Assembly (NCBI GenBank): GCA_030710605.1
Contig: CP092865.1
Location: 32,315,359 to 32,379,358, forward strand
Direction of reading: 5' to 3'
DNA from: Cordylochernes scorpioides
Lineage: Eukaryota; Arthropoda; Arachnida; Pseudoscorpiones; Chernetidae
DNA: 64,000 nt
Shown here: positions 1 to 64,000 of the stretch, piece after piece
How positions within the stretch are numbered: the first letter of the stretch is position 1
Layout: every line of letters begins with the position of its first letter
The notes under the pieces: generated by a model
What the model saw: the letters and a program-made list of their open reading frames with translations, nothing else
Database searches by the model: none
Told to the model about the DNA's origin: nothing
Translations under genes and position numbers: made by a program

Positions 1-531
1 AAGACACCACCACAGTATTTGGCCATGGAAAATTTGAACAAGACACCACCACAGTATTTGGCCATGGAAAATTCGAACAAGACACCACCACAGTATTTGG
101 CCATGGAAAATTCGAACAAGACACCACCACAGTATTTGGTCATGGAAAATTCGAACAAGACACCACCACAGTATTTGGCCATGGAAAATTTGAACAAGAC
201 ACCACCACAGTATTTGGCCATGGAAAATTCGAACAAGACACCAACACAGTATTTGGTCATGGAAAATTCGAACAAGACACCAACACAGTATTTGGTCATG
301 GAAAATTCGAACAAGACACCACCACAGTATTTGGCCATGGAAAATTCGAACAAGACACCACCACAGTATTTGGCCATGGAAAATTCGAACAAGACACCAC
401 CACAGTATTTGGTCATGGAAAATTCGAACAAGACACCACCACAGTATTTGGTCATGGAAAATTCGAACAAGACACCAACACAGTATTTGGTCATGGAAAA
501 TTCGAACAATACACCACCACAGTATTTGGTC
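1..531. repeat. 39-bp minisatellite (13 full units plus a partial)
   Basis: Thirteen full 39-bp units follow a partial unit at the left edge, so the array continues outside the window. The unit is a multiple of three and has no stop in one frame, so it reads as a 13-residue repeat (MENSNKTPPQYLV with L/S, P/T and A/V variants). The frame is open from base 1 to a stop near 729, but after 531 it enters a dispersed noncoding repeat. The open frame is therefore probably a by-product of unit length. A real repetitive protein cannot be excluded without the upstream sequence. Confidence 0.93.
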
Positions 532-642
532 AATTCTGGAATAATTAAAAATCAACAATTAGTTGATAGTTATTATGATAGATGGCGCAAGCCGTCAGCA
601 ACATTTAGTTGCACGATCAGGAAATGCCTTTTTTATAAATTT
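532..642. repeat. dispersed repeat fragment next to the minisatellite
   Basis: This segment is closely similar to 8337-8447. Both contain an AATTAAAAATCAAC start, a GATAGATGGCGCAAGCC core and a TTGCACGAT block. It marks the point where the minisatellite reading frame runs into repeat DNA. Confidence 0.7.
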
Positions 643-1049
643 GCCGAAGTTTATTCCCTTAATTGGTTAACAGCTTTCTGTGATCTTCTTTCTTATCTGG
701 TTTCTGTGATGATCTTTATCATCTACTAGCCTTTTCAAATCAGAATAAAGTAAAGGCTGTGTTGGGAGTTTCTTTCCATTTGGTTCTAAGGCAGGTGTTA
801 TATAAAATTGGTTACAGTAAACTTAAAATATTCTTCCTTGTGCAAATTCAACAATGCTCTCTTTTAATTTAGGATATTCAACACATTGAGCCTTTATATC
901 TAAATGCTTAAAAACCCTGAGGTGGAAAAGCTAGACAGGGTCAGATGCCTATGAAATTTATGGAAAAACAAATGGTTCCCACCCAAAATCAGCTTCTAAG
1001 ACAGGTGTCTCCCAAGACAGGCCAACTTTTGTAGCCTCTTTTTGTGGTA
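643..1049. other. AT-rich spacer
   Basis: No coding frame, RNA gene or recognised repeat was seen here. Confidence 0.5.
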
Positions 1050-1575
1050 CAGTAGAACCTCCATGTGATATATATCTATATATATAAAAATCAATGTTTG
1101 TTTGTTTGTATGTCCGGTATACAAATTTGCAGTAGTTCACTAATTCAAACCAAAATTTCCATACATAGGTAAAAAAATACGGGGAAGACGATAGGCTATT
1201 TTAAAAAAAATATAAATCAATTATTAAAACTATATATTCAAATTATTCTACTTAGCTCACAAACAGCGCCCTCTATCAAAGATTAGATTAAATTATGCTG
1301 ATGCAAACAAATAGATAATGCTAATAACAAACAATTATTTAAAAAATCTTATCTAAATATATATCACTCGGGTAGATATGCACACGGATCAATCCCGGGG
1401 CGAAGCTCGGGTCACCCGTCTAGTATATATATATAGGACACCTTTCTATAAAGGACAGTTTTCATTTTCAAAATTAGCTTTTTTACTATTTTGCAACTCT
1501 CTGGGAAGAGGACACCTCTCTCTAAAGGACACTTTGGCTCTGCAATTAGGTGTCCTTTCCAGGGATGTTCTACTG
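1050..1575. mobile_element. pogo/Tigger-like MITE (family A) split by a Helitron
   Basis: The element starts TA|CAGTAGAACCTCC and ends GTTCTACTG|TA, giving the terminal inverted repeats and TA target duplication of pogo-like elements. Its interior shares the GAGGACACCTCTC, AAAGGACAGTTTTCAT and CTTTGGCTCTGCAATTAGG blocks with at least six other copies here. It has no transposase and is split by the Helitron at 1075-1423. Confidence 0.85.
1075..1423 (+). mobile_element. non-autonomous Helitron
   Basis: It starts TCTATATATATAAAAATC after an A. It ends with a GC hairpin (CCCGGGGCGAAGCTCGGG), a short spacer and CTAG before a T. A|TC...CTAG|T insertion with a subterminal 3' hairpin is diagnostic of Helitrons. 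Its interior (GTAGTTCACTAATTC block) recurs near 37350-37420. Confidence 0.85.
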
Positions 1576-2036
1576 TATCTTAAAAATGTTTTGTAATCTG
1601 AAGGTGTTGCCATCACTCTATTGGAACAGCCTCCCTGATGCTTACTATATTTTTCTGAAGCTCTTCCAATGTCCTCTCTTGCCAGTACTGGTAGTACTAG
1701 GAATGTCCATTTCTTTAAACTGCAGGACCTCATGTAGTCCTCCCACACAGTCATGTAAGAAGAGGCTGGTGGGTCCATCACTGATAACCTAGTTATGATG
1801 GCCAGTGACTTGCCACCACAATGCTACCATATAGATTCTCACAGGGACAGGTTCAATATCTATAAATAGGAAATAAGGTTTTACATGGCCCGCAAACACT
1901 CTTTATTAAACCCCCTTTTTTAATGGAGAGTTCTGAAGGCATCATTGCACACTTAAAACTACATTCTTAATTTTTTTTCCACTTTTATTACTTTTTTCAA
2001 ATGCAAATACAGTTAATATATAGTCAAATGCAAATA
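1576..2036. other. spacer
   Basis: Short open frames on both strands, none resembling a known protein. No repeat boundary was found. Confidence 0.4.
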
Positions 2037-2941
2037 CAGTAAAACCCCTCTATAGTGAACCCCAATGGGACAGAGCTTTTGGTTCACTATAGCCACGGTT
2101 CACTATAGCCACGGTTTGGCCCTTTTTTTTTTTACTTTTCAAAATTTTTAGACCGTATAATTAAAGGACAGCCATACACACTGGAAGAGGTTGCTTCTTA
2201 ATAGTGGTCACTTTGTTTTAATTGACCAATTTCCTTATATTAATACTGAATAATAATAGAAATCATTAGATGATGGTTCTTCTTATCATTAACATACATG
2301 TACCTCTATGTCTAATTTAAAAATCAAGACAAATCCTAGGCAAAGTTTTATTAAATATATATTCAAAGATATATAATGATTTTAAAACATCATTATCACA
2401 TTATATAATACAATGTTTAGTTGGAAAAATGGCTCTAACACCTTGTTGCTTCAAAGCACTCTTCAAGCATTTCACCATTCAAATAAAGTTAGTGTTTTAC
2501 TTCCATTTCATTTTTCCACATATTCTTCTAGGTCTAGAGTTAGTTTTTTTTAACTTGTCATGTAAAACATTGCTGACTTTAAAATCACCATAGTTAATGG
2601 CATAAAAATAGTTTTTGTTTCATCACGGAACCGTTTATTTGGACTTTTTTTTTTTAAGCCCTAAAACGTACGATCGCGGCAAAAGTTGAGGTTGATTCCT
2701 CTTTGTAACAATTTTTAATAGCTTTATATTTTATCTTTTATAATAGAAAAGTTATATTCTCTTATTTTAATATGTTCTTAACATTTTGCCTGTGTTGTTT
2801 CACTTTGAAAAGTTCTGAAAATGGCCTTTTTTTTTTTTAAAAGAAATAACGCTTTTGTTTTTAAAATGCCTTTGTTTTCTTTATTTTTGAAGCCATTTGT
2901 ATTTTTTATATTTCAAATTTAATGGATGCAAATATATTCTA

Positions 2942-3668
2942 CTAGACGAATGGCCCGGGCAACGCCCGGGTTTTACCCGAGTGCGTATATATTTTAAAAA
3001 CGTTTTAATTCAAATACTATTCGTTACAATTATAAATTGGCGCCGTGGATGTCTCTCTTGTGAAACGTCCCGCCCCAAACTGTGTGTGTCTTGAAAATAT
3101 AAAAATAAAAATGTGAATTTTCATAAAGATTTCATCATGTCGATTTTATTTTTTTGCATTTCACCTACTAAATCGATAGAGATAATTACATTTGCAACAT
3201 GAACTTAGGTATATTGACTAAATAGAAAACTGCATAGTAATAAAGATCATTTTTTAAAGGCACCATATCGTTTTTTTTTTTCAATAAAATCGAAACAAAA
3301 ATTAACGATAATTGCCTTAAAAAGAAATTGCCTTAAAAAAAAAGAAACATTCGCGGTGATTTTGTCTTGCATTCGTTTATACAATTATTATATACAAATG
3401 ACCCGGGCAACGCCCGGGTTTTACCCGATTAAATGCTTTTATTCAAATACTATTCGTTACAATTATAAATTGGCGCCGTGGATGTCATTCTTGTATATTA
3501 TATAAATGAGTTTTAAAAATTGTAAAAAATGCATCGGCCAGGAATCAAACCCGGGCCGCCCGCGTGGCAGGCGAGCATTCTACCACTGAACCACCGATGG
3601 TTATGAAAAATCCCATCCGTGAGCTTCAAACAGACAAACAGACAGAATAAGGCAAATATATAAGTAGA
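2942..3668 (-). mobile_element. composite Helitron carrying a tRNA-Gly-like sequence
   Basis: Read on the minus strand, it starts TCTACTTATATATTTGCC at 3668 and ends at 2942 with the hairpin CCCGGGCGTTGCCCGGG and CTAG. A second internal 3'-end block with the same hairpin lies at about 3392, so two Helitron segments are fused. A tRNA-Gly-like sequence sits in the right-hand segment. Confidence 0.8.
3530..3600 (-). tRNA. tRNA-Gly(GCC)-like sequence inside a Helitron, probably a pseudogene
   Basis: A 71-nt minus-strand sequence is close to a eukaryotic tRNA-Gly with anticodon GCC. It has a TGGTTCAGTGGTAGAATGC D-arm, an anticodon stem CTCGCCTGCCACGCGGG region, and a GGGTTTGATTCC T-arm. Acceptor pair 1-72 is C-C instead of G-C and the T-stem has a G-U pair. 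Its place inside a Helitron suggests a captured copy, so function is doubtful. Confidence 0.65.
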
Positions 3669-4302
3669 TATAATAAAAGTATAATTTGTTAAAATTTATA
3701 CAACATACAGCAAAAATAAAGCGCAAAAATCAAAACAAACAATGCTGCTAAATTTATTGTTTTGAAATCGCGATCCGCGAGCTGAAAGATGCTCAAAATT
3801 TTGTTGTTTTAATTTTTTTTTAAATTACAATTCTAAGTTCGTTATAAGCATAGTATTTTAAATAGATTTTATTATTTTGGGACCGAAAATAGGTTCGTTA
3901 TAGGGGTAGTTCGTTATTCTAAAAATCGCAAAGTTCGTTATAACGATGGTATTTTCAATGGAATGGAACCGGGAATCGGCGTGGGTTCGTTATAAGGGAA
4001 GGTTCGTTATATCCAGGGTTCGTATTAGCGGGGTTTTACTGTATAGTCAAAAAAATAATTTAAATCGGCTGTAAATAATTTACTAACATAATGAAAAATA
4101 ATATAGTGAGAGAGAGAGATTGAATAAGCAACAAACTTGATATTAAAGTGTCATCTTTCAAATTAATTTTAGACTTTTTTTTAACACACTGGGGGGTTTC
4201 TTTTAATTTAAATTGTCAATCTTCAGAGCTTATTGAGATGAATATTTAAGGAGGAGGTTGATGAAGGAGGTATTGACAGCTATAAACCAAGATATAATGG
4301 GC

Positions 4303-4497
4303 ACTTTTTTTTCTGTAAAAAGGAATTGCTTCAATGGGTTCCGAATCTTGCAAAAGTTCAACCCCACCAGTGAGTGCAAGTAATCAATGGGTCTAACTGC
4401 CTTTTACGTTTAAATATGTAATGCACTTGCAGTAAAAGCAGTTGCTAACTACCCACTATGATTTTCTTGGCCTATACCATGTGTACTTAGGATAATA
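4303..4497 (+). mobile_element. tRNA-Ser-like SINE, head missing
   Basis: This is the body of the SINE seen in full at 6044 and 39043. It has CTTGCAAAAGTTCAACCCC, CCAGTGAGTGCAAGTAA and a TGGCCTATACCATGTGTACT tail. The tRNA-like head is absent. Confidence 0.75.
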
Positions 4498-4519
4498 AAA
4501 CATTTATATATATTTTTGA

Positions 4520-4585
4520 TGCTGGGTTTGGCTAATCAGTGGTAACCCCTCTTAGCATTTTTGCCAAATTAATCTCCAGATCTAT
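4520..4585 (-). repeat. diverged copy of the permuted-hammerhead-like repeat
   Basis: It aligns with the repeat at 12384-12500 and 26058-26110. On the minus strand it keeps a pairing TTGGC/GCCAA where the other copies have CTGGC/GCCAG. The flanking core letters have decayed (CTGATTA and GCAAAAA). Confidence 0.5.
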
Positions 4586-4590
4586 TTACA

Positions 4591-5255
4591 CTATTGTATA
4601 TTGACTTATATATAGTGAGCATTTTCCAAGAAGGTATTTAGGGACTATGAACTTCTAGGTCTCAGCACAGAGGTGTATATACATAGAAGTAATGCAGTTG
4701 TAGAAAAATTTGTCTATACATTCCCTAAATATATGGCTTCATTGAAATTGTAGATTTATATAAGAAAAACATTAGGGTATGGAGAATAATTTGACAAAAC
4801 TGTTGAAAGGGCTGACCACAGGATTTAACGCCAAAACTTCCCCAAAAAAATAATTTCTATCATGGCAGCAAGGTATATGAAAAAGTAGTTTTGATGTTTC
4901 ACACAGATGAAATAAAAATGAGATGGCAAATCATATTTTTAGGTTTTCTTAACCCTAAAATTTTTATCTCCACCAACATTTCACCTTCAATCAGAATATG
5001 GTGCTGTGTTAAAGCTGGGGTTGGAATGTTTCAGAAGATTCTCCCTACCAGCCATAAACTTGCTGGGTTTACAAGGTCACTGACAAATATTAGCTTTTAC
5101 AGGTCAACACACAAAGTGCAATTTACTAGGGCCTAAAGTGAAAGTAACTTAACACACAAAAAATCGTACATACAAGAATACAACAACAATAATTAAAATA
5201 GCTGTAAATAAGAACTCACGATTTGTTATATATATAAAAAAAAAACAGTACTTAT
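4591..5255. other. spacer
   Basis: Only short open frames without recognisable homology. No element ends were found. Confidence 0.4.
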
Positions 5256-5363
5256 CTTTTATTGCAGCATTGATAGGGAGAGGACCAGGGTTACACAGGT
5301 ATGCCAGGAGACCACCAAACACGGACACAGAGAACGCTATAAGCGTCTCCACACAACTCACTC
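5256..5363 (-). CDS. possible orphan exon, HupE/UreJ-like membrane segment
   Basis: On the minus strand, a TTTCCCAG acceptor precedes a 108-bp open block encoding GVSCVETLIAFSVSVFGG, then LLAYLCNPGPLPINAAIK. A hydrophobic helix starting at a Val-Glu pair, followed by a short loop and LP.. small residues, resembles a C-terminal part of bacterial HupE/UreJ nickel/cobalt membrane proteins. The 3' side reads G|ATAAGT, one change from a normal GTAAGT donor. No partner exon was recognised within several kb. It could be a decayed gene, a real exon with a non-canonical end, or chance. The family call is from memory of its general pattern and is weak. Confidence 0.25.
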
Positions 5364-5385
5364 CTGGGAAAGTGAGTCCACACAT

Positions 5386-6043
5386 ACCTATGGTCCCCCC
5401 TTATATACAAACATAGCTACATTTGTCCAATGAGAAGGCGTGGGAGATCGGTTCACTTAACAAACAAACAACATTCTTCTCTACAAACATTGAGAAGCTT
5501 AAAACTACGTTTGTCAAAATAATTTGACACAACCCCCACATTTGTGGGCACCATATACACTGATGTGGAAGGAAGCCAGGGGAAATATCAATGGAAGGAA
5601 GACATTTTTTATTGAAATTGGGAGATGTGGCATCCTGGTCATCAGGGATCTTGTCCTTCACTTGTAGGTCAGAGGACATGTTCATTGCTGGGAGTAACTC
5701 TCACACCTCATCAACAAGTCATCATGTGGCACTGGTCTGCAGTCAAATACATCGCCTCAACAACTCTGGCAAAAATAACTGGGAGGGTTAAGAGAGAAAT
5801 AATAATCATAGATAAACAAATATTTATTCTGTATAGTTCACATTGGTAATACATCCAAAAATATATTGGAAACTTCCACATCATAATTCACCAAAGATCC
5901 ACAAAGATATTGACCAGTGTACCCAGCAACACTTGTAGTTTGCTTAATATTTATTTCTGACACTACTGGGTGTATAGGATTTTTTCAAAGGTGTTTACAA
6001 GGCCACAAATCCAAATAAAAATTTAACATTTCATTTGTTACGC
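5386..6043. other. spacer
   Basis: Open frames on both strands (5401-5685 minus, 5591-5849 plus) have no recognisable domain and overlap each other. Nothing supported. Confidence 0.4.
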
Positions 6044-6374
6044 GGGGGGTCGGTGGAAGGCTGGTCTAAACCATTGGTTTTCGACCACTACGACCCGGGT
6101 TCGATTCCCGCATTGGACACTTTTTTATATTTGAAGAAAAAAAAAAAAAATTGAAAAATGCTCCAATTGCCCCCCGATTCTTGCAAAAGTCCAACCCCAC
6201 CAGCGAGTGCAAATTACCAAACGGGGCTCTGGCACATTTGTAAGTGCAAAGTCGAACTGCTTTCACATGTGTAGACATGTGGTGCGCTTACAGTAAAAAA
6301 AGCAGTCGCTAACTACCCACCATGATTATCATGGCCTGTACCACGTGTATTAGGGATAAGCAAAAAAAAAAAAA
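6044..6374 (+). mobile_element. tRNA-Ser-like SINE, full length
   Basis: The head (GGTCGGTGGAAGGCTGGTC, then TTGGTTTTCGACCACTA, then GGGTTCGATTCCCGC) looks like a tRNA with a CGA (Ser) anticodon. It supplies A- and B-box-like promoter blocks. The body contains CCCCACCAGCGAGTGCAAA and GGGGCTCTGGCACATTTG, and the element ends in an A-run after TTAGGGATAAGC. Other copies lie at 4303, 11598, 18952, 23996, 24729, 28965 and 39043. Confidence 0.87.
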
Positions 6375-6462
6375 TTGTTACGCTATTTAAAAACATCACA
6401 TATAAATTATTTGGATTTGTTCTTGTTACCTTGTAATTTTAATTTATATTTTATCTTATATA

Positions 6463-6617
6463 TACATCTAATTGCAGAGCCAAAATGTTCTTTAGGGAGA
6501 GATGTTCTCTTACTGGAGAGTTGCTATATAGTAAAAATGGTAATTTTGCAAACTGAAAACTGTCCTTTATAGAGAGGTGTCCTCTAGCGTAAGTGTCCTA
6601 TCATGGAGGTTTTACTG
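6463..6617. mobile_element. pogo-like MITE family A, left end lost
   Basis: It has the family-A interior and an intact right end, GGAGGTTTTACTG|TA. The left terminal repeat is missing. Confidence 0.75.
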
Positions 6618-6734
6618 TATCATGTTTTAAGGTGTATCTTACTACCCCCACAAGTGGCAGTTTGATCACTTTAGGATACATCATGGACAGCCAGGCCCTG
6701 TGTGGTTTCCCACCAGGTCATTTACAAAGGTTGT

Positions 6735-6832
6735 TGTCTTCTTCCTTATCTCCACTCAATCATATTAGGGTATCAAGTTGTGACCCTTGATGGTGTCTGT
6801 TTGACAACCATCATGATGGGGTTGTTGGTTGT
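6735..6832 (+). repeat. fragment of the 370-bp repeat
   Basis: It carries the left part of the repeat (TTATCTCCACTCAATCATAT and GACCCTTGATGGTGTCTG) found whole at 7497-7880. Confidence 0.7.
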
Positions 6833-6838
6833 TGTTAT

Positions 6839-7022
6839 ACAAGAAAATAAGACCTAATCCAAATAATTTGATAGTGTGTGACATTTCGGCAACGTCACCA
6901 TCATCAGACAAAAGAATAAATGAGAAAAACATTTTATTCTTTTGTCTGATGATGGTGATAATGCTGTTTCTGATACGTCACACATTATTAAATTATTTGG
7001 ATTAGGTCTTATTTTCTTGTAT
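6839..7022. mobile_element. PLE-related foldback with hammerhead-like motif
   Basis: Two inverted arms flank a short loop. Arm ends read AATAAGACCTAATCC and GGATTAGGTCTTATT, and TAATCCAAATTGTGC follows as in related copies. Each arm has a CTGATGA block. The left-arm motif on the minus strand is CTGATGA-T-GG..CC-GAAATGTC. In the right arm the GAAA block is mutated (TGATAC). Confidence 0.6.
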
Positions 7023-7230
7023 TATAATCCAAATTGTGCTTTATCATGAGGTTGTTGTTGTCTAAGAGTGATACAAGTACAGATTAATGCCATTTTGTCC
7101 CTGTGATACTACAATTTAATAATGAAAATAAAAAAAAAAAATACAAAAAAGTACACACACACAATGGTTTCAATTAATACCATTAATTTATTTGTTTTAT
7201 CTCCAGTTTTTAAGTATGGTGTTCAATTTA

Positions 7231-7423
7231 TTTTTGAAGTTTTTGTTGGTTCATTTTGTATAGGAGAATGGGTGCCATTGTTATTCAATAAAGAAAGCAT
7301 TTTTTGGAAGGAATTGTTTTAATGAAAAAAGAAGACTATAAACAAAAAATGCTTTCTTTATTGAATAACAATGGCACCTATTCTCCTATACAAAATGATC
7401 TCTCCAACAAAAAACTTCAAAAA
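7231..7423. repeat. foldback repeat
   Basis: Inverted arms of about 75-80 bp at 7231-7304 and 7344-7423, sharing GGAGAATGGGTGCCATTG-type sequence, with a loop of about 40 bp. No coding content and no clear family. Confidence 0.75.
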
Positions 7424-7496
7424 ATCATTAATTTATATTACAATTTTTTTTTTTAAATATTATATCTGAGAGTTAAATGATTATCTAACTTTAATT

Positions 7497-7880
7497 CAAC
7501 ATTTCCTTCTTCTTCTTTCTTATTTCCACTCAATCATATTAGAGTATCAAGTTGTGACCCTTGATGGTGTCTGTTTGACAACCACCATGACTGGGTGAAG
7601 TAGAATACGTCTGCCTTTGTCATTAAACTGGGAGCACTACTCAGTGGCAGGCCGACTTAGCTCCAAAAGAAATGGCCGCCTCTGACATGAGGAACAGACA
7701 CCATGTGCAGCCGCTCCTAACATGGAGTACAAACACTGCTCATCCTGTATCCCTGGAGACCTTACAGGGTACTATTAGCCGGGCCAGCTGAACCCAGGTT
7801 CTTTAGTGAGCTTGTTATTGCTTTCCCTCCTCCTTTTTCATCCAGGCTTGGGACCGGAAAAGGCGGAGTTAACACTTCCT
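7497..7880 (+). repeat. 370-bp dispersed repeat, full copy
   Basis: It runs from a pyrimidine-rich CTTCTTCTTTCTTATTTCC start through GGCAGGCCGACTTAGCTCC and GGCCGCCTCTGACATGAGG to a CATCCAGGCTTGGGACCGG end. Other copies lie at 11726 (-), 12998 (+) and 13803 (-). No open frame is conserved between copies, so it is probably a non-autonomous element. Confidence 0.8.
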
Positions 7881-7949
7881 TTAATTCAACCGAAAGCTCT
7901 CATCTCTTGGGGTGTTGAATTAAAGAGGTACAACTGTATTTAACTAATG

Positions 7950-8523
7950 TCCAGGAGATTTAAATCAATTGATTTGATATTTATTACTTTTGCTTTTTAG
8001 AGGCTGTCTTAAACATGTACACAAATTTAAGACTATGTGGTCTGGGATTACATAAAATCAATCACAAAAATAAAAGGAAGCATGGAAATTTGTCCATTTC
8101 CGACCACATTTTTATAGAATGCTGGCCGCTCTTTACACCACAGAAACAGCTTCATTTAAAGGAATTTTACAATTTCTATTCTCTTATCTATTCCATGCCA
8201 CGAGAGACGGTCATCTAGAAGTTTGAAATTTTGTACTCTGACATTGTTGGCAATAATGAAACAGCCTATAAAATACCAGACTTCTACACACATGGTCTAG
8301 AACAATATATAGAGTCATTTATTTAAACTCCCCTTGTTAAATAATTAAAAATCAACGAGAATAGTTGATAATTATTCCGATAGATGGCGCAAGCCATCAT
8401 CAACTTTCAGTTGCACGATAAGGAGATGCCTTTTTCTTAATTTATGCACCTTATCCCAGTACAATATTACATTTGTACTATTTTTTCATATATATATACA
8501 TTTGTGCAACATATATAGGTGTA
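7950..8523 (+). repeat. left part of a 1.2-kb dispersed repeat
   Basis: It matches 28735-30000, with shared blocks such as CTGTCTTAAACA, GACCACATTTTTATAGAATG and TTTGAAATTTTGTACTCTG. The repeat continues at 9034 beyond a PLE-type foldback and a MITE that inserted into it. Confidence 0.7.
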
Positions 8524-8870
8524 CTTAATGATAAGACACAATTTGGATTTTAGATTATAAATACAAGGTAATAAGACCAAATAAATAAATAGTATATCAC
8601 ATTTCGGTAACAGCGTTGTAACCATCTTCAGACAAAAGTATCAAATGATTTTTTTTTTTCAAAACATGTTTTAAATATTTACTGTTATCAAGTGTGTAAA
8701 CTATCTTCTCCTTATCTACCTATCTTCTTATCTGTTATCTTTTTTACACACTGTAACTATTTAAAACATGCTGTGATATATTTTATCATTCAGTATTTTT
8801 GTCTGAAGATGGTAACAATGATGTTACCGAAATGTCACACACTATTTATTTATTTGGATTTGGTCTTATA
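8524..8870. mobile_element. PLE-related foldback with hammerhead-like motif
   Basis: Inverted arms at about 8566-8643 and 8795-8870 enclose a spacer of about 150 bp. The right arm reads CTGAAGA (8803-8809), T, GGTAAC, a loop, GTTACC, GAAAT, then GTC. The outer sequence (GATAAGACACAATTTGG) is the inverse of the TAATCCAAATTGTGC tail of related copies. Confidence 0.65.
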
Positions 8871-9031
8871 CAGTAGAACCTCCCATTAGAGGACACCTTT
8901 CCATAAAGGACAGTTTTCATCTGCAAAATTACCATTTTTTACAATTTAACAACTCTCCAATAAGTGGACACCTCTCCCTAAAGGAAACTTTGGCTCTGCA
9001 ATTAGGTGTCCTTTACAGGGAGGTTCTACTG
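8871..9031. mobile_element. pogo-like MITE family A, complete
   Basis: TA|CAGTAGAACCTCCCATTAG to AGGGAGGTTCTACTG|TA, 161 bp. It lies directly against the end of the preceding foldback. Confidence 0.88.
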
Positions 9032-9033
9032 TA

Positions 9034-9790
9034 TATATATTACCATAGGTATATTTAATATAAATGTGTGCATGATGATATTGGAAACAAATTACTTAAT
9101 TATAACAGATAAATAGATATATTTTTTATTTATAACAGAATTTTGCTTTTAATTCCAAAGAGGCTTCAGATAAGAACCTTGTGAATATTTGGATTTCTTC
9201 TTTCTTTAAAGTCTTTAATGATTACAGAAGAATTCAAATCGCTACTTGCAAAAGTTTTCCTGACCAGCCAGATGTCTGTACGCCTACAATGGTAGTTGAA
9301 CTGAGCAAGTGTTCAAAATTTAAGATTTCCATGTGGTCTGGAAATGCATATTAAAATTAAATTGTAAAATTTTAAATGCAATTCGAAATTAGTCTGCCCC
9401 CGACCACTCTGACCAACCAGAATCACCAGAGCATCTTCTTTTAACTTTCCCTCTGACTAATCAAATTGTATGTAGATACTTTGAAACATTACCAAATTCT
9501 CTTTGTGTATATACTCTAATGAGAACTTTGTTAAGTTTAGAACTATTACAAAACACTACTAATCCATCGTGTAAATATTTAATCATATATATGTAAATAA
9601 TACTAGCACAGCACAATAGTCCTTTGGACTTCGTGCTTTTGTAACAATAAATAAATAAAAAGAAGTCAGAAAATTTGTCAACTTGAATTGTCATCAGGTT
9701 CGAATAAGTACAAAATTTCAGACTTCTCTGTGCTAATAGATTACAAAATTTGTGGACAGACAAAAATGAAGAAAATTAAATAAAACCTTT
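9034..9790 (+). repeat. right part of the 1.2-kb dispersed repeat
   Basis: Matches 10708-11290 and 33468-33970, with shared blocks TTGGAAACAAATTACTTAAT, CAATGGTAGTTG and AATTTAAGATTTC. The open frame at 9461-9763 (-) falls inside it and is not conserved. Confidence 0.7.
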
Positions 9791-10159
9791 TTAAAAAAAT
9801 CTTTATCACTGGGAATATTAGGCCTTAAATAGACAGAAGTCTGCTCGTGGTGGATTGGTCAATTCCTTGTACAAGGCAGGAAATGACGTAAGCAAAGCCT
9901 AACTGAAATATGTCTCTTTACTTTTGGTTTGGGGAACCCTAAATTTATTGGGAACTATATTACAAAGCTACAGACACATAATTGCTGAGATAATTGGTAC
10001 ATATTTAATATTGATTATGTGATTATTCAATTGATTAGTTTTAATTATAAGTAATAAATGAAATTCCAATTGACAAAGGGGAATTATTTATGATATTATA
10101 ATTCATGAAATATGTGGATTTATATTATCATATATTAAAAATAAAGAAGGCATTTCCTG
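9791..10159. other. spacer
   Basis: No feature recognised. Confidence 0.4.
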
Positions 10160-10345
10160 ACCACGAGCACATGTGCTTTTTAGATGGCAGAGCGCCATCT
10201 AGTGGAGCAAAAATAAACTAAACGTTTATTTAGCTTGCTCCGTGATATTTGGCCAACCCAATTTCTTGATAAATCAAGAAAAGCCATCCACGAACGTGCT
10301 TCGCGCTGTTGGCGCTCGTCAGCATGGAGTAGGCTATAACCACTG
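10160..10345. repeat. repeat related to the intron-1 foldback
   Basis: Shares CTTTTTAGATGGCAGAGC, GCCATCTAGTGGA and TGATATTTGGCCAACCCA with the foldback at 21640-21960. Overlapping open frames (10180-10430) are not conserved. Confidence 0.65.
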
Positions 10346-10521
10346 CGACCAAAAAGATTTTTGGTCCCAGAGGCTTCCAGAGAAATCAAGAAATGGGTAT
10401 TTAAGGCCAAATTTGCGTAAATACGCTTAACACATGAGAAAAAAATGTTTCCATTGTTTTTTCATTATCATATATGTACAATGAATTTGTTTTGAAAATA
10501 GAGCAATCCATATTTAATTCA

Positions 10522-10707
10522 TTAGATAATAAAAAGGCATATATTGGATTTAATAAAAGATTTATTTGCCAATATTTCGGTTGGCTGAACGGCAAACCTT
10601 TATCAAGGCATAATGTAATGCCTTGATAAAGGTTTGCCGTTCAGCCAACCGAAATATTGGCAAATAAATCTTTTATTAAATCCAATATATGCCTTTTTAT
10701 TATCTAA
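10522..10707. mobile_element. near-perfect palindrome, PLE-like, with degenerate hammerhead-like core
   Basis: Two arms of about 93 bp meet at a centre of about 7 nt near 10615. The right arm reads TTGATAA (10623-10629), an extra A, GGTT...AACC, GAAAT, ATT. The layout matches the hammerhead-like motifs of the other foldbacks, with two core letters changed. No protein-coding content. Confidence 0.6.
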
Positions 10708-11290
10708 TATATAATGAATATAAATATATGTGTGATGATATTGAAATCATATTACTGACTTGTAGCAGATAAATTATTATATTTATTGACTTTTGACAGC
10801 TTTTTACTTGTAATTCCATGGAGGTTTTAAATAGGAATCTAAATATTCGGATTTCTAACTCTTTTGAGCTCTTGAACAATCTCTGAAAAAATCATTTCGC
10901 AACTCCCAACAGTTTCTGACTTGACTTCATGCCACACATAATTTGTTCATCCCCGGCCACTACGATCACCCAGAAGTCTGAAAATTTGTACACTTGCCTT
11001 GTTCATTGGACTGAGCGAGTGTTAAAAGTTTCATACTTAAATGTGATCTGAAATTATATTAAAATAAAATTTTAAAATTTTGAAAGGCAATTTGAAAATT
11101 TGTCTGTTCCTGGCCATTCTGACAACCTCAAAGTCCGATAATTTGTCAACTTACATTGTCATCAGGTTCTAACAAATGTACAAAATTTCAGAATTCTACG
11201 TGCTCTAGAAGTATACTAAAACTCGATTACAAGATATGTGGACAGACAGACATGGAAGCAAGTTAAATAAAAGCTTTTAATAAAGCTCAC
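10708..11290 (+). repeat. partial copy of the 1.2-kb repeat
   Basis: Diverged copy of 9034-9790, ending with a GTGGACAGACAGACATGGAA-type block that recurs near 9750 and 33935. Confidence 0.65.
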
Positions 11291-11597
11291 CTCACTCTTT
11301 AAAATAGACTTCCGAACTAGGTACCATTTATTGACCATCACCATGCCATAGCAGCCTCAGGTCGACGACAAAACAGCAACAGCAGCTTTGGAAAACTGAG
11401 AAGTGCGCACCTTCTAGTTTTGATGAGAGAGGCAACCATTTTTTTTATAGATCATTATTCTCCTGGCAAAATTTCCATCATTATTTTGGTCATAGATTTG
11501 GCCTAGTCACTTAGCCAGCTAAACACCTCTTTGGCAGATTGTGAAGATTTCATTTGATCCCTTGTGGATCTCTCTCATGGAATAAAGACCACCCTAG

Positions 11598-11737
11598 ACT
11601 GACAAGGGCACCTTGTAAGTGCAAATTTCAAACTTATTTCTATATGCCTAGACATGAGGTTCATTTACAGTAAAAGGAAGTTGCTAAATACTAACCACAA
11701 TTAACATAGCCTGTACTTAGGATAAGTAAACTCCGCC
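11598..11737 (+). mobile_element. SINE tail fragment
   Basis: Diverged copy of the SINE body (GCACCTTGTAAGTGCAAA, GACATGAGGTTCATTTACAG, TACTTAGGATAAGTAAA). It abuts a minus-strand copy of the 370-bp repeat. Confidence 0.6.
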
Positions 11738-11905
11738 TTTGCCGATCCTAAGCCCGGATGAAAAAGGAGGAGCAGTAACAAGCTCACTAAAATACCTGGG
11801 CTCAGCTGTCCTGGCTGATAGTACCCTGTAAGGGCTCCTAATCCAGGGATACAGAATGAACAGCCTTTGTACTCCATGTTAGGAGCAGCTGCACATGGTG
11901 TCTGT
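11726..11905 (-). repeat. 370-bp repeat, truncated
   Basis: Minus-strand copy of the right half of the repeat (CCGGATGAAAAAGGAGGAGC, GTACTCCATGTTAGGAGC). Confidence 0.75.
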
Positions 11906-11907
11906 TA

Positions 11908-12256
11908 TTATCAATACTGTCGAATTACGGTTTGTTATTTGATAGGCCGGAGGTCGGGACTTCAGAATATGGTCGAATTAAGGTAGAGTGTCGAATTACC
12001 GAGGTTATACTGTATATGGCAGCTAAGTTTCATCTGGATGAAATCCATTATTGTAGAAATATAGGCCAAACAAACAATCATTACATTAATAACTTTTTTT
12101 TTGCTCAATCAAATGGTAACAAGAAGTAAGAAAAGTAAATTTGATTAAATGGAACCTCAGTATAACATCAAAATGGTTATTACATCTTAGTCCTAAATGT
12201 TCTAACTGGTTATAACATCATAAAATCTGGGTCTTGAGTGATGTTGCTATAATGAG
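11908..12256. mobile_element. two decayed pogo/Tigger-like MITE remnants
   Basis: The segment to 12013 has repeated GTCGAATTA blocks and ends GAGGTTATACTG|TA. The segment from about 12142 to 12256 pairs AACCTCAGTATAACATC with GATGTTGCTATAATGAGGT. Both resemble pogo-type terminal regions and have no coding capacity. Confidence 0.5.
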
Positions 12257-12271
12257 GTAAGTAAATTCTAT

Positions 12272-12605
12272 TACGATGCACTAGCGCGCCATCTATTATC
12301 AAATTACAAAACTATTTTAGACACGTAATATTCTTTTTAAAATAAAATAATTTCTACTGCCCTTACTGCAATGGAAAAATTATAGGGAGGGCCTGGCTCA
12401 TCAGTGGTGAACCCTCCCAGCGGTTTCGCCAAGTTCCAAAAATGCAATATAACAGCGGTATGATAGATTAAACTGGCGAAACCGCTGGGAGGGTTCACCA
12501 CTGATGAGCCAGGCCCTCCCTATAATTTTTCCATTGCAGTAAGGGCAGTAGAAATTGTTTTATTTTAAAATAATATTACGCGTCTAAAATGGTTTTGTAA
12601 TTTGA
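12272..12605. mobile_element. foldback with permuted hammerhead-like core and 14-bp flanking repeats
   Basis: A palindromic element of about 334 bp is flanked on both sides by the 14-bp direct repeat TAAGTAAATTCTAT (12258-12271 and 12606-12619), a retrotransposition-like target duplication. Each arm contains CTGGC-GAAAC and CTGATGA-GCCAG. In the right arm on the plus strand these are at 12473-12482 and 12501-12512. Related single-arm copies lie at 4520, 26030 and 59320. Confidence 0.65.
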
Positions 12606-12724
12606 TAAGTAAATTCTATCAGAGGTCTCAGCATACTAATCTATATGAATTGTTTATATTTTTTCTCACTATGTACTCTACTTTGAGTGTATATGATTGA
12701 AGATGATGACTTAAATACTATGGA

Positions 12725-12817
12725 CATATTCAGTACTTTTGTCTGAAGATGGTAACAACGCTGTTACCGAAACGTCACACACTATTTATTTATTTGGATT
12801 TGGTCTTATTACCTTGT
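12725..12817 (+). mobile_element. single-arm PLE-type terminal segment with hammerhead-like motif
   Basis: It reads CTGAAGA (12743-12749), T, GGTAAC (12751-12756), a 6-nt loop, GTTACC (12763-12768), GAAAC, GTC. The stem is perfectly paired. It ends with TTTGGTCTTATTACCTTGT like its relatives, and only one arm is present. Confidence 0.6.
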
Positions 12818-13000
12818 GTTTACTACGGACATAGTATGCTAAGAGACTGGATTCTAAAGGGCAGGGATAGAGGGAGACAACCAGAGATAGACCACAATAA
12901 AAATAATTGTTGGACTAACCAAAGAAGATAGGTTGTGTCATTGATGGAGAAAGATTGGTATGAAGACATGAGGAGACCAACAGACATTCTCGATAGATCT
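12818..13000 (+). pseudogene. RTE-like LINE C-terminal fragment
   Basis: The frame reads YYGHSMLRDWILKGRDRGRQ, then EIDHNKNNCWTNQRR, then a stop and a continuation ending DILDR. This resembles the post-RT tail of RTE-type LINEs (GH..R, GRGRP, W..D..., final DR). It joins directly to the PLE-type segment. Confidence 0.4.
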
Positions 13001-13352
13001 TCTTCTTCTTTCTTATCTCCACTCAATCATACTAAGGTATCAAGCTTGTAGAGATGATAACCATGACTGGGTGAAGTAGAATGCGTCTGCCTTTGTCATT
13101 AAGACTGGGAACACTACTCAGTGGCAGGCCGACTTAGCTCCAAAATAAATGGCCGCCTCTGACATGAGGAACAGACGCCATGTACAGCCGCTCCTAACAT
13201 GGAGGACAAACGCTGCTCATCCTGTATCCCTGGATCAGGAGCCCTTACAGGGTACTATCAGCTGGGCCAGCTGAACCCAGGTTTTTTAGCGAGCTTGTTA
13301 CTGCTCCCCTTCCTCCTTTTTCATCCGGGCTTGGGACCGGCAGAGGCAGAGT
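12998..13352 (+). repeat. 370-bp repeat, copy
   Basis: Near-complete plus-strand copy, forming a widely spaced inverted pair with 13803-14110. Confidence 0.78.
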
Positions 13353-13802
13353 TTTCTCCATAGATGATAATTGTCAGTCTTTCTGAGCTATTCCAAAGTT
13401 CTCTCACATCTCTCTTAGCAGTTTATTATATTCAAACACTTAGTCCAAGAACTGTCCTGAGACATAGGATTGCTTGGACTGACCCTCCTACATCTATGGC
13501 CAGCCTCCTCCAGCATGGAATCTGATTGGCAATCCATTCAGGCCACAATTAGGACTGATTGTTACAAGTTTGTACAACTCAGCCTGGGTGCACTCCAGGA
13601 ACCTGGGTTATCTTTCTCTCTGAATGTTTACTCTGGGCAGCATTGAGCTCTCAGTGAAGACAACATCATGGCTAGGTAGTAGTTGCTAAAATTTCCCATG
13701 AATAATACTTCCTGAATAACTAATTCACCCAGGGGGTTCTTCAGCCTGCAATATTGCAGCATCATGCAAGTCTCTGGAAACATTCACAGCATTTATTGTA
13801 GG
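13353..13802. other. spacer between inverted 370-bp repeats
   Basis: No coding frame or RNA gene recognised. Confidence 0.4.
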
Positions 13803-14110
13803 ATCAAACTCCGCCCAAAGTCCCAAGCCCGGATGAAAAAGGAGGAGGGGGAGCAGTAACAAGCTCACTAAAAAACCTGGGCTCAGCTGGCCCGGCTGAT
13901 AGTACCATGTAAGGGCTCCTAATCCAGGAATACAGGATGAGCAGCGTTTGTACTCCATGTTAGGAGCGGCTGCACATGGCGTCTGTTCCTCATGTCAGAG
14001 GCGGCCATTTATTTTGGATCTAAGTCGGCCTGCCACTGAGTAGTGCTCCCAGTCTTAATGACAAAGGCAGACGCATTCTACTTCACCCAGTGTGGAGATA
14101 AGAAAGAAGA
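13803..14110 (-). repeat. 370-bp repeat, copy
   Basis: Minus-strand copy. The open frame at 13725-13958 (-) lies inside it and is not conserved in other copies. Confidence 0.78.
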
Positions 14111-14333
14111 AGATTGTAGGATCGGATGGCCTAAAATATAATAATACACTTGAACCCACTATAACAACAGCACTTGTTGGATGAAATGGTGCTGTGAACT
14201 CTAGTTCCAATACGTTCCTGTATGTGTCTGCTTTTTGTATATAGAGGTAATAGAGGTTTATTACATGTGCTATAATAGAATGGAAGAAAGAGGAAACAGA
14301 TATGCCTTTAATTATATTTAAAAAAATAAAACA

Positions 14334-14508
14334 AGGTAATAAGACCAAATCCAAATAAATAGTGTGTGACGTTTCGGTAACAGCGTTGTTACCATCTTCA
14401 GACAAAAGTACTGAATGGTTCAGTACTTTTGTCGGAAGATGGTAACAACGCTGTTACCGAAACGTCACACACTATTTATTTATTTGGATTTGGTCTTATT
14501 ACCTTGTT
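14334..14508. mobile_element. compact PLE-type palindrome with hammerhead-like motif in both arms
   Basis: Arms run from CAAGGTAATAAGACC to GGTCTTATTACCTTG with a tiny centre near 14416. The left arm on the minus strand has an intact CTGAAGA-T-GGTAAC...GTTACC-GAAAC-GTC. The right arm has CGGAAGA. It is followed by TATAATCCAAATTGTGCC, as in the sister copies. Confidence 0.65.
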
Positions 14509-14626
14509 TTATAATCTATAATCCAAATTGTGCCATATCAATAAAAAAAAAAATAAAAAAAAAACTTGTTGTTAACACCATGGTTGAAACAATTGGGACT
14601 TGGGACCCTAGAATTACAATGTTGTA

Positions 14627-15061
14627 GCCAAGTTTCTGTTATAAAGAGGTACCACCATGTGTGTTCTTGTCATATTTGACTGCACACAGACTTATCTGAC
14701 ACTGTACCCAAGCAGACAGAAGTTCTACAGCCCCCTCCCTTTGTTTACAGGAAATATACAACAGTGAGGCTACTCACACAAATCCATTGGAAAAATTAAA
14801 TTGCACCTAACCTACTATATTTTCAGCAATACTAAGATAGTTTCACAACTGTTTCTGCAGATTAAAATCTACTACTACTTTCCTCTCAATAGGTTTCAGA
14901 TCTTTTCCAAATTTATTATGATTGGAGTGTTCATCTAAGTGGAAACCTATTTTTTTCATTTCACGTTTGCTATAAGTCTGTAGAAAATATTTATCAATTC
15001 AAATTAAATAATATGTATATTGGTCATTGTAATTGATGCCAATTATTTTTCTTTTTTCATA
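14627..15061. other. spacer
   Basis: AT-rich, no feature recognised. Confidence 0.4.
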
Positions 15062-15063
15062 TA

Positions 15064-16391
15064 CAAGGTATGTCCCATAAGTTCCCGGACTGGGTCCATA
15101 AAAAAAAAAAGATAAAATATATATTTTTTAATTTATTAAAACTTTTCAAAGTAATCCCCCCTTGCTTCAACGCACCAGCGCCATCGTTTCTCCCAATTGT
15201 CGAAACAGTTTTTATAGGCCTCTTTTGGAATGCTCTTCAATGCTAACGGCGATTTTTCTATTATGTCATCCCTGGTGTCAAAATGTCTTCCTTTTAGAAC
15301 TTCTTTAAGTTTTGGGAACAGGAAAAAGTCATTTGGTGCGATATCAGGGGAATAGGGTGGTTGAGGTAGGATTTGTGTCCCGTTTTTCGCCAAAAAACTC
15401 GTCACCAAGTGCACTGTGTGAGGGCGGGCATTGTCATTGTGTAGGATCCAGTCACCATAAGTCCATTTTTCTGGCCTTTTTTTTTTTTGAATCGCTTCCC
15501 TTAGATGGCGAAGAATGCCCAAATACATTTCCTTGATAACTGTTTGGCCTGCAGGAAGATACTCGTGATGAACAATGCCCTTGTTATCCAAAAAAGCGAC
15601 CAGCAACACCTTGTTTCTGGATTTCAATATCCTGGATTTTTTTTGTTCTAGGCTCACCCTGACCTCTCCACTCGGCAGATTGACGCTTGGTTTCAGGGTC
15701 ATAGCCATAGACCCATGTCTCGTCGCCTGTGATTATCTTGTCTTTCCATTCCGGATCTGTTCTTATCATTTCCAACATGTCCTCACAGGTTGCAAGCCGA
15801 CACAGTTTTTGCTCATTAGTGAGGAATCTTGGGATGAATTTTGCAGGAGTCTTTTTGAGCTTCAAATCTTATGTTACGATCCTTCCAATCGTTGTTTTAG
15901 AGATGCCTGTTCCTTTCTCTAGCTCCAGCAAAGTGGTTCGAGGATTTTCTTTTATCAAATCGGTGATTTTTTGCACATTTTCTCAGTCCTTTGAAATTTT
16001 GGGCGTCCTTGACAAGATCATCTTCAATGGAAATTCTGCCAGCTTTAAATCTAGAATGCCATTCAAAAAAAGTTGTTCTCTTTGGGGCGTCTTTGAGGAA
16101 TGCTTTATTAAGCATTTCAAAAGTTTTAGTTGCTGATATTTGAAGTTTCACACAAAATTATATGCAAATCCTCTGCTTCAATTTTTGTTCCATCGTAAAA
16201 TCGCCGCAGCGCTAGGTGTAACCTTTAAATAAATTAGAATGACCTTGGCGCGCGCGCACGCACCGCCTCGATATTGGTATCACCGTGTTGCCAGATATTT
16301 TTTCTATAATAAAAAGTCAAATTTTATTTACATTTTTAATTAATTTATTTTTTTTATGGACCCAGTCCGGAAACTTATGGGAAATACCTTG
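15064..16391 (-). mobile_element. mariner transposon, full length, inactive
   Basis: The ends are inverted: CAAGGTATGTCCCATAAG at the left, and CTTATGGGAAATACCTTG at the right. Both are flanked by TA at 15062-15063 and 16392-16393. The 1,328-bp length is normal for mariner. The transposase reads right to left and is frameshifted. Confidence 0.9.
15136..16151 (-). pseudogene. mariner transposase, frameshifted
   Basis: Three consecutive minus-strand frames together cover a typical mariner transposase. The first (16151-15897) holds the N-terminal DNA-binding region, with KTFEMLNKAF and FFEWHSRFKAGR. The second (15865-15584) holds FLTNEQK and the first catalytic Asp in ITGDETWVYGYD. The third (15708-15136) holds the second Asp in ILHNDNARPH and the third in SPDIAPNDFF, with 34 residues between them (D34D). 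The frame changes between frames one and two, and again near the T-run at about 15640. The element is therefore a dead copy, although its catalytic residues survive. Nearby open frames on the opposite strand are shadows. Confidence 0.88.
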
Positions 16392-16669
16392 TATTATGAA
16401 AAAAAAAAAAGTAAAATCAGTTGATATAATTCAATCATATAAAATTTATTTTTTTGTTATATTTTGTTATGTTTAGAATTTTACGGTGTTTAAATATTTT
16501 ATAATTATTTTGCAGCATATATATATATTTCTAAGTTTTGAGAAAAATACAGGTAACCAGTTCTCATAGAGAGCAGAACGTCAACTACTCGTGCCACGTT
16601 TACAAATTGACCTAAGGTTAATATTTATTTTGTCAAGTCCAGTTTTCACCATATCTGTGTCGTATTTTA

Positions 16670-16871
16670 ATGTATTGATGTGTATCATGTGATATATAGG
16701 TTTTTAACTTTTAATTAGACAATTTTAATTTATATTCAGACATTTTTCATTTTAATTTAGACACATGGACTTTTTATAGAAAAGTTGTCTAAATTGAAAT
16801 GAAAAATACCTGAATATAAATTAAAATTGTCTAATTAAAACTTAAAAACCTATACATGTATCAATGTATTG
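16670..16871. repeat. AT-rich foldback
   Basis: Arms at about 16670-16763 and 16785-16871 share TTAGACAATTTTAATTTATA. The loop is short. No coding content or hammerhead-like core. Confidence 0.7.
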
Positions 16872-16991
16872 TTTTTTTTTTTACGCGCGAGTGACCGTTT
16901 CGCATATAAGGGAAATATCCAAGTTGCTTTTATGAATTTTCGAATTTAGATACAAACCGCCGATCTTTTATTAACATATAAATTATAGGGT

Positions 16992-17023
16992 AAAAAAAAA
17001 AAAAAAAGGGGGGGGGGGGGGGG
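16992..17023. repeat. A16-G16 homopolymer pair
   Basis: Sixteen A residues are directly followed by sixteen G residues. The G-run could form a quadruplex, or its length could be an assembly error. Confidence 0.8.
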
Positions 17024-18714
17024 AGGCTCCAGGAGCTTATCCAAAATCTTTTAATTTCTCTCTTGAGGTAGGCAACCCTTGAGGATTCCTGGAACGTACA
17101 AAGTCATCCTTTAATATATATATATCTACCAAACCATAAGTCAATATTGTCTTAACTAACTAGTGTATCATTATTCATAAGGCAGAGCATTAGCAAATTG
17201 AATTGAGTTTGATTAATAATAAAATCGAAATTTCGTGAACAATAGAAAAAAAAATAACTATCTCAATTAAAATTTTAAAATGTTAGATACAAATGTTTTT
17301 TAATTCTAAAATATTTAAAAATTAAAAGTTTTTAATTCGATATTTTTACATAAAATACTCTGTTTCTAAATTTTGAATGTTTTTATTTAATGTTTATTTT
17401 AAATTGTGTTTTGCTTTGAATATTTAAAAAAATATATAATTTAAACTATCTGACACTTTAAAGAATTATAAGGTAAGTTGTGGTATCTAAGATATTTAAG
17501 TATATATAAAATATTATAATCACCATCGAAAGAGTGTTGCAGAAGTAAGCAGGAAGCATATTTTTACCGAATTTCGGCATAACCAACCTCTCAACGCACA
17601 TTTTCTCTATCTGCAAAATTCGTTTAAAGAGAGAAAGTTAGTTCGTTTGGATGGACCTACAGTTTATATATATCTTCAGAAACTTATAAAGTTATCGAAA
17701 GTAAAGGCCCTCGCCGACCGGTAAAGTCAAAAACACACCACATAAAAAGTATAAACATAAAGAAAATTCTAAAATACATTTTTGCCCATTTTAACGTTCA
17801 AAAATGTATTAGCTATGATTGGGATGAAACTGATTTTGGGATGCGCGAACTAGATTTTTTTGTCTTTCTTCACCCAGTACAGAAATAACAACAACAAAAA
17901 AAAATATTTTATTTAACTGTAGCTTGTTGAAATTTATTCAAATGTAGTAAAATTAAAAGAGAGGAATGAGGTTGTATAATTTTTTTCAGCCGAAAAACTA
18001 CAGGTCAATTTGTGTTAAGAGCCTGTTTTAGAAATAGCAAAAAGTAATTTGAAACATATATTAGTGGATGGTAGAAATGTAAGAAAAATGTTTACAATTC
18101 TGGCTATGCAATTTTGTGGGGAAGTCCAAGGATTGTGATGCCACGACCAATGAGGATCCAGCTTTCATATTCGGCCAAGAATCTCCTAATCTCCCTATTT
18201 CTGCCCAGTCATTCTGTGAATTTTCATTTATTTTTACTACTAGTGACTGCTCTGTGAATTCTTTTGAATTTCAAGTGACTTCCATATTCATGACAAATTC
18301 TAAGATAAAGATAACCTCAAACCTGTTGTTGTAGACACACACATATATATATAAAAATCCAATTCACCCTCAGAGCTGCCTAAAGAAGAATAAAAACCAC
18401 AAATTTGTAGGTAGACGATGGTTGAATGGAATCCAAATGATATCAACTTTATATAGTCTTTCTAATGCAACAGAGAGTGGTATACTATTATTTCCTTGAA
18501 ACAGTGGGTCACTGAAACAATGGAATAAATGGCAAAATTTGTTGACTTCACCTCCATTCAAACTATAAAGAAGAATGGTTTTCCAGACTTAAGTTTGGTC
18601 ATCTACGGACAATGACTTTCCAGAATGGTTGCAGGGTTTCCCCACTATGTACTAAGTGCAATTCTCAACCTGCAATCCCAAAACACATTATTGACTGTAT
18701 TTATGTGCTCTACT
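17024..18714. other. long AT-rich stretch without recognised features
   Basis: Short open frames only (for example 18116-18334 plus and 18370-18561 minus), none recognisable. It may be intergenic DNA or very old repeats. Confidence 0.4.
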
Positions 18715-18783
18715 TATCCCCGACAGACACCATCAAAAGTCTCAAGCTTGTAATATGATTGAGTGGAGATAAGAAAGAAGAAG
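18715..18783 (-). repeat. fragment of the 370-bp repeat
   Basis: Carries the ATTGAGTGGAGATAAGAAAG end in minus orientation. Confidence 0.6.
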
Positions 18784-18951
18784 AATGGTGAAACAAATGG
18801 TACAATTAGATTCTAGACAAGAATCCAAAGAAAGCCAAAAGGCTTTCATTCTTAAAACCTCTTGAGGAATGCCAAGCACTGATAATTGAAAGTTACTCTG
18901 CCATTTGTATTTCCTCTGTTAGAAAGACATTTATTCACAATATTTGCACTG

Positions 18952-19200
18952 TCCACGACCCGGGAGTCAATCCTGCATTAGGCACTTTTTTCTTAAGAAA
19001 AAAAAATGCTTCACTGTTTCCCAAATCTTGAAAAAGTCCAAACCCACCAGTGAGTGTAAGTAACCAAACAGAGCTCTGGTACTCAAGTGCAAAAGTCAAA
19101 CTGCATTCCACAACTGTATACGTGTGGTGCACTTACAGTAAAAGCAATCGCTATCCCACCACAATTATCTTGGCCTTATACCACATGTACTAGAGGTAAT
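18952..19200 (+). mobile_element. tRNA-Ser-like SINE, 5'-truncated
   Basis: Starts within the T-arm of the tRNA-like head (CACGACCCGGGAGTCAATCC) and continues through the full body to GTACTAGAGGTAAT. Confidence 0.75.
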
Positions 19201-19284
19201 TTTAAAATTTGAACCTCTTTTTACTATTGAAATAATGGGATATTCTCAGAACCCTTCCTTTTCAAGGCCAGTATTTCAAAAGTA

Positions 19285-19593
19285 TTGTGGGATCTTCCTA
19301 AAGAATGGAATTCTCATGAACAATTTTGGGAAAATACTCAATGGGTAGAGTACTGGCCACCCAGTCCAACTGATGGTTTGTTTGAAACACATAGATGTTT
19401 ACTAGAAAACTGGCTCATTGTGCATGCAATGGAGAAACTTGAGAATGGAATTTCAAAGTTCAGTTGCCACTCAACACTCTTTCAAAACAAAAACCCTATA
19501 ATGCAAAAACTGTATAACGCAAGCATGCACAGTTTGGATTATAGAAACAAATCCAAAGAGAAACAAAGACTAAATAGTAAAACCTTCTGGTAA
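19285..19593 (+). CDS. unrecognised open frame, low coding support
   Basis: A 102-residue open frame (starting MWDLPKEWNSHEQFWEN) has no domain I recognise. Its last third enters a decayed PLE-type segment. It may be chance or a repeat-derived frame. Confidence 0.15.
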   Translation: MWDLPKEWNSHEQFWENTQWVEYWPPSPTDGLFETHRCLLENWLIVHAMEKLENGISKFSCHSTLFQNKNPIMQKLYNASMHSLDYRNKSKEKQRLNSKTFW

Positions 19594-19625
19594 CAGCATC
19601 ATTATCATCTTCAGAATAAAATACT
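19530..19625 (-). mobile_element. decayed PLE-type segment
   Basis: Keeps the order GTTTGGATTATA, AAATCCAAA, GGTAACAGC and ATCTTCAGA seen in intact minus-strand copies. Confidence 0.45.
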
Positions 19626-19739
19626 TCACTCTCTAGTTAGACTGAGTTTAGGTCTGAAGTACAACCAGATACTATAAGAGAAAAAACATTTTTTATCTTC
19701 AACTTTTCAAAGTATCTTCTCCAAGACATTTCAATATGC

Positions 19740-20170
19740 ATTCTCTGGAACCTTATTTATTGAAACACTCTCCCCACAAAACTTATCACCCACTCTGATC
19801 TTTCACATTGGGAAAGAGAAACAAGTCACATGGGTTCAAATCAGGTGAATAAGCTGGCTGTGAAATTATTCCTTGCCCTTTTCTCTTAAAAAAATAGTAT
19901 CATTTTGTCCAAGGTCATCATGCTAATCAAGACATCTGACTGCATGCTATTCATACCATTTTTATAAAGCATTTGAAACATGGGCAGTTAGGTACCATTT
20001 AGAATTTATATATATATTTTTTTGGTCACCATTTGTTTACCAGACCTACGACAAACTTTGGTGGATTAATGTTTATTTTCAAATCACCAAACAAATGAAT
20101 AACACTTTGTTTCTGAATATAATTAAATATATTCTCAAGTTTCTCTCTCACCAGATCCAGAGATTTTCTC
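19740..20170 (-). pseudogene. mariner transposase relic
   Basis: On the minus strand, a CD-LFLFPN block sits where mariner has D-FLF after its third catalytic Asp. No open frame of useful length remains. Confidence 0.35.
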
Positions 20171-20174
20171 AATA

Positions 20175-20327
20175 CAGTAGAACCTCTCTGTAAAGGACAC
20201 TTAGTTGCAGAGCCAAAGTGTCCTTTAGGTGTCCTCTTACCGGAGAATTTCTAAATAGTAAAAATGGCATTTTTGGCAATGAAAACTGCCCTTTATAGAG
20301 AGGTGTCCTCTCATGGAGGTTCTACTG
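20175..20327. mobile_element. pogo-like MITE family A, complete
   Basis: TA|CAGTAGAACCTCTCTG to GGAGGTTCTACTG|TA. Its interior is in reverse order relative to the 8871 copy, so it lies in the opposite orientation. Confidence 0.87.
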
Positions 20328-20623
20328 TACTTCCTTCTGTCAGTTTTGAGTTTTATTTTATCCCTCTTGAATGTTATCTAATAGGTAATACCTATAGAAA
20401 AAAAGTTTCCTGTAGGTAGTAAAACACAATCCACATCATATTTTCCCACACTTTTTCAATCAGAAGGTCTTGTTAAATGTTACTATTTCAGGCACTCTTA
20501 CACAAGGCACAACATTTATTACTTGGAAGATCTCACTGTGAAAATTGGTTCTAATCCTCACTGATCCCCCAGACTAACAAAGTTTTATTTTAAATATGAA
20601 TTTTTGCAAGAGATTAACAAAGA

Positions 20624-20792
20624 TATAAGAAAGAAAAACATTTAAGCACGCGAGTTTCTTTCAAACATAAAACACACTTCTGATGTCCTTACTATGGTGA
20701 ATAATATATTGGAAGGGCAGTAAGGACATTAGAAGTGTGTTTTTATGTTTAAAAGAAACTTGCGTGCTTAAATGTTTTTCTTTCTTATATAT
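20624..20792. repeat. foldback
   Basis: Arms at 20624-20693 and 20720-20792 share TTTAAGCACGC and ACACACTTCT. The loop is about 26 bp. No hammerhead-like core was found. Confidence 0.75.
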
Positions 20793-20805
20793 AGGTGGGG
20801 TGTTA

Positions 20806-20985
20806 TTGCCCTTGTTCCAAAATTACTTTATTAGGTACTGCTCAAAAAGATCAACCTAGTTTATGATAATTGCAACAATGATAATATGTGAAAGTTATTA
20901 AACAAAATGTTAACGCAGGATTCAATCCCGGTTCTTGACTGTCGGGAATCGAAGGTGTTACCAACTCATCCACCGACTCGTTATT
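20806..20985 (-). mobile_element. second SINE-like family with tRNA-like head
   Basis: Closely matches 34137-34320. On the minus strand the head reads GAGTCGGTGGATGAGTTGG, then TTCGATTCCCGACAGTC, then ACCGGGATTGAATCC, like a decayed tRNA. The body ends near TTTGGAACAAG. It lies just upstream of the U1A-family gene. Confidence 0.6.
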
Positions 20986-21102
20986 TCCCTATAATAAAGA
21001 TATGTTTAGTCACTTGTACTCACGTTGGGCCCTTGAAACAGGAAAAAAGTGGTCAATGTGTATCACTCCAACAAGTAACAGGACGTTGTTGTGTGCAGCA
21101 AG

Positions 21103-24100
21103 ATGTTGGAGCTGACACCCAACCACTCTATCTACATCAACAACCTCAATGAGAAGGTCAAGATACCTGGTGAGTCCCTCCATATAATTCTTACACAACG
21201 TAACCATAGATAGCAGCAATCCTGTTTTACACTCCTGGGTTTAAGATAATTATTTGGTCTTTTTACCTTGAGATCTAGTTGTTCTTTATAAATTTTGTTG
21301 TTTTTAAACCTACAGACTTATGGGAACACTAAAGGATGCTAGGTTAATGTCACCCCTACAACAGTTCCTAGAGGTCCCATTTTAACTGCTATTGCTTCCA
21401 TGGCCTGTTTGATTCCCACACAACTACCCCATAAGTGAGGAGGGCTCTGTGATCACCTTGTAGCTACCAAAATGTTATAAAAGACTAATTATCACTTTCC
21501 TTAGAGTGCAAACTTGTGCAAAAATGTGATGTGCAAGCAGTCCCCACATCCACCAACTAAGAGCCTATAAAGAGATGTACTCTAAGGGGGAGCTCTGGGT
21601 TAATACCAACGTATAAAACCAACCACGAATGCGTTTCAAGTTAATTTATCAAGAAAATGGGTTGGGCCAAATATCAGGGAACAGGTTAAATCAATGTTTA
21701 GTCGATTTCCGTTCCACTAGATGGTGCTCTGCCTTCTAAAAAGCTCATGTAAGCGGTCAGAGGATAGGCCTATTTTGTTTTTAACATCAATGTATATATG
21801 TGAAAATATACTTAAACATAAAAAAGGGTCAGGTGTTGATGTTAAAAACAAAATATCTTGACAGCTCACATGAGCTTTTTAGATGGCAGAGCGCCATCTA
21901 GTGGAACAGAAATCAACTAAACATTGATTTAACCTGTTCCCTGATATTTGGCCAACCCATTATATATAAAGTAGAACCTCCCTTTAAAGGATACCTAATT
22001 GCAGAGCCAAACTGTCCTTTTGGGAGAGGTGCCCTCATACCGGAGAGTTGTTAAATAGTAAAAATGGTAATTTTGCAAATGAAAACTGTCCTTTATAGAG
22101 AGGTGTCCTCTAAAGGGAGGTTCTACTGTATTTATATATTAAGCCACCATCACAATGCTCCATTTTATTCATTTGAATCAGATTTCCACCTCCATTTATT
22201 TTTAATTGCTCCTATAGGTGTGACTCCTTATTTATTGATTGTTTTCTTCCATCCCATCTAGTTTTACCCAGTGCCTTCACAACTAACTAACCAATCCTGG
22301 AGCAGAGCTGAAGACCTCCCTCAAGGCCATCTTCGCCCAATTCGGCCCCATCATGGACATCTATGCCCACAACTCCCTCAAGAGACGGGGACAGGCCTTC
22401 ATTGCCTTCACAGACATCGGCAGTGCTGCCAATGCCATGCAGTCCATGCAGGGATTCCCCTTCTACGGCAAGCCCATGGTAAGCTATTGCCTTCTTTTTT
22501 GCTTTCTTTAAATACAGTAGAACCTCAATGAGAGGACACTTGCGCTAGAGGACACCTCTCTACAAAGGACAGTTTTCATTGACAAAATTACCGTTTTTTG
22601 CTATTTAGCAACTCTCTGGTAAGAGGACATATCTCTCTAAAGGACACTTTGGCTCTGCAATTAGGTGTCCTTTACAGAGAGCTTCTACTGCATGACCATT
22701 CTTTGACCGCATGCTCTTTCATAATAAAGATTATAATAATAATTTGCATGTGGTCACCCTCCTATATGTAACTAGGTTTTATTTGTTATGGCAAATTGAA
22801 GGTACAGTTGAACTTCACTACAGCAACATCACTTAGGGCACCAAGATTTTATGTTGTTACTAGCCGAATGACCTTCTAGTTACCTAGAGATTGTATATAT
22901 ATGGGGATATATTTAAAGCTCTCAACAAAGAATAAGGTTATCCATTCATTTCTGGACCCCTCTTTCATATTTCCATTAAACACATGGTGCCTAGTTGGAC
23001 TGGCAATTTTATGGAAACACTTCAAGGGACCTGCTAGACCTTCTGGACAGTTACTTTTCATAAATAATTAACACACGAGGTGCAGAAAAAAAAAAAATAT
23101 TTATTGTTTTCATTATTGAAACAAGGTTTGAAACTTAGACAGGATAATTTGTATTTACCCCAGACTGCTATTTCAAGACACTATGGAAGGTTAGGTCTGT
23201 AAACTGCTCATCTCTCTGCAGAAGCAGGCAAATAATCCAATTCAGGTTCAAGTTGTATGAAGTCTACCAAAATGTCACCCATTTGTTTGTTTGACTACTT
23301 TGTCATTAGCAAGCCAAGATGTCCCATTTGTAAATTTCTAGGTAAAAAAAAACTTTAAAAAATGATTCTTTAATCTCTCTCTCAGAGTCTTTGCTCCATG
23401 GTATTAGCTGGTATCAACTCTTGGACCTAGTGTTTGCACCTTAAATAATTTGTTCTAACAAGTTAAATGTGTGTGTACAGCGGATCCAGTTTGCCAAGGG
23501 GGACTCTGACTGTGTGTCCAAGATGAAGGGCACCTACCTGGAGAGGCCCAAGAAGCCCAAGCCTAAGCCAATGGAGAACAAGAAGCTGAAGAAGAAGGCT
23601 GCCAAGGAACAAGCCAGACAGACCAGCCAGGTCCTGCCACAGCCCATGGCTGCTGCCCCCCACTATGCCCCAACTGCTGCCAGTGGTGGTGCCAACAGTG
23701 AGTACTACTTTCTATCCTTATAACTCAACTAGGCGGTTATTCTAACCATTTTAATAAGGTAGAACCAACCTCCAATGAGAGCATAAAACCATGAAGGTCT
23801 CTCATTGGAGGTCAGAATTTCCACACAGTTAACTACCTAGTGGTAGTTACTAGCCTTCCCTGTCTGATCTAAATTACACCAACCTCTCATATGAGATCAT
23901 GGGGGTCTCTCATTGGAGGATACATTTTACAAAAGTGGCCACTCATGAGAAGTTTGCTGTAATCTCATTTATGTTATTCAGCCATGATCTCTTCATGGGT
24001 GTCAGTGGAAGGGTGGTCTAAATCGTTGGTTTTGGACCACTATGACCTGGGATCAAATTCTGTGGGCAATTTTTTCTGGTTAAAAAAAAAAAAAAATGTG

Positions 24101-24583
24101 ATTCTTGCAAAATTCCAACCCCACCAGCGAGTGCAAGTAACCAAACGGGGCTCTAGCACATTTGTAAGTGCAAAAGTCGAACTGCTTTTCACATATGTAG
24201 ACATGTGATGCACTTACAGTAAAAGCAGTCACCAACTTCTACCCACCATGATTATTATAGCCTGTACCACATGTACTAGGGATAATGAAAAAAAAAAGAG
24301 CTCTGCTAACTAGCACGGTGTCCTGGCAGATATCTCCCTGGAGCAGCCCCCCAACCAGATCCTCTTTGTGACTAACATTCCCTCTGAGACCCACGAGGGC
24401 ATGCTCCTGGTCCTCTTCCAGCAGTTCCATGGCTTCAGGGAGGTGAGGCCTGTGCCTGGCCGTCACGACATTGCCTTCGTGGAGTTTGAGACGGAAGCCC
24501 AGGCTGCCGGGGCCAAGGAATCCTTGGATGGCTTCAAGATGTCCCCCACTGGCTCCATCAAGATCTACTTCGCCAAGAAATGA
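21103..24583 (+). CDS. U1A/U2B''-family snRNP protein (SNF-like), 4 coding exons
   Basis: Coding exons are 21103-21169, 22306-22478, 23481-23697 and 24330-24583. All junctions are GT-AG, phases agree (1, 0, 1), and the spliced frame is 236 residues, near the length of insect SNF and vertebrate U2B''. The N-terminal RRM has RNP2 IYINNL and RNP1 RGQAFIAF, followed by [12 protein letters not shown] Lys/Pro-rich linker ([10 protein letters not shown]) and an Ala/Gln-rich stretch lead to a second RRM with ILFVTNI and [10 protein letters not shown], ending IYFAKK. Family members bind U1 stem-loop II or U2 stem-loop IV RNA in the spliceosome. A single SNF-type protein serves both in insects, and I cannot say which role applies here. 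Compared with the usual NEKIKKDELK, this reads NEKVKIPELK, so it is a diverged member. GTGCAG just before the start codon could be an acceptor for a 5' UTR intron. The exons are clearly GC-richer than their surroundings. Confidence 0.93.
21640..21960. repeat. foldback in intron 1
   Basis: Arms carry GGGTTGGGCCAAATATCAG and its inverse, and GAGCTTTTTAGATGGCAGAG and its inverse. The loop is about 60 bp. Related to the single copy at 10160-10345. Confidence 0.7.
21969..22128. mobile_element. pogo-like MITE family A in intron 1
   Basis: The left end is slightly mutated (AAGTAGAACCTCCC); the right end is GGAGGTTCTACTG|TA. Confidence 0.8.
22515..22690. mobile_element. pogo-like MITE family A in intron 2
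   Basis: TA|CAGTAGAACCTCAATGAG to GAGCTTCTACTG. It starts 36 bp after the intron 2 donor. Confidence 0.85.
22691..23480. other. rest of intron 2
   Basis: Contains a short pogo-like left end near 22803 (TACAGTTGAACTTCACTA) next to a Helitron-like CTAGCCGAATGACC block at 22862. Nothing else is supported. Confidence 0.45.
23756..23960. mobile_element. decayed pogo-like MITE in intron 3
   Basis: Repeated TCTCATTGGAGG blocks with an approximate left end GGTAGAACCAACCTCC and right end GAAGTTTGCTGTA. Confidence 0.4.
23996..24285 (+). mobile_element. tRNA-Ser-like SINE in intron 3
   Basis: Full-length but diverged: head TGTCAGTGGAAGGGTGGTC and tail GTACTAGGGATAATG plus A-run. It ends about 40 bp before the exon 4 acceptor. 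Confidence 0.82.
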
Positions 24584-24670
24584 GTCTGTGACCTCGCTGA
24601 TTGGCTGGTTCTCATTAAATGTCATCCCATCTTTACCTCAGAAAACTGACCACCCTTCTCTTCTTTATGT

Positions 24671-24676
24671 AATAAA
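24671..24676 (+). terminator. polyadenylation signal AATAAA of the U1A-family gene
   Basis: Canonical hexamer 88 bp after the stop codon, in the expected place for a short 3' UTR. Confidence 0.7.
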
Positions 24677-24728
24677 CCTATTTACTATATATAAATACTT
24701 GTGATATGTGAGGAGACTCCACTTTTTC

Positions 24729-24786
24729 TTTTTTTTTTAATCATCTCTAGTACATGTGGTACAGGCCATGATAATCATGGTGGGTC
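24729..24786 (-). mobile_element. SINE 3'-end fragment
   Basis: Minus-strand tail of the tRNA-Ser-like SINE (ACCCACCATGATTATCATGG read on the minus strand), starting with a T-run. Confidence 0.7.
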
Positions 24787-24925
24787 AAAAACAAAGTGTC
24801 TCGCGTAGTGGCGGCGCCATCGTAGCCACGTGATCGTAGCCAACCAATAGGAGAGCGCCATTCCAAAAAAAAGCAAACAGTGACAGAGATGACACATGAC
24901 GCTCGTAACTGTATATAGAATAATC
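24787..24925 (-). mobile_element. Helitron-derived 5' segment
   Basis: Shares CGTAGCCAACCAATAGGAG and ACGCTCGTAACTGTATATAG with the Helitron end at 26505-26615. Contains CACGTGA and CCAAT motifs. Confidence 0.55.
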
Positions 24926-25203
24926 CAAATTGTGCCTTATCATTTTTATTTATTCAACTTTGATTCTATGTGTTTTGTCTCGGTCGAAAGAGCACCTGAT
25001 TTGGCTTCTTTGCTTTCTTGTTTGTAGCTGCAAGCTCATTTTGGATTGTCATGTTTTTAATATTTTCCTATTATACTGCCAAAGTTGAATGCTTAGTCTT
25101 AATTTTTATATTAACCCATGAGAGAGATAAGGTACACAATTAGGACATCAAATAAGAATTACACAAGTAAACACTACAGATAATATAAATAGCTATGGAT
25201 AAA

Positions 25204-25362
25204 GGACAATTTGGATTATAAACACAGTAAATAAGTGTAAGATAAACATACAGTAATAAGACCAAATAAAGCATTAGTATGTGACATTTCAGCAACAGCA
25301 TTGTTGCCGAAACATCATACACTATTTTTTTATTTGAATTTGGTCTTATTACTTTGTGTTAA
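25204..25362. mobile_element. PLE-type palindrome, core collapsed
   Basis: Outer arms match the 14334 copy. The centre has fused CAGCAACAGCA to GTTGCCGAAACATC and lost the CTGAAGA block, so only half the hammerhead-like core remains. Confidence 0.5.
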
Positions 25363-25377
25363 AATAGCTTTGTGTGT

Positions 25378-25930
25378 GTGAAATTCAACAAGAAGATTGA
25401 TATAGTTGTCACTTCATATTCTTAGGATCCAGAATTGATAAGGTGGGAGATTGCTTAGAGGAAGTAAAAAGAAAGAATTATACTAAGAACGGATGCAATG
25501 ATCAAATTAGACACAATTATCAAAGATAAAGGCATTTCTCTTAAAATAGAGAATAAAATTGTAGAGGTATTGGTATTCCCTATGGTCACTTATGGAGGTG
25601 AGAGCTGGACTCTCAGAGAAGAGGAAAGAAAAAGAATTGAAGCTTTTGAAATGTGAACATGGAGAAAACTACTCAAGAGCGTCATGGGCAAATAAAAAGA
25701 CAAATATTTCAATCTTAAATGAAATTAATCCTTATAATCCTAAATAGGTAAGCAAAGACTGATCATCAGATACATAATGAGAGAAAATGGATTGGAAACC
25801 ATGTTGGTGTTGGGGAAAATTGAAGGAAAAGGACTGGCTAGAAGAGGTCAAGAAACCACACTAGATGTACTGCGAGTGATGGAATCACCAATAGATCTAC
25901 ACACTTGGAATAAATTTGCCCATATAGTCA
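25378..25930 (+). pseudogene. RTE-like LINE reverse transcriptase C-terminal relic
   Basis: Broken frames read LGSRIDKVGDCLEEVKR, then KIVEVLVFPMVTYGGESWTL, then RKRIEAFEM. Further on comes IIRYIMRENGLETMLVLGKI followed by GEGLARRG-like residues. Order and wording fit the region after the RT palm in RTE-type LINEs (LGS.I, L..P...YG.E.WTL, R..AFEM). Several stops; inactive. Confidence 0.65.
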
Positions 25931-26029
25931 CCAAAAGTTGAACTTGATGGATGTTAACAAATACATCTCTATGAAAATTTGAAACTATTATAGACGTGCA
26001 TGATTCTTTTTTAAATTAAACAATTTCTA

Positions 26030-26145
26030 CTGCCCTTATTGCAATTGAAAAATTAATGGGAGGGCCTGGCTCATCAGTGGTAAACCCTCCCAACAGTTTC
26101 GCCAGTTTAATCTACCACATCACTATTATATTGCATTTTTCGATC
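26030..26145 (-). repeat. copy of the permuted-hammerhead-like repeat
   Basis: On the minus strand it keeps CTGGC-GAAAC, then CTGATGA-GCCAG, unchanged relative to 12473-12512. The flanks (TACTGCCCTTATTGCAATTG) also match. Only one arm is present. Confidence 0.6.
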
Positions 26146-26250
26146 TTCCTTTTATAGTGATACTGTTGCTAGACTCTTGGAATGGGTATTTTAGATGAAC
26201 TAAGGACATAAGCTTTGAGGACAGTAGAATTACACATAATTATAAATTTA

Positions 26251-26615
26251 CTAGTCGAATGACCCGGGCAACGCCCGTGTTTTACCCGATTGAATGTTTT
26301 TATTCAAATACTATTTGTCACAATTATAAATTGGCGCCTTAAATAAATGCATATATTAGTTAATAACTATAGCCTATGTGCTTTATCTGTCTATGTACAT
26401 ATTATTAACTATAATATGCATTTATTTAAGGAGCGACCTGCTCCAACACAATAGTTACAAAAATGAAAAAGCGAGTGGGGGAGGCATGATGGGGGGGGGG
26501 GGCAAAGGTGGCGTGATCGTAGCCAACCAATAGGAGGGTGCCATTCCAAAAAAAAACAAACAGTGACAGAGTTGGTTGATTAGGAGATGAAGAATGACGC
26601 TCGTAACTGTATATA
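26251..26615 (-). mobile_element. Helitron, diverged
   Basis: On the minus strand, the 3' end with hairpin and CTAG is at 26251-26285. The probable 5' end is near 26612 (TTCTATATACAGTTACG). It holds inner inverted repeats around TTAAATAAATGCATATATT and a G-run near 26491. Confidence 0.65.
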
Positions 26616-26842
26616 GAATAATATGCTTCAAGCAATTTGAGAAAAAAATTTCATAACAGAGGGCATGCTAATGCATCATGATATAAATACATCTCTATTA
26701 TCATGGAATTAAAAATTTGTCTGTTTTTAGATAAAACTACTATGGCAAATGTTTTTAGGCTAATGGCTAATTTCATTTTAGAAACCACTTTTTGTTATAT
26801 AATTTTATTTTCTCTCTAAAAAATTAAGAAAAAAATTTGATA

Positions 26843-26990
26843 CAGTAGAACCTCCATGAGAGGACACTCATATTAGAGGATACCTCTCTACAAAGGACAG
26901 TTTTCATTCGCATAATTATCATTTTTACTATTTAGTAGCTCTCTGGTAAGAGGACACCTCTCCCTAAAGGACACTTTGGCTCTGTAACTG
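26843..26990. mobile_element. pogo-like MITE family A, right end lost
   Basis: Starts TA|CAGTAGAACCTCCATGAG and breaks off after CTTTGGCTCTG. Confidence 0.78.
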
Positions 26991-27327
26991 AAAAATTTAT
27001 GTCTAAACTTTATATATTTTATTCATACCCATTTTCCATGTAATCATTTAGAATCTTTAGGAAAATTTTTGGACTGATTTTTTGTTGGATTTTTTTTACA
27101 CCAAATATATTTCCATTTAAAAATGTGTGTGTGGAATTATTTTCATTCCAAAATAGTTGGAATCATTATATTCAGATTATCAGAGGTTTTCACACTGTGT
27201 GTCAATTATATATAATGGGACTGTGTGTTTTTTACAATATCATAATTGTATAAGTTACAAGAACAAAAGTAGGTTGTTAGAAGTATTAAAAGTTAATAAA
27301 CACTAAATCTAAAGATACCCAATAAAA
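26991..27327. other. spacer
   Basis: No feature recognised. Confidence 0.4.
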
Positions 27328-27393
27328 ATGCTGTTACCGAAATGTCACACTATTCATTTGGATCTGGTCTTATTACCTTTTATTTTTAAAATA

Positions 27394-27959
27394 CACCTAT
27401 CCCCCGATTTACACGGTACTTGTTTTACACGTTTTCGCTTTTGCACGGTTTTCCAAATAAGTTTTTTTTTGTTTTTTTTTTTTTTATCCCCTTGTGTAAA
27501 GATTACACGAATCCCACGAGTTCATGATCTCATGGAATGGGGTATAGGGGTGCAGCTTTCGTTGATCATGGCACCATGATCCAGGCACACTTTGGTGAAA
27601 GTCTGACTTTGCCTGTAGTTTGAGGCTGTTCCTAACATGGAAGCCTTTGCTGCACTCTAACATGAGTACGGACACAGCTCCTCCGTATTCCTGGAGTGGG
27701 ACCCTTGTTGAGGACCATCAACCGGGTCAGTTGAACTCAGGATTTTTAAAGGGGGAGTGTCCAAGTTTTTTTTTTTGTTTTTATCGCACTATATTAAATG
27801 CTACTGTGTGTACACATCTCACGAGGAATCCCGAGCTTATGTGCTGACTACATATTTTAACCTGTCAATGCATTTTATTTTTATTTCTGTGTACACCTAT
27901 CCCCCGATTTACACGTTTTTCTCAGGAACGTATCTACTGTGTAAATCGGGGGATAGGTG
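27394..27959. mobile_element. TA-flanked MITE with 22-bp-class terminal inverted repeats
   Basis: Ends are TA|CACCTATCCCCCGATTTAC and GTAAATCGGGGGATAGGTG|TA. A third copy of the terminal sequence lies at about 27893. The middle (27530-27740) is a distant relative of the 370-bp repeat. A PLE-type scrap at 27328-27382 sits just outside. Confidence 0.75.
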
Positions 27960-28007
27960 TATAATCCAAATTGTGCTTTATCAATTTGGATTATAGTTTA
28001 GAAATAA

Positions 28008-28172
28008 AATGTAATAAGACCAAATCCAAATAAATATTGTGTGACATTTTTGGTAACAGTGTTGTTACCATTTTCAGACAAAAGTGCTGAAGATTTTATA
28101 TGAAGATGGTAACATCGCTGTTACTGAAACGTCACACACTATTTATTTGGATTTGGTCTTTTAACCTTGTAT
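28008..28172. mobile_element. PLE-type palindrome, diverged
   Basis: Arms TAATAAGACCAAATCC and GGATTTGGTCTT. The hammerhead-like stem GGTAAC/GTTAC survives, but CTGAAGA is ATGAAGA in the right arm and the GAAA block is AAAAA in the left. Confidence 0.6.
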
Positions 28173-28279
28173 AATATAAATTTTACCTCATCATATCCTC
28201 AGAGTGGAAATGAAATTGCTGATAAAATATCAAGTAAGTAGACAGTATTGAGAAAGGTTTACAATGGTTAAAGTGACGT

Positions 28280-28582
28280 GTGTTGGTGTGGAAATGTAGA
28301 TACAGTAGAGGCTTCCTTAAGAGAATGCAAAGGACATGGGTAAACTGGTTTCTCTCTTCCAGAGTGGCTTCTTATCAAAGATGTCAGATAGAGACCAGTC
28401 TAGTCACATTAGTGTATAAGTTAGAAAGTGCAGCGCTCTTTGGTCCAATAGTTCATTTCCCAGAATACCGCTGTGATGCTGCAGAGTTGAAGATTGGGTG
28501 TATGGTAAGGTGGACTACATATGACAAAGAGTTAATTCGGAAGTTTACACGCGGGAAAATCTGGCTAACTTTAGTCGCCTGA
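28280..28582 (+). CDS. unrecognised open frame, low coding support
   Basis: A 100-residue open frame (MLVWKCRYSRGFLKRMQ start) with no domain I recognise. No splice partners or conserved copy in the window. Confidence 0.15.
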   Translation: MLVWKCRYSRGFLKRMQRTWVNWFLSSRVASYQRCQIETSLVTLVYKLESAALFGPIVHFPEYRCDAAELKIGCMVRWTTYDKELIRKFTRGKIWLTLVA

Positions 28583-28964
28583 AGAACCAGGGTTTCTTGG
28601 GAGGCTGAATAATCGTGATATCAGTCCCCTATTTGCATTACAGAAACTGCTGCAGCTATTTTCTTAATTTCAAAGGGAATATAAAAATTCTATTCATGTC
28701 TTATACATGGCCACCAAGTCAGCTAGAGTTTTATCACTTTTGCTTTGTAGGCTGTCTTAAACAAGTACAGAGATTTAAGACTTCTATGTGGTCTGGGATT
28801 ATATAAAAAAATGAAAGGAAGCGTTGAAATTAATCTCTTCTCTACCACATTTTTATAGAATGCTGGCGCTGTGTAAAAAAAACCACAGAAACAGCTTCAT
28901 TTGAAAGGAACAATACAATTTCTATTCTCTAATCTATTCCATGCAGCGACGGTTCTCTAGAATT

Positions 28965-29190
28965 TTTTTTTTTTTTTATTATTTTGCTTATCCCTAGTAC
29001 ACGTGGTATGGGCCATGATAATCATGGTGGGTAGAGGTAGGCGACTGTTTTTACTGCAAGTACACCACATGTCTACAAATGTGAAAAGCAGTTCGACTTT
29101 GCACTTACAAATGTGCCAGAACCCTGTTTGGTTACCTGCACTTGCTGGTGGGGTTGGACTTTTGTAAGAATCAAGGGCCATTGGAGCATT
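28965..29190 (-). mobile_element. tRNA-Ser-like SINE, head truncated
   Basis: Minus-strand copy beginning with a long T-run and ending inside the body. Inserted in the 1.2-kb repeat. Confidence 0.8.
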
Positions 29191-29241
29191 TTGTCTAAAA
29201 GTTTGAAATTTTGTACTCTGGCATTGTTAAGAGTAATGAAA

Positions 29242-29873
29242 TCTACTTATATAATTGCCTTATTCTGTCTGTGTGAAGTTCACGGATAGATTTTGGTCAT
29301 CAACGCACGCATCATCATTATGATCATTATCATTATCTAATGATAATTATTATTATTATACTTATCTACTTATATAATTGCCTTATTCTGTCTGTGTGAA
29401 GTTCACTGTGTGAAGTTCACGGATAGATTTTGGTCAGAATGGATAAAATAAAAAAAGTGTCAAGGGATGGGAATCGAACCCACGACCTTCCGCTTACCGG
29501 GCAGATGCCATGACCACTAGGCTACCCTGGACATATTTTTCCGTTCATAAAGTTAATATATAAATGCAAAAAAAAATCGACATGATGAAATCTTTATGAA
29601 AATTTACATCTTTATTTTTATATTTTCAAGACACACACAGTTTGGGGCGGGACGTTTCACAAGAGAGACATCCACGGCGCCAATTTATAATTGTAACGAA
29701 TAGTATTTTAATTAAAACATTTTAAAAACACACAGTTTGGAATGGGACGTTTCACAAGAGTGACATCCATGGCGCCAATTTATAATTGTAACGAATAGTA
29801 TTTGAATTAAAACGTTTTTAAAATATATACGCACTCGGGTAAAACCCGGGCGTTGCCCGGGCCATTCGTCTAG
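29242..29873 (+). mobile_element. Helitron with partial 5' duplication and tRNA-like passenger
   Basis: Starts A|TCTACTTATATAATTGCC and ends with the hairpin CCCGGGCGTTGCCCGGG and CTAG|T. The 5' start recurs at 29364. The unoccupied relative near 8255 supports the boundaries. Confidence 0.85.
29460..29531 (-). tRNA. tRNA-like sequence (GGT anticodon position) in a Helitron
   Basis: A 72-nt minus-strand cloverleaf. Acceptor TCCAGGG pairs with CCCTTGA with one mismatch, and a D-arm, anticodon stem TCTGC/GCGGA and T-arm GTGGG/CCCAT are present. The anticodon would be GGT (Thr), but base 33 is C, not T. It is near-identical to 34871-34942 in another Helitron. More likely a mobile tRNA-derived passenger than a working tRNA gene. 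Confidence 0.55.
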
Positions 29874-30108
29874 TATACTATAAAATACCAGACTTCTACA
29901 TGGTCTAGATGTATATTAAGAACTAGATCATTATCCCATTTACAAACAGGTCTAGAACGATATATATCGTAGTCATTTCTAAACCCCCCTTGTTGATAGT
30001 TTTACCCATATTTATATACATTGTGAGACATATATATAGGTATATTTAATATAACTGTGAGCATGATTATATTGGAAACAAATTACTTAATTATAACAGA
30101 TATACATA

Positions 30109-30313
30109 TGTTAGGTGCTAAGAATTTCCTATCCTACAATCGAGCAGAATAAAACACCACACCTCCAAGAATATCAAACACTTTTAATTACCTATCATGA
30201 CTAACTAATTTACATCATTAAAAACCAATTTATATACATGTAAAATCGTCCAGTCATCTGGTCAAAATATAAATAAACTAATCTAGGAAAAAACAACTTA
30301 TAAAATCCTAACA
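30109..30313 (-). repeat. copia 3' LTR
   Basis: 205 bp, TG...CA ends, preceded on the element strand by the polypurine tract. Confidence 0.92.
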
Positions 30314-30383
30314 ATGCCCCCCCATTTTAAAGTTGTTTTCATACCCTCATCGGAGGCCTAGAGTGGCCAAGATCCTGGTCAGT

Positions 30384-32981
30384 TCAATTCTTCCAATTCC
30401 CCCAGTTAGAATATCTGCAATACTCCCTCCGCCAAGCCGCAATTCTTGAAGATCTTCTTGGGATTATAGTTTCATTCTGGCCTTCCTCTTCGTCTTCTCT
30501 CCTCAGTTCTTCGTCTCCACAGGCCTGCTCTTCATCCTCTTTTCGTTCTAAGTTATTCAGATTTCTCTCTACCGATATTGCTTCTTCATCAGTCCCTGAA
30601 TATCCTCTTGGGATCGCAGCTTCATTTCGACCTTCCTCGTCTTCCTTCTTAAGTTCGTCTTTCTGATTCCTTTCCACCAATTTCGTATCTTCCTCATTTA
30701 CAGATTCATAGCCTTCTTCAAAATTATTATTTAAAACCTGGAAAAAATCAGTTTCATGTGAAATTTGCTTATCGACTTTCTTAGTTGGGAAAACATCTTC
30801 TCTAAATCTGACATTTCTGGTTACAAAGACCTTATTGTTTCTGAAGTCCCAAACCTTGTATCCCTTGACTCCTTCCGGATAACCAATTAAAACACATTCT
30901 CGGCTTCTTGAATCAAATTTGGATCGACGCCGGTCGTTGTATACCCAGGTCTGACAACCGAAAACTCGGATATGCTCAATCTTCACTGGCCGTTCGGTCC
31001 ACATTTCTTCTGGTATTTTGTTACCTATTGCCTTGCTAGAACATTTGTTTCTCAAGTAACATGCTGTATTTACGGCATCTGCCCAGAATGATTTAGGAAT
31101 CCCTGATTCAAGTAAAATGCATCTTGCTGTGTTTAGTAATGTTTGATTCATTCTTTCCGCAGTTCCATTTTGCTGAGGTGTTCTTGGAACTGTAAGCTGT
31201 CGTTTGATGCCATTTTCATTAAGGAATTTATTAAATTCGCCGTTAACATATTCCGTCCCATTATCACTTCTTAAGACTTTGATTTTTCTGCTGTGGTAAT
31301 TCTCAACACTGTTCTTATATTCTTTAAATCTTTCTAGTACCTCTGATTTAGACCTCATAAAATATACTGTAGTGTAATGAGTGAAATCATCTATGAACGT
31401 CACAAAATAATTGTTCCCTCCTTTCGACATTGGGCTAATGGGACCTACTACATCCGAATGGATGAGCTCCAAAGGTGATGAAGTTTTCTTACTTTCGACA
31501 GGTTTGGAAGGAAATGGTAGTCTTCTCATTTTACCTTCAAGGCACACCTCGCACTCTGCTGTGTCACTCACATTTTGGAGATCCCTTTTGTAAACGTGTC
31601 CTAGCCTTCTGTGCCAGATATCTGCACTAGGTGACTTCACTTTAGCCATCTTCAGTTCTTCCACTGTATAGATTCTTCCTCTTCTATTAGATTTCAAAAT
31701 TAACCCGCCATCACTTCCAAAAACAGAGGCCTTGCCATTCTGGAATAAAACTTTGTTTCCTCTTTCCTCAATCCTTCCAACAGACAAAATATTTCCGTCT
31801 AACTCAGGAACGTATAATACGTTTTCTAAGAACAAGGTTTCACCTCCATATTCGTGACCGAGTTTGATGGTTACATCACCCATCTCTGATACTTTTATTT
31901 CCTCATTGTTAGCCATTTCTACTGAAGTTGAAATACTTTTTGTGTTCGTCAATTTCAGTCTGTTCGACGTCATATGTTCAGTAGCTCCACTGTCCAGAAA
32001 CCAGATATTCTGCGAATTATTGTTTTTAAAGTTGTTCGCAAATAGGACCTTATGAGTCAGGTCTAGCGTACCTTGTTTCAGCATACCTTCGCTAATTCTC
32101 CTTGAGGAGTTGGCAAATCTGCAATTCCTAGCTATGTGCCCTAATCTGCCACAACTGAAACACCTTATCTGCCTAGAGATACCTTCGCTAATTCTCCTTG
32201 AGGAGTTGGCAAATCTGCAATTCCTAGCTATGTGCCCTAATCTGCCACAACTGAAACACCTTATCTGCCTCGGGTAGTTATAATTTTCCCTTTTCCCTTC
32301 CGTCCACGTATTATGATAATTCCTTGGTTGATCATATTCAAATTTATTTTGCTCTTGACATGGTGATTTGCATGTATCCTCTTTTCTTCTTGCCGCAAAA
32401 GCGCAATTAGGATCTTCTTGAGGAATTTGACGCTGTTTCTGTCTTTTTTCTTCTAAAAGTAATTTGGATTTTACCACACTAGTAGATAGCTTCTCTTCTT
32501 GCTGTTCTAAACTGAGAATTAGCGGCTCGTAGCTCTTTGGCAATCCCAATAACATAATTAACGCCAATTCGCCATCCCCAAATCCATGGTGGCACTTTGC
32601 TAATTTTCTATGGCATTCCATTATTCTCGCGAAATATTCCTTCATGTCTTCGTCATTTCTTTTGACAATATTGAAAAATTCTCTCAATAACTGTAATATG
32701 TGCAGCAAGCCATACTTTGTGTGGATATCCTCCAGTATCTGCCAAGCATCAATCGCTCGCTTGCAATCACCGATATCATCTAGGAATGAATCCTCAACTG
32801 CTAGTAATATGACAGATAATGCCAAACTATCTTTCCGCTTCTGTTTTTCTGAAGTTTCCCTAGGAAAGCCAGGCTCAATCGCATCCCATATGTCCTTCTG
32901 GATCAAAATAGATTTAGTTCTTATGGCCCAGGTATAATAATTATTCCCATCTAGTTTAGGTATTCTTAACTCGTCAGCCAT
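30384..32981 (-). CDS. copia Gag-protease-integrase polyprotein, 865 aa, no RT
   Basis: A single uninterrupted frame. The Gag part starts with RIPKLDGNNYYTWAIR (residues 6-21). It is followed by two tandem CCHC knuckles CFSCGRLGHIARNC, an exact-looking 32-residue (96-bp) duplication. The protease motif is LDSGATEHM. A GAG-pre-integrase region (HRRLGHV...CEVCLEGK) supplies the integrase zinc-binding residues. The integrase core has HSDVVGP, FVTFIDDFTHYT, LRSDNGTEYV and TPQQNGTAERMNQ, which include the DDE residues. After an acidic linker and RRSSRIAAWRRE the frame ends. In a second frame the next bases read IADILTGGIGRIELTRIL then ATLGLR-stop, the normal copia RNase H C-terminus. So a deletion joined linker to tail out of frame. 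Particles and integrase could be made, but replication would need RT from another copy. Confidence 0.93.
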   Translation of the reverse strand: MADELRIPKLDGNNYYTWAIRTKSILIQKDIWDAIEPGFPRETSEKQKRKDSLALSVILLAVEDSFLDDIGDCKRAIDAWQILEDIHTKYGLLHILQLLREFFNIVKRNDEDMKEYFARIMECHRKLAKCHHGFGDGELALIMLLGLPKSYEPLILSLEQQEEKLSTSVVKSKLLLEEKRQKQRQIPQEDPNCAFAARRKEDTCKSPCQEQNKFEYDQPRNYHNTWTEGKRENYNYPRQIRCFSCGRLGHIARNCRFANSSRRISEGISRQIRCFSCGRLGHIARNCRFANSSRRISEGMLKQGTLDLTHKVLFANNFKNNNSQNIWFLDSGATEHMTSNRLKLTNTKSISTSVEMANNEEIKVSEMGDVTIKLGHEYGGETLFLENVLYVPELDGNILSVGRIEERGNKVLFQNGKASVFGSDGGLILKSNRRGRIYTVEELKMAKVKSPSADIWHRRLGHVYKRDLQNVSDTAECEVCLEGKMRRLPFPSKPVESKKTSSPLELIHSDVVGPISPMSKGGNNYFVTFIDDFTHYTTVYFMRSKSEVLERFKEYKNSVENYHSRKIKVLRSDNGTEYVNGEFNKFLNENGIKRQLTVPRTPQQNGTAERMNQTLLNTARCILLESGIPKSFWADAVNTACYLRNKCSSKAIGNKIPEEMWTERPVKIEHIRVFGCQTWVYNDRRRSKFDSRSRECVLIGYPEGVKGYKVWDFRNNKVFVTRNVRFREDVFPTKKVDKQISHETDFFQVLNNNFEEGYESVNEEDTKLVERNQKDELKKEDEEGRNEAAIPRGYSGTDEEAISVERNLNNLERKEDEEQACGDEELRREDEEEGQNETIIPRRSSRIAAWRREYCRYSNWGNWKN

Positions 32982-33226
32982 TGATATTTCTAGGTATGCA
33001 AATCTGACAAAAAATTATAACTCAAAGCTTTTTTCTTCTTCTTCGTTGCACAAAGTTCAGTCTTTAAATCACTCAAATATCTTATAATCAAATTCTATTC
33101 TCTATCTTAGTTAGCCTAACAAACTTTTCTTCTTTGGCTTTCCCTTTTAGCTTTTTCTTCTTTACTTTCTTTAGCTTTAACTTCTAGCTTTTTCTTCTTT
33201 AGCCTAAACTTCTAATTTCTCTCTAC

Positions 33227-33257
33227 GGCGCAGTGGAAGCGTGCTGGGCCCATAACC
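33227..33257 (-). promoter_or_regulatory. copia primer-binding site, 31-nt match to initiator tRNA-Met 5' half
   Basis: The plus strand reads GGCGCAGTGGAAGCG followed by TGCTGGGCCCATAACC, matching metazoan initiator tRNA-Met from about base 9 to 39. It directly abuts the 5' LTR. Copia of flies is primed by this tRNA half; the match here is much longer than the usual 14-18 nt. Confidence 0.85.
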
Positions 33258-33462
33258 TGTTAGGTGCTAAGAATTTCCTATCCTACAATCGAGCAGAATA
33301 AAACACCACACCTCCAAGAATATCAAACACTTTTAATTACCTATCATGACTAACTAATTTACATCATTAAAAACCAATTTATATACATGTAAAATCGTCC
33401 AGTCATCTGGTCAAAATATAAATAAACTAATCTAGGAAAAAACAACTTATAAAATCCTAACA
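33258..33462 (-). repeat. copia 5' LTR
   Basis: 205 bp, apparently identical to the 3' LTR. Confidence 0.92.
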
Positions 33463-34136
33463 ACATATATTTTTTATTTATAACATATTTTTGATTTTAA
33501 TCCCAAAGAGGTTTCACATAAGAACCTGAATATTTTGATTTCTTCCTTCTTTGAAGTCTTGAACAATCGGCGACGGTCAATAGATGGCATCAGGTTATGA
33601 CGTTTATTTTGACGGGAGAGGCGCCCTGTGCTTCTATTGAAGAATTCAAGTCGCTATTTCCAACAGCTTTCCCGACCAGCCAGATTTCAACAAATTTGTA
33701 AACCTGCAATGGTAGTTGGACTGAACGAGTGTTCAAAATTTAAGATTTCATGTGGCCTGAAAGCATATTAAAACTAAATTATTAAATTTAAAAGGCATTT
33801 CGAAATTAGTCTGCTTCCGACCAATCAGAAGTCTGGAAATTTGTCAACCTGAATTGTCAACAGGTTCGAAAAAGCGCACAAAATTTCATACTTATACGTG
33901 CTCTAGAAGTATACTAAAAATCGATTACAAGATTTGTAGACAGACGTGGAAGGAAGTTAAATATATATTTTTTTAAACAACACTGTGTTGGAGCCTTAAT
34001 ATAAATCAGAGCTTTCTTCTCGATGACGTCTTCTAAGAAACAGTAGGTAATCTGTATGAAACATGTGGTTGATTTTGAATATTCAAGGCGTACAGGTGTT
34101 AATTTGATTCCATTGATGTATACTTTGAGGCATTTT

Positions 34137-34320
34137 TCTTGTTCCAAAATCACTTTATTAGGTACCGCTCAAAACGAGAAACCTAGTTTATGATATTTGC
34201 AACAATGAATAATATATGAAGGTTATTTAAATATTAAACAAAATGTTGACGCAGGATTCAATCCCGGTTCATGACTGTCGGGAATCGAGGGGGTTACCCA
34301 CTCATCCACAGACTCTTAGT
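34137..34320 (-). mobile_element. second SINE-like family with tRNA-like head
   Basis: Matches 20806-20985 along its length, including TTGACGCAGGATTCAATCCC and GACTGTCGGGAATCGA. Confidence 0.6.
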
Positions 34321-34437
34321 TTGAGACATGGATTTAAGGCAGAACAATAAAGAAAAAAATATATAAGTAAAGATATATTTTTATATAATAGGGTTTTGTT
34401 TCAATATATTTCATAATGGGTTATCAATATATTCAAA

Positions 34438-34755
34438 CTAGCCGAATGACCCGGGCAACGCCCGTGTTTTACCCGATTGAATGTTTTTATTCAAATACTA
34501 TTTGTTACAATTATAAATTGGAGCCCTGGATGTCACTCTTGTGAAACGTCCCGCTCCAAACTTTACATGTACATTAGGTCAGCTGGTATTACCCCTCATT
34601 TTCACCGCTAGAGGCGCGAGCGAATTGACTTTTTGTAAATATACATAATTATAAAGATAGAAGCTTCTATAGAAGATAATGATCATAATGATGATGCGCG
34701 CGCATCCGTGACAGCGATGAGGAATTGAGGAAAGACGGTCGTGACTATATATTAA
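34438..34755 (-). mobile_element. Helitron, diverged
   Basis: The minus-strand 3' end has CTAG and a hairpin at 34438-34470. The other end abuts the next Helitron and carries GCGCGCATCCGTGACAGCG and GGTCGTGACTATATAT blocks. Confidence 0.7.
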
Positions 34756-35007
34756 CTAGACGAATGGCCCGGGCAACCCCCGGGTTTTACCCGAGTGCGT
34801 ATATATTTTAAAAATGTTTTAATTAAAATACTATTCGTTACAATTATAAAAATGTGAACGGAAAAATATGTCCAGGGTAGCCTAGTGGTCATGGCATCTG
34901 CCCGGTAAGCGGAAGGTCGTGGGTTCGATTCCCATCCCTTGACACTCTTTTTATTTTATCCATTCTGACCAAAATCTATCCGTATATAAGGCAATTATAT
35001 AAGTAGA
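34756..35007 (-). mobile_element. 252-bp minimal Helitron with tRNA-like passenger
   Basis: TC at 35007 and hairpin/CTAG at 34756 (minus strand), A/T flanks intact. Nearly a third of the element is the tRNA-like sequence. Confidence 0.85.
34871..34942 (+). tRNA. tRNA-like sequence in a minimal Helitron
   Basis: Same 72-nt cloverleaf as 29460-29531 (anticodon position GGT, C33). It has A-box-like AGCCTAGTGGTCATGG and B-box-like GTGGGTTCGATTCCC, so pol III could transcribe it. Confidence 0.55.
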
Positions 35008-35466
35008 TAATCCAAATTGTGCCTTATCACACACTATTTTTTTATTTGGCCTTATTACCTTGTGTTTATAATCTATGACGTAATGCCGGCGGCGCGCGCC
35101 CGTTGGCTGCCGGCGAGCACGTGACCTCCCTGTGCGCGCGCATCCGTGACAGAACCGGCCGGCCCTTGACGGTCGTGACTATATATATATATATAATGGA
35201 TGGATAATAATAATAATATATAATAATAATAATTATTATTATTATTATCATTAGATAATGATAATGATCATAATGATGATTCGCGCGCATCCGTGACAGA
35301 ACCCATGACGGTCGTGACTATATATGTTGATAATAAAATAATAATAATATAATAATAATTATTAATATTATTATCATTAGATAATGATAATGATCATAAT
35401 GATGATGCGCGCGCATCCGTGACAGCGATGAGGAATTGAGGAAAGACGGTCGTGACTATATATGTT
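35008..35466 (-). mobile_element. Helitron 5'-end debris with (TAA/ATT) microsatellites
   Basis: Starts with a PLE-type scrap to about 35065. After it, GCATCCGTGACAG...GGTCGTGACTATATAT recurs three times, separated by AATAAT and TTATTA runs and ATAATGATCATAATGATGAT blocks. Contains GCCCGTTGGCTGCCGGCG and CACGTGA near 35098-35125. Confidence 0.55.
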
Positions 35467-36439
35467 GATTTTTTCATACATGTGTGGATAATGCTATGTA
35501 AATTTGACATTCACCAATAAGATGTATACATTTGACACCAGTGAATATTTCGTTAATGTTAGTTCAAAACAATGATGATTGTCGTGTCGCGCTGAAGCAA
35601 CTCTATAATACTTGAACAATCATTATTTATTACCAAGCCAAAACTACAGTAGACATCTGAAGTAACAAGACAACTCGACTCTGGACTGGACTCTTCAACT
35701 TAAATACATACGTCCTATTTATAGCCCAAATAAGTTAAACTGAAACTATGTAAATTGTGCTACAACAAAGTACAAATATGCAAAGACAAAACAATGTGAT
35801 AATAAATATGTTCGGTAAATGAAATAAGATTAATATTTCAGTACATCACCTTTTTCTTGTATATATAAAAAAAACGATATATAATTAATAATAATGATTA
35901 TGAATATTTCATCATCATTTTACTTGTGTCTCTATCTTCTCTATTCCAATCAAAATTTGACTGCCAGTTTCACAATAAACTGCTATACTTCTTAATCCAT
36001 TCTAACCAAACTTTCCCTATAATCCTTTTTGAACCTTGGTATGTTTTAGGTCAATTTTTAGAGAGAGAAATCATTTGTCGCGTGTGTGTTGCCATTTCTT
36101 TCATAATAGTTCAATTAAAAATATTGAGAAATCATGGCAAGAGTTCTCTCACAAAAGATGGCATCATGGCGTTGGCTGGAAGAGATAATACTCGATTATA
36201 CAAAGTAAAACTTTAAAAGTGGGATCAATAATTTACAATAATGCTAAATGTTTAAAGATATATAGAAGTATAATAAAATTATTTATAAATTCTCAAAATA
36301 ATTATTTTGCACTAGTGTCATCTTATTTTCTGGAAACACAAATTAAAACACCTTAAAATCCGGGCTTCTCAAAATATTCTATGCATTCTCCTTTATTTTA
36401 GTTATTGAGTCAAATCGACGTCATTTTACGACTTTAAAT
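35467..36439. other. spacer
   Basis: AT-rich. The open frame at 35926-36216 (+) has no recognisable domain. A possible solo LTR around 35585-35845 was considered but its ends were not convincing. Confidence 0.4.
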
Positions 36440-36840
36440 ATTTTTAAAATTGTAATAGTGAGAAAGAGTGGTGTTGGTAACAAGGTCAGGAGAATAAGGT
36501 GGCTGGAATAGTAAAGAAATTCAATGTGTAGCCAAATGGAGTTATATAGTGACGGCGGGCGACTGTATGTGACCTTGCGTTGTCATGATGCAAGAGTCAA
36601 TTTTTCTGATGCCATTTTAGGAACGTTTCTGACCCACAGCCTCCCCTAAAAATCGTCATATATCAAGGTAGCAATGTTGATTAATGGTTTGACCCTCGAG
36701 CACTAATTGTACCAGTCCCTTTCCATCAAAGAAAGCGATGAGAAGCCACTTAGGCTTCGATTCGATCATTGCCACTTTCTTGAGGTGAGGCACCTTACGC
36801 TTTTATAGATCAATTTCCTCCGGTAAAATATTTCTACCTA
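36440..36840 (-). pseudogene. mariner transposase relic
   Basis: The minus-strand translation gives HLKKVAMIESKPKWLLIAFF then DGKGLV, then FLGEAVGQKR, then FQPPYSPDL. These fit the stretch from before the second catalytic Asp to the third in mariner. Several stops and shifts. Confidence 0.6.
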
Positions 36841-36848
36841 AATATACA

Positions 36849-37346
36849 TCTATATATATAAAAATGGATGTTTGTTGGTTGGTCCGTTGGTCCGTCCGTG
36901 AGTGATAATCTTCTACATCGCTCAACCAATCGTGATGAAACTTTGGGAAGATGTTTAGTATACTACAGGGATGGTTTCTGGCTAATTACTCTTTAGAAAT
37001 AACCTTTCGTTGCATTTTTATTTAAAATAAAACGTCAAATCACTCGCAATCAGCGGCCCCCTCGCGGCAGACGGGCGATGGCGGCGCGCGACGATTGGCT
37101 GCCGGCGCAGCACGTGACTTCCCTGCCCCCCCCCCCCCCCGCCGAGTAAATGAGATCTCCCGGCTGACGGCCGAGCAGCGCCCTCTAGAACGAGTGACGA
37201 TTTTGACGGCGCGGGGCGCTCCCGGTTGGACAGTTGCGCGGGGGCAGAGTGACCTCGCGGGTGCCCTCCGGGAACTACGTCCATCTTCCATATGTAATAT
37301 ACATTTAATCGTGTGAACCCGGGCGTTGCCCGGGTCATTCGTCTAC
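36849..37346 (+). mobile_element. Helitron carrying a GC-rich passenger
   Basis: Starts A|TCTATATATATAAAAATGG and ends with hairpin CCCGGGCGTTGCCCGGG and CTAC instead of CTAG. The interior 37060-37270 is strongly GC-rich and includes GATTGGCTGCCGGCG, CACGTGAC and a C14 run. The inner open frames on both strands overlap and look incidental. Confidence 0.75.
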
Positions 37347-37472
37347 AAATTCGAAGTAGTTCACTAATTCAAACCAAAATTTCCATACATAGGTAAAAGA
37401 ATACTGGGAAGACTGACATTTATTAATGCAGTGATTATAATCAATGATTACAATGAAGGGCTATATCTATTG

Positions 37473-37662
37473 TCTATATATATAAAAATCACTTTCGAAT
37501 TTTAACGTAACGTTCCATTCTCAATCCCGTTGGGATTTAGATCGGCTAAAACATTTTTATCTTTATCAGTGAATATTAACTTTACTGTACTGAATAGTTT
37601 AGTATAATGTTAATTCAACATATTTCAATTTAGCCACTGCAACGCGTGGCCGGGTTCGCTAG
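37473..37662 (+). mobile_element. Helitron of a different family
   Basis: TCTATATATATAAAAATCAC start, and end hairpin GCCACTGCAACGCGTGGC then GGGTTCGCTAG|T. Confidence 0.72.
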
Positions 37663-37907
37663 TATATATATATATAGTAAATTGTAAAATATTTTCACAA
37701 AGTTTGGCGTTCTCACGCCCTTACGGCCTCAAATACCTATTCCTTGATTTTCAGGAAGTCTCAAAGACTAGCTTTTTTGGTCGTTGAGGTGCAGCTTGTA
37801 CCATGCTGATAAGGGCCAATCCCGTCAAAATAAACGTCAAAACTAGTCGCCATCTATTGACCGTCGTCGCAAACTAATGGCCTCGGATTGGTGACAAAGC
37901 CACAACC

Positions 37908-38530
37908 CTAGCTTTGGCAAACTGAGAAACGTCCACTTGGAGACCATGGTTTCGGGAGAATCTCCTTTTGCTGGCGGACCTTCATTCCATCCAGCTTGTT
38001 GGCCAGGGAGGTTGTCACTGCGGAGATGGTGTCAGGGTGGCTTGAATGCAGGACCAGTTTTCTCCTGGTGCGCAGGGAAGCCCAGACGCCTTGGGGGAGA
38101 GTGTGGGCGGCGCGGACTGCTTTCAGCATCTCCCACGGGTCAGCCTGCAAGTATCTGAGATAACCACTGTGTAGGCCACAGACTTCTCTCCATGGAGTGT
38201 CACCCTGGGCGCCGCAGGCTTGGAGGCGCGGGAAGGCGCTGGCTTGGTTGGACCTTGCGTGTTGGTCCTCTTTGCGTGCGGGTTGGGTGCTTCAGGCTGC
38301 TTCCTCTTGGTTGGAGCAGGGGCTGGCAACTTGGGGGCAGGTGCTTTTGCAGGAACAGCAACTGGAGCAGGGGTGGCAGGCTTGACAGGGTTAGTCTGGG
38401 AGCTGGAGCCCTTGCAGGAAGGAACAGGGCTGGTTTGGGTGGTACGGCAGGCTGTTTGGGGCTTGTTGGCCTCCATGACATCGTCTAGCTCCGCGAAGGC
38501 CTCGAGGGTGCCTGCAAGGTTCTTCACCTC
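37908..38530 (-). pseudogene. LINE ORF1-like (Pro/Ala/Lys-rich) frame, frameshifted
   Basis: Two overlapping minus-strand frames (38527-38123 and 38150-37908) run on from each other across a one-base shift near 38140. The first is rich in Pro, Ala and Lys (KAPAPKLPAPAPTKRKQP), like the linker of LINE ORF1 proteins. The second has LQADPWEMLKAVRAAH and HPDTISAV blocks. GC-rich coding style matches the LINE fragment beside it. The assignment as ORF1 is an inference. Confidence 0.5.
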
Positions 38531-38559
38531 AGCAAGGTGCCCCGCCCATCGTCCAGTTC

Positions 38560-38956
38560 GCTAGAAGGTGGGAGGAACATATAAACCTGCCCATCAACAT
38601 CGGCTGGTCGTCGCTCCGTGGCAGTGAGGCTAGCTCTGCACGCCCTGCCCCATCCAGCATCGGCCTAACAGTTTTGCGTCCCTTGTGGGTCCAGCGACCT
38701 GTCGCTGGCTCACCGGTACTGGTCCTGCCGCTATATCAGGCCTCTCATTCGGGAGGCATTTACCATCATTGGGCGGCCCCCTGACCTGCAGGTCTGGGTC
38801 TTCGGGCGAGGCGTGGATGACGACGCTATCCTGGCGTCTGCCAAGGCGTGTCTCTATAAGTATCATCTCAACATTGAACTAAGAGCGGTTCAAATTGATC
38901 CTGTCCTTGTCTGGAGGAGGACTCTCTCAAAATGGAGGAATCTCCCTTCTTGAGAG
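38560..38956 (+). pseudogene. LINE ORF2 C-terminal fragment (HRYWSC type)
   Basis: The plus-strand frame has SLAHRYWSCRYIRPLIREAF, then DLQVWVFGRG, ending WRRTLSKWRNLPS-stop. It belongs to the same LINE group as the minus-strand copies at 54340-57862. The 5' part is missing, and the ORF1-like piece beside it lies in the opposite orientation. Confidence 0.65.
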
Positions 38957-39042
38957 CAGCTTTTTATATTTAATCACCAAATTGTAAATTCTCATTAATA
39001 TTTGTAACAATTATCTAAGAGTGTCAATAAATATTTTTTTTA

Positions 39043-39352
39043 GGGGGTCGATGGAAGAATGGTCTAAACCGTTGGTTTTCGACCGTTACGACCCAGGTTC
39101 GATTCCCGCAATGGACACATTTTTCTTATTTATAACAAAAAATGCCCCAATGGCCCCCGATCCTTGCAAAAGTCCAAATCCACCTGCGAGTGCAAGTAAC
39201 CAAACGGGGCTCTGACACATTTGTAAGTGCAAAAAAAAAGTCGAACTGCTTTTCACATGTGCAGACATGTGGTGCACTTACAGTAAAAACAGTCTCCTAC
39301 TTCTACCCACCATGATTATAATGGCCTGTACCACTTATACTAGGGATATTTT
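39043..39352 (+). mobile_element. tRNA-Ser-like SINE, full length
   Basis: Well-preserved copy with head GGTCGATGGAAGAATGGTC, B-box-like GGTTCGATTCCCGC and the full body. It starts after a T-run at the end of the LINE fragment. Confidence 0.87.
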
Positions 39353-40913
39353 TGAATTGTCCTGAAGTATAATAGGAGATTCTCTAGCGTGAAGTCGGGA
39401 TGGACTGTGTGTTCTGCTCATCTTCTGCTTATCTGTCAACTGTCTGCTGACCGTGAAACATCTGCCCTGGACCTGAGGTTCACCTGATGACCTCGAACAT
39501 CGTGATAGGTTATAGCAAAATGGCTGACACGTTTGGATGGGGAAGAAACATCTAAATTTAGCCGTGAGCCCGTTTTTCTCCTCTAGGTTATTTAAAAGAC
39601 TTACTTCTTATCTTTGGCTGAATTTTATTTTAACTTTTTTTTTCTCTCATTTATTTGTTACGGATTTGAAAGGTTAGACTATTTACAATACATTGAAGAT
39701 TTTAATCATTATTTTAAAATTTTGTTTTGTTTTATTGACTCTGGTAATTTTATCATCATCTGACTTTTCACTTTTGCGCTTAATTTCACCTAGATCCGCA
39801 TAGTGCTCCCAACCTCTCTGAAACATCCAATTCTGTCAGAATTTTGTGTAGTCGCCTTGTAGACTGTATCTCTCGCATTGTACGCCGGATGATATCGTGA
39901 GCGGGTAAGATTGCCGCTCTACACGTGACGTTGTGATAAGATTCAGGATTAGGCCGAGGTGCCCATTGACAACTCATTGTGTCACGTCAGATATTGCTGA
40001 TAGTCTTGTGCTCCGTTTTTGAATCGGCGCTTATTTTTGAAATGTACATATTCATTTTGAGAAGTTAGGACATTAGCCTGTTCTATGAACGGGTCTAGCA
40101 GAATAGCCAGTCCCAAGCATTATTGAAGTTTTACCTTGATAAATCTAAAACTAAAGTATGTGTGTGACTGATTCTATTTTTCACTAATAGATTATGAACT
40201 TTACCTATAATTGTTCACATAATTCTTTTATAATATAAATAATGCCATCTTCCACCCTACACCCTCATTTTTTAGAGAAGAGAGAGAGAGATATTCCTCT
40301 CCTCTCTATTTACTATTTAAAGTACAATTAATCCTAAAAGTAGCAGCACCAGGCTGGATGTAGGCCTGAGAGTAGACTTTAGCTGGAGGATCAAGATGTT
40401 AAGATGATGGTTTCCCGAAATCAAGAAATGCTTATGTATTCAATAGCAGTTAGAGCGGGTGCTTGGTTCAATGGGCAAGGCCTGAGCATAATGTTTTCCA
40501 TCATTAGAACAACACCTTGTTCAGGATACACTCTTGCGGTATTTTGATGGCAGGATTCAAGGTTTCCAGAAGGCAGCGATATGACTTCAAGATTATTGGC
40601 GGAAACGGCAATAGGTTGTCTTCCCAGAGTTCTGGGGAGCAGACGGAGGGATCATGGCCACCAGTCAGGAAGTGAGGCTAGCTAATGATAGATAGCTATA
40701 TAAGGGTGCCATAAATCCCGAAAAACTTTCATTTTTTATGTAACTTGCTTGATGACCCAATATCATGGTATACATTTCAAAGTCAACACATACTATCCAA
40801 CGATGTTCATGAGAGCTGATTTTTCTAAAGAAAAAAGAAAATCATATAGATACAAATTAATATATCTTTCTTCCCAATGCAGCTAATGCCCTAAAGGAAA
40901 CGATTCAAATATA
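39353..40913. other. unassigned region
   Basis: The open frame at 39786-39977 (-) reads QWAPRPNPESYHNVTCRAAI; not recognised. No repeat ends or RNA genes found. Confidence 0.4.
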
Positions 40914-41085
40914 CAGTAGAACTTGGATAATTCGAACTTCTTTAATTCGAAAACCTCTTTAATTCGAATATTTATCTTGGTCCATAGAATTTAAAATAAA
41001 TAAAATTTCCATTTTTAATTCGAATTTTTGGATAATTCGAATTTTTTTATGGTCCCTTGGGGTTCGAATTATCCAAGTTCGACTG
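40914..41085. mobile_element. pogo/Tigger-like MITE, second family
   Basis: TA|CAGTAGAACTTGGATAATTC to GAATTATCCAAGTTCGACTG|TA, 172 bp, with repeated TTAATTCGAA units inside. Confidence 0.88.
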
Positions 41086-41759
41086 TATTACCATTATGCG
41101 GAAATGATGCTTTGAGGCTTTTTTAGAAGAATCTTTGAATAGGCGCTGCTCAGATAGATCATATTATATCTTAAAGAACTCTATTAGCCCATAATCATCA
41201 TTACAAAATAAAACGAAATTTTTCTTTTTGTAGCAAAACCGAGTGAATTCTTTCTATCGATGTCTGTACCATGAGAATGAAGCTCCCAGAAGATTTAATT
41301 TTTCAGTCTTGTGACCCTAGTAATTCATCTTTAGAAAGGCCTGAATATCTAACTGAATCATTAAGATCGCGTTGAGAAAATGGTTTGAGTCCCTCATGAA
41401 AGAAAACTGAGCTACAATTGTGAGGTAAAATGTGTCTCCAGCTACAGAATAACTCCTACCATTCAAACTTGCAGGTGGATGTGGACCTGGCGTTGACGAG
41501 TTATTAGGTACTGGAAGAAAAGCTGAACTAAGGTTTGTAGTGAAACATCGATTGTTCCCTGATCTAAATCATTTAACTCTCTTACATCAGACACTTTGTC
41601 TATATAAATTTATGAACTCTGTTGATTAATATATGTAAATTTGTAAATATTTAATTCTAAGTTCTAATTTGTTTGTTGTTTTTCTTGTTTTCTTTGTAAT
41701 AGGCGCAAATATTTCAATATCGCGCCTGGTTAATTAATAATAATAAAAAAGAACTAAGG
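41086..41759. other. spacer
   Basis: No feature recognised. Confidence 0.4.
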
Positions 41760-42042
41760 TTTGTAGGTAAAAAGGTTCTTTTTATTTTTAGTATATATAT
41801 TTATTATCATTTACAAAGCACGCGATATCCGTCTTGGATATTTGCATGCATACACAAGTTTGGGAGCTTATTTACAGTAATTATTAATATGATTTTAGTT
41901 ATTATAATAGAAATTATTAACATATTTGTCAGTTAGTTAACGATTTAATTACCCTATAATGAATATTAGTGAACATCACATAAGAACAGAAATTTAGAGC
42001 TATTTACAGCATATAACTATATATCAGTTATTACAGCCCAGG

Positions 42043-42866
42043 CTATCTATTACTAAAAAACATTCTACAAAATCTATTAAAATTTATATACATATATCTA
42101 TTATTAACTATTTGATTTAGACAATTTATATTTATTTGATTTTTGACTCTCAAGTCCTCTACAAGTCGACAGTCCGTTAAAATATGTACAGGATTTTCTT
42201 CTTCTGCACCACATGAGCATTTAGGCGAATCCGTCTTTCTGACTTTGTACAAATATGATCTAAAGTTACCGTGTCCAGTAAAAAATTGGACATTGTAAAA
42301 ATTTGGCTTGACATATTTGGGTATTTGGGAATCAGTGAAGAAGGACTTGAAAATGGTATTAGTCTTCTCATAGTATTTCTGCAATTTTTCCCTTATGTAA
42401 TTAGAAATTATATTCCTACTTGAAGAGTCAAATCGGTTGTAATTTATTTCGGTTTTCAACATGTTAGATTCAATATATTCAGTAAGTTTGGGGACTTGTG
42501 CAAGTATATGTGTACAATCCGATGATGTTGTACTGTAAGCCTGTATACAATGTTTTAATATACTATATTAAAGAGAATTAAGTTTGTCTTTAGACTTTTT
42601 GTTTATGAATGGATACCATATTGAATAACCATAAGTAATTGTACTTCGATATAATGTCTTATACAATATCAGTCTTCGTCTAAAGTCCAGACCCCATGCT
42701 TTCTTTGTCAGGCCAAATAGGTATCCACTAGCTCTAGTTACCTTTATGATCATTTCATTAACGTGAAGCGTAAAGTCCAGTTTGCTTCTAACCCGGTGAT
42801 TTTTAATAGTCACTCCTAGAATCTTAAGTTCTTCAACCGGTTTAATTAACTTGCTACCTGAGACTA
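42043..42866 (-). pseudogene. R1-type post-RT region with CCHC zinc finger
   Basis: The frame at 42813-42568 has LGVTIKNHRVRSKLDFTLHV and LYKTLYRSTITYGYSIWYPF, the usual post-RT blocks. After a stop near 42567 and a frame change, 42462-42043 has QFFTGHGNFRSYL and CSCGAEEENPVHILTDC, the C-terminal zinc finger of R1-type LINEs. At least two inactivating lesions. Confidence 0.82.
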
Positions 42867-44170
42867 TTATATCGCTATTGCATTTATATAAATATATAAT
42901 ATTTTTGTTTTTTCATCTGACAATTTTAATTTACGACTTTCACACCACTTATTGATTTTTCTTAATACATTATCTATTGTCTTTCTTAGTTGTTCAGGAG
43001 TTTTATTCCAACATATTAACGCAATATCATCTGCATATCCTATTGTTTCACAATTATCATCCAGATTGTTATTCAGTATCTTATTAATAAGAATATTCCA
43101 TAATGTGGGAGACAGTGGTCCTCCCTGTGGACATCCTTTACTTAGTTTCTTATTAATTTCAGTTGAGGAATATCTAAATCTTATTCTTCTATTATCAAAG
43201 TATGATTGTAGAAGTTTTATCATTGAAGCCTGCACACCATCTTCATCTAATCTTTTCATCAGGGCCGGCCACCATGCATTATCAAACGCTGCACTAATAT
43301 CCACTGCAATTATTGCTGCATATTCTCTTGTTTTATGTTCTAACGCAATTTTTATTATTTCAGTTAGTGCAGTAATAGTAGATTTCGATCTTCTAAAGCC
43401 ATGTTGTCGATCACTTAGTAAATTAAAATCTTCATAATATTTTATTATTCTTTTATTAATTATTTTTTCAAATATTTTAGAAATGTTGGAATTAAGACAT
43501 AAAGGTCTATAATTTTTATAGTTATTAAAATCTGTTTTTCCAGGTTTCGGAATAATTATTGCCTCTGCTCTTTTCCATTCAGCAGGATAGTATTGTATGT
43601 CTAAACATTTTTGAAATAGTTTAACCAATATAGGAGCTATAAATTGTTTAGTGTGCCTTATCATGTTGTTAGAGATGTTGTCTATTCCGGGAGATTTCTT
43701 TGGATTTAATTTGTCAATCAAGTCGTTAACTTCAGTAATCATAACCATCGGTTTTTCTTTATTGAGTAGTTTTAAATTATAATTTCTTATACTTTTATGG
43801 ATGTTTGTATCTTCTTCACATTTATCATCTGGAAATAAGTTATTCAATAATTCCTCACCCTTCTGCAAACTTTCCATATCAGTATTACCCTCCAAAATTT
43901 GCATATTTCTCTTCCGCTTTGATCCACTTTTGATGTTTTTGTACACCTTATATAAGTTTCCATAAGGGTTGTTCGATTTGTTTTCCTCCAGAAAAATTCT
44001 CCATGATGCTTTCCTAGCTTTTTCTATTTCCCGTAAATACTTATTTCGTATGCTTTTATAATATTGTTTAATATGATTAGGGCAATTTTTGTTTCTATAG
44101 TAACAGTTTCTAAGATAATGACAGTGATCCTTTAGAAGCTGTAAATTCGTATTCCACCACTTATTACTAT
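42867..44170 (-). pseudogene. R1-type reverse transcriptase domain
   Basis: The frame is open from the 5' break near 44168 (NKWWNTNLQLLKDHCHYLRN) to 42867. RT motifs in order: KSPGIDNISNNMI, EWKRAEAIIIPKPGK, NYRPLCLNSNISKIFEKII, RQHGFRRSKST, AVDISAAFDNAWW (first catalytic Asp), GCPQGGPLSPTLWNILIN, and GYADDIALI (catalytic Asp pair). DISAAFDNAWWPAL and LSPTLWNILIN are typical of the R1 group. A frameshift near 42885 ends this part. Confidence 0.88.
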
Positions 44171-44180
44171 ATATATATTA

Positions 44181-44718
44181 AAGTATCTTTAAATCTACTC
44201 AACAAAAATAGCAATTAGTAGTGTGGTTTTGTTGATCACGCCGCATTAAACGCCATTAAACGAAATGCTTTTTTTTTTAACCCTTAAACCACAAACGAAG
44301 TTCTTTCTTACATCTTCTACCCACTTTGTGTGAAACCTACGGTTTGTCTTGATCTCAAAGTTTTACTCACCGTGAATTTAGAATTTCCAGACAGGTCAGC
44401 CAGTTTATATATCTATTTTAAAAAAGCTGTTATTATGTCTGTCACTAAGTTATTCTCGATATTTTTGAAAATTAATATAAGAATTTATATTTTATCTTCT
44501 GTAATACATATTTTCAGCGTGATTACATTGTATACAAAATATGAACTAAATCGATGCAGCATGAGTCAAATAAGTGTTGTAAGATTTAAGGGGAAGAAAT
44601 AAATGAAAGCAAAAAATAATAATAATAAATAAAATGTCAAATTTATTTATGTTGTGTGTTAGGTTGTCTGTGTTGTGTGTTTTAGGAAATTTAATAGAAA
44701 TGTTAAATTTATTTGTAA
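44181..44718. other. spacer
   Basis: The open frame at 44330-44602 (+) is not recognised. Confidence 0.4.
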
Positions 44719-45207
44719 CTAGCGGATGTACCCGGCTTCGCCCGGGTTTTACCCGAGTAAAGGTTTGTCTAACGAATCTCTCGATAAAGTGAGCATTTTT
44801 TCCCGGTCCCTTGAAAAATACTCGATAAGTTGAATAAAATCAATATTAATTGGTTCCCTCGGTAATTGGAAGTTAAAGGAATAGTATCTTGCCTTGGAAT
44901 TGTATCATTATTCTTGTACAAATAAATTGCCGTGTCATCCTGAATTTTGTCTTTCCTAATTTTCTACATTACAAAATCATCGTATCATCATGATAATATT
45001 TAGAGCAGATTGTTGAATTATAAAGATAAATTAGAATATTTATCTTGATTATTTTTAGGCGAAAAGTTATTTCAAAAATTTTATTTGCTAGAAACCTTCC
45101 CAGTACTATACTAAATAACTTCCCAAAGTTTCATGGCGTTCCAATGAGTGGTTTGGTCAGGCATAAAGGATACACACACACATACATTCATTGTTTATAT
45201 ATATAGA
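44719..45207 (-). mobile_element. Helitron (family H485)
   Basis: Minus-strand TC at 45207 and hairpin plus CTAG at 44719-44740, A/T flanks intact. Close relatives at 45472-46246 and 50574-51058. Confidence 0.88.
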
Positions 45208-45471
45208 TAATTAAGATCGAGACGATAACATACTTGCTGGTAAAAATGAAAAAATCTGAAGTTCAAAATTAAACATTAAAAAATAACACTTGAAAAGAGC
45301 AGCTCAAAGCGGTGTGAGGTTAGAGTAATGTGTCAAATTGAATTAATACCAATAAGAAACATGATCTGCTAAATATATGTATAAATCATATTTATTTTCC
45401 ATATTTTAAAATATACGCTTAAAACATGATGAAGCAATATTATTGTAATCATTTCTGAATATATTTATATA

Positions 45472-46246
45472 CTAGCGGATGTACCCGGCTTCGCCCGGGT
45501 TAAACCCGAGTAAAGGTTTGTCTAACGAACATTTGTTAAAACAATTCTCTATAAACATTATAAAAAAAAATAATAGATATATTTTGATAATTTGAAACTC
45601 GTAAATTTGAATCTCTCGATAAAGTGAACATTTTTTCCCGGTCCCTTGAAAAATACTCGATAAGTTGAATAAAATCAATATTAATTGGTTCCCTCGGTAA
45701 TTGGAAGTTAAAGGAATAGTATCCTTCCTTGGAATTGTATCATTATTCTGTCTCAAATAAATTGCCGTGTCATCCTGAATTTTGTCTTTCCTAATTTTCT
45801 ACATCACAAAATCATCATTTTATCTAGTGAACATTTTTTCCCGGTCCCTTGAAAAATACTCGATAAGTTGAATAAAATCAATATTAATTGGTTCCCTCGG
45901 TAATTGGAAGTTAAAGGAATAGTATCTTGCCTTGGAATTGTATCATTATTCTTGTCTCAAATAAATTGCCGTGTCATCCTGAATTTTGTCTTTCCTAATA
46001 TTCTACATTATAAAATCATCGTATCATCATGATAATATTTAGAGCAGATTGTTGAATTATAACAGATAAATTGATATATTTATCTTGATTATTTTTAGGC
46101 GAAAAGTTATTTCAAAAATTTTATTTGCTAGAAACCTTCCCAGTACTATACCAAATAACTTCCCAAAGTTTCATGGCGTTCCAATGAGTGGTTTGGTCAG
46201 GCATAAAGGACACACACACATACATTCATTTATATATATATATAGA
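45472..46246 (-). mobile_element. Helitron (family H485) with internal duplication
   Basis: Same family. The stretch of about 100 bp with TTTTTTCCCGGTCCCTTG at 45620-45722 recurs at 45826-45924. Its 5' end abuts a mariner. Confidence 0.82.
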
Positions 46247-47549
46247 CATGGTAGGATCAAAAAGTTCCCGAACTTTTTTTAAAATTAATTATTTATTTAT
46301 AGTATAGTAATTTAAACATCAATTTTTTCAAAATAGGAGCCTTGGTTATCTACACATTTTTTTCCAGCATGAAAAAAAGCTGTTGAAATTCTAGTTCAAA
46401 GTCAAATTTTCTAAGCTTGTTTAGCTCCACCGTCGCATTTTCAATTACTTCTGATGACGATGAAAAGCGCCTCCCTTTTAACGTCATTTTAAGTTTTCGA
46501 AAGAAGAAGAAATCACATGGGGCGATATCAGGAGAGTAAGGAGGATGCGGCAAGACAGATATAGAGTGTTTGGCTAAATAGTCTTGAACAATAATGGCTC
46601 TATGAACAGCGGCATTATCATGTAGCAATTTCCACTGTTTTGATTTAAAGAGTTGGTTTCTTTTTCTTCCTATCGCATCACGAAGGCGCACAAGTATTTC
46701 TTTGTATGCCTGTTTATTAATAGTAACCCCCTCTTTAATAAATTCTTAATAGACAAGTCCTTGATAATCGAAAAAATACTACAAGCATTACTTTTCCTTT
46801 GGACTTGTCAAGACGAACTTTCTTCTTCCTAGGAAAACTTGGTGTGTGCCATTCGAGTGATTGTTTTTTGGTTTGTGGATCAAAAAGAAATCATCATGTT
46901 TCATCACAAGTTATTATTGTTTTTAAAAAATCAGAACCATTATTTTCTGTTTCAATTAAATCTTTGAAAATTGATAATCTGGTTTCTCTTTGTTGACCTT
47001 TAAATTTTGTGGGACAAAATAGCCATAAAGTTTTTCATGTTTAAATGTTCACCAATAATTTTTTAGCAACTACCATACGAAATTACAAGTATTTCTGATA
47101 TATTATCTATAATAATATTTCTATCAGCAACAATTAAATCACGTACCTGTTGATGTTTATGGCCGACCTGACCTTGAATCATCTGCGATGCTCTTACGGC
47201 CATCTTTAAAACGTTTATACCAGTAATAAACTTGCGTTCGTGACAATTTTTCGTCTTCATAAGCTTCATTCATTGATGCTAATGTCTCTGTAAAATATTT
47301 TTTAATTTTACACAAAATTTAATATTTTCCCTTTGCTCAAATAATGACATTGCAGAAATCGACGCGAGCTAAATACTTTCAACAAAAATATGCCTAAAAT
47401 GAAAACTACGCATGCGCATTTACTGGCGTTGCTAAATTAAATTATAGTTTAGGCTTTGTTCTTTACAGTAAAATTGATATTACATTTTTCAAAAGTTGTT
47501 TTATATTTTATTTTTTCAAAGTTCGAGAACTTTATGATCCTACCGTGCA
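46245..47549 (-). mobile_element. mariner transposon, full length, inactive
   Basis: Inverted ends GGTAGGATCAAAAAGTTC (left) and GAACTTTATGATCCTACC (right), with probable TA flanks at 46243-46244 and 47550-47551. About 1.3 kb. It landed at the TA-rich 5' end of a Helitron. Confidence 0.82.
46350..47269 (-). pseudogene. mariner transposase, broken
   Basis: The C-terminal frame (46691-46350) has LLHDNAAVHRA and SPDIAPCDFFFF, with 34 residues between the catalytic Asp residues. Upstream, an in-frame stop lies just before EFIKEGVTINKQAYKEILV. The N-terminal part (47269-47063) reads VRDLIVADRNIIIDNISEIL, and is shifted relative to a YYWYKRFKDGR-like helix-turn-helix block. Multiple lesions. Confidence 0.82.
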
Positions 47550-47551
47550 TA

Positions 47552-49322
47552 TCGACTTTTATATAAAGAGAAGAATCATTATAGAAAGTTTACGTACATT
47601 TGGAAATGTCTAAAAATCAATATGGAAATAGACGCAAATATATGTATGTAGTACCGATCATGAACTAAGTGAATATTCTTGGTCTCCATCCAAAAATTCA
47701 GAAAAAAAAAGCAACCAGTCTAAGTTTATGAGGCTTAGACGCACCAATTTCGGAGTAGCATTTCGTATCAAACACGGCAGAAAATCAATGTGATCAATGT
47801 GGGTTCAATAATTGGCGGAAGTAGCGTTCGATTGGCATTTGTTCTTCTGCCTGCAATTTCTTATTTATTGGGGGGCTCAGGTCTCTGTTACAATAGGGTT
47901 TGGATCAAAACTTGTTCGGTACTGGAGGGTCTACATCTGATCGGTTTCAGGTACTGGAGAACCTACATCTGACTGTTGACCGAAGGTCACAAAGCAGCTC
48001 TACTGAAGGAAGAAGATACGAGGAGAAACTACAGTATCCGCCACTAAGCACTACCTCAGCACTTGAGAGTACTGACGGAGGAAGTAGGTTTAATCAGCAC
48101 GATAATTTCACTTTGTGGCGAAACCTCCTTATCTTCCCGCTTACAGCCAGTACCTCGAGTTTTATGCTCTCTTAGAATCTCCCTCTCTCTAATGAGCTGA
48201 GTTTCTCTACTGCTATGCAATCTTAACATTTCTCTTAATTCTTTATAGTGAGCCTTGTCTGTGCTTCTGCACTTCTATCTAAGCATTTCTCTCCCGGCTA
48301 TTGAGCAGTCGGTGCGTTTCTCCACTTTATTATTTATATATCTCACAATTCTCACTCTATCGAACCGTATGTGTGTTTTTCCACTTCTATCCTCTCTTAA
48401 AAATGCTCTCAGTTCTCTCTCTATGGACAAGCACATGAAGGGCCTTCACTGAAGCGATCACTGTCAAATCAAGTAAAGACGTTGCACACCCTTCTCTGCA
48501 GAACAATAGAACTGGGCAGCATAAGATCTGCCTCCTCTACAAGAAATTCATCACCCTTCGTCCGCATGGCCTTCCAGATGGTTGTCAACATGACCTGTGG
48601 ACTGTGGTGTCGTTCCTGGAAGCACCGGACGGATTCTCCTCTCGGAATCTTCTGAAAGTTCAAGTCGCTGACTGTCCTGGGCTGACGGGAACACCGTCAC
48701 CTCTCAGGCCACCCACCATATGGGGCTTGTTTAGCTAGCCATCGTGAAGTTTTTCCCTTCACCGGATGCCTGTCATTGGTGGGTAGATCCCGCGCGACCA
48801 GCAGCCTGGTCCTGGGATCCATCCTGCACCACCTCCACGGCTACGTTTCACCAGCGATAACCATCTGCCGAATGCAGGCGCGACTGACCGCTTTGTGCGG
48901 GGAACGAGTCGAGTGTCGTGGCTTCTCAGAGAAATCCTGGCGCTACCAGTCTCCTAGGATGACTTCGGCTTGCTGAACAATCCGGTCCAGCTTCGACACG
49001 TCTACCTAAAGGGAGTGCAGATCTCACTACGCGAAGCCGGCTTTTCTTAGCTAGTCTGCAGCCAGGCACGGCTGATCCCGCAGGCTTATGACATCTAGCT
49101 CTCTCCGAAGGGGAGGAGACTGCTGAGGCTCTGAGAGGCTACATCCAATCCAAGAACTTGAAGTGTACTCTGTGTAATAGTGAATTTAGCCAGAAATTTC
49201 CACACTACACGTTTTACTCTCCGGCTTTGGATGAGAGAATAATTTCCCTTCCGGAATAGTATTTGTATTTAAAAAAAACCAACAATTTCTAATACATACG
49301 CACTCAGGGGGGTCCGGATCAT
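47552..49322. other. unassigned region, locally GC-richer
   Basis: 48440-49140 is less AT-rich than its surroundings. The minus frame at 48663-48469 (KIPRGESVRCFQERHHSPQV) and the plus frame at 48776-48976 may be an old LINE, but no motif is convincing. A Helitron-like end (CATTCGGCTAG) lies at about 49320. Confidence 0.35.
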
Positions 49323-49394
49323 TCGGCTAGTTATTTATAAATACACAGCAATATTCAGAGAGAGAGGAAGTGATAATAAATTACATTAATGGAT

Positions 49395-50345
49395 TTACAT
49401 TCGTGCAAACCGATACCTACATATATGATCTCCCTAAAATACATAAACCAGGTGTCCCCATGGTCTTCCTAAAATACATAAACCAGGTGTCCTCATGGTC
49501 TTCATAAAATACATAAACCAGGTGTCCCCATGGTCTTCCTAAAATACATAAACCAGGTGTCCTCATGGTCTTCCTAAAATACATAAACCAGGTATCCCCA
49601 TGGTCTTCCTAAAATACATAAACCAGGTGTCCCCATGGTCTTCCTAAAATACATAAACCAGGTATCCCCATGGTCTTCCTAAAATACATAAACCAGGTGT
49701 CCTCATGGTCTTCCTAAAATACATAAACCAGGTGTCCCCATGGTCTTCCTAAAATACATAAACCAGGTGTCCTCATGGTCTTCCTAAAATACATAAACCA
49801 GGTATCCCCATAAGACTCATTGTAGCCTTCTACCATTCCTCAACGGCGCCTCTTTCGAGGTTCATCTCAGCCTTTCTCAAGCCCTTGATCAAGCAGAAAA
49901 ACTCCTCATTCTCCATTTCCACCATCACCACCTTCTTGTATGAAATAAAAGAAATACTCAAGTCCCCCAAGTCCAACTGACCAACAAGACATGGTCTTGT
50001 TCGACCTAGCATCTCATTTCCCCAGTCAGTTCATACTAAGCAGCTTTGAAGAGTTATTTAAGAGAAAATCAAATCGATCAAATCGCGTCGCGCAGTAAAT
50101 ATCTCAACTAATATCACTTTGTCTCAAAGTAAACTCTCATATTCTCTTATATGATAAGAAGCCTTATAAATAGATGAAAGAATATCCAATGGGGAGCTCT
50201 CTGTAAGATCAAATATGTAGATGAGACCGGTAGACATATAAACATAAGAATATCGGAACATAAACAATATATAGACAATAGTAGAGTAATTCTTCCTGGA
50301 ATGAACTTATACGATAATAACAAGGCGAAGGAAGACGAGTATCTT
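49395..50345 (+). pseudogene. Penelope-like RT and GIY-YIG fragments
   Basis: The frame before the repeat array gives DTYIYDLPKIHKPGVPM. After it comes IPIRLIVAFYHSSTAPLSRF, then ISAFLKPLIK and FLYEIKEILKSPKSN-stop. These match the YGLPKIHK and LRPIVS...LS.FL...L.P blocks of PLE reverse transcriptases. One base later MVLFDLASHFPSQFILSSF resembles the catalytic SFDVVSLFT block. At about 50190-50310, CKIKYVDETGRHINIRISEH matches the GIY-YIG signature (normally YVGETGR). Inactive. Confidence 0.8.
49430..49812 (+). repeat. 35-bp minisatellite grown inside a PLE RT
   Basis: About eleven units of CCTAAAATACATAAACCAGG plus TGTCCCCATGGTCTT. Each unit encodes PKIHKPG from the RT followed by filler. 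35 is not a multiple of three, so each unit changes the frame. Units differ mainly by C/T changes (TGTCCCC, TGTCCTC, TATCCCC). Confidence 0.95.
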
Positions 50346-50520
50346 TATTGGTGCATAAGAGCGAGCTTTCGGACAAAAGCCCTTCGACTGGCAAGATATA
50401 ACGACACTACGGGACATAGTGTCGTTATATCTTGCCAGTCGAAAGGCTTTTGCCCGAAAGCTCGCTCTTATGCACCAATAAAGATGCTCGTCTTCCTTCG
50501 CCTTGTTATTATCGTATAAA
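50307..50520. repeat. palindrome at the 3' end of the PLE
   Basis: Arms 50307-50408 and 50419-50520 share AGAGCGAGCTTTCGG and GGCAAGATATAACGACACT and their inverses. A GGC-TTTT-GCC hairpin followed by GAAAGCTC resembles the 3' half of the hammerhead-like motif in other PLE ends. Confidence 0.85.
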
Positions 50521-50573
50521 TATATAGACAGTCAGACATTAGTGTATCAGCATATTATAGCGTGATTTATTTA

Positions 50574-51058
50574 TCTATATATATAAAAATGAATGTATGT
50601 GTGTGTGTCCTTTATGCCTGACCAAACCACTCATTGGAACACCATGAAACTTTGGGAAGTTATTTAGTATAGTACTGGGAAGGTTTCTAGCAAATAAAAT
50701 TTTAGAAATAACTTTTCGCCTAAAAATAATCAAGATAAATATTCTAATTTATCTGTTATAATTCAACAATCTGCTCTAAATATTATCATGATTACGATGA
50801 TTTTGTAATGTAGAAAATTAGGAAAGACAAAATTCAGGATGACACGGCAATTTATTTGAGACAAGAATAATGATACAATTCCAAGGCAAGATACTATTCC
50901 TTTAACTTCCAATTACCGAGGGAACCAATTAATATTGATTTTATTCAACTTATCGAGTATTTTTCAAGGGACCGGGAAAAATGTTCACTTTATCGAGAGA
51001 TTCGTTAGACAAACCTTTACTCGGGTAAAACCCGGGCGAAGCCGGGTACATCCGCTAG
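50574..51058 (+). mobile_element. Helitron (family H485), complete
   Basis: A|TCTATATATATAAAAATGAA to ACCCGGGCGAAGCCGGGT, ACATCCG, CTAG|T. 485 bp, the cleanest copy of the family. Confidence 0.92.
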
Positions 51059-51828
51059 TTATTTACATAATTTTCTGTTTATATTTAATTATATTTACAT
51101 AGTTTGGCTTGAATTGTGTCATTGCTCTATAAATTTACGTAGCTACAATTTTAGACCGTTGTTACAGAGAATAAAGTTATTTTTACTTACCTCTCCTCAT
51201 GAATACTTTTCAACGCGACAAGTGGTAGAGAAGCCGGATACCCTTATGGATACCTCTATAAGAAGAGGCCTTCTCTTACAAGGCCTGGAGCCACTTTCTC
51301 TGTCTCTCTACGAAAAGAATAATTCGATCAATAGAAATTACAGAATCAGGTAGAAGAAACAGACCACTATTTTTCCTTACCAGAACCAAAAACCCATTTC
51401 TCTAACATCCCAAATAAAAAACAGAGTCAATAATATCAGGAAAATACAATAGTATCAAGAGGTGACTGAAACTACCGGAAATTTACAATATAGTTTTTCC
51501 TGAGCCCACCCCAAAGCCTCCAAATAGAGAAATCCATCTGAAGATCTACAGTAAAAACCACAAGGCATATTTTTCATTACATTAACTACGGTTTATTCAG
51601 TATCCCCTTCTTCCATAACCCAGAGTCGTTTCTATATTTTATGCTTTTATTTAATATGTTTTTGTTTAATTGCCGCATTTATATTTATGAAATATATATG
51701 AAAATTTATGTTCTTCCACATTTGTATGAAATTATGTAAAATAACATCTGGTTATATTATAACTCGTGTCCTATTGGTGATTTATTGTCTCATGTTTTCT
51801 CCTGTAGGAGGGCTTTCGTGTCTAAACA
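51059..51828. other. spacer
   Basis: No feature recognised. Short frames at 51114-51353 (+) are unassigned. Confidence 0.4.
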
Positions 51829-52061
51829 GGGAGCCTATCAATGACAAGATTTTATTTTCGAATACCTTTCCTTTAAGGCGTGATATTCTAAGCAAGTTTC
51901 CTCAAAACTGGGATTTCCCATAGCATGTACCCCATCACAGCTTTGTCCTTGCCAATATAAATTTTTGTTGCTGTAAACTCGCTGAGGAGGATGGCTGTTT
52001 GAAACCTTTGTAGATAGTAGACGGTTGTTGACAGTTTGATCCTCCAGGTGGCGTGATATAT
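51829..52061. repeat. 235-bp repeat, copy 1
   Basis: Closely similar to 52709-52945. In both, the plus strand keeps REPINDKI..F.NT then PLRRDILSKF..NW.F-stop. The minus strand keeps TWRIKLSTTVY.LQRFQTAI then LLSEFT. The protein is not recognised, and I cannot tell which strand is coding. Confidence 0.6.
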
Positions 52062-52708
52062 ATTATTTTAAAAATAAATAAATTATCCCTAGAAGAAAGA
52101 GCCTGATGTTTTCACCTTAACCTTCCGTTATCTTAGAACAACTAATCTTTTTGGAAATTTAGTCATTAAATATTTCACATCTTACCTATCTTTTTCTTTA
52201 AAGTCTTTTACAAATTTATTATCTCATCATACCTAGATTTTTTTTCTCTGAAATAATTGAAATTCATTTTATCTCTAAATTTTTCAGCTAGTAGGTAGTT
52301 TATATTTTTAACAAAAATATTCCACTGCTATTTTTTATTTAAAAAAAGAATAATAATTAAAAAAACATTGACGATTCTAAACATTTTATGATTTAATAAG
52401 CATAAAATATATTTGCCTAAAAGGTGAAGCACTCACACAAAAAAAAGTTATAATTATTCAAAGCTAGATAAAAAAAATGTCCTGCACCCAAAATTCTGCC
52501 GCTAGATATGAAATAAGCAAAAATTCTTCAAAAATTGACTAAAATAGAAGTTAGACTTTCTTTTAATCAGTCGTTTTCCCTGTGGCCCACTTTAGTTTCG
52601 TCAATCTCGGGGTTCCGGATGTAGTGGCCTCACAGAGGGTCGGTCGGGATGTCAGTTTCAACACAGGAAATCTCAAAGAGACTTTGCTCAACTGGGATGT
52701 CCCGGAAT
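52062..52708. other. spacer
   Basis: AT-rich with A- and T-runs. The plus frame from 52582 (MAHFSFVNLGVPDVVASQ) runs into the next repeat copy. Confidence 0.4.
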
Positions 52709-52945
52709 ACGTCAACAGGGAGCCTATCAATGACAAGATTGTATTTTTGAATACCTATCCTTTAAGGCGTGATATTCTAAGCAAGTTTTCTCCAAACTGG
52801 AATTTCCTATAGCATGTACCCCATCACAGCTTCGTCCTTGTCAATATATACTTTTGTTGTTGTAAACTCGCTGAGGAGGATGGCTGTTTGAAATCTTTGT
52901 AGATGGTAGACGGTTGTTGACAGTTTGATCCTCCAGGTGGCGTTT
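52709..52945. repeat. 235-bp repeat, copy 2
   Basis: Second copy of 51829-52061, preceded here by an open plus-strand frame from 52582. The minus frame extends to 53016. Confidence 0.6.
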
Positions 52946-54339
52946 GTAGTACCTCTTTGAACAAAGTCCTGCCAACCCTGATTTAAAGTGTTACGAGATG
53001 TTATTCTGGCTAACATCGCAATGAGAAGACTTGGGGAAGGTTAGCCTCCTGAAAACTCGCTAGCTTAAAGAATATTGGCCACTTCTCCATCAATCTATAA
53101 TAGTTCGGAGTCATAATGCAATTTGTACTGAAGGTAAGTTTGTTACCGAATTTAAATCCTATTAGAAACATCATTAAGGCCTAGATGTTTATCCTCATTG
53201 ACTGTCTTGATTTCAAATTGTATATTGATGTTACGTGAACATGGTAGGTAGCGCTATTAAAAATACAAAATTTGTTCTTATTTTATTCATTCCTCAATCC
53301 TTATTTACATCCAATGCGAAAAAAGGAACATTTTTCCTTTTCATAATGCATCAAAACACCGCATTTTCTATACCTTCCCTTTCTCAGGGCGCGCAGGCTC
53401 AATTCAGCAAATGTAATGCAGTATCATTTATAGCAAATAGGTAAAAGCTAATCCGTGTACTATTTTTGTCTTCCTAAGTACTGGAGAAATGTGGAAAATG
53501 CTTTACTCTAAGGTCGTATCTCCTATGATGGAAAATTTCCCTCTGGAGCCACCAGGTGGCGAAAGGTGGACAGAGAGGCTAAGGGGGCCGAGTAGACATA
53601 GGAATAAGTTTTCAACACCATCCTAACATGGAGGAGGACTCCCACTTGCCCTTGAAGTCTGTAAATACTTTTAAATGTGAATATACCTTATATTAAGTAA
53701 GCAGCATGTGGAATCAGAAGACAAGAGAAAAACCACCGCACTATTTTTCATGAAAATCCTCATCAAAACTTTCAACAAAAGAAATCCGAAATATGGCTAT
53801 AGGTCGATCGTCTTAGAAGCGGTTGTAAAGGAGGCATAGCATTCTGAGGAATGATTCACTGAATATATTAACGATGGTTCCGGGCTATAGACCTCATCAG
53901 TACAATAACGGCTAGTATTTAATAACATTTTTGGGAGAAATCGTGAAATCGGCCGAATTTGACAAAAAGAACTGCTAATATCAGAGATGACAAGATTTGA
54001 GTCATTGCTTTTCTGCAAGATCAGAAAATTATTTGTTTTAGGCATTTAAAAAATAGAGGTGGCCCTTTTTTATATTGAAAAAGCCTCCTATCGAATAAAA
54101 TTGTAACAACAAACATGTAGAAATATAAAATATCACACTAGTGGATTATAACCTAACTTTGAATGCAGCTCTTTATATATATCAAATAACTAAAATTTGA
54201 AATAATTTGAATTTCACTATATTTTAGACGTTTGGTATCTAATATTTAGTCATTCATTATATGTAAGAGTATTAAGAATTTAAGCCAGATTCCAAGTTTT
54301 TTTTTTCTTGAACACTTTCTCTCTCTATATATATACAAA
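52946..54339. other. unassigned region
   Basis: Open frames at 53235-53444 (+) and 53797-54045 (-) are unrecognised. No repeat ends. Confidence 0.4.
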
Positions 54340-54670
54340 CTAGACCCCACAGGCGGCACAGGTGGCACGCCTCGAGGCAGGATGGTCAGGGTGGGGTAGG
54401 GCGTGGAGGGTCAGCCGTAGGGCGACATCTGCGTCGTGCCCCGAGAAGCAGTTCCGACGCAGGTCGGCCCAGGGGTTGGAGCGGGGCACATCCACGGTGG
54501 GGGTCCACCGGGCAGCCAGCTCTGCAGTAGGATGCGCCTGTAGCTGTGCCGAGTCCAATGCCCGGCGGGCCCTCTGGCTAGTAAGATGGGTAATGAGGGT
54601 AACCGATCCCCGCAGGACGATGGTCTCCGCCTCGTACTCCGCATGATAGCTGGAGCTGGCGTTTTCCCGC
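54340..54670 (-). pseudogene. LINE ORF2 C-terminal fragment, copy 1
   Basis: Frames at 54646-54340 match copy 2 (RRPLDSAQLQAHPTAELAA-like block, HALPHPDHPASRRATCAACG), but shifted between frames. The 3' side is cut at about 54345. Confidence 0.7.
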
Positions 54671-54864
54671 AGGAAGAGAGAGAGATTGAGATTGAAACTG
54701 ATTTATTACGATGTTCATATAAGAATTTATAAGGTTGATTACAAAATTGAATAAATACGAATATATATATATAAGATTATAAAATGATAAATAGAATAAA
54801 TAGATATTAATAGATAAAGATAATTGATAAATATACATATATATAAATATATACAAGGTCTTCA

Positions 54865-55584
54865 TTAGTGGCGCCCACCGCGGGAAAGACTCCGCCACCG
54901 GTGGACTGCGAGAGTTCTTTCCCACAGAGTGGGCAGGTCGAGGTGATGGCTGGCATTACCCAACTCAAGACCAAGATGATACTTGTAGATGGTAGCCTTC
55001 GCCACACTTGTTATTTTCACTGCCCCGGGATGGAGGCCGACGCCGAGGAGCCAGGCCTGCAGATCCAGGGGCACTTCGCAGGAGGCGAACACCTCCCGGA
55101 GCAGGAGTCGCACGGCTCGGCAACTCCAATATCTGTGGGTCAGCGACCCGTCGCTGGACCCACAGGCGGCACAGGTGGCACGCCTCGAGGCAGGATGGTC
55201 AGGATGGGGTAGGGCGTGGAGGGCTGGCCGTAGGGCGACATCTGCGTCGTGCCCCGAGAAGCAGTTCCGACGCAGGTCGGCCCAGGAGATGAAGCGGGGC
55301 ACATCCACGGTGAGGGTCCACCGGGCAGCCAGCTCTGCAGTAGGATGCGCCTGTAGCTGTGCCGAGTCCAATGGCCGGCGCGCCCTCTGGCTGGTGAGGC
55401 GGGTAATGGGGGTCGCCGATCCACGCAGGACGATGGTCTCCGCCTCGTACTCCGCATGATAGCTGGAGCTGGCGGTTTCCCGCAGGAGACGTTGGCAGAA
55501 GTCTCCCAGATGCTGCGCGTTCAGGAGCGCGGCCCGCGTTGAGCGAGATGAGAGAGATTGAGATCTCTTTATTACATCGCTCAT
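54865..55584 (-). pseudogene. LINE ORF2 C-terminal fragment, copy 2 (longest)
   Basis: A 239-residue open frame holds HALPHPDHPASRRATCAACG, then SSDGSLTHRYWSCRAVRLLL (a CCHC-type knuckle), then LQAWLLGVGLHPGAVKITSV, ending RWRSLSRGGRH-stop. The RT lies upstream in a full element and is missing here. GC-rich codons contrast with the host. I do not assign a clade with confidence. Confidence 0.72.
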
Positions 55585-55981
55585 ATGTGGTTATATAAGG
55601 TTAAATACATAAATATGAGTAAATAATATCACGAAATGATAAATATATATAAATAAATGTAAATATATAAAATAATTGACAAATATACATATTTTAGCCA
55701 CGTTTTAAAAGTTAAAAGAGAAAACGAAAATATAACGTGGTAAGTTTCTTTTTATTAAAAATACAAGCTTTCAAGCAAAACGCTTTTCTTCAGGTAATCC
55801 AAGAAAATATGTGGAGAGGTATATACACCCAACTAAGTAAGATTTGAATATTGAAGCGGAATTGCCACGAACAAGCACGTATCAACACACCTAGAGAGCG
55901 AGCGAGAAATTCAGTTTAAAATAAGTTTAAAATAAATAAAATATATACATAAATCGGGAAAACACTTGAGGTTAAAATTCC

Positions 55982-56300
55982 TTATGCGGGATCCATGCTA
56001 TTACAAAAAGCTATGTACTGCGGGGGTAGTTCAATTTTTCTATTGAGGCTCGGAATTTTATTGGAAACCAAAGCCTCCAGGACCAGTCGTTGATATTTTC
56101 CGCTTATGTTACTGTAAATACATTGGGTGTCTGTGAAATCAAATGAATGCTGTGTTTCTGCCATGTGCTGATAAATCTGGGAACGGCTGTCTTTGTTCAT
56201 GATGTTTCTATTGTGTTCTTTAGTCCTGATTTTTCAATGGTTCTGCCGGTTTCACCAACATAATGTAGTTCGCAATTTGAGCATTTAATTTTGTACACTG
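55982..56300 (-). pseudogene. PLE GIY-YIG domain, left arm
   Basis: VYKIKCSNCELHYVGETGRT is followed after a one-base shift by MNKDSRSQIYQHMAETQHSF and LNRKIELPPQYIAFCNSMDP-stop. The CELHYVGETGR block is the GIY-YIG signature of PLEs. A frameshift separates the two parts. Confidence 0.8.
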
Positions 56301-56389
56301 CGTTAGAGGCGGATAGTGGGTCCTGCTTTTTAGAACTCTTTGTGATGGGATGCCTAGTTCTAAAAAGCAGGACCCACTATCCGCCTCTA

Positions 56390-56711
56390 ACGCAGTGTAC
56401 AAAATTAAATGCTCAAATTGCGAACTACATTATGTTGGTGAAACCGGCAGAACCATTGAAAAATCAGGACTAAAGAACACAATAGAAACATCATGAACAA
56501 AGACAGCCGTTCCCAGATTTATCAGCACATGGCAGAAACACAGCATTCATTTGATTTCACAGACACCCAATGTATTTACAGTAACATACGCGGAAAATAT
56601 CAACGACTGGTCCTGGAGGCTTTGGTTTCCAATAAAATTCCGAGCCTCAATAGAAAAATAGAACTACCCCCGCAGTACATAGCTTTTTGTAATAGCATGG
56701 ATCCCGCATAA
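56390..56711 (+). pseudogene. PLE GIY-YIG domain, right arm
   Basis: Same content as the left arm in opposite orientation, with the same frameshift. One visible residue change (NIRGKYQ against NISGKYQ), so the arms are young or kept alike. Confidence 0.8.
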
Positions 56712-57220
56712 GGAATTTTAACCTCAAGTGTTTTCCCGATTTATGTATATATTTTATTTATTTTAAACTTATTTTAAACTGAATTTCTCGCTCGCTCTCT
56801 AGGTGTGTTGATACGTGCTTGTTCGTGGCAATTCCGCTTCAATATTCAAATCTTACTTAGTTGGGTGTATATACCTCTCCACATATTTTCTTGGATTACC
56901 TGAAGAAAAGCGTTTTGCTTGAAAGCTTGTATTTTTAATAAAAAGAAACTCACCACGTTATATTTTCGTTTTCTCTTTTAAATATACATATAAACAAAAA
57001 TATATACAAGATCTTTATTAGTGTCGCTAACCGCGGGAACGACTCCGCCACCGGTGTAAGAGAGAGAAAGAGAGACAATTTTTTTTTTTGACAAATAACA
57101 TAGTTTTATTGACATCCCGTCAAAATATAGGCAAAAGTGCACAGTCCGCACAATTCAAGTAGATATGAAAAAATAATATATAAAAAAAGAAGGAAAATAA
57201 AAAATACAATAAAATATATG

Positions 57221-57862
57221 CTATGTACAATGAATATGTACATGGCGCCCCCGCTGCAAAGCTTGATGGAAGATCGCCAACGGGTCTCCAGCGATACCAC
57301 GCATTTCGCGATCTACGAAAAAAACGTAGATCGCGTGCTTCGCCGCTGAGGAGATGGTGATGGCATGGTCCTCGAGACCCACCGCGAAGATCCAGGACTG
57401 AAGATTCCCGATGTTGGAGAACGCCTCTCGGATGAGAGGGCGGACGGCGCTACAGGACCAGTAGCGGTGGGCCAGCGACAGGTCGCTGGAGCCGCAGGCG
57501 ATGCAGACTGGCTGGCTTGACGCCGGGTGCCCCGGATGAGGCAGTGCGTGCAGGGCCAGCCGCAGAGTGATGTCCGCTGCATGGCCCCCGAAAGAGCAGC
57601 GATGGAGAGATGAAAACGCCAGGCTGGTGGAGGGCACGTCGACGATAGGCGCCCAGCGCTGGAGATACCGCGAGATGGGAACGGCGGCCAGGCGGGGACG
57701 CTCCAACATGCGACGCGCAGTGCGTGTGCTGATGCGCAAGAACGGCGTAGCCGTCCCGCGCAGCACCACGGCTTCCTCCAGGCTCCTCTCTTGATGCGAG
57801 CCCCCCGCGTTTTCCGCCACCAGACGAGACGAGAGAGAGAGAGTAGCAAAATACACACACAT
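57221..57862 (-). pseudogene. LINE ORF2 C-terminal fragment, copy 4
   Basis: A 213-residue frame with HALPHPGHPASSQPVCIACG, SSDLSLAHRYWSCSAVRPLI and LQSWIFAVGLEDHAITISSA. Clearly diverged from copy 2, so it belongs to another subfamily. Its 3' region ends in an A-run (T-run on the plus strand at 57079-57090) next to GAGAGA. Confidence 0.72.
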
Positions 57863-58711
57863 AAATCTATTGTTGCGAAGAAAAATAATTAAATAGGCTT
57901 CCGAATTACTTTAAATATTTGTTTAATTAGTTATAGGAAAGATTTTAAATATAAAATAAAAGTTACTATGTACATGAGCGACCCAGCAGTTAGAGCAAGA
58001 GGGGAGAACTGAGTTTTTCCTCTTCCACGTGGCGCCACTGTTTTCCCCGGCAGGTCCTTCCAGTCCAGATAAGAGAGAATACAGAGGAAACTCTGTCCTC
58101 CTGACAATATAAATTAATAATAATAACAATACTTCGCTACAATATTAAGCAAAAGAACTAAATGGGAGCTTGCCACGATGTTTGACATCTCCAGATGAAA
58201 CTTTTTCAGAGTATATAGTTAGGTCTGAGAGAAAGGATTAAATGTCATATAATTTCAACCCTTGAATATGCTTAATAGCTCTATAATTGGTGATTTGACT
58301 ATTTTATGGTTACAACATTTTCCAGGTCACCGCCCACTTTAGAGAAACGTATTTTTTATTTCAGAATATCTGAGACTCTGCTGACGTTTACATGCAGTAT
58401 GTAAATAAGACACGTGTAGCTCCAGGAAGTGTTTTCTAACAGCGACTCTTCAGTGAGGAAAGATGAGGCAATTGACTTCGAGAAATTGAGGAAAACTTTC
58501 TCTTTTAGATCGTAATTTATTAACGTATATAATTAAACTTTTCTAGATTCTGTTAGTGTTGTTTAAAAAGCTTCACGCCAACTTACTGACTCCTATAGAG
58601 AGGGATAAGAACACGAGAGAAAAAATATTTGCCATGAGGAATAAAAATAAACTATCTCCTAAAACAGAGATGACGTGGACTGAAGAAAACAACACAAATT
58701 TGATGCCGAAT
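57863..58711. other. spacer
   Basis: No feature recognised. A GTGGCGCCACTG block at 58029 resembles part of a retroelement primer site but no LTR was found. Confidence 0.4.
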
Positions 58712-59232
58712 TGTTAGGACACCTCGTGACCATAATATGCCAAAATAACCCAGAACCCCACCTAACCTAACCATATCCCACCTTTGTCCATCTAAGCTAC
58801 AAACCTCTGGTGATCGCGAGGTGTCGAGATGGAGCCTGAAGCCGCCTTTAGCCTTGGCAGCACCGAGCCAGAGAGCACCATAGGTCGGTGGCTTGACTAC
58901 AGGGAAGGGGCGTCTGTCTTGAACTCTGGCTTGGGTTCAAGTCAGCCACCATGGGACATGTGGCTCGACCACCAGGAAGGGGTGTCTGAGTCCATCTCAG
59001 ACTAGCTTGGTAGGGCCAGGTCATCCACCACAGGTGGCTTGACCACAGGAAGGGGTGTCTGAGTCTATCTTGGACTCTGGCTATTGCCAAGGCTAAAGGC
59101 GGCTTCAGGCTCCAACTCGACACCTCGCAATCACCAGAGGTTTGTAGCTTAGATGGACAAAGGTGGGATATGGTTAGGTTAGGTGGGGTTCTGGGTGATT
59201 TTGGCATATTGTGGTCACGAGGTGTCCTAACA
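58712..59232. mobile_element. 521-bp MITE with 150-bp terminal inverted repeats and GAAT target duplication
   Basis: Begins TGTTAGGACACCTCGTGACC and ends with its inverse. GAAT flanks both sides (58708-58711 and 59233-59236). The centre has two or three imperfect copies of GGAAGGGGTGTCTGAGTC. No transposase. The minus open frame at 58848-59291 is inside it and is not a gene. Confidence 0.85.
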
Positions 59233-59319
59233 GAATCAACATTTTCAGTGGCGTTGTTAAATAAAACAAAACAAAACAAAAAAAAAAACAATTACCTATA
59301 ATCCCTACTGCAATCCAAA

Positions 59320-59400
59320 ATGATGGAAGGGCCCTGGATCTTCTTTCTCTCTCCCAGTGGCAAATCCTCTAACAGTTTCACCAATCCGAATTTTACTACC
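59320..59400 (-). repeat. decayed copy of the permuted-hammerhead-like repeat
   Basis: Keeps GGAAGGGCCCTGG, CAGTGGCAAATCCTC and CAGTTTCACCAAT in order, with an insertion between them. Confidence 0.4.
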
Positions 59401-59539
59401 AGTGTATTATGCCAGGTAACTTCGATACAGGCACTTTAGAATGAATGATATTGGTGAGAGCATTTTTTGGGGTCTTTATAACTTTTTAGGGTAATAAATA
59501 CTTTTAAATTTATAAATGTATTAGGAGTATAAATATAAA

Positions 59540-59900
59540 TTTGTGCGGTTTATTTTCGAAAATTGAAGATTTATTGTGAAATATTGAATAGACATTCAAT
59601 GCTCAAAGTATTGTCCGTCACTTGCCACTACTTTTTCCCATCTTTCTGGCAAATGACAGATACCATCGCGGAAAAAGGCCGGCTCTTTGGCCGTTATCCA
59701 TTCATCGATCAATTTTTTTACTTCATCGTAATTGGAGAAGTGCTGGTCAGCCAGGCCATGTTGCATTGCATTGATCGGAAAAGATAATAATCGTAAGGAG
59801 CAATATCTGGGCTATACGGCGGGTGGGGTAGGACTTCCCATTTGAGTGTTTCTAAGTACGTTTTAACGGCATGTGGCAGAGTATTATCATGTTGCAAAAT
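59540..59900 (-). pseudogene. mariner transposase C-terminus
   Basis: The minus-strand frame gives YLETLKWEVLPHPPYSPDIA, then a YDYYLFRSM block, HFSNYDEVKKLIDEWITAKE and PERWEKVVASDGQYFEH-stop. This is a well-kept mariner C-terminus with a small insertion near 59760. The catalytic HDN block is lost at 59890. Confidence 0.8.
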
Positions 59901-60011
59901 ATATAAATATTAAAATCAATAAAGATTTTACTTGGAAATTTTACATTTCACATTAAACACACCTAGATAGTTTTGAATGACTGAAACATTAGTTTATAAA
60001 AACAAGGGTCC

Positions 60012-60034
60012 GGGGGGGGGGGGGGGGGGGGGGG
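60012..60034 (+). repeat. G23 homopolymer
   Basis: Twenty-three G residues in a row immediately before a mariner-like terminal sequence. Length may be unreliable. Confidence 0.85.
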
Positions 60035-62215
60035 TCAATAAGTAATGCACAATGACCTATAGAAAAATATTTTTAAATATATCATCATAAAAATAATATT
60101 TTCTGATTAAATAAATATTCTACACATCTTGGCACACACACACACAACCAGGATTAAGATATATTTTGTATTTTTCAGATATTCCTCCTGAAATAATTAC
60201 AAGAATCCGACAACGGTCGGTGTAATTAAGTCCGAAGACATTTCAGCCACTGTAATTCACTTGAAGCTGAGTCTGTGTGTGAAAACGAAGCCGTGGATAG
60301 AAGCACAATACAAAGATGGATTAATCGCTTCCATTCTGGTGATTTTGATATTAGTGATATAGAAAGACCAGATAGACTAACCTCTTAGTGACAGACCAAA
60401 TTTGGTTCTCGGAGAAATTGATCAAGAATAACCGGACAATAATGACTTATTGAATAGTATAAAAACTTTCCCTGTCTAAAGGAAGTTTTCTTAAACTTAT
60501 GATCTTGGATATCAAAATTATGCTCAAGATGGGTGAAAAAATTGCAACACTTTTTTTAGACCTCATGAAGAGGGAGCTCTTGGGCGACTTATCATTGTCT
60601 GAATCCGATAGTCAACAAATATATAACTTGATGAATACAATGGTGTTTGATCAAGGTCTTCTATTTAGTTTATATTGTCGCGCTTGACCCCTCCGGTTCT
60701 TCGCGACGACGCCGCTTCCTCCTTCGTGGATCTCCTGACATGGGCTCCGTTGCTCTCCTCTGCAGCTCTACCCTGCAGACCACCCAAATATCTCCGAGAA
60801 CCACCAATCAAGTGAATCTCCTTTCCTCTGGCAGTATCCCTCGGCCTTACCTAGGTGGGGGACACGAGAGACTTACCAGTAGAGTAGCGACTGTGGAGTT
60901 GGCGAGAGTCATAACAGCAACCGGCACAAAGACTTCTAACACTCCTCCTCCTTTTATCGTCATCTTTAATGGATATTACATGATAAATAGAATATTAATC
61001 AACGGGCATTTACACTATTTCACATCCCAGGGCCAATATTAACAGATATTTAAATTCATTAGCCCCTGAAAAAGGACCACAGCAGTCGGCGGTTCCCACA
61101 TTATTTCCAGACCGGAAATAGGCGAAAGCGCCATCTATTGGCGGAGGTTGTAGGTGTTTTGAAGGCTCATAAACGCGACAGTATTATTTTAGGATATATA
61201 GATATATAATATAGATACTTTTCTTTTATCTTCTCTTTCATTTGGCGCCAGTGTCCTTAGCGAGACAGCGCTATTGCTGTTAGAGTTGAATAAAGTTGAA
61301 TAAAATGAAGGGCTTATATTCACACATACAGATTATACACACCACCGGGCTTATACAGATTCACCATAGGAAGAAGGAAGCATAGATGGAGCTCCTGTAC
61401 TCCAGGCAGTGCAGAACCCAACAACAGCCTCCAGGTCCGGTGCATGTCCAGTGGCCACACGTTCCTTCGTGCATACGTCAAGGTTAGCATATCACTGAAA
61501 AAGCTAGTGTAGAATCAGTTCTAGTCTTCGCTTTCTTCATCCAAACGTGCCACGACATTCGGCGATTCTATTAATCTCCTCCGAACGGTGACTGCGGCCT
61601 TGTAGAATTTATATAAACTAAAGAGAAGACCTTGATTAAATACCATCGTATTTATCCAGTTATCGGATTGAGACAAGGATAAATCGCCCAAGAGGGCTGA
61701 TATTAATGAACACTCTTGAAATAAATTATTCTATTGACAATGAAAGGTATGGTAAATTATTAGAAAAGCTGAAAAGTGTAATTGAAAAATTAGACCCAAC
61801 TTATAAACACTAAAATAAAATTACATCCGAATAATGCGATATCTCATACGGCGCACCAGACTTTGGCGAGGATTGCGGGGTATGAGTGGAATTCCTCCGA
61901 ACAACCCTGACCTGGCACCCTCACACTTCTACTTGTTTAGATGATTAAAAAGCCTTTCAGGTTTTAAAACATTTGAAAGTAATGTACTTTTACTCCAAGC
62001 TGTCAGGTGGTGGTTCATAGAGTTGGATAAGTTGTTTTATCAAGGTGTTCTGCAATTTGGCAACAACGCTGGATCAAATGTGTACAGAAGGAAGGTAGAT
62101 GAATGAATCTAATATATAGAGGACTGTTAGTATAATTATTATATAAAAAGTTTCAGTTTTCTAGCTTGTCAATAAAAAGGTTATTATACCGATTGGGCAT
62201 TATTTATCGACTGAA
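60035..62215 (+). mobile_element. mariner relic split by an inverted-repeat insertion
   Basis: Left GGTCAATAAGTAATGCACAA and right CATTATTTATCGACTGAACC are plausible inverted ends. N-terminal scraps lie at 60240-60560. The C-terminal part at 61820-62100 reads AHQTLARIAGYEWNSSEQP, then HRVG-VVLS and WQQRWIKCVQKEGR across stops and shifts. Catalytic Asp codons are mostly gone. Confidence 0.6.
60566..61725. mobile_element. insertion bounded by 120-bp inverted repeats
   Basis: 60566-60683 and 61605-61725 are inverted copies (TTGGGCGACTTATC; GATCAAGGTCTTCT). They flank about 920 bp that includes a 131-residue open frame (60647-61042) and a TTGAATAAAGTTGAATAAAA block. No recognised protein. It may be a foldback element or rearranged LTR debris. 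Confidence 0.55.
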
Positions 62216-62224
62216 CCTTTTATA

Positions 62225-62452
62225 ATCGAAGATATGGGATTACACTCAAAAGAGACTTTCGGCACTTCGGCGATGTGGATTTGACGTTCCAGCAGGACTC
62301 CACGGCGAGTCGCAAGGCGAAATTCACTCAGGAATGATGCAGGGCCCTCAGGAATGATGCAAGGCCCATTTTCCGGACTTCATCACGTCGGCGAAATGGA
62401 CGCCCTACTCACCCGATCTCAACCTGATGAATTACAGAGTGTGGTCTATTTT
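62225..62452 (+). pseudogene. Tc1/mariner-superfamily transposase fragment
   Basis: The frame shows TFQQDSTASRKAKFTQE, then a small duplication (GCAGGGCCCTCAGGAATGAT), then FTSAKWTPYSPDLNLMNY, RVWSILK-stop. PYSPDLN..DY..W and QQDS.. are the late catalytic blocks of Tc1/mariner-type transposases. It ends exactly where the satellite begins. Confidence 0.65.
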
Positions 62453-64000
62453 AAAATGATCTGGTAAGATCCTGTTTACAGAATGAAACTGGTGATATCC
62501 TGTCTCAAAAAATGAAACTGGTGAGACCCTGTCTCCAGAATGAAACTGGTGAGATCCTGTCTCTAGAATGAAACTGGTGAGATCCTGTCTCCAGAATGAA
62601 ACTGGTGAGATCCTGTCTCCAGAATGAAACTATTGAGACCCTGTCTCTAGAATGAAACTGGTGAGATCCTGTCTCCAGAATGAAACTGGCGAGACCCTGT
62701 CTCTAGAATGAAACTGGTGAGACCCTGTCTCCAGAATGAAACTGGTGAGACCCTGTCTCCAGAATGAAACTGGTGAGATCCTGTCTCCAGAATGAAACTG
62801 GTGAGATCCTGTCTCTAGAATGAAACTGGTGAGATCCTGTCTCCAGAATGAAACTGGTGAGATCCTGTCTACAGAATGAAACTGGTGAGACCCTATCTCC
62901 AGAATGAAACTGGTGAGACCCTGTCTCCAGAATGAAACTGGTGAGACCCTGTCTCCAGAATGAAACTGGTGAGACCCTATCTCCAGAATGAAACTGGTGA
63001 GACCCTGTCTCCAGAATGAAACTGGTGAGACCCTATCTCCAGAATGAAACTGGCGAGATCCTATCTCCAGAATGAAACTGGTGAGACCCTGTCTCCAGAA
63101 TGAAACTGGCGAGATCCTGTCTCCAGAATGAAACTGGTGAGACCCTATCTCCAGAATGAAACTGGCGAGATCCTATCTCCAGAATGAAACTGGCGAGATC
63201 CTGTCTCCAGAATGAAACTGGTGAGACCCTATCTCCAGAATTAAACTGGTGAGACCCTGTCTCCAGAATGAAACTGGTGAGACCCTATCTCCAGAATGAA
63301 ACTGGTGGGACCCTATCTCCAGAATGAAACTGGCGAGATCCTGTCTCCAGAATGAAACTAGTGAGACCCTGTCTCCAGAATGAAACTGGTGAGACCCTGT
63401 CTCTAGAATGAAACTGGTGAGATCCTGTCTCCAGAATGAAACTGGTGAGATCCTGTCTCCAGAATGAAACTGGTGAGACCCTATCTCTAGAATGAAACTG
63501 GTGAGACCCTATCTCCAGAATGAAACTGGTGAGATCCTGTCTCCAGAATGAAACTGGCGAGATCCTGTCTCCAGAATGAAACTGGTGAGATCCTGTCTCC
63601 AGAATGAAACTGGTTAGACCCTGTCTCTAGAATGAAACTGGTGGGATCCTGTCTCCAGAATGAAACTGGTGAGATCCTGTCTCCAAAATGAATCTGGTGA
63701 AACCCTATCTCCAGAATGAAACTGGTAATACCTTGTTTCTAGAATTAAACTGGTGAGATCCTGTCTCCAGAATGAAACTGGTGAGACCCTGTCTCTAGAA
63801 TGTACTGGTGAAACCCTATCTCCAGAATGAAACTGGTGAGACCTTGTTTCTAGAATTAAACTGGTGAGATCCTGTCTCCAGAATGAAACTGGTGAGACCC
63901 TGTCTACAGAATGAAACTGGCGAGATCCTGTCTCCAGAATGAAACTGGTGAGATCCTGTCTCCAGAATGAAACTGGTGATACCCTGTCTCCAGAATGAAA
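62453..64000. repeat. 28-bp satellite array, at least 55 units
   Basis: Units of AGAATGAAACTGGTGAGA plus YCCTRTCTYC run to the right edge and beyond. Each unit contains CTGG...CCAG, able to close a small imperfect hairpin. Variation is nearly all C/T or G/A transitions at a few fixed positions. 28 is not a multiple of three, and no frame is kept. Confidence 0.95.

Follow-up and report, generated by a model that had tools for sequence, protein, structure and literature searches.

Hammerhead-like motifs and PLE fragments in the window

The window analysed here is the whole 64,000-nucleotide stretch at positions 32,315,359 to 32,379,358 (forward strand) of Cordylochernes scorpioides contig CP092865.1 (assembly GCA_030710605.1). 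It contains palindromes, fragments of Penelope-like elements (PLEs) and copies of a hammerhead-like RNA motif, listed below. F1, F3 and F5 are motif families, R1 is a custom covariance model built on the family alignment A1, and L030 and L125 are PLE loci described in a later section.

6877-6910, minus: F1-type copy, left arm of the 6832-7027 palindrome (R1, 30.4 bits)
6943-6982, plus: F1-type copy, decayed, right arm of the 6832-7027 palindrome (R1, 20.4 bits, E 0.07)
8595-8634, minus: F1 copy, decayed, left arm of the 8577-8857 palindrome (R1, 24.7 bits)
8803-8836, plus: F1 copy, stem III word now ATGT (R1 match 8800-8839, 38.0 bits)
10571-10606, minus: F3 copy, left arm of the 10521-10708 palindrome (R1 match 10568-10609, minus, 33.3 bits)
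10623-10658, plus: predicted F3 minimal hammerhead, U3-A8 core; TTGATAA, extra A, GGTT..AACC, GAA, ATAT, T; stem I gcc/ggc (R1, 33.3 bits; row used in the model)
12743-12776, plus: predicted F1 minimal hammerhead; CTGAAGA, extra T, GGTAACA/TGTTACC, GAA, ACGT, C; stem I tgt/aca (R1 match 12740-12779, 36.6 bits; row used in the model)
14353-14481, no strand assigned: palindrome formed by a pair of F1 ends in inverted orientation, with 63-nt arms spaced by 3 nt
14368-14401, minus: F1 copy, left arm of the 14353-14481 palindrome (R1 match 14365-14404, 36.6 bits)
14430-14469, plus: F1 copy, right arm of the 14353-14481 palindrome, core now CGGAAGA (R1, 29.2 bits)
28097-28136, plus: F1 copy, decayed core ATGAAGA, absent from the earlier list (R1, 27.7 bits)
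49774-49974, plus: PLE reverse-transcriptase fragment (tblastn)
50360-50393, minus: possible decayed CUGUAGA-type copy; CAGTCGA, extra A, GGGC..GTCC, GAA, AGCT, C (weak R1 match, 17.3 bits, E 0.44)
55765-55793, minus: F5 copy, left arm of the palindrome shared with 56900-56928 (R1 match 55762-55796, minus, 38.1 bits)
55982-56711, no strand assigned: two inverted PLE GIY-YIG endonuclease fragments, one per arm, broken frames (50-51% identical to the L030 PLE protein by tblastn, E 1.6e-24; ORF list)
56900-56928, plus: predicted F5 minimal hammerhead in a PLE fragment; CTGAAGA, extra A, AAGCG/TGCTT, GAA, AGCT, T; stem I tac/gta (R1, 38.1 bits; row used in the model)

An earlier note on this DNA had described a hammerhead-like layout at five of these sites, and all five are as read: CUGANGA or UUGAUAA, an extra base, stem II, GAAA, a short word and the cleavage base, H17. 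Re-reading of the letters verified that 8803-8836(+) and 14401-14368(-) have the same layout as 12743-12776(+). Some details needed correction. The 12743 copy does not require the 6-nt loop assigned to it, as a longer stem II of 7 bp, closed by a loop of 4 nt, is possible; at 8803 the letters are GAAATGTC in place of GAAACGTC, so the word of that copy is no longer self-complementary; and CUGANGA is present at four of the five sites, while the 10623 copy reads UUGAUAA, in which U3-A8 replaces the C3-G8 pair. In each of the two large palindromes the motif is found on both strands, with additional copies at 55793-55765(-) and 10606-10571(-) that were missing from the earlier list. Helix III is absent or reduced to loopless 4-nt words (ACGU, AGCU, AUAU; self-complementarity lost at 8803), the ANNU halves adjoin directly with zero letters between them, and the textbook intramolecular looped stem III is absent. 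Replacement of a looped stem III by a self-complementary 4-nt word is as expected of a stem shared by two RNAs.

Abundance of the motif

The layout is found in many repeat families of the 2.62-Gb genome. With the letters of the 6-nt loop left free, the exact F1 word is present at 14,775 places (7,358 + 7,417), and its reversed pattern at 0. Against reversed-pattern controls there are 25,563 ACGU-word places (control 283), 56,133 AGCU-word places (5,721) and 5,334 with an AUAU word and CUGANGA (447); the corresponding numbers for words that cannot self-pair are 13,117 against 9,083 (RR) and 13,109 against 6,155 (YY). Many families have U at position 6, and the CUGUAGA core is found at 28,976 places as against 57 in the control. 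In a 264-kb sample (the window and 20 further 10-kb stretches taken at round-number coordinates), one-extra-base motifs number 27, where a single site may fall in more than one class, against 7.7 per shuffle in 20 approximate dinucleotide shuffles. We reject a chance origin of the motif on the reversed-pattern counts, the shuffles and the covariation described below.

A covariance search with R1 recovered further motif copies in the window, and gave 29 matches at E<0.01 in the 264-kb sample, including 4 rows used to build the model. Rfam hammerhead models gave no match at the gathering score over the window, and at E up to 10 they matched none of the four sites between 6500 and 16000, where the sole match is of HH9 to a different, zero-extra-base copy (10273-10338, minus; 21.8 bits vs 52). 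Such motifs can thus be overlooked. Rfam microRNA and tmRNA matches also occurred below the gathering score, and we read them as palindromes that suit hairpin models. A pattern search of viral contigs found 75 places, 15 of them with a stem of at least 4 bp; the extra base count among these is 0 in 12 (several being copies of one sequence), 1 in 1 and 2 in 2. A second pattern found zero places in the viral contigs.

Covariation across families

We compared 15 genome representatives, chosen partly by eye, together with PAc, the Poseidon element of Anolis carolinensis. Alignment A1 comprises 12 families; F11, F12 and F13 were dropped before A1 and R1 for weak stem I (F11 and F12 also for short stem II), and PAc is not in A1. 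Also left out of the family set were a C3-A8 form (CTGATAAAGGAGACCCTTCC), several one-off strings of the AGCU listing, and the TTGAAGAGCG and TTGAAGAACTAATTGTTC families (L051, L052), look-alikes that share the words but whose stem includes G8 and A9.

Over the 12 families covariation is seen in both stems, I and II, and in the C3-G8 core pair, with 95.8% of 96 cells paired and a covariation score of 1.114 against 0.324 when shuffled, statistics that lean upward for stem II and the 3-8 pair because the representatives were partly picked by eye. The score was reached in 0 of 500 shuffles, as was the number of cells changed on both sides (40 vs 13.1 shuffled), and only 29-57% of cells pair when partners are slid by 1-3 columns. 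Two of the five measures are not outstanding: 73 of 500 shuffles attained the 8 pairs that changed on both sides, and 42 of 500 the 20 further pair types. Stem I, which played no part in the picking of families, forms 40 of 48 pairs, where permutation gives a mean of 20.9 and none of 20,000 permutations equalled the observed value, and it has fewer than three pairs in five of the 15 representatives (two in F4, F11 and F12, one in F6, none in F13). Stem II pairs across the 12 aligned families despite its differing sequence, and an absence of stem II covariation, which the earlier note had set as evidence against its reading, did not arise. U-G and C-A pairs at 3-8 also occur within the listings.

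Link to Penelope-like elements

The connection to PLEs drawn in the earlier note is borne out by PLEs that carry the motif in direct repeats. In L030 a 799-codon Penelope-like ORF (Pfam RVT_1, E 1.5e-7) lies between two direct motif copies 2.7 kb apart, and in L125 reverse-transcriptase and GIY-YIG matches, both below the Pfam cut-off, lie between two CUGUAGA-type copies that bound a 2.7-kb Penelope unit in a tandem array. A pseudo-LTR location is thus found for F8 (L030 and L029) and for the CUGUAGA type, and F5 lies beside the GIY-YIG fragments of the window; PLE linkage covers these three; F1 and F3, which lie outside it, may both derive from PLEs as well. The GIY-YIG domain that the note had placed in the 55712-56981 palindrome is matched by tblastn with the L030 protein; the right-arm pieces gave no Pfam match at E 0.001. 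The reverse-transcriptase fragment matches the L125 protein at 49774-49947 (53%, E 5e-12) and the L030 protein at 49774-49974 (37%, E 2.5e-8) in tblastn. PDB sequences searched with the L030 protein gave no convincing relative (best E 0.011).

Comparison with known hammerheads

Minimal type I hammerheads of PLEs and Terminons were reportedly described by Cervera and De la Pena in 2014 and by Lunse, Weinberg and Breaker in 2017. The relevant passages of PMC6155905, PMC7761336 and PMC6466107 give them no helix III, a pseudo-LTR location, thousands of dispersed copies and possible action as dimers, and our motif resembles them in its lack of helix III, its pseudo-LTR location and its many dispersed copies.

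The PAc hammerhead, as given in the passages of PMC11167929 that treat it, reads ccu CUGAGGA U GCCUGC..GUGGGC GAA ACGU C agg. It shares with our motif an extra base after CUGANGA, a loopless ACGU word and a 3-bp stem I, and with F1 in particular an extra U that gives AUG (A9, U and the first stem II base). The stem and loop sequences are unlike ours, and PAc was assayed whereas ours are predicted from sequence; our motif is additionally found in short foldback copies, with AGCU and AUAU words and with U3-A8 cores. Those passages report that the PAc hammerhead cut in vitro and was active only with PAc protein, that C3G or G8C abolished activity and both together partly rescued it, and that ribozyme mutants still inserted, with RNA-seq ends absent at the cut site. 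The extra base goes unremarked in the passages on PAc.

The Chrysanthemum chlorotic mottle viroid (+) hammerhead has an extra A10 between A9 and G10.1, which according to the part of PMC3705267 that deals with it moderately lowers the trans-cleaving rate, while A10 to U raised the rate 3-4 fold. Our motif has an extra residue at that same position, a likeness only, since the viroid hammerhead has loop-loop contacts and is not of a retroelement. Section 8 of PMC3088659 describes changes at position 6 as harmful and natural U3-A8 swaps as known; the CUGUAGA variant at ~29,000 places may be undescribed. The same genome also has canonical type I hammerheads (11,755 places for one family), which we read as retrozyme-like. 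They share CUGANGA, GAAA and a palindromic stem III (ACCAUGGU, ACGCGU) with our motif, but have no extra base and a longer stem I and stem III.

The extra base after A9

By unbroken stem length, the single extra base is present in 12 of the 15 genome families and in PAc, so the motif departs from the textbook form, which has no insertion between A9 and stem II. The other three, F3b, F11 and F12, are ambiguous, their unbroken stem II being shorter than four pairs when one extra base is assumed. One extra base is the rule in families with 4-nt words, apart from a few that fit none or two, and the canonical hammerheads of the genome have zero. The earlier note was right about the presence of this base, but the novelty it implied shrinks because the assayed Anolis hammerhead of PMC11167929, in the passages on it, shares the extra base, the ACGU word and the 3-bp stem I. 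The extra base as such is not new, being present in both the Anolis and the viroid hammerhead. In the portions of the open-licence literature consulted it is described in words for the viroid only, and stands in the PAc sequence without comment. What is perhaps new here, in that those same portions did not yield a description of it, is the pairing of one extra base with 4-nt words as against none in canonical hammerheads.

Alternative explanations

That the motifs are chance look-alikes or DNA palindromes of unrelated MITE or foldback elements, with no RNA role, is in our estimation extremely improbable because of the covariation at stem I, stem II and 3-8 across families. Stem-loops do easily arise from palindromes, many window copies are decayed, and the TTGAAGAGCG family has the same words, yet with a stem that swallows G8 and A9; PLEs, on the other hand, bear the motif in direct and not inverted repeats. 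It is very improbable, if slightly less so, that the extra base comes from misreading a stem that actually begins one base earlier or later. The F1 T lies opposite a G and could form a wobble pair with it, the F3b stem is longer without the extra base (3 pairs vs 1), and L130 and L131, two of the 12 CUGUAGA places with flanks, fit better with two extra bases. Sliding the partners lowers pairing as given above, however, and F1 lacks the base at 2 places against the 14,775 with T. Moreover, among the 67 unique strings of the AGCU listing an unbroken stem of at least 4 bp is obtained with one extra base in 15, two in 1 and none in 0, the remainder having an extra base on the 3' side (2) or no such stem (49, which include GGGCTTGCCC because stems of 4 bp around very short loops are beyond what the script scores); the 59 CUGUAGA strings give one in 30, none in 1, two in 2 and no stem in 26.

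A weightier alternative, though one we consider rather unlikely, is that the shape is conserved chiefly because the PLE reverse transcriptase or endonuclease recognises it as a hairpin, with self-cleavage weak or lost. The U6 core is common and flanks a tandem-array PLE unit, copies have the motif close to their 3' end, and ribozyme-mutant PAc still inserted in vitro. Yet 3-8 changes as a pair across families, and CUG, GA and GAAA are kept, which suits a catalytic fold better than a simple hairpin; by the PAc passages of PMC11167929, cleavage there is protein-dependent and needs C3 and G8, and the shortest active template starts at ORF +20, inside the motif.

Proposed identity and mechanism

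The covariation, the 4-nt self-complementary word and the copies flanking a Penelope ORF or unit lead us to regard the motif as very probably a minimal, helix-III-less type I hammerhead of PLEs, with self-cleavage predicted. In this reading it has a 3-bp stem I and a stem II of ~4-7 bp that is set off from A9 by a single unpaired base, lacks a stem III within the one copy, and sits in the pseudo-LTR; the predicted cut site is ~40-55 nt before the repeat end in the measured F1 and F8 copies. The proposal that stem III forms only between two RNAs gains support from the covariation, the genome counts and the direct-repeat PLEs. Two copies, in two RNAs or in the two pseudo-LTRs of one tandem transcript, could pair through the ANNU word to yield a double hammerhead, in which each core would cut the partner strand after H17 (GUC^, GCU plus base, AUU) and so might trim tandem transcripts to unit length. 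In none of eight sequences (seven from this genome and PAc) does the double hammerhead have the lowest energy, at -3 to -16 kcal/mol vs -7 to -27 for two monomers, in an energy model that ignores tertiary contacts and protein; by analogy with the Anolis element, PLE protein probably assists the fold.

We suggest, tentatively and as a reading somewhat likelier to fail than to hold, that the lone base following A9 is linked to the self-complementary stem III of 4 nt and that the two mark a distinct hammerhead subclass that works only when paired or with PLE protein, the bulge giving room for cores only four bp apart. The arrangement would have become fixed throughout the PLE families, the core being C3-G8 or U3-A8 and, at tens of thousands of places, U6, the last with a changed active site or a structural role only.

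Foldback copies

Neighbouring copies at most 400 bp apart are in (-,+) order, with 3' ends outward, in 37 of 42 cases, and the motif is near the 3' end of copies. The RNA of 14353-14481 is predicted to fold as a single long hairpin (-103 kcal/mol); foldback copies probably lock the motif in such a hairpin, so that in their own transcripts it would be trapped. The window foldbacks may have arisen as by-products when PLEs inserted, each being a head-to-head pair of copies truncated at the 5' end and anchored at the 3' end; they would carry the motif because it lies near the 3' end. They could originate by priming on both strands; PAc protein cleaves and extends both DNA strands, according to the passages on it in PMC11167929.

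This reading explains seemingly unrelated foldback elements: they are likely debris left by insertion of the PLE type, with one RNA module in common. In addition, a single genome offers the contrast between a four-base stem III with a bulged base and a longer stem III with no bulge, and with both kinds of hammerhead side by side the purpose of the extra base becomes testable.

A covarying hammerhead-like motif

The five occurrences described in the earlier note were confirmed by sequence read-out; each consists of a core word, a single extra base (unpaired, between A9 and stem II), a stem-loop, GAA, a four-letter word and the expected cleavage base, H17.

12743-12776, forward strand
8803-8836, forward strand
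14401-14368, reverse strand
56900-56928, forward strand
10623-10658, forward strand

We searched the genome (2.62 Gb, 24 contigs) and found the exact motif of repeat family F1, to which 12743-12776 belongs, at at least 14,775 places, against 0 for the reversed pattern. In 264 kb (the window and 20 round-coordinate stretches of 10 kb each), an open descriptor found 27 motifs carrying one extra base, 24 carrying none and 11 carrying two; the corresponding averages per shuffle were 7.7, 7.35 and 8.15. In pattern listings (first 100 places each, nearly all on contig C1; counts for large families are lower bounds) the motif is spread over many families.

Genome families carrying the motif (pattern listings)
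F1, GGTAACA
F2, GACAAAA
F3, GGTTGGC; F3b, GTTAGGC
F4, GAGGGA
F5, AAGCG, the window's Penelope-like element (PLE)
F6, GGGC
F7, GGGCAG
F8, GGAC
F9, AGGC
F10, AGTGAC; F10b, GGCGAC
F11, F12 and F13, weaker families

The TTGAAGAGCG and TTGAAGAAC families (stretches L051 and L052, AGCU listing) have the same words with G8 and A9 inside the stem, and are look-alikes.

In a MAFFT alignment of 12 families, every pair scored, in stem I (three), in stem II (four) and at core positions 3-8, has changes on both sides, and 95.8% of the 96 cells are paired. None of 500 shuffles matched the observed covariation score, percentage of paired cells or count of cells with both sides changed, and sliding the partners by 1-3 columns lowered pairing to 29-57%. 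Two cruder measures on these families were unremarkable (8 pairs changed on both sides, reached in 73 of 500 shuffles; 20 further pair types, reached in 42 of 500). When 15 genome families were taken together with PAc, the Anolis carolinensis Poseidon PLE with a printed, assayed hammerhead (PMC11167929), 40 of the 48 stem I cells were paired (20.9 expected), as were 60 of the 64 stem II cells (36.0 expected), each reached in 0 of 20,000 permutations, and all 16 had C-G or U-A at positions 3 and 8 (mean under permutation 10.0, p 0.00065); families were chosen partly by eye, which biases stem II and 3-8 upward and leaves stem I unbiased. A lack of stem II covariation, which the earlier note would have counted against the motif, was not what was observed. 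The RNA motif is real, and its fold bears marks of selection.

The 3-8 pair and stem II differ simultaneously between F10 and F10b. Among the matches listed, 86 unique strings (F2 copies included) have C-G 59, U-A 12, U-G 9 and C-A 6 times at 3-8, and the 57 with an unbroken 4-bp stem have 43, 4, 7 and 3, so single changes occur as well. Since a natural swap of C3-G8 to U3-A8 was reported previously (PMC3088659, section 8), the 3-8 result backs the fold without being novel.

The extra base and the stem III word

Judged by unbroken stem length, one extra base fits 12 of the 15 genome families and also PAc; F11 and F12 have a stem of only 2 bp, and F3b is better without the base (3 bp vs 1 bp). 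Among the unique AGCU strings in the matches listed, a stem of at least 4 bp is formed with one extra base in 15 of 67, with two in 1, with none in 0 and with the base on the other side in 2, the remaining 49 having no such stem. The corresponding listed strings with a CUGUAGA (U6) core fit one extra base in 30 of 59, two in 2 and none in 1 (no stem, 26); among 12 CUGUAGA places taken with their flanks, one extra base suits 10, and two extra bases suit the other 2 (L130, L131). F1 lacking the base occurs at 2 places in the genome, and a similar pattern in viral contigs gave 12 of 15 stems without it. These stem-fit counts, the rarity of base-less F1 and the viral-contig contrast establish the extra base as regular in the PLE-type motif of this genome. 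The PAc hammerhead shares it: its printed template reads CCU, CUGAGGA-U-GCCUGC...GUGGGC-GAA-ACGU-C-AGG, and the ribozyme depends on C3, G8 and the PAc protein (PMC11167929). In a viroid hammerhead, an extra A occupies the equivalent place (PMC3705267). The motif is of a known kind, the PLE minimal hammerhead, and its extra base has precedent in a published, assayed example. In F1 and PAc, A9, the extra U and the first stem II base spell AUG; the PAc ORF is reported to start at the AUG spanning A9 and the extra U (PMC11167929).

In the chosen families the word 3' of GAA is ACGU, AGCU or AUAU. The search patterns themselves demanded these words, so the genome count is the real test.

Genome places per stem III word pattern, against reversed controls (gap widths slightly unequal)
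ACGU, extra base other than T: at least 25,563 vs 283
AGCU with YTGANRA: at least 56,133 vs 5,721, unrelated repeats included
AUAU with YTGANRA: at least 106,880 vs 17,660, unrelated repeats included
AUAU with CTGANGA: at least 5,334 vs 447
RR words, incapable of self-pairing: at least 13,117 vs 9,083
YY words, incapable of self-pairing: at least 13,109 vs 6,155
SS words with TTGANAA, self-pairing and non-self-pairing mixed: at least 24,385 vs 12,425, unrelated repeats included

Many of the paired strings in the RR and YY matches listed are, by eye, F1, F2 or F10 with a single-base change. Dimeric hammerheads with a palindromic stem III are already known (PMC3088659).

Canonical hammerheads and other features of the window

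The zero-extra-base set from the 264 kb contains nine canonical hammerhead copies: six GGGC-catta-GCCC, two GGGC-caaca-GCCC and one decayed, at window 10322 (reverse). Canonical families of this genome have the words ACCAUGGU and ACGCGU, which are palindromic too, but no extra base; one such family occupies at least 11,755 genome places. The decayed copy resembles those in stretch L020 (26.1 and 24.1 bits, likewise below gathering). The truncated twister matches fall in a repeat family around 7627-7880 and 13066-14091; RTE retrotransposons are reported to carry truncated twisters at their 5' end (PMC7761336).

10273-10338, reverse, decayed canonical type I hammerhead, zero extra base (Rfam HH9, 21.8 bits, below gathering)
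7821-7875, reverse, truncated type-P1 twister (44.8 bits, gathering 67.2)
13307-13358, reverse, the same (33.7 bits, gathering 67.2)
11724-11778, forward, the same (30.5 bits, gathering 67.2)
13802-13853, forward, the same (24.0 bits, gathering 67.2)
30384-33014, reverse, Copia-type gag/integrase ORF, 876 codons
42867-44177, reverse, RVT_1 ORF, 436 codons
15136-15732, reverse, Transposase_1/DDE_3-matching fragment
29459-29531 (reverse), 34871-34943 (forward) and 3530-3600 (reverse), three tRNA matches with nearly equal scores

PLE linkage, foldbacks and predicted activity

In stretch L030 an 799-codon ORF with an RVT_1 match lies between two direct F8 copies 2.7 kb apart; Pfam found no GIY-YIG in it at E 0.001, and its end is GIY-YIG-like by eye. 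L029 is a second copy of this element with broken frames. The window's F5 palindrome contains two inverted endonuclease fragments with 50-51% identity to the L030 protein. CUGUAGA motifs form a series spaced by about 2.72 kb (places 9202235, 9204961, 9207690 and 9210410), of which L125 is one unit. Its two motifs, whose stem I is ctc/gag, enclose RT and GIY-YIG matches that fall short of the Pfam cut-off. For F1 and F3 no autonomous partner was found.

Copy pairs less than 400 bp apart, among 100 listed places each of the exact-F1, ACGU and AGCU searches, are (-,+) in 37 of 42 cases, (+,+) in 2, (-,-) in 1 and (+,-) in 2; paired copies have outward 3' ends and variable centres. The PAc protein is reported to cleave and extend on both target strands (PMC11167929); foldbacks would arise by priming of both nicks and joining of the two 5'-truncated copies. 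The RNA of the 14353-14481 palindrome is predicted to fold as a single long hairpin (-103 kcal/mol), so the motif there would most likely be silent.

The best reading is that a dimeric or protein-assisted hammerhead would trim PLE transcripts. The bare double hammerhead was the lowest-energy fold in 0 of 8 sequences tested; the modelled energies would suit a weak ribozyme dependent on help and a structural role equally well. The U6 core, PLE-type, usually with one extra A and AGCU, occurs at at least 28,976 genome places against 57 for the reversed pattern.

CUGUAGA copies
L022, 7622-7657, reverse
L025, 5803-5838, reverse
L019, 1208-1243, forward
L016, 7345-7380, reverse
L125

Harmful effects are described for changes at A6 (PMC3088659, section 8). 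Either this core retains cleavage, or the fold has outlived the chemistry in many PLEs here. Two features make the motif worth an experiment: the U6 core, and the coupling between the bulged base and a shared stem III of four bases.
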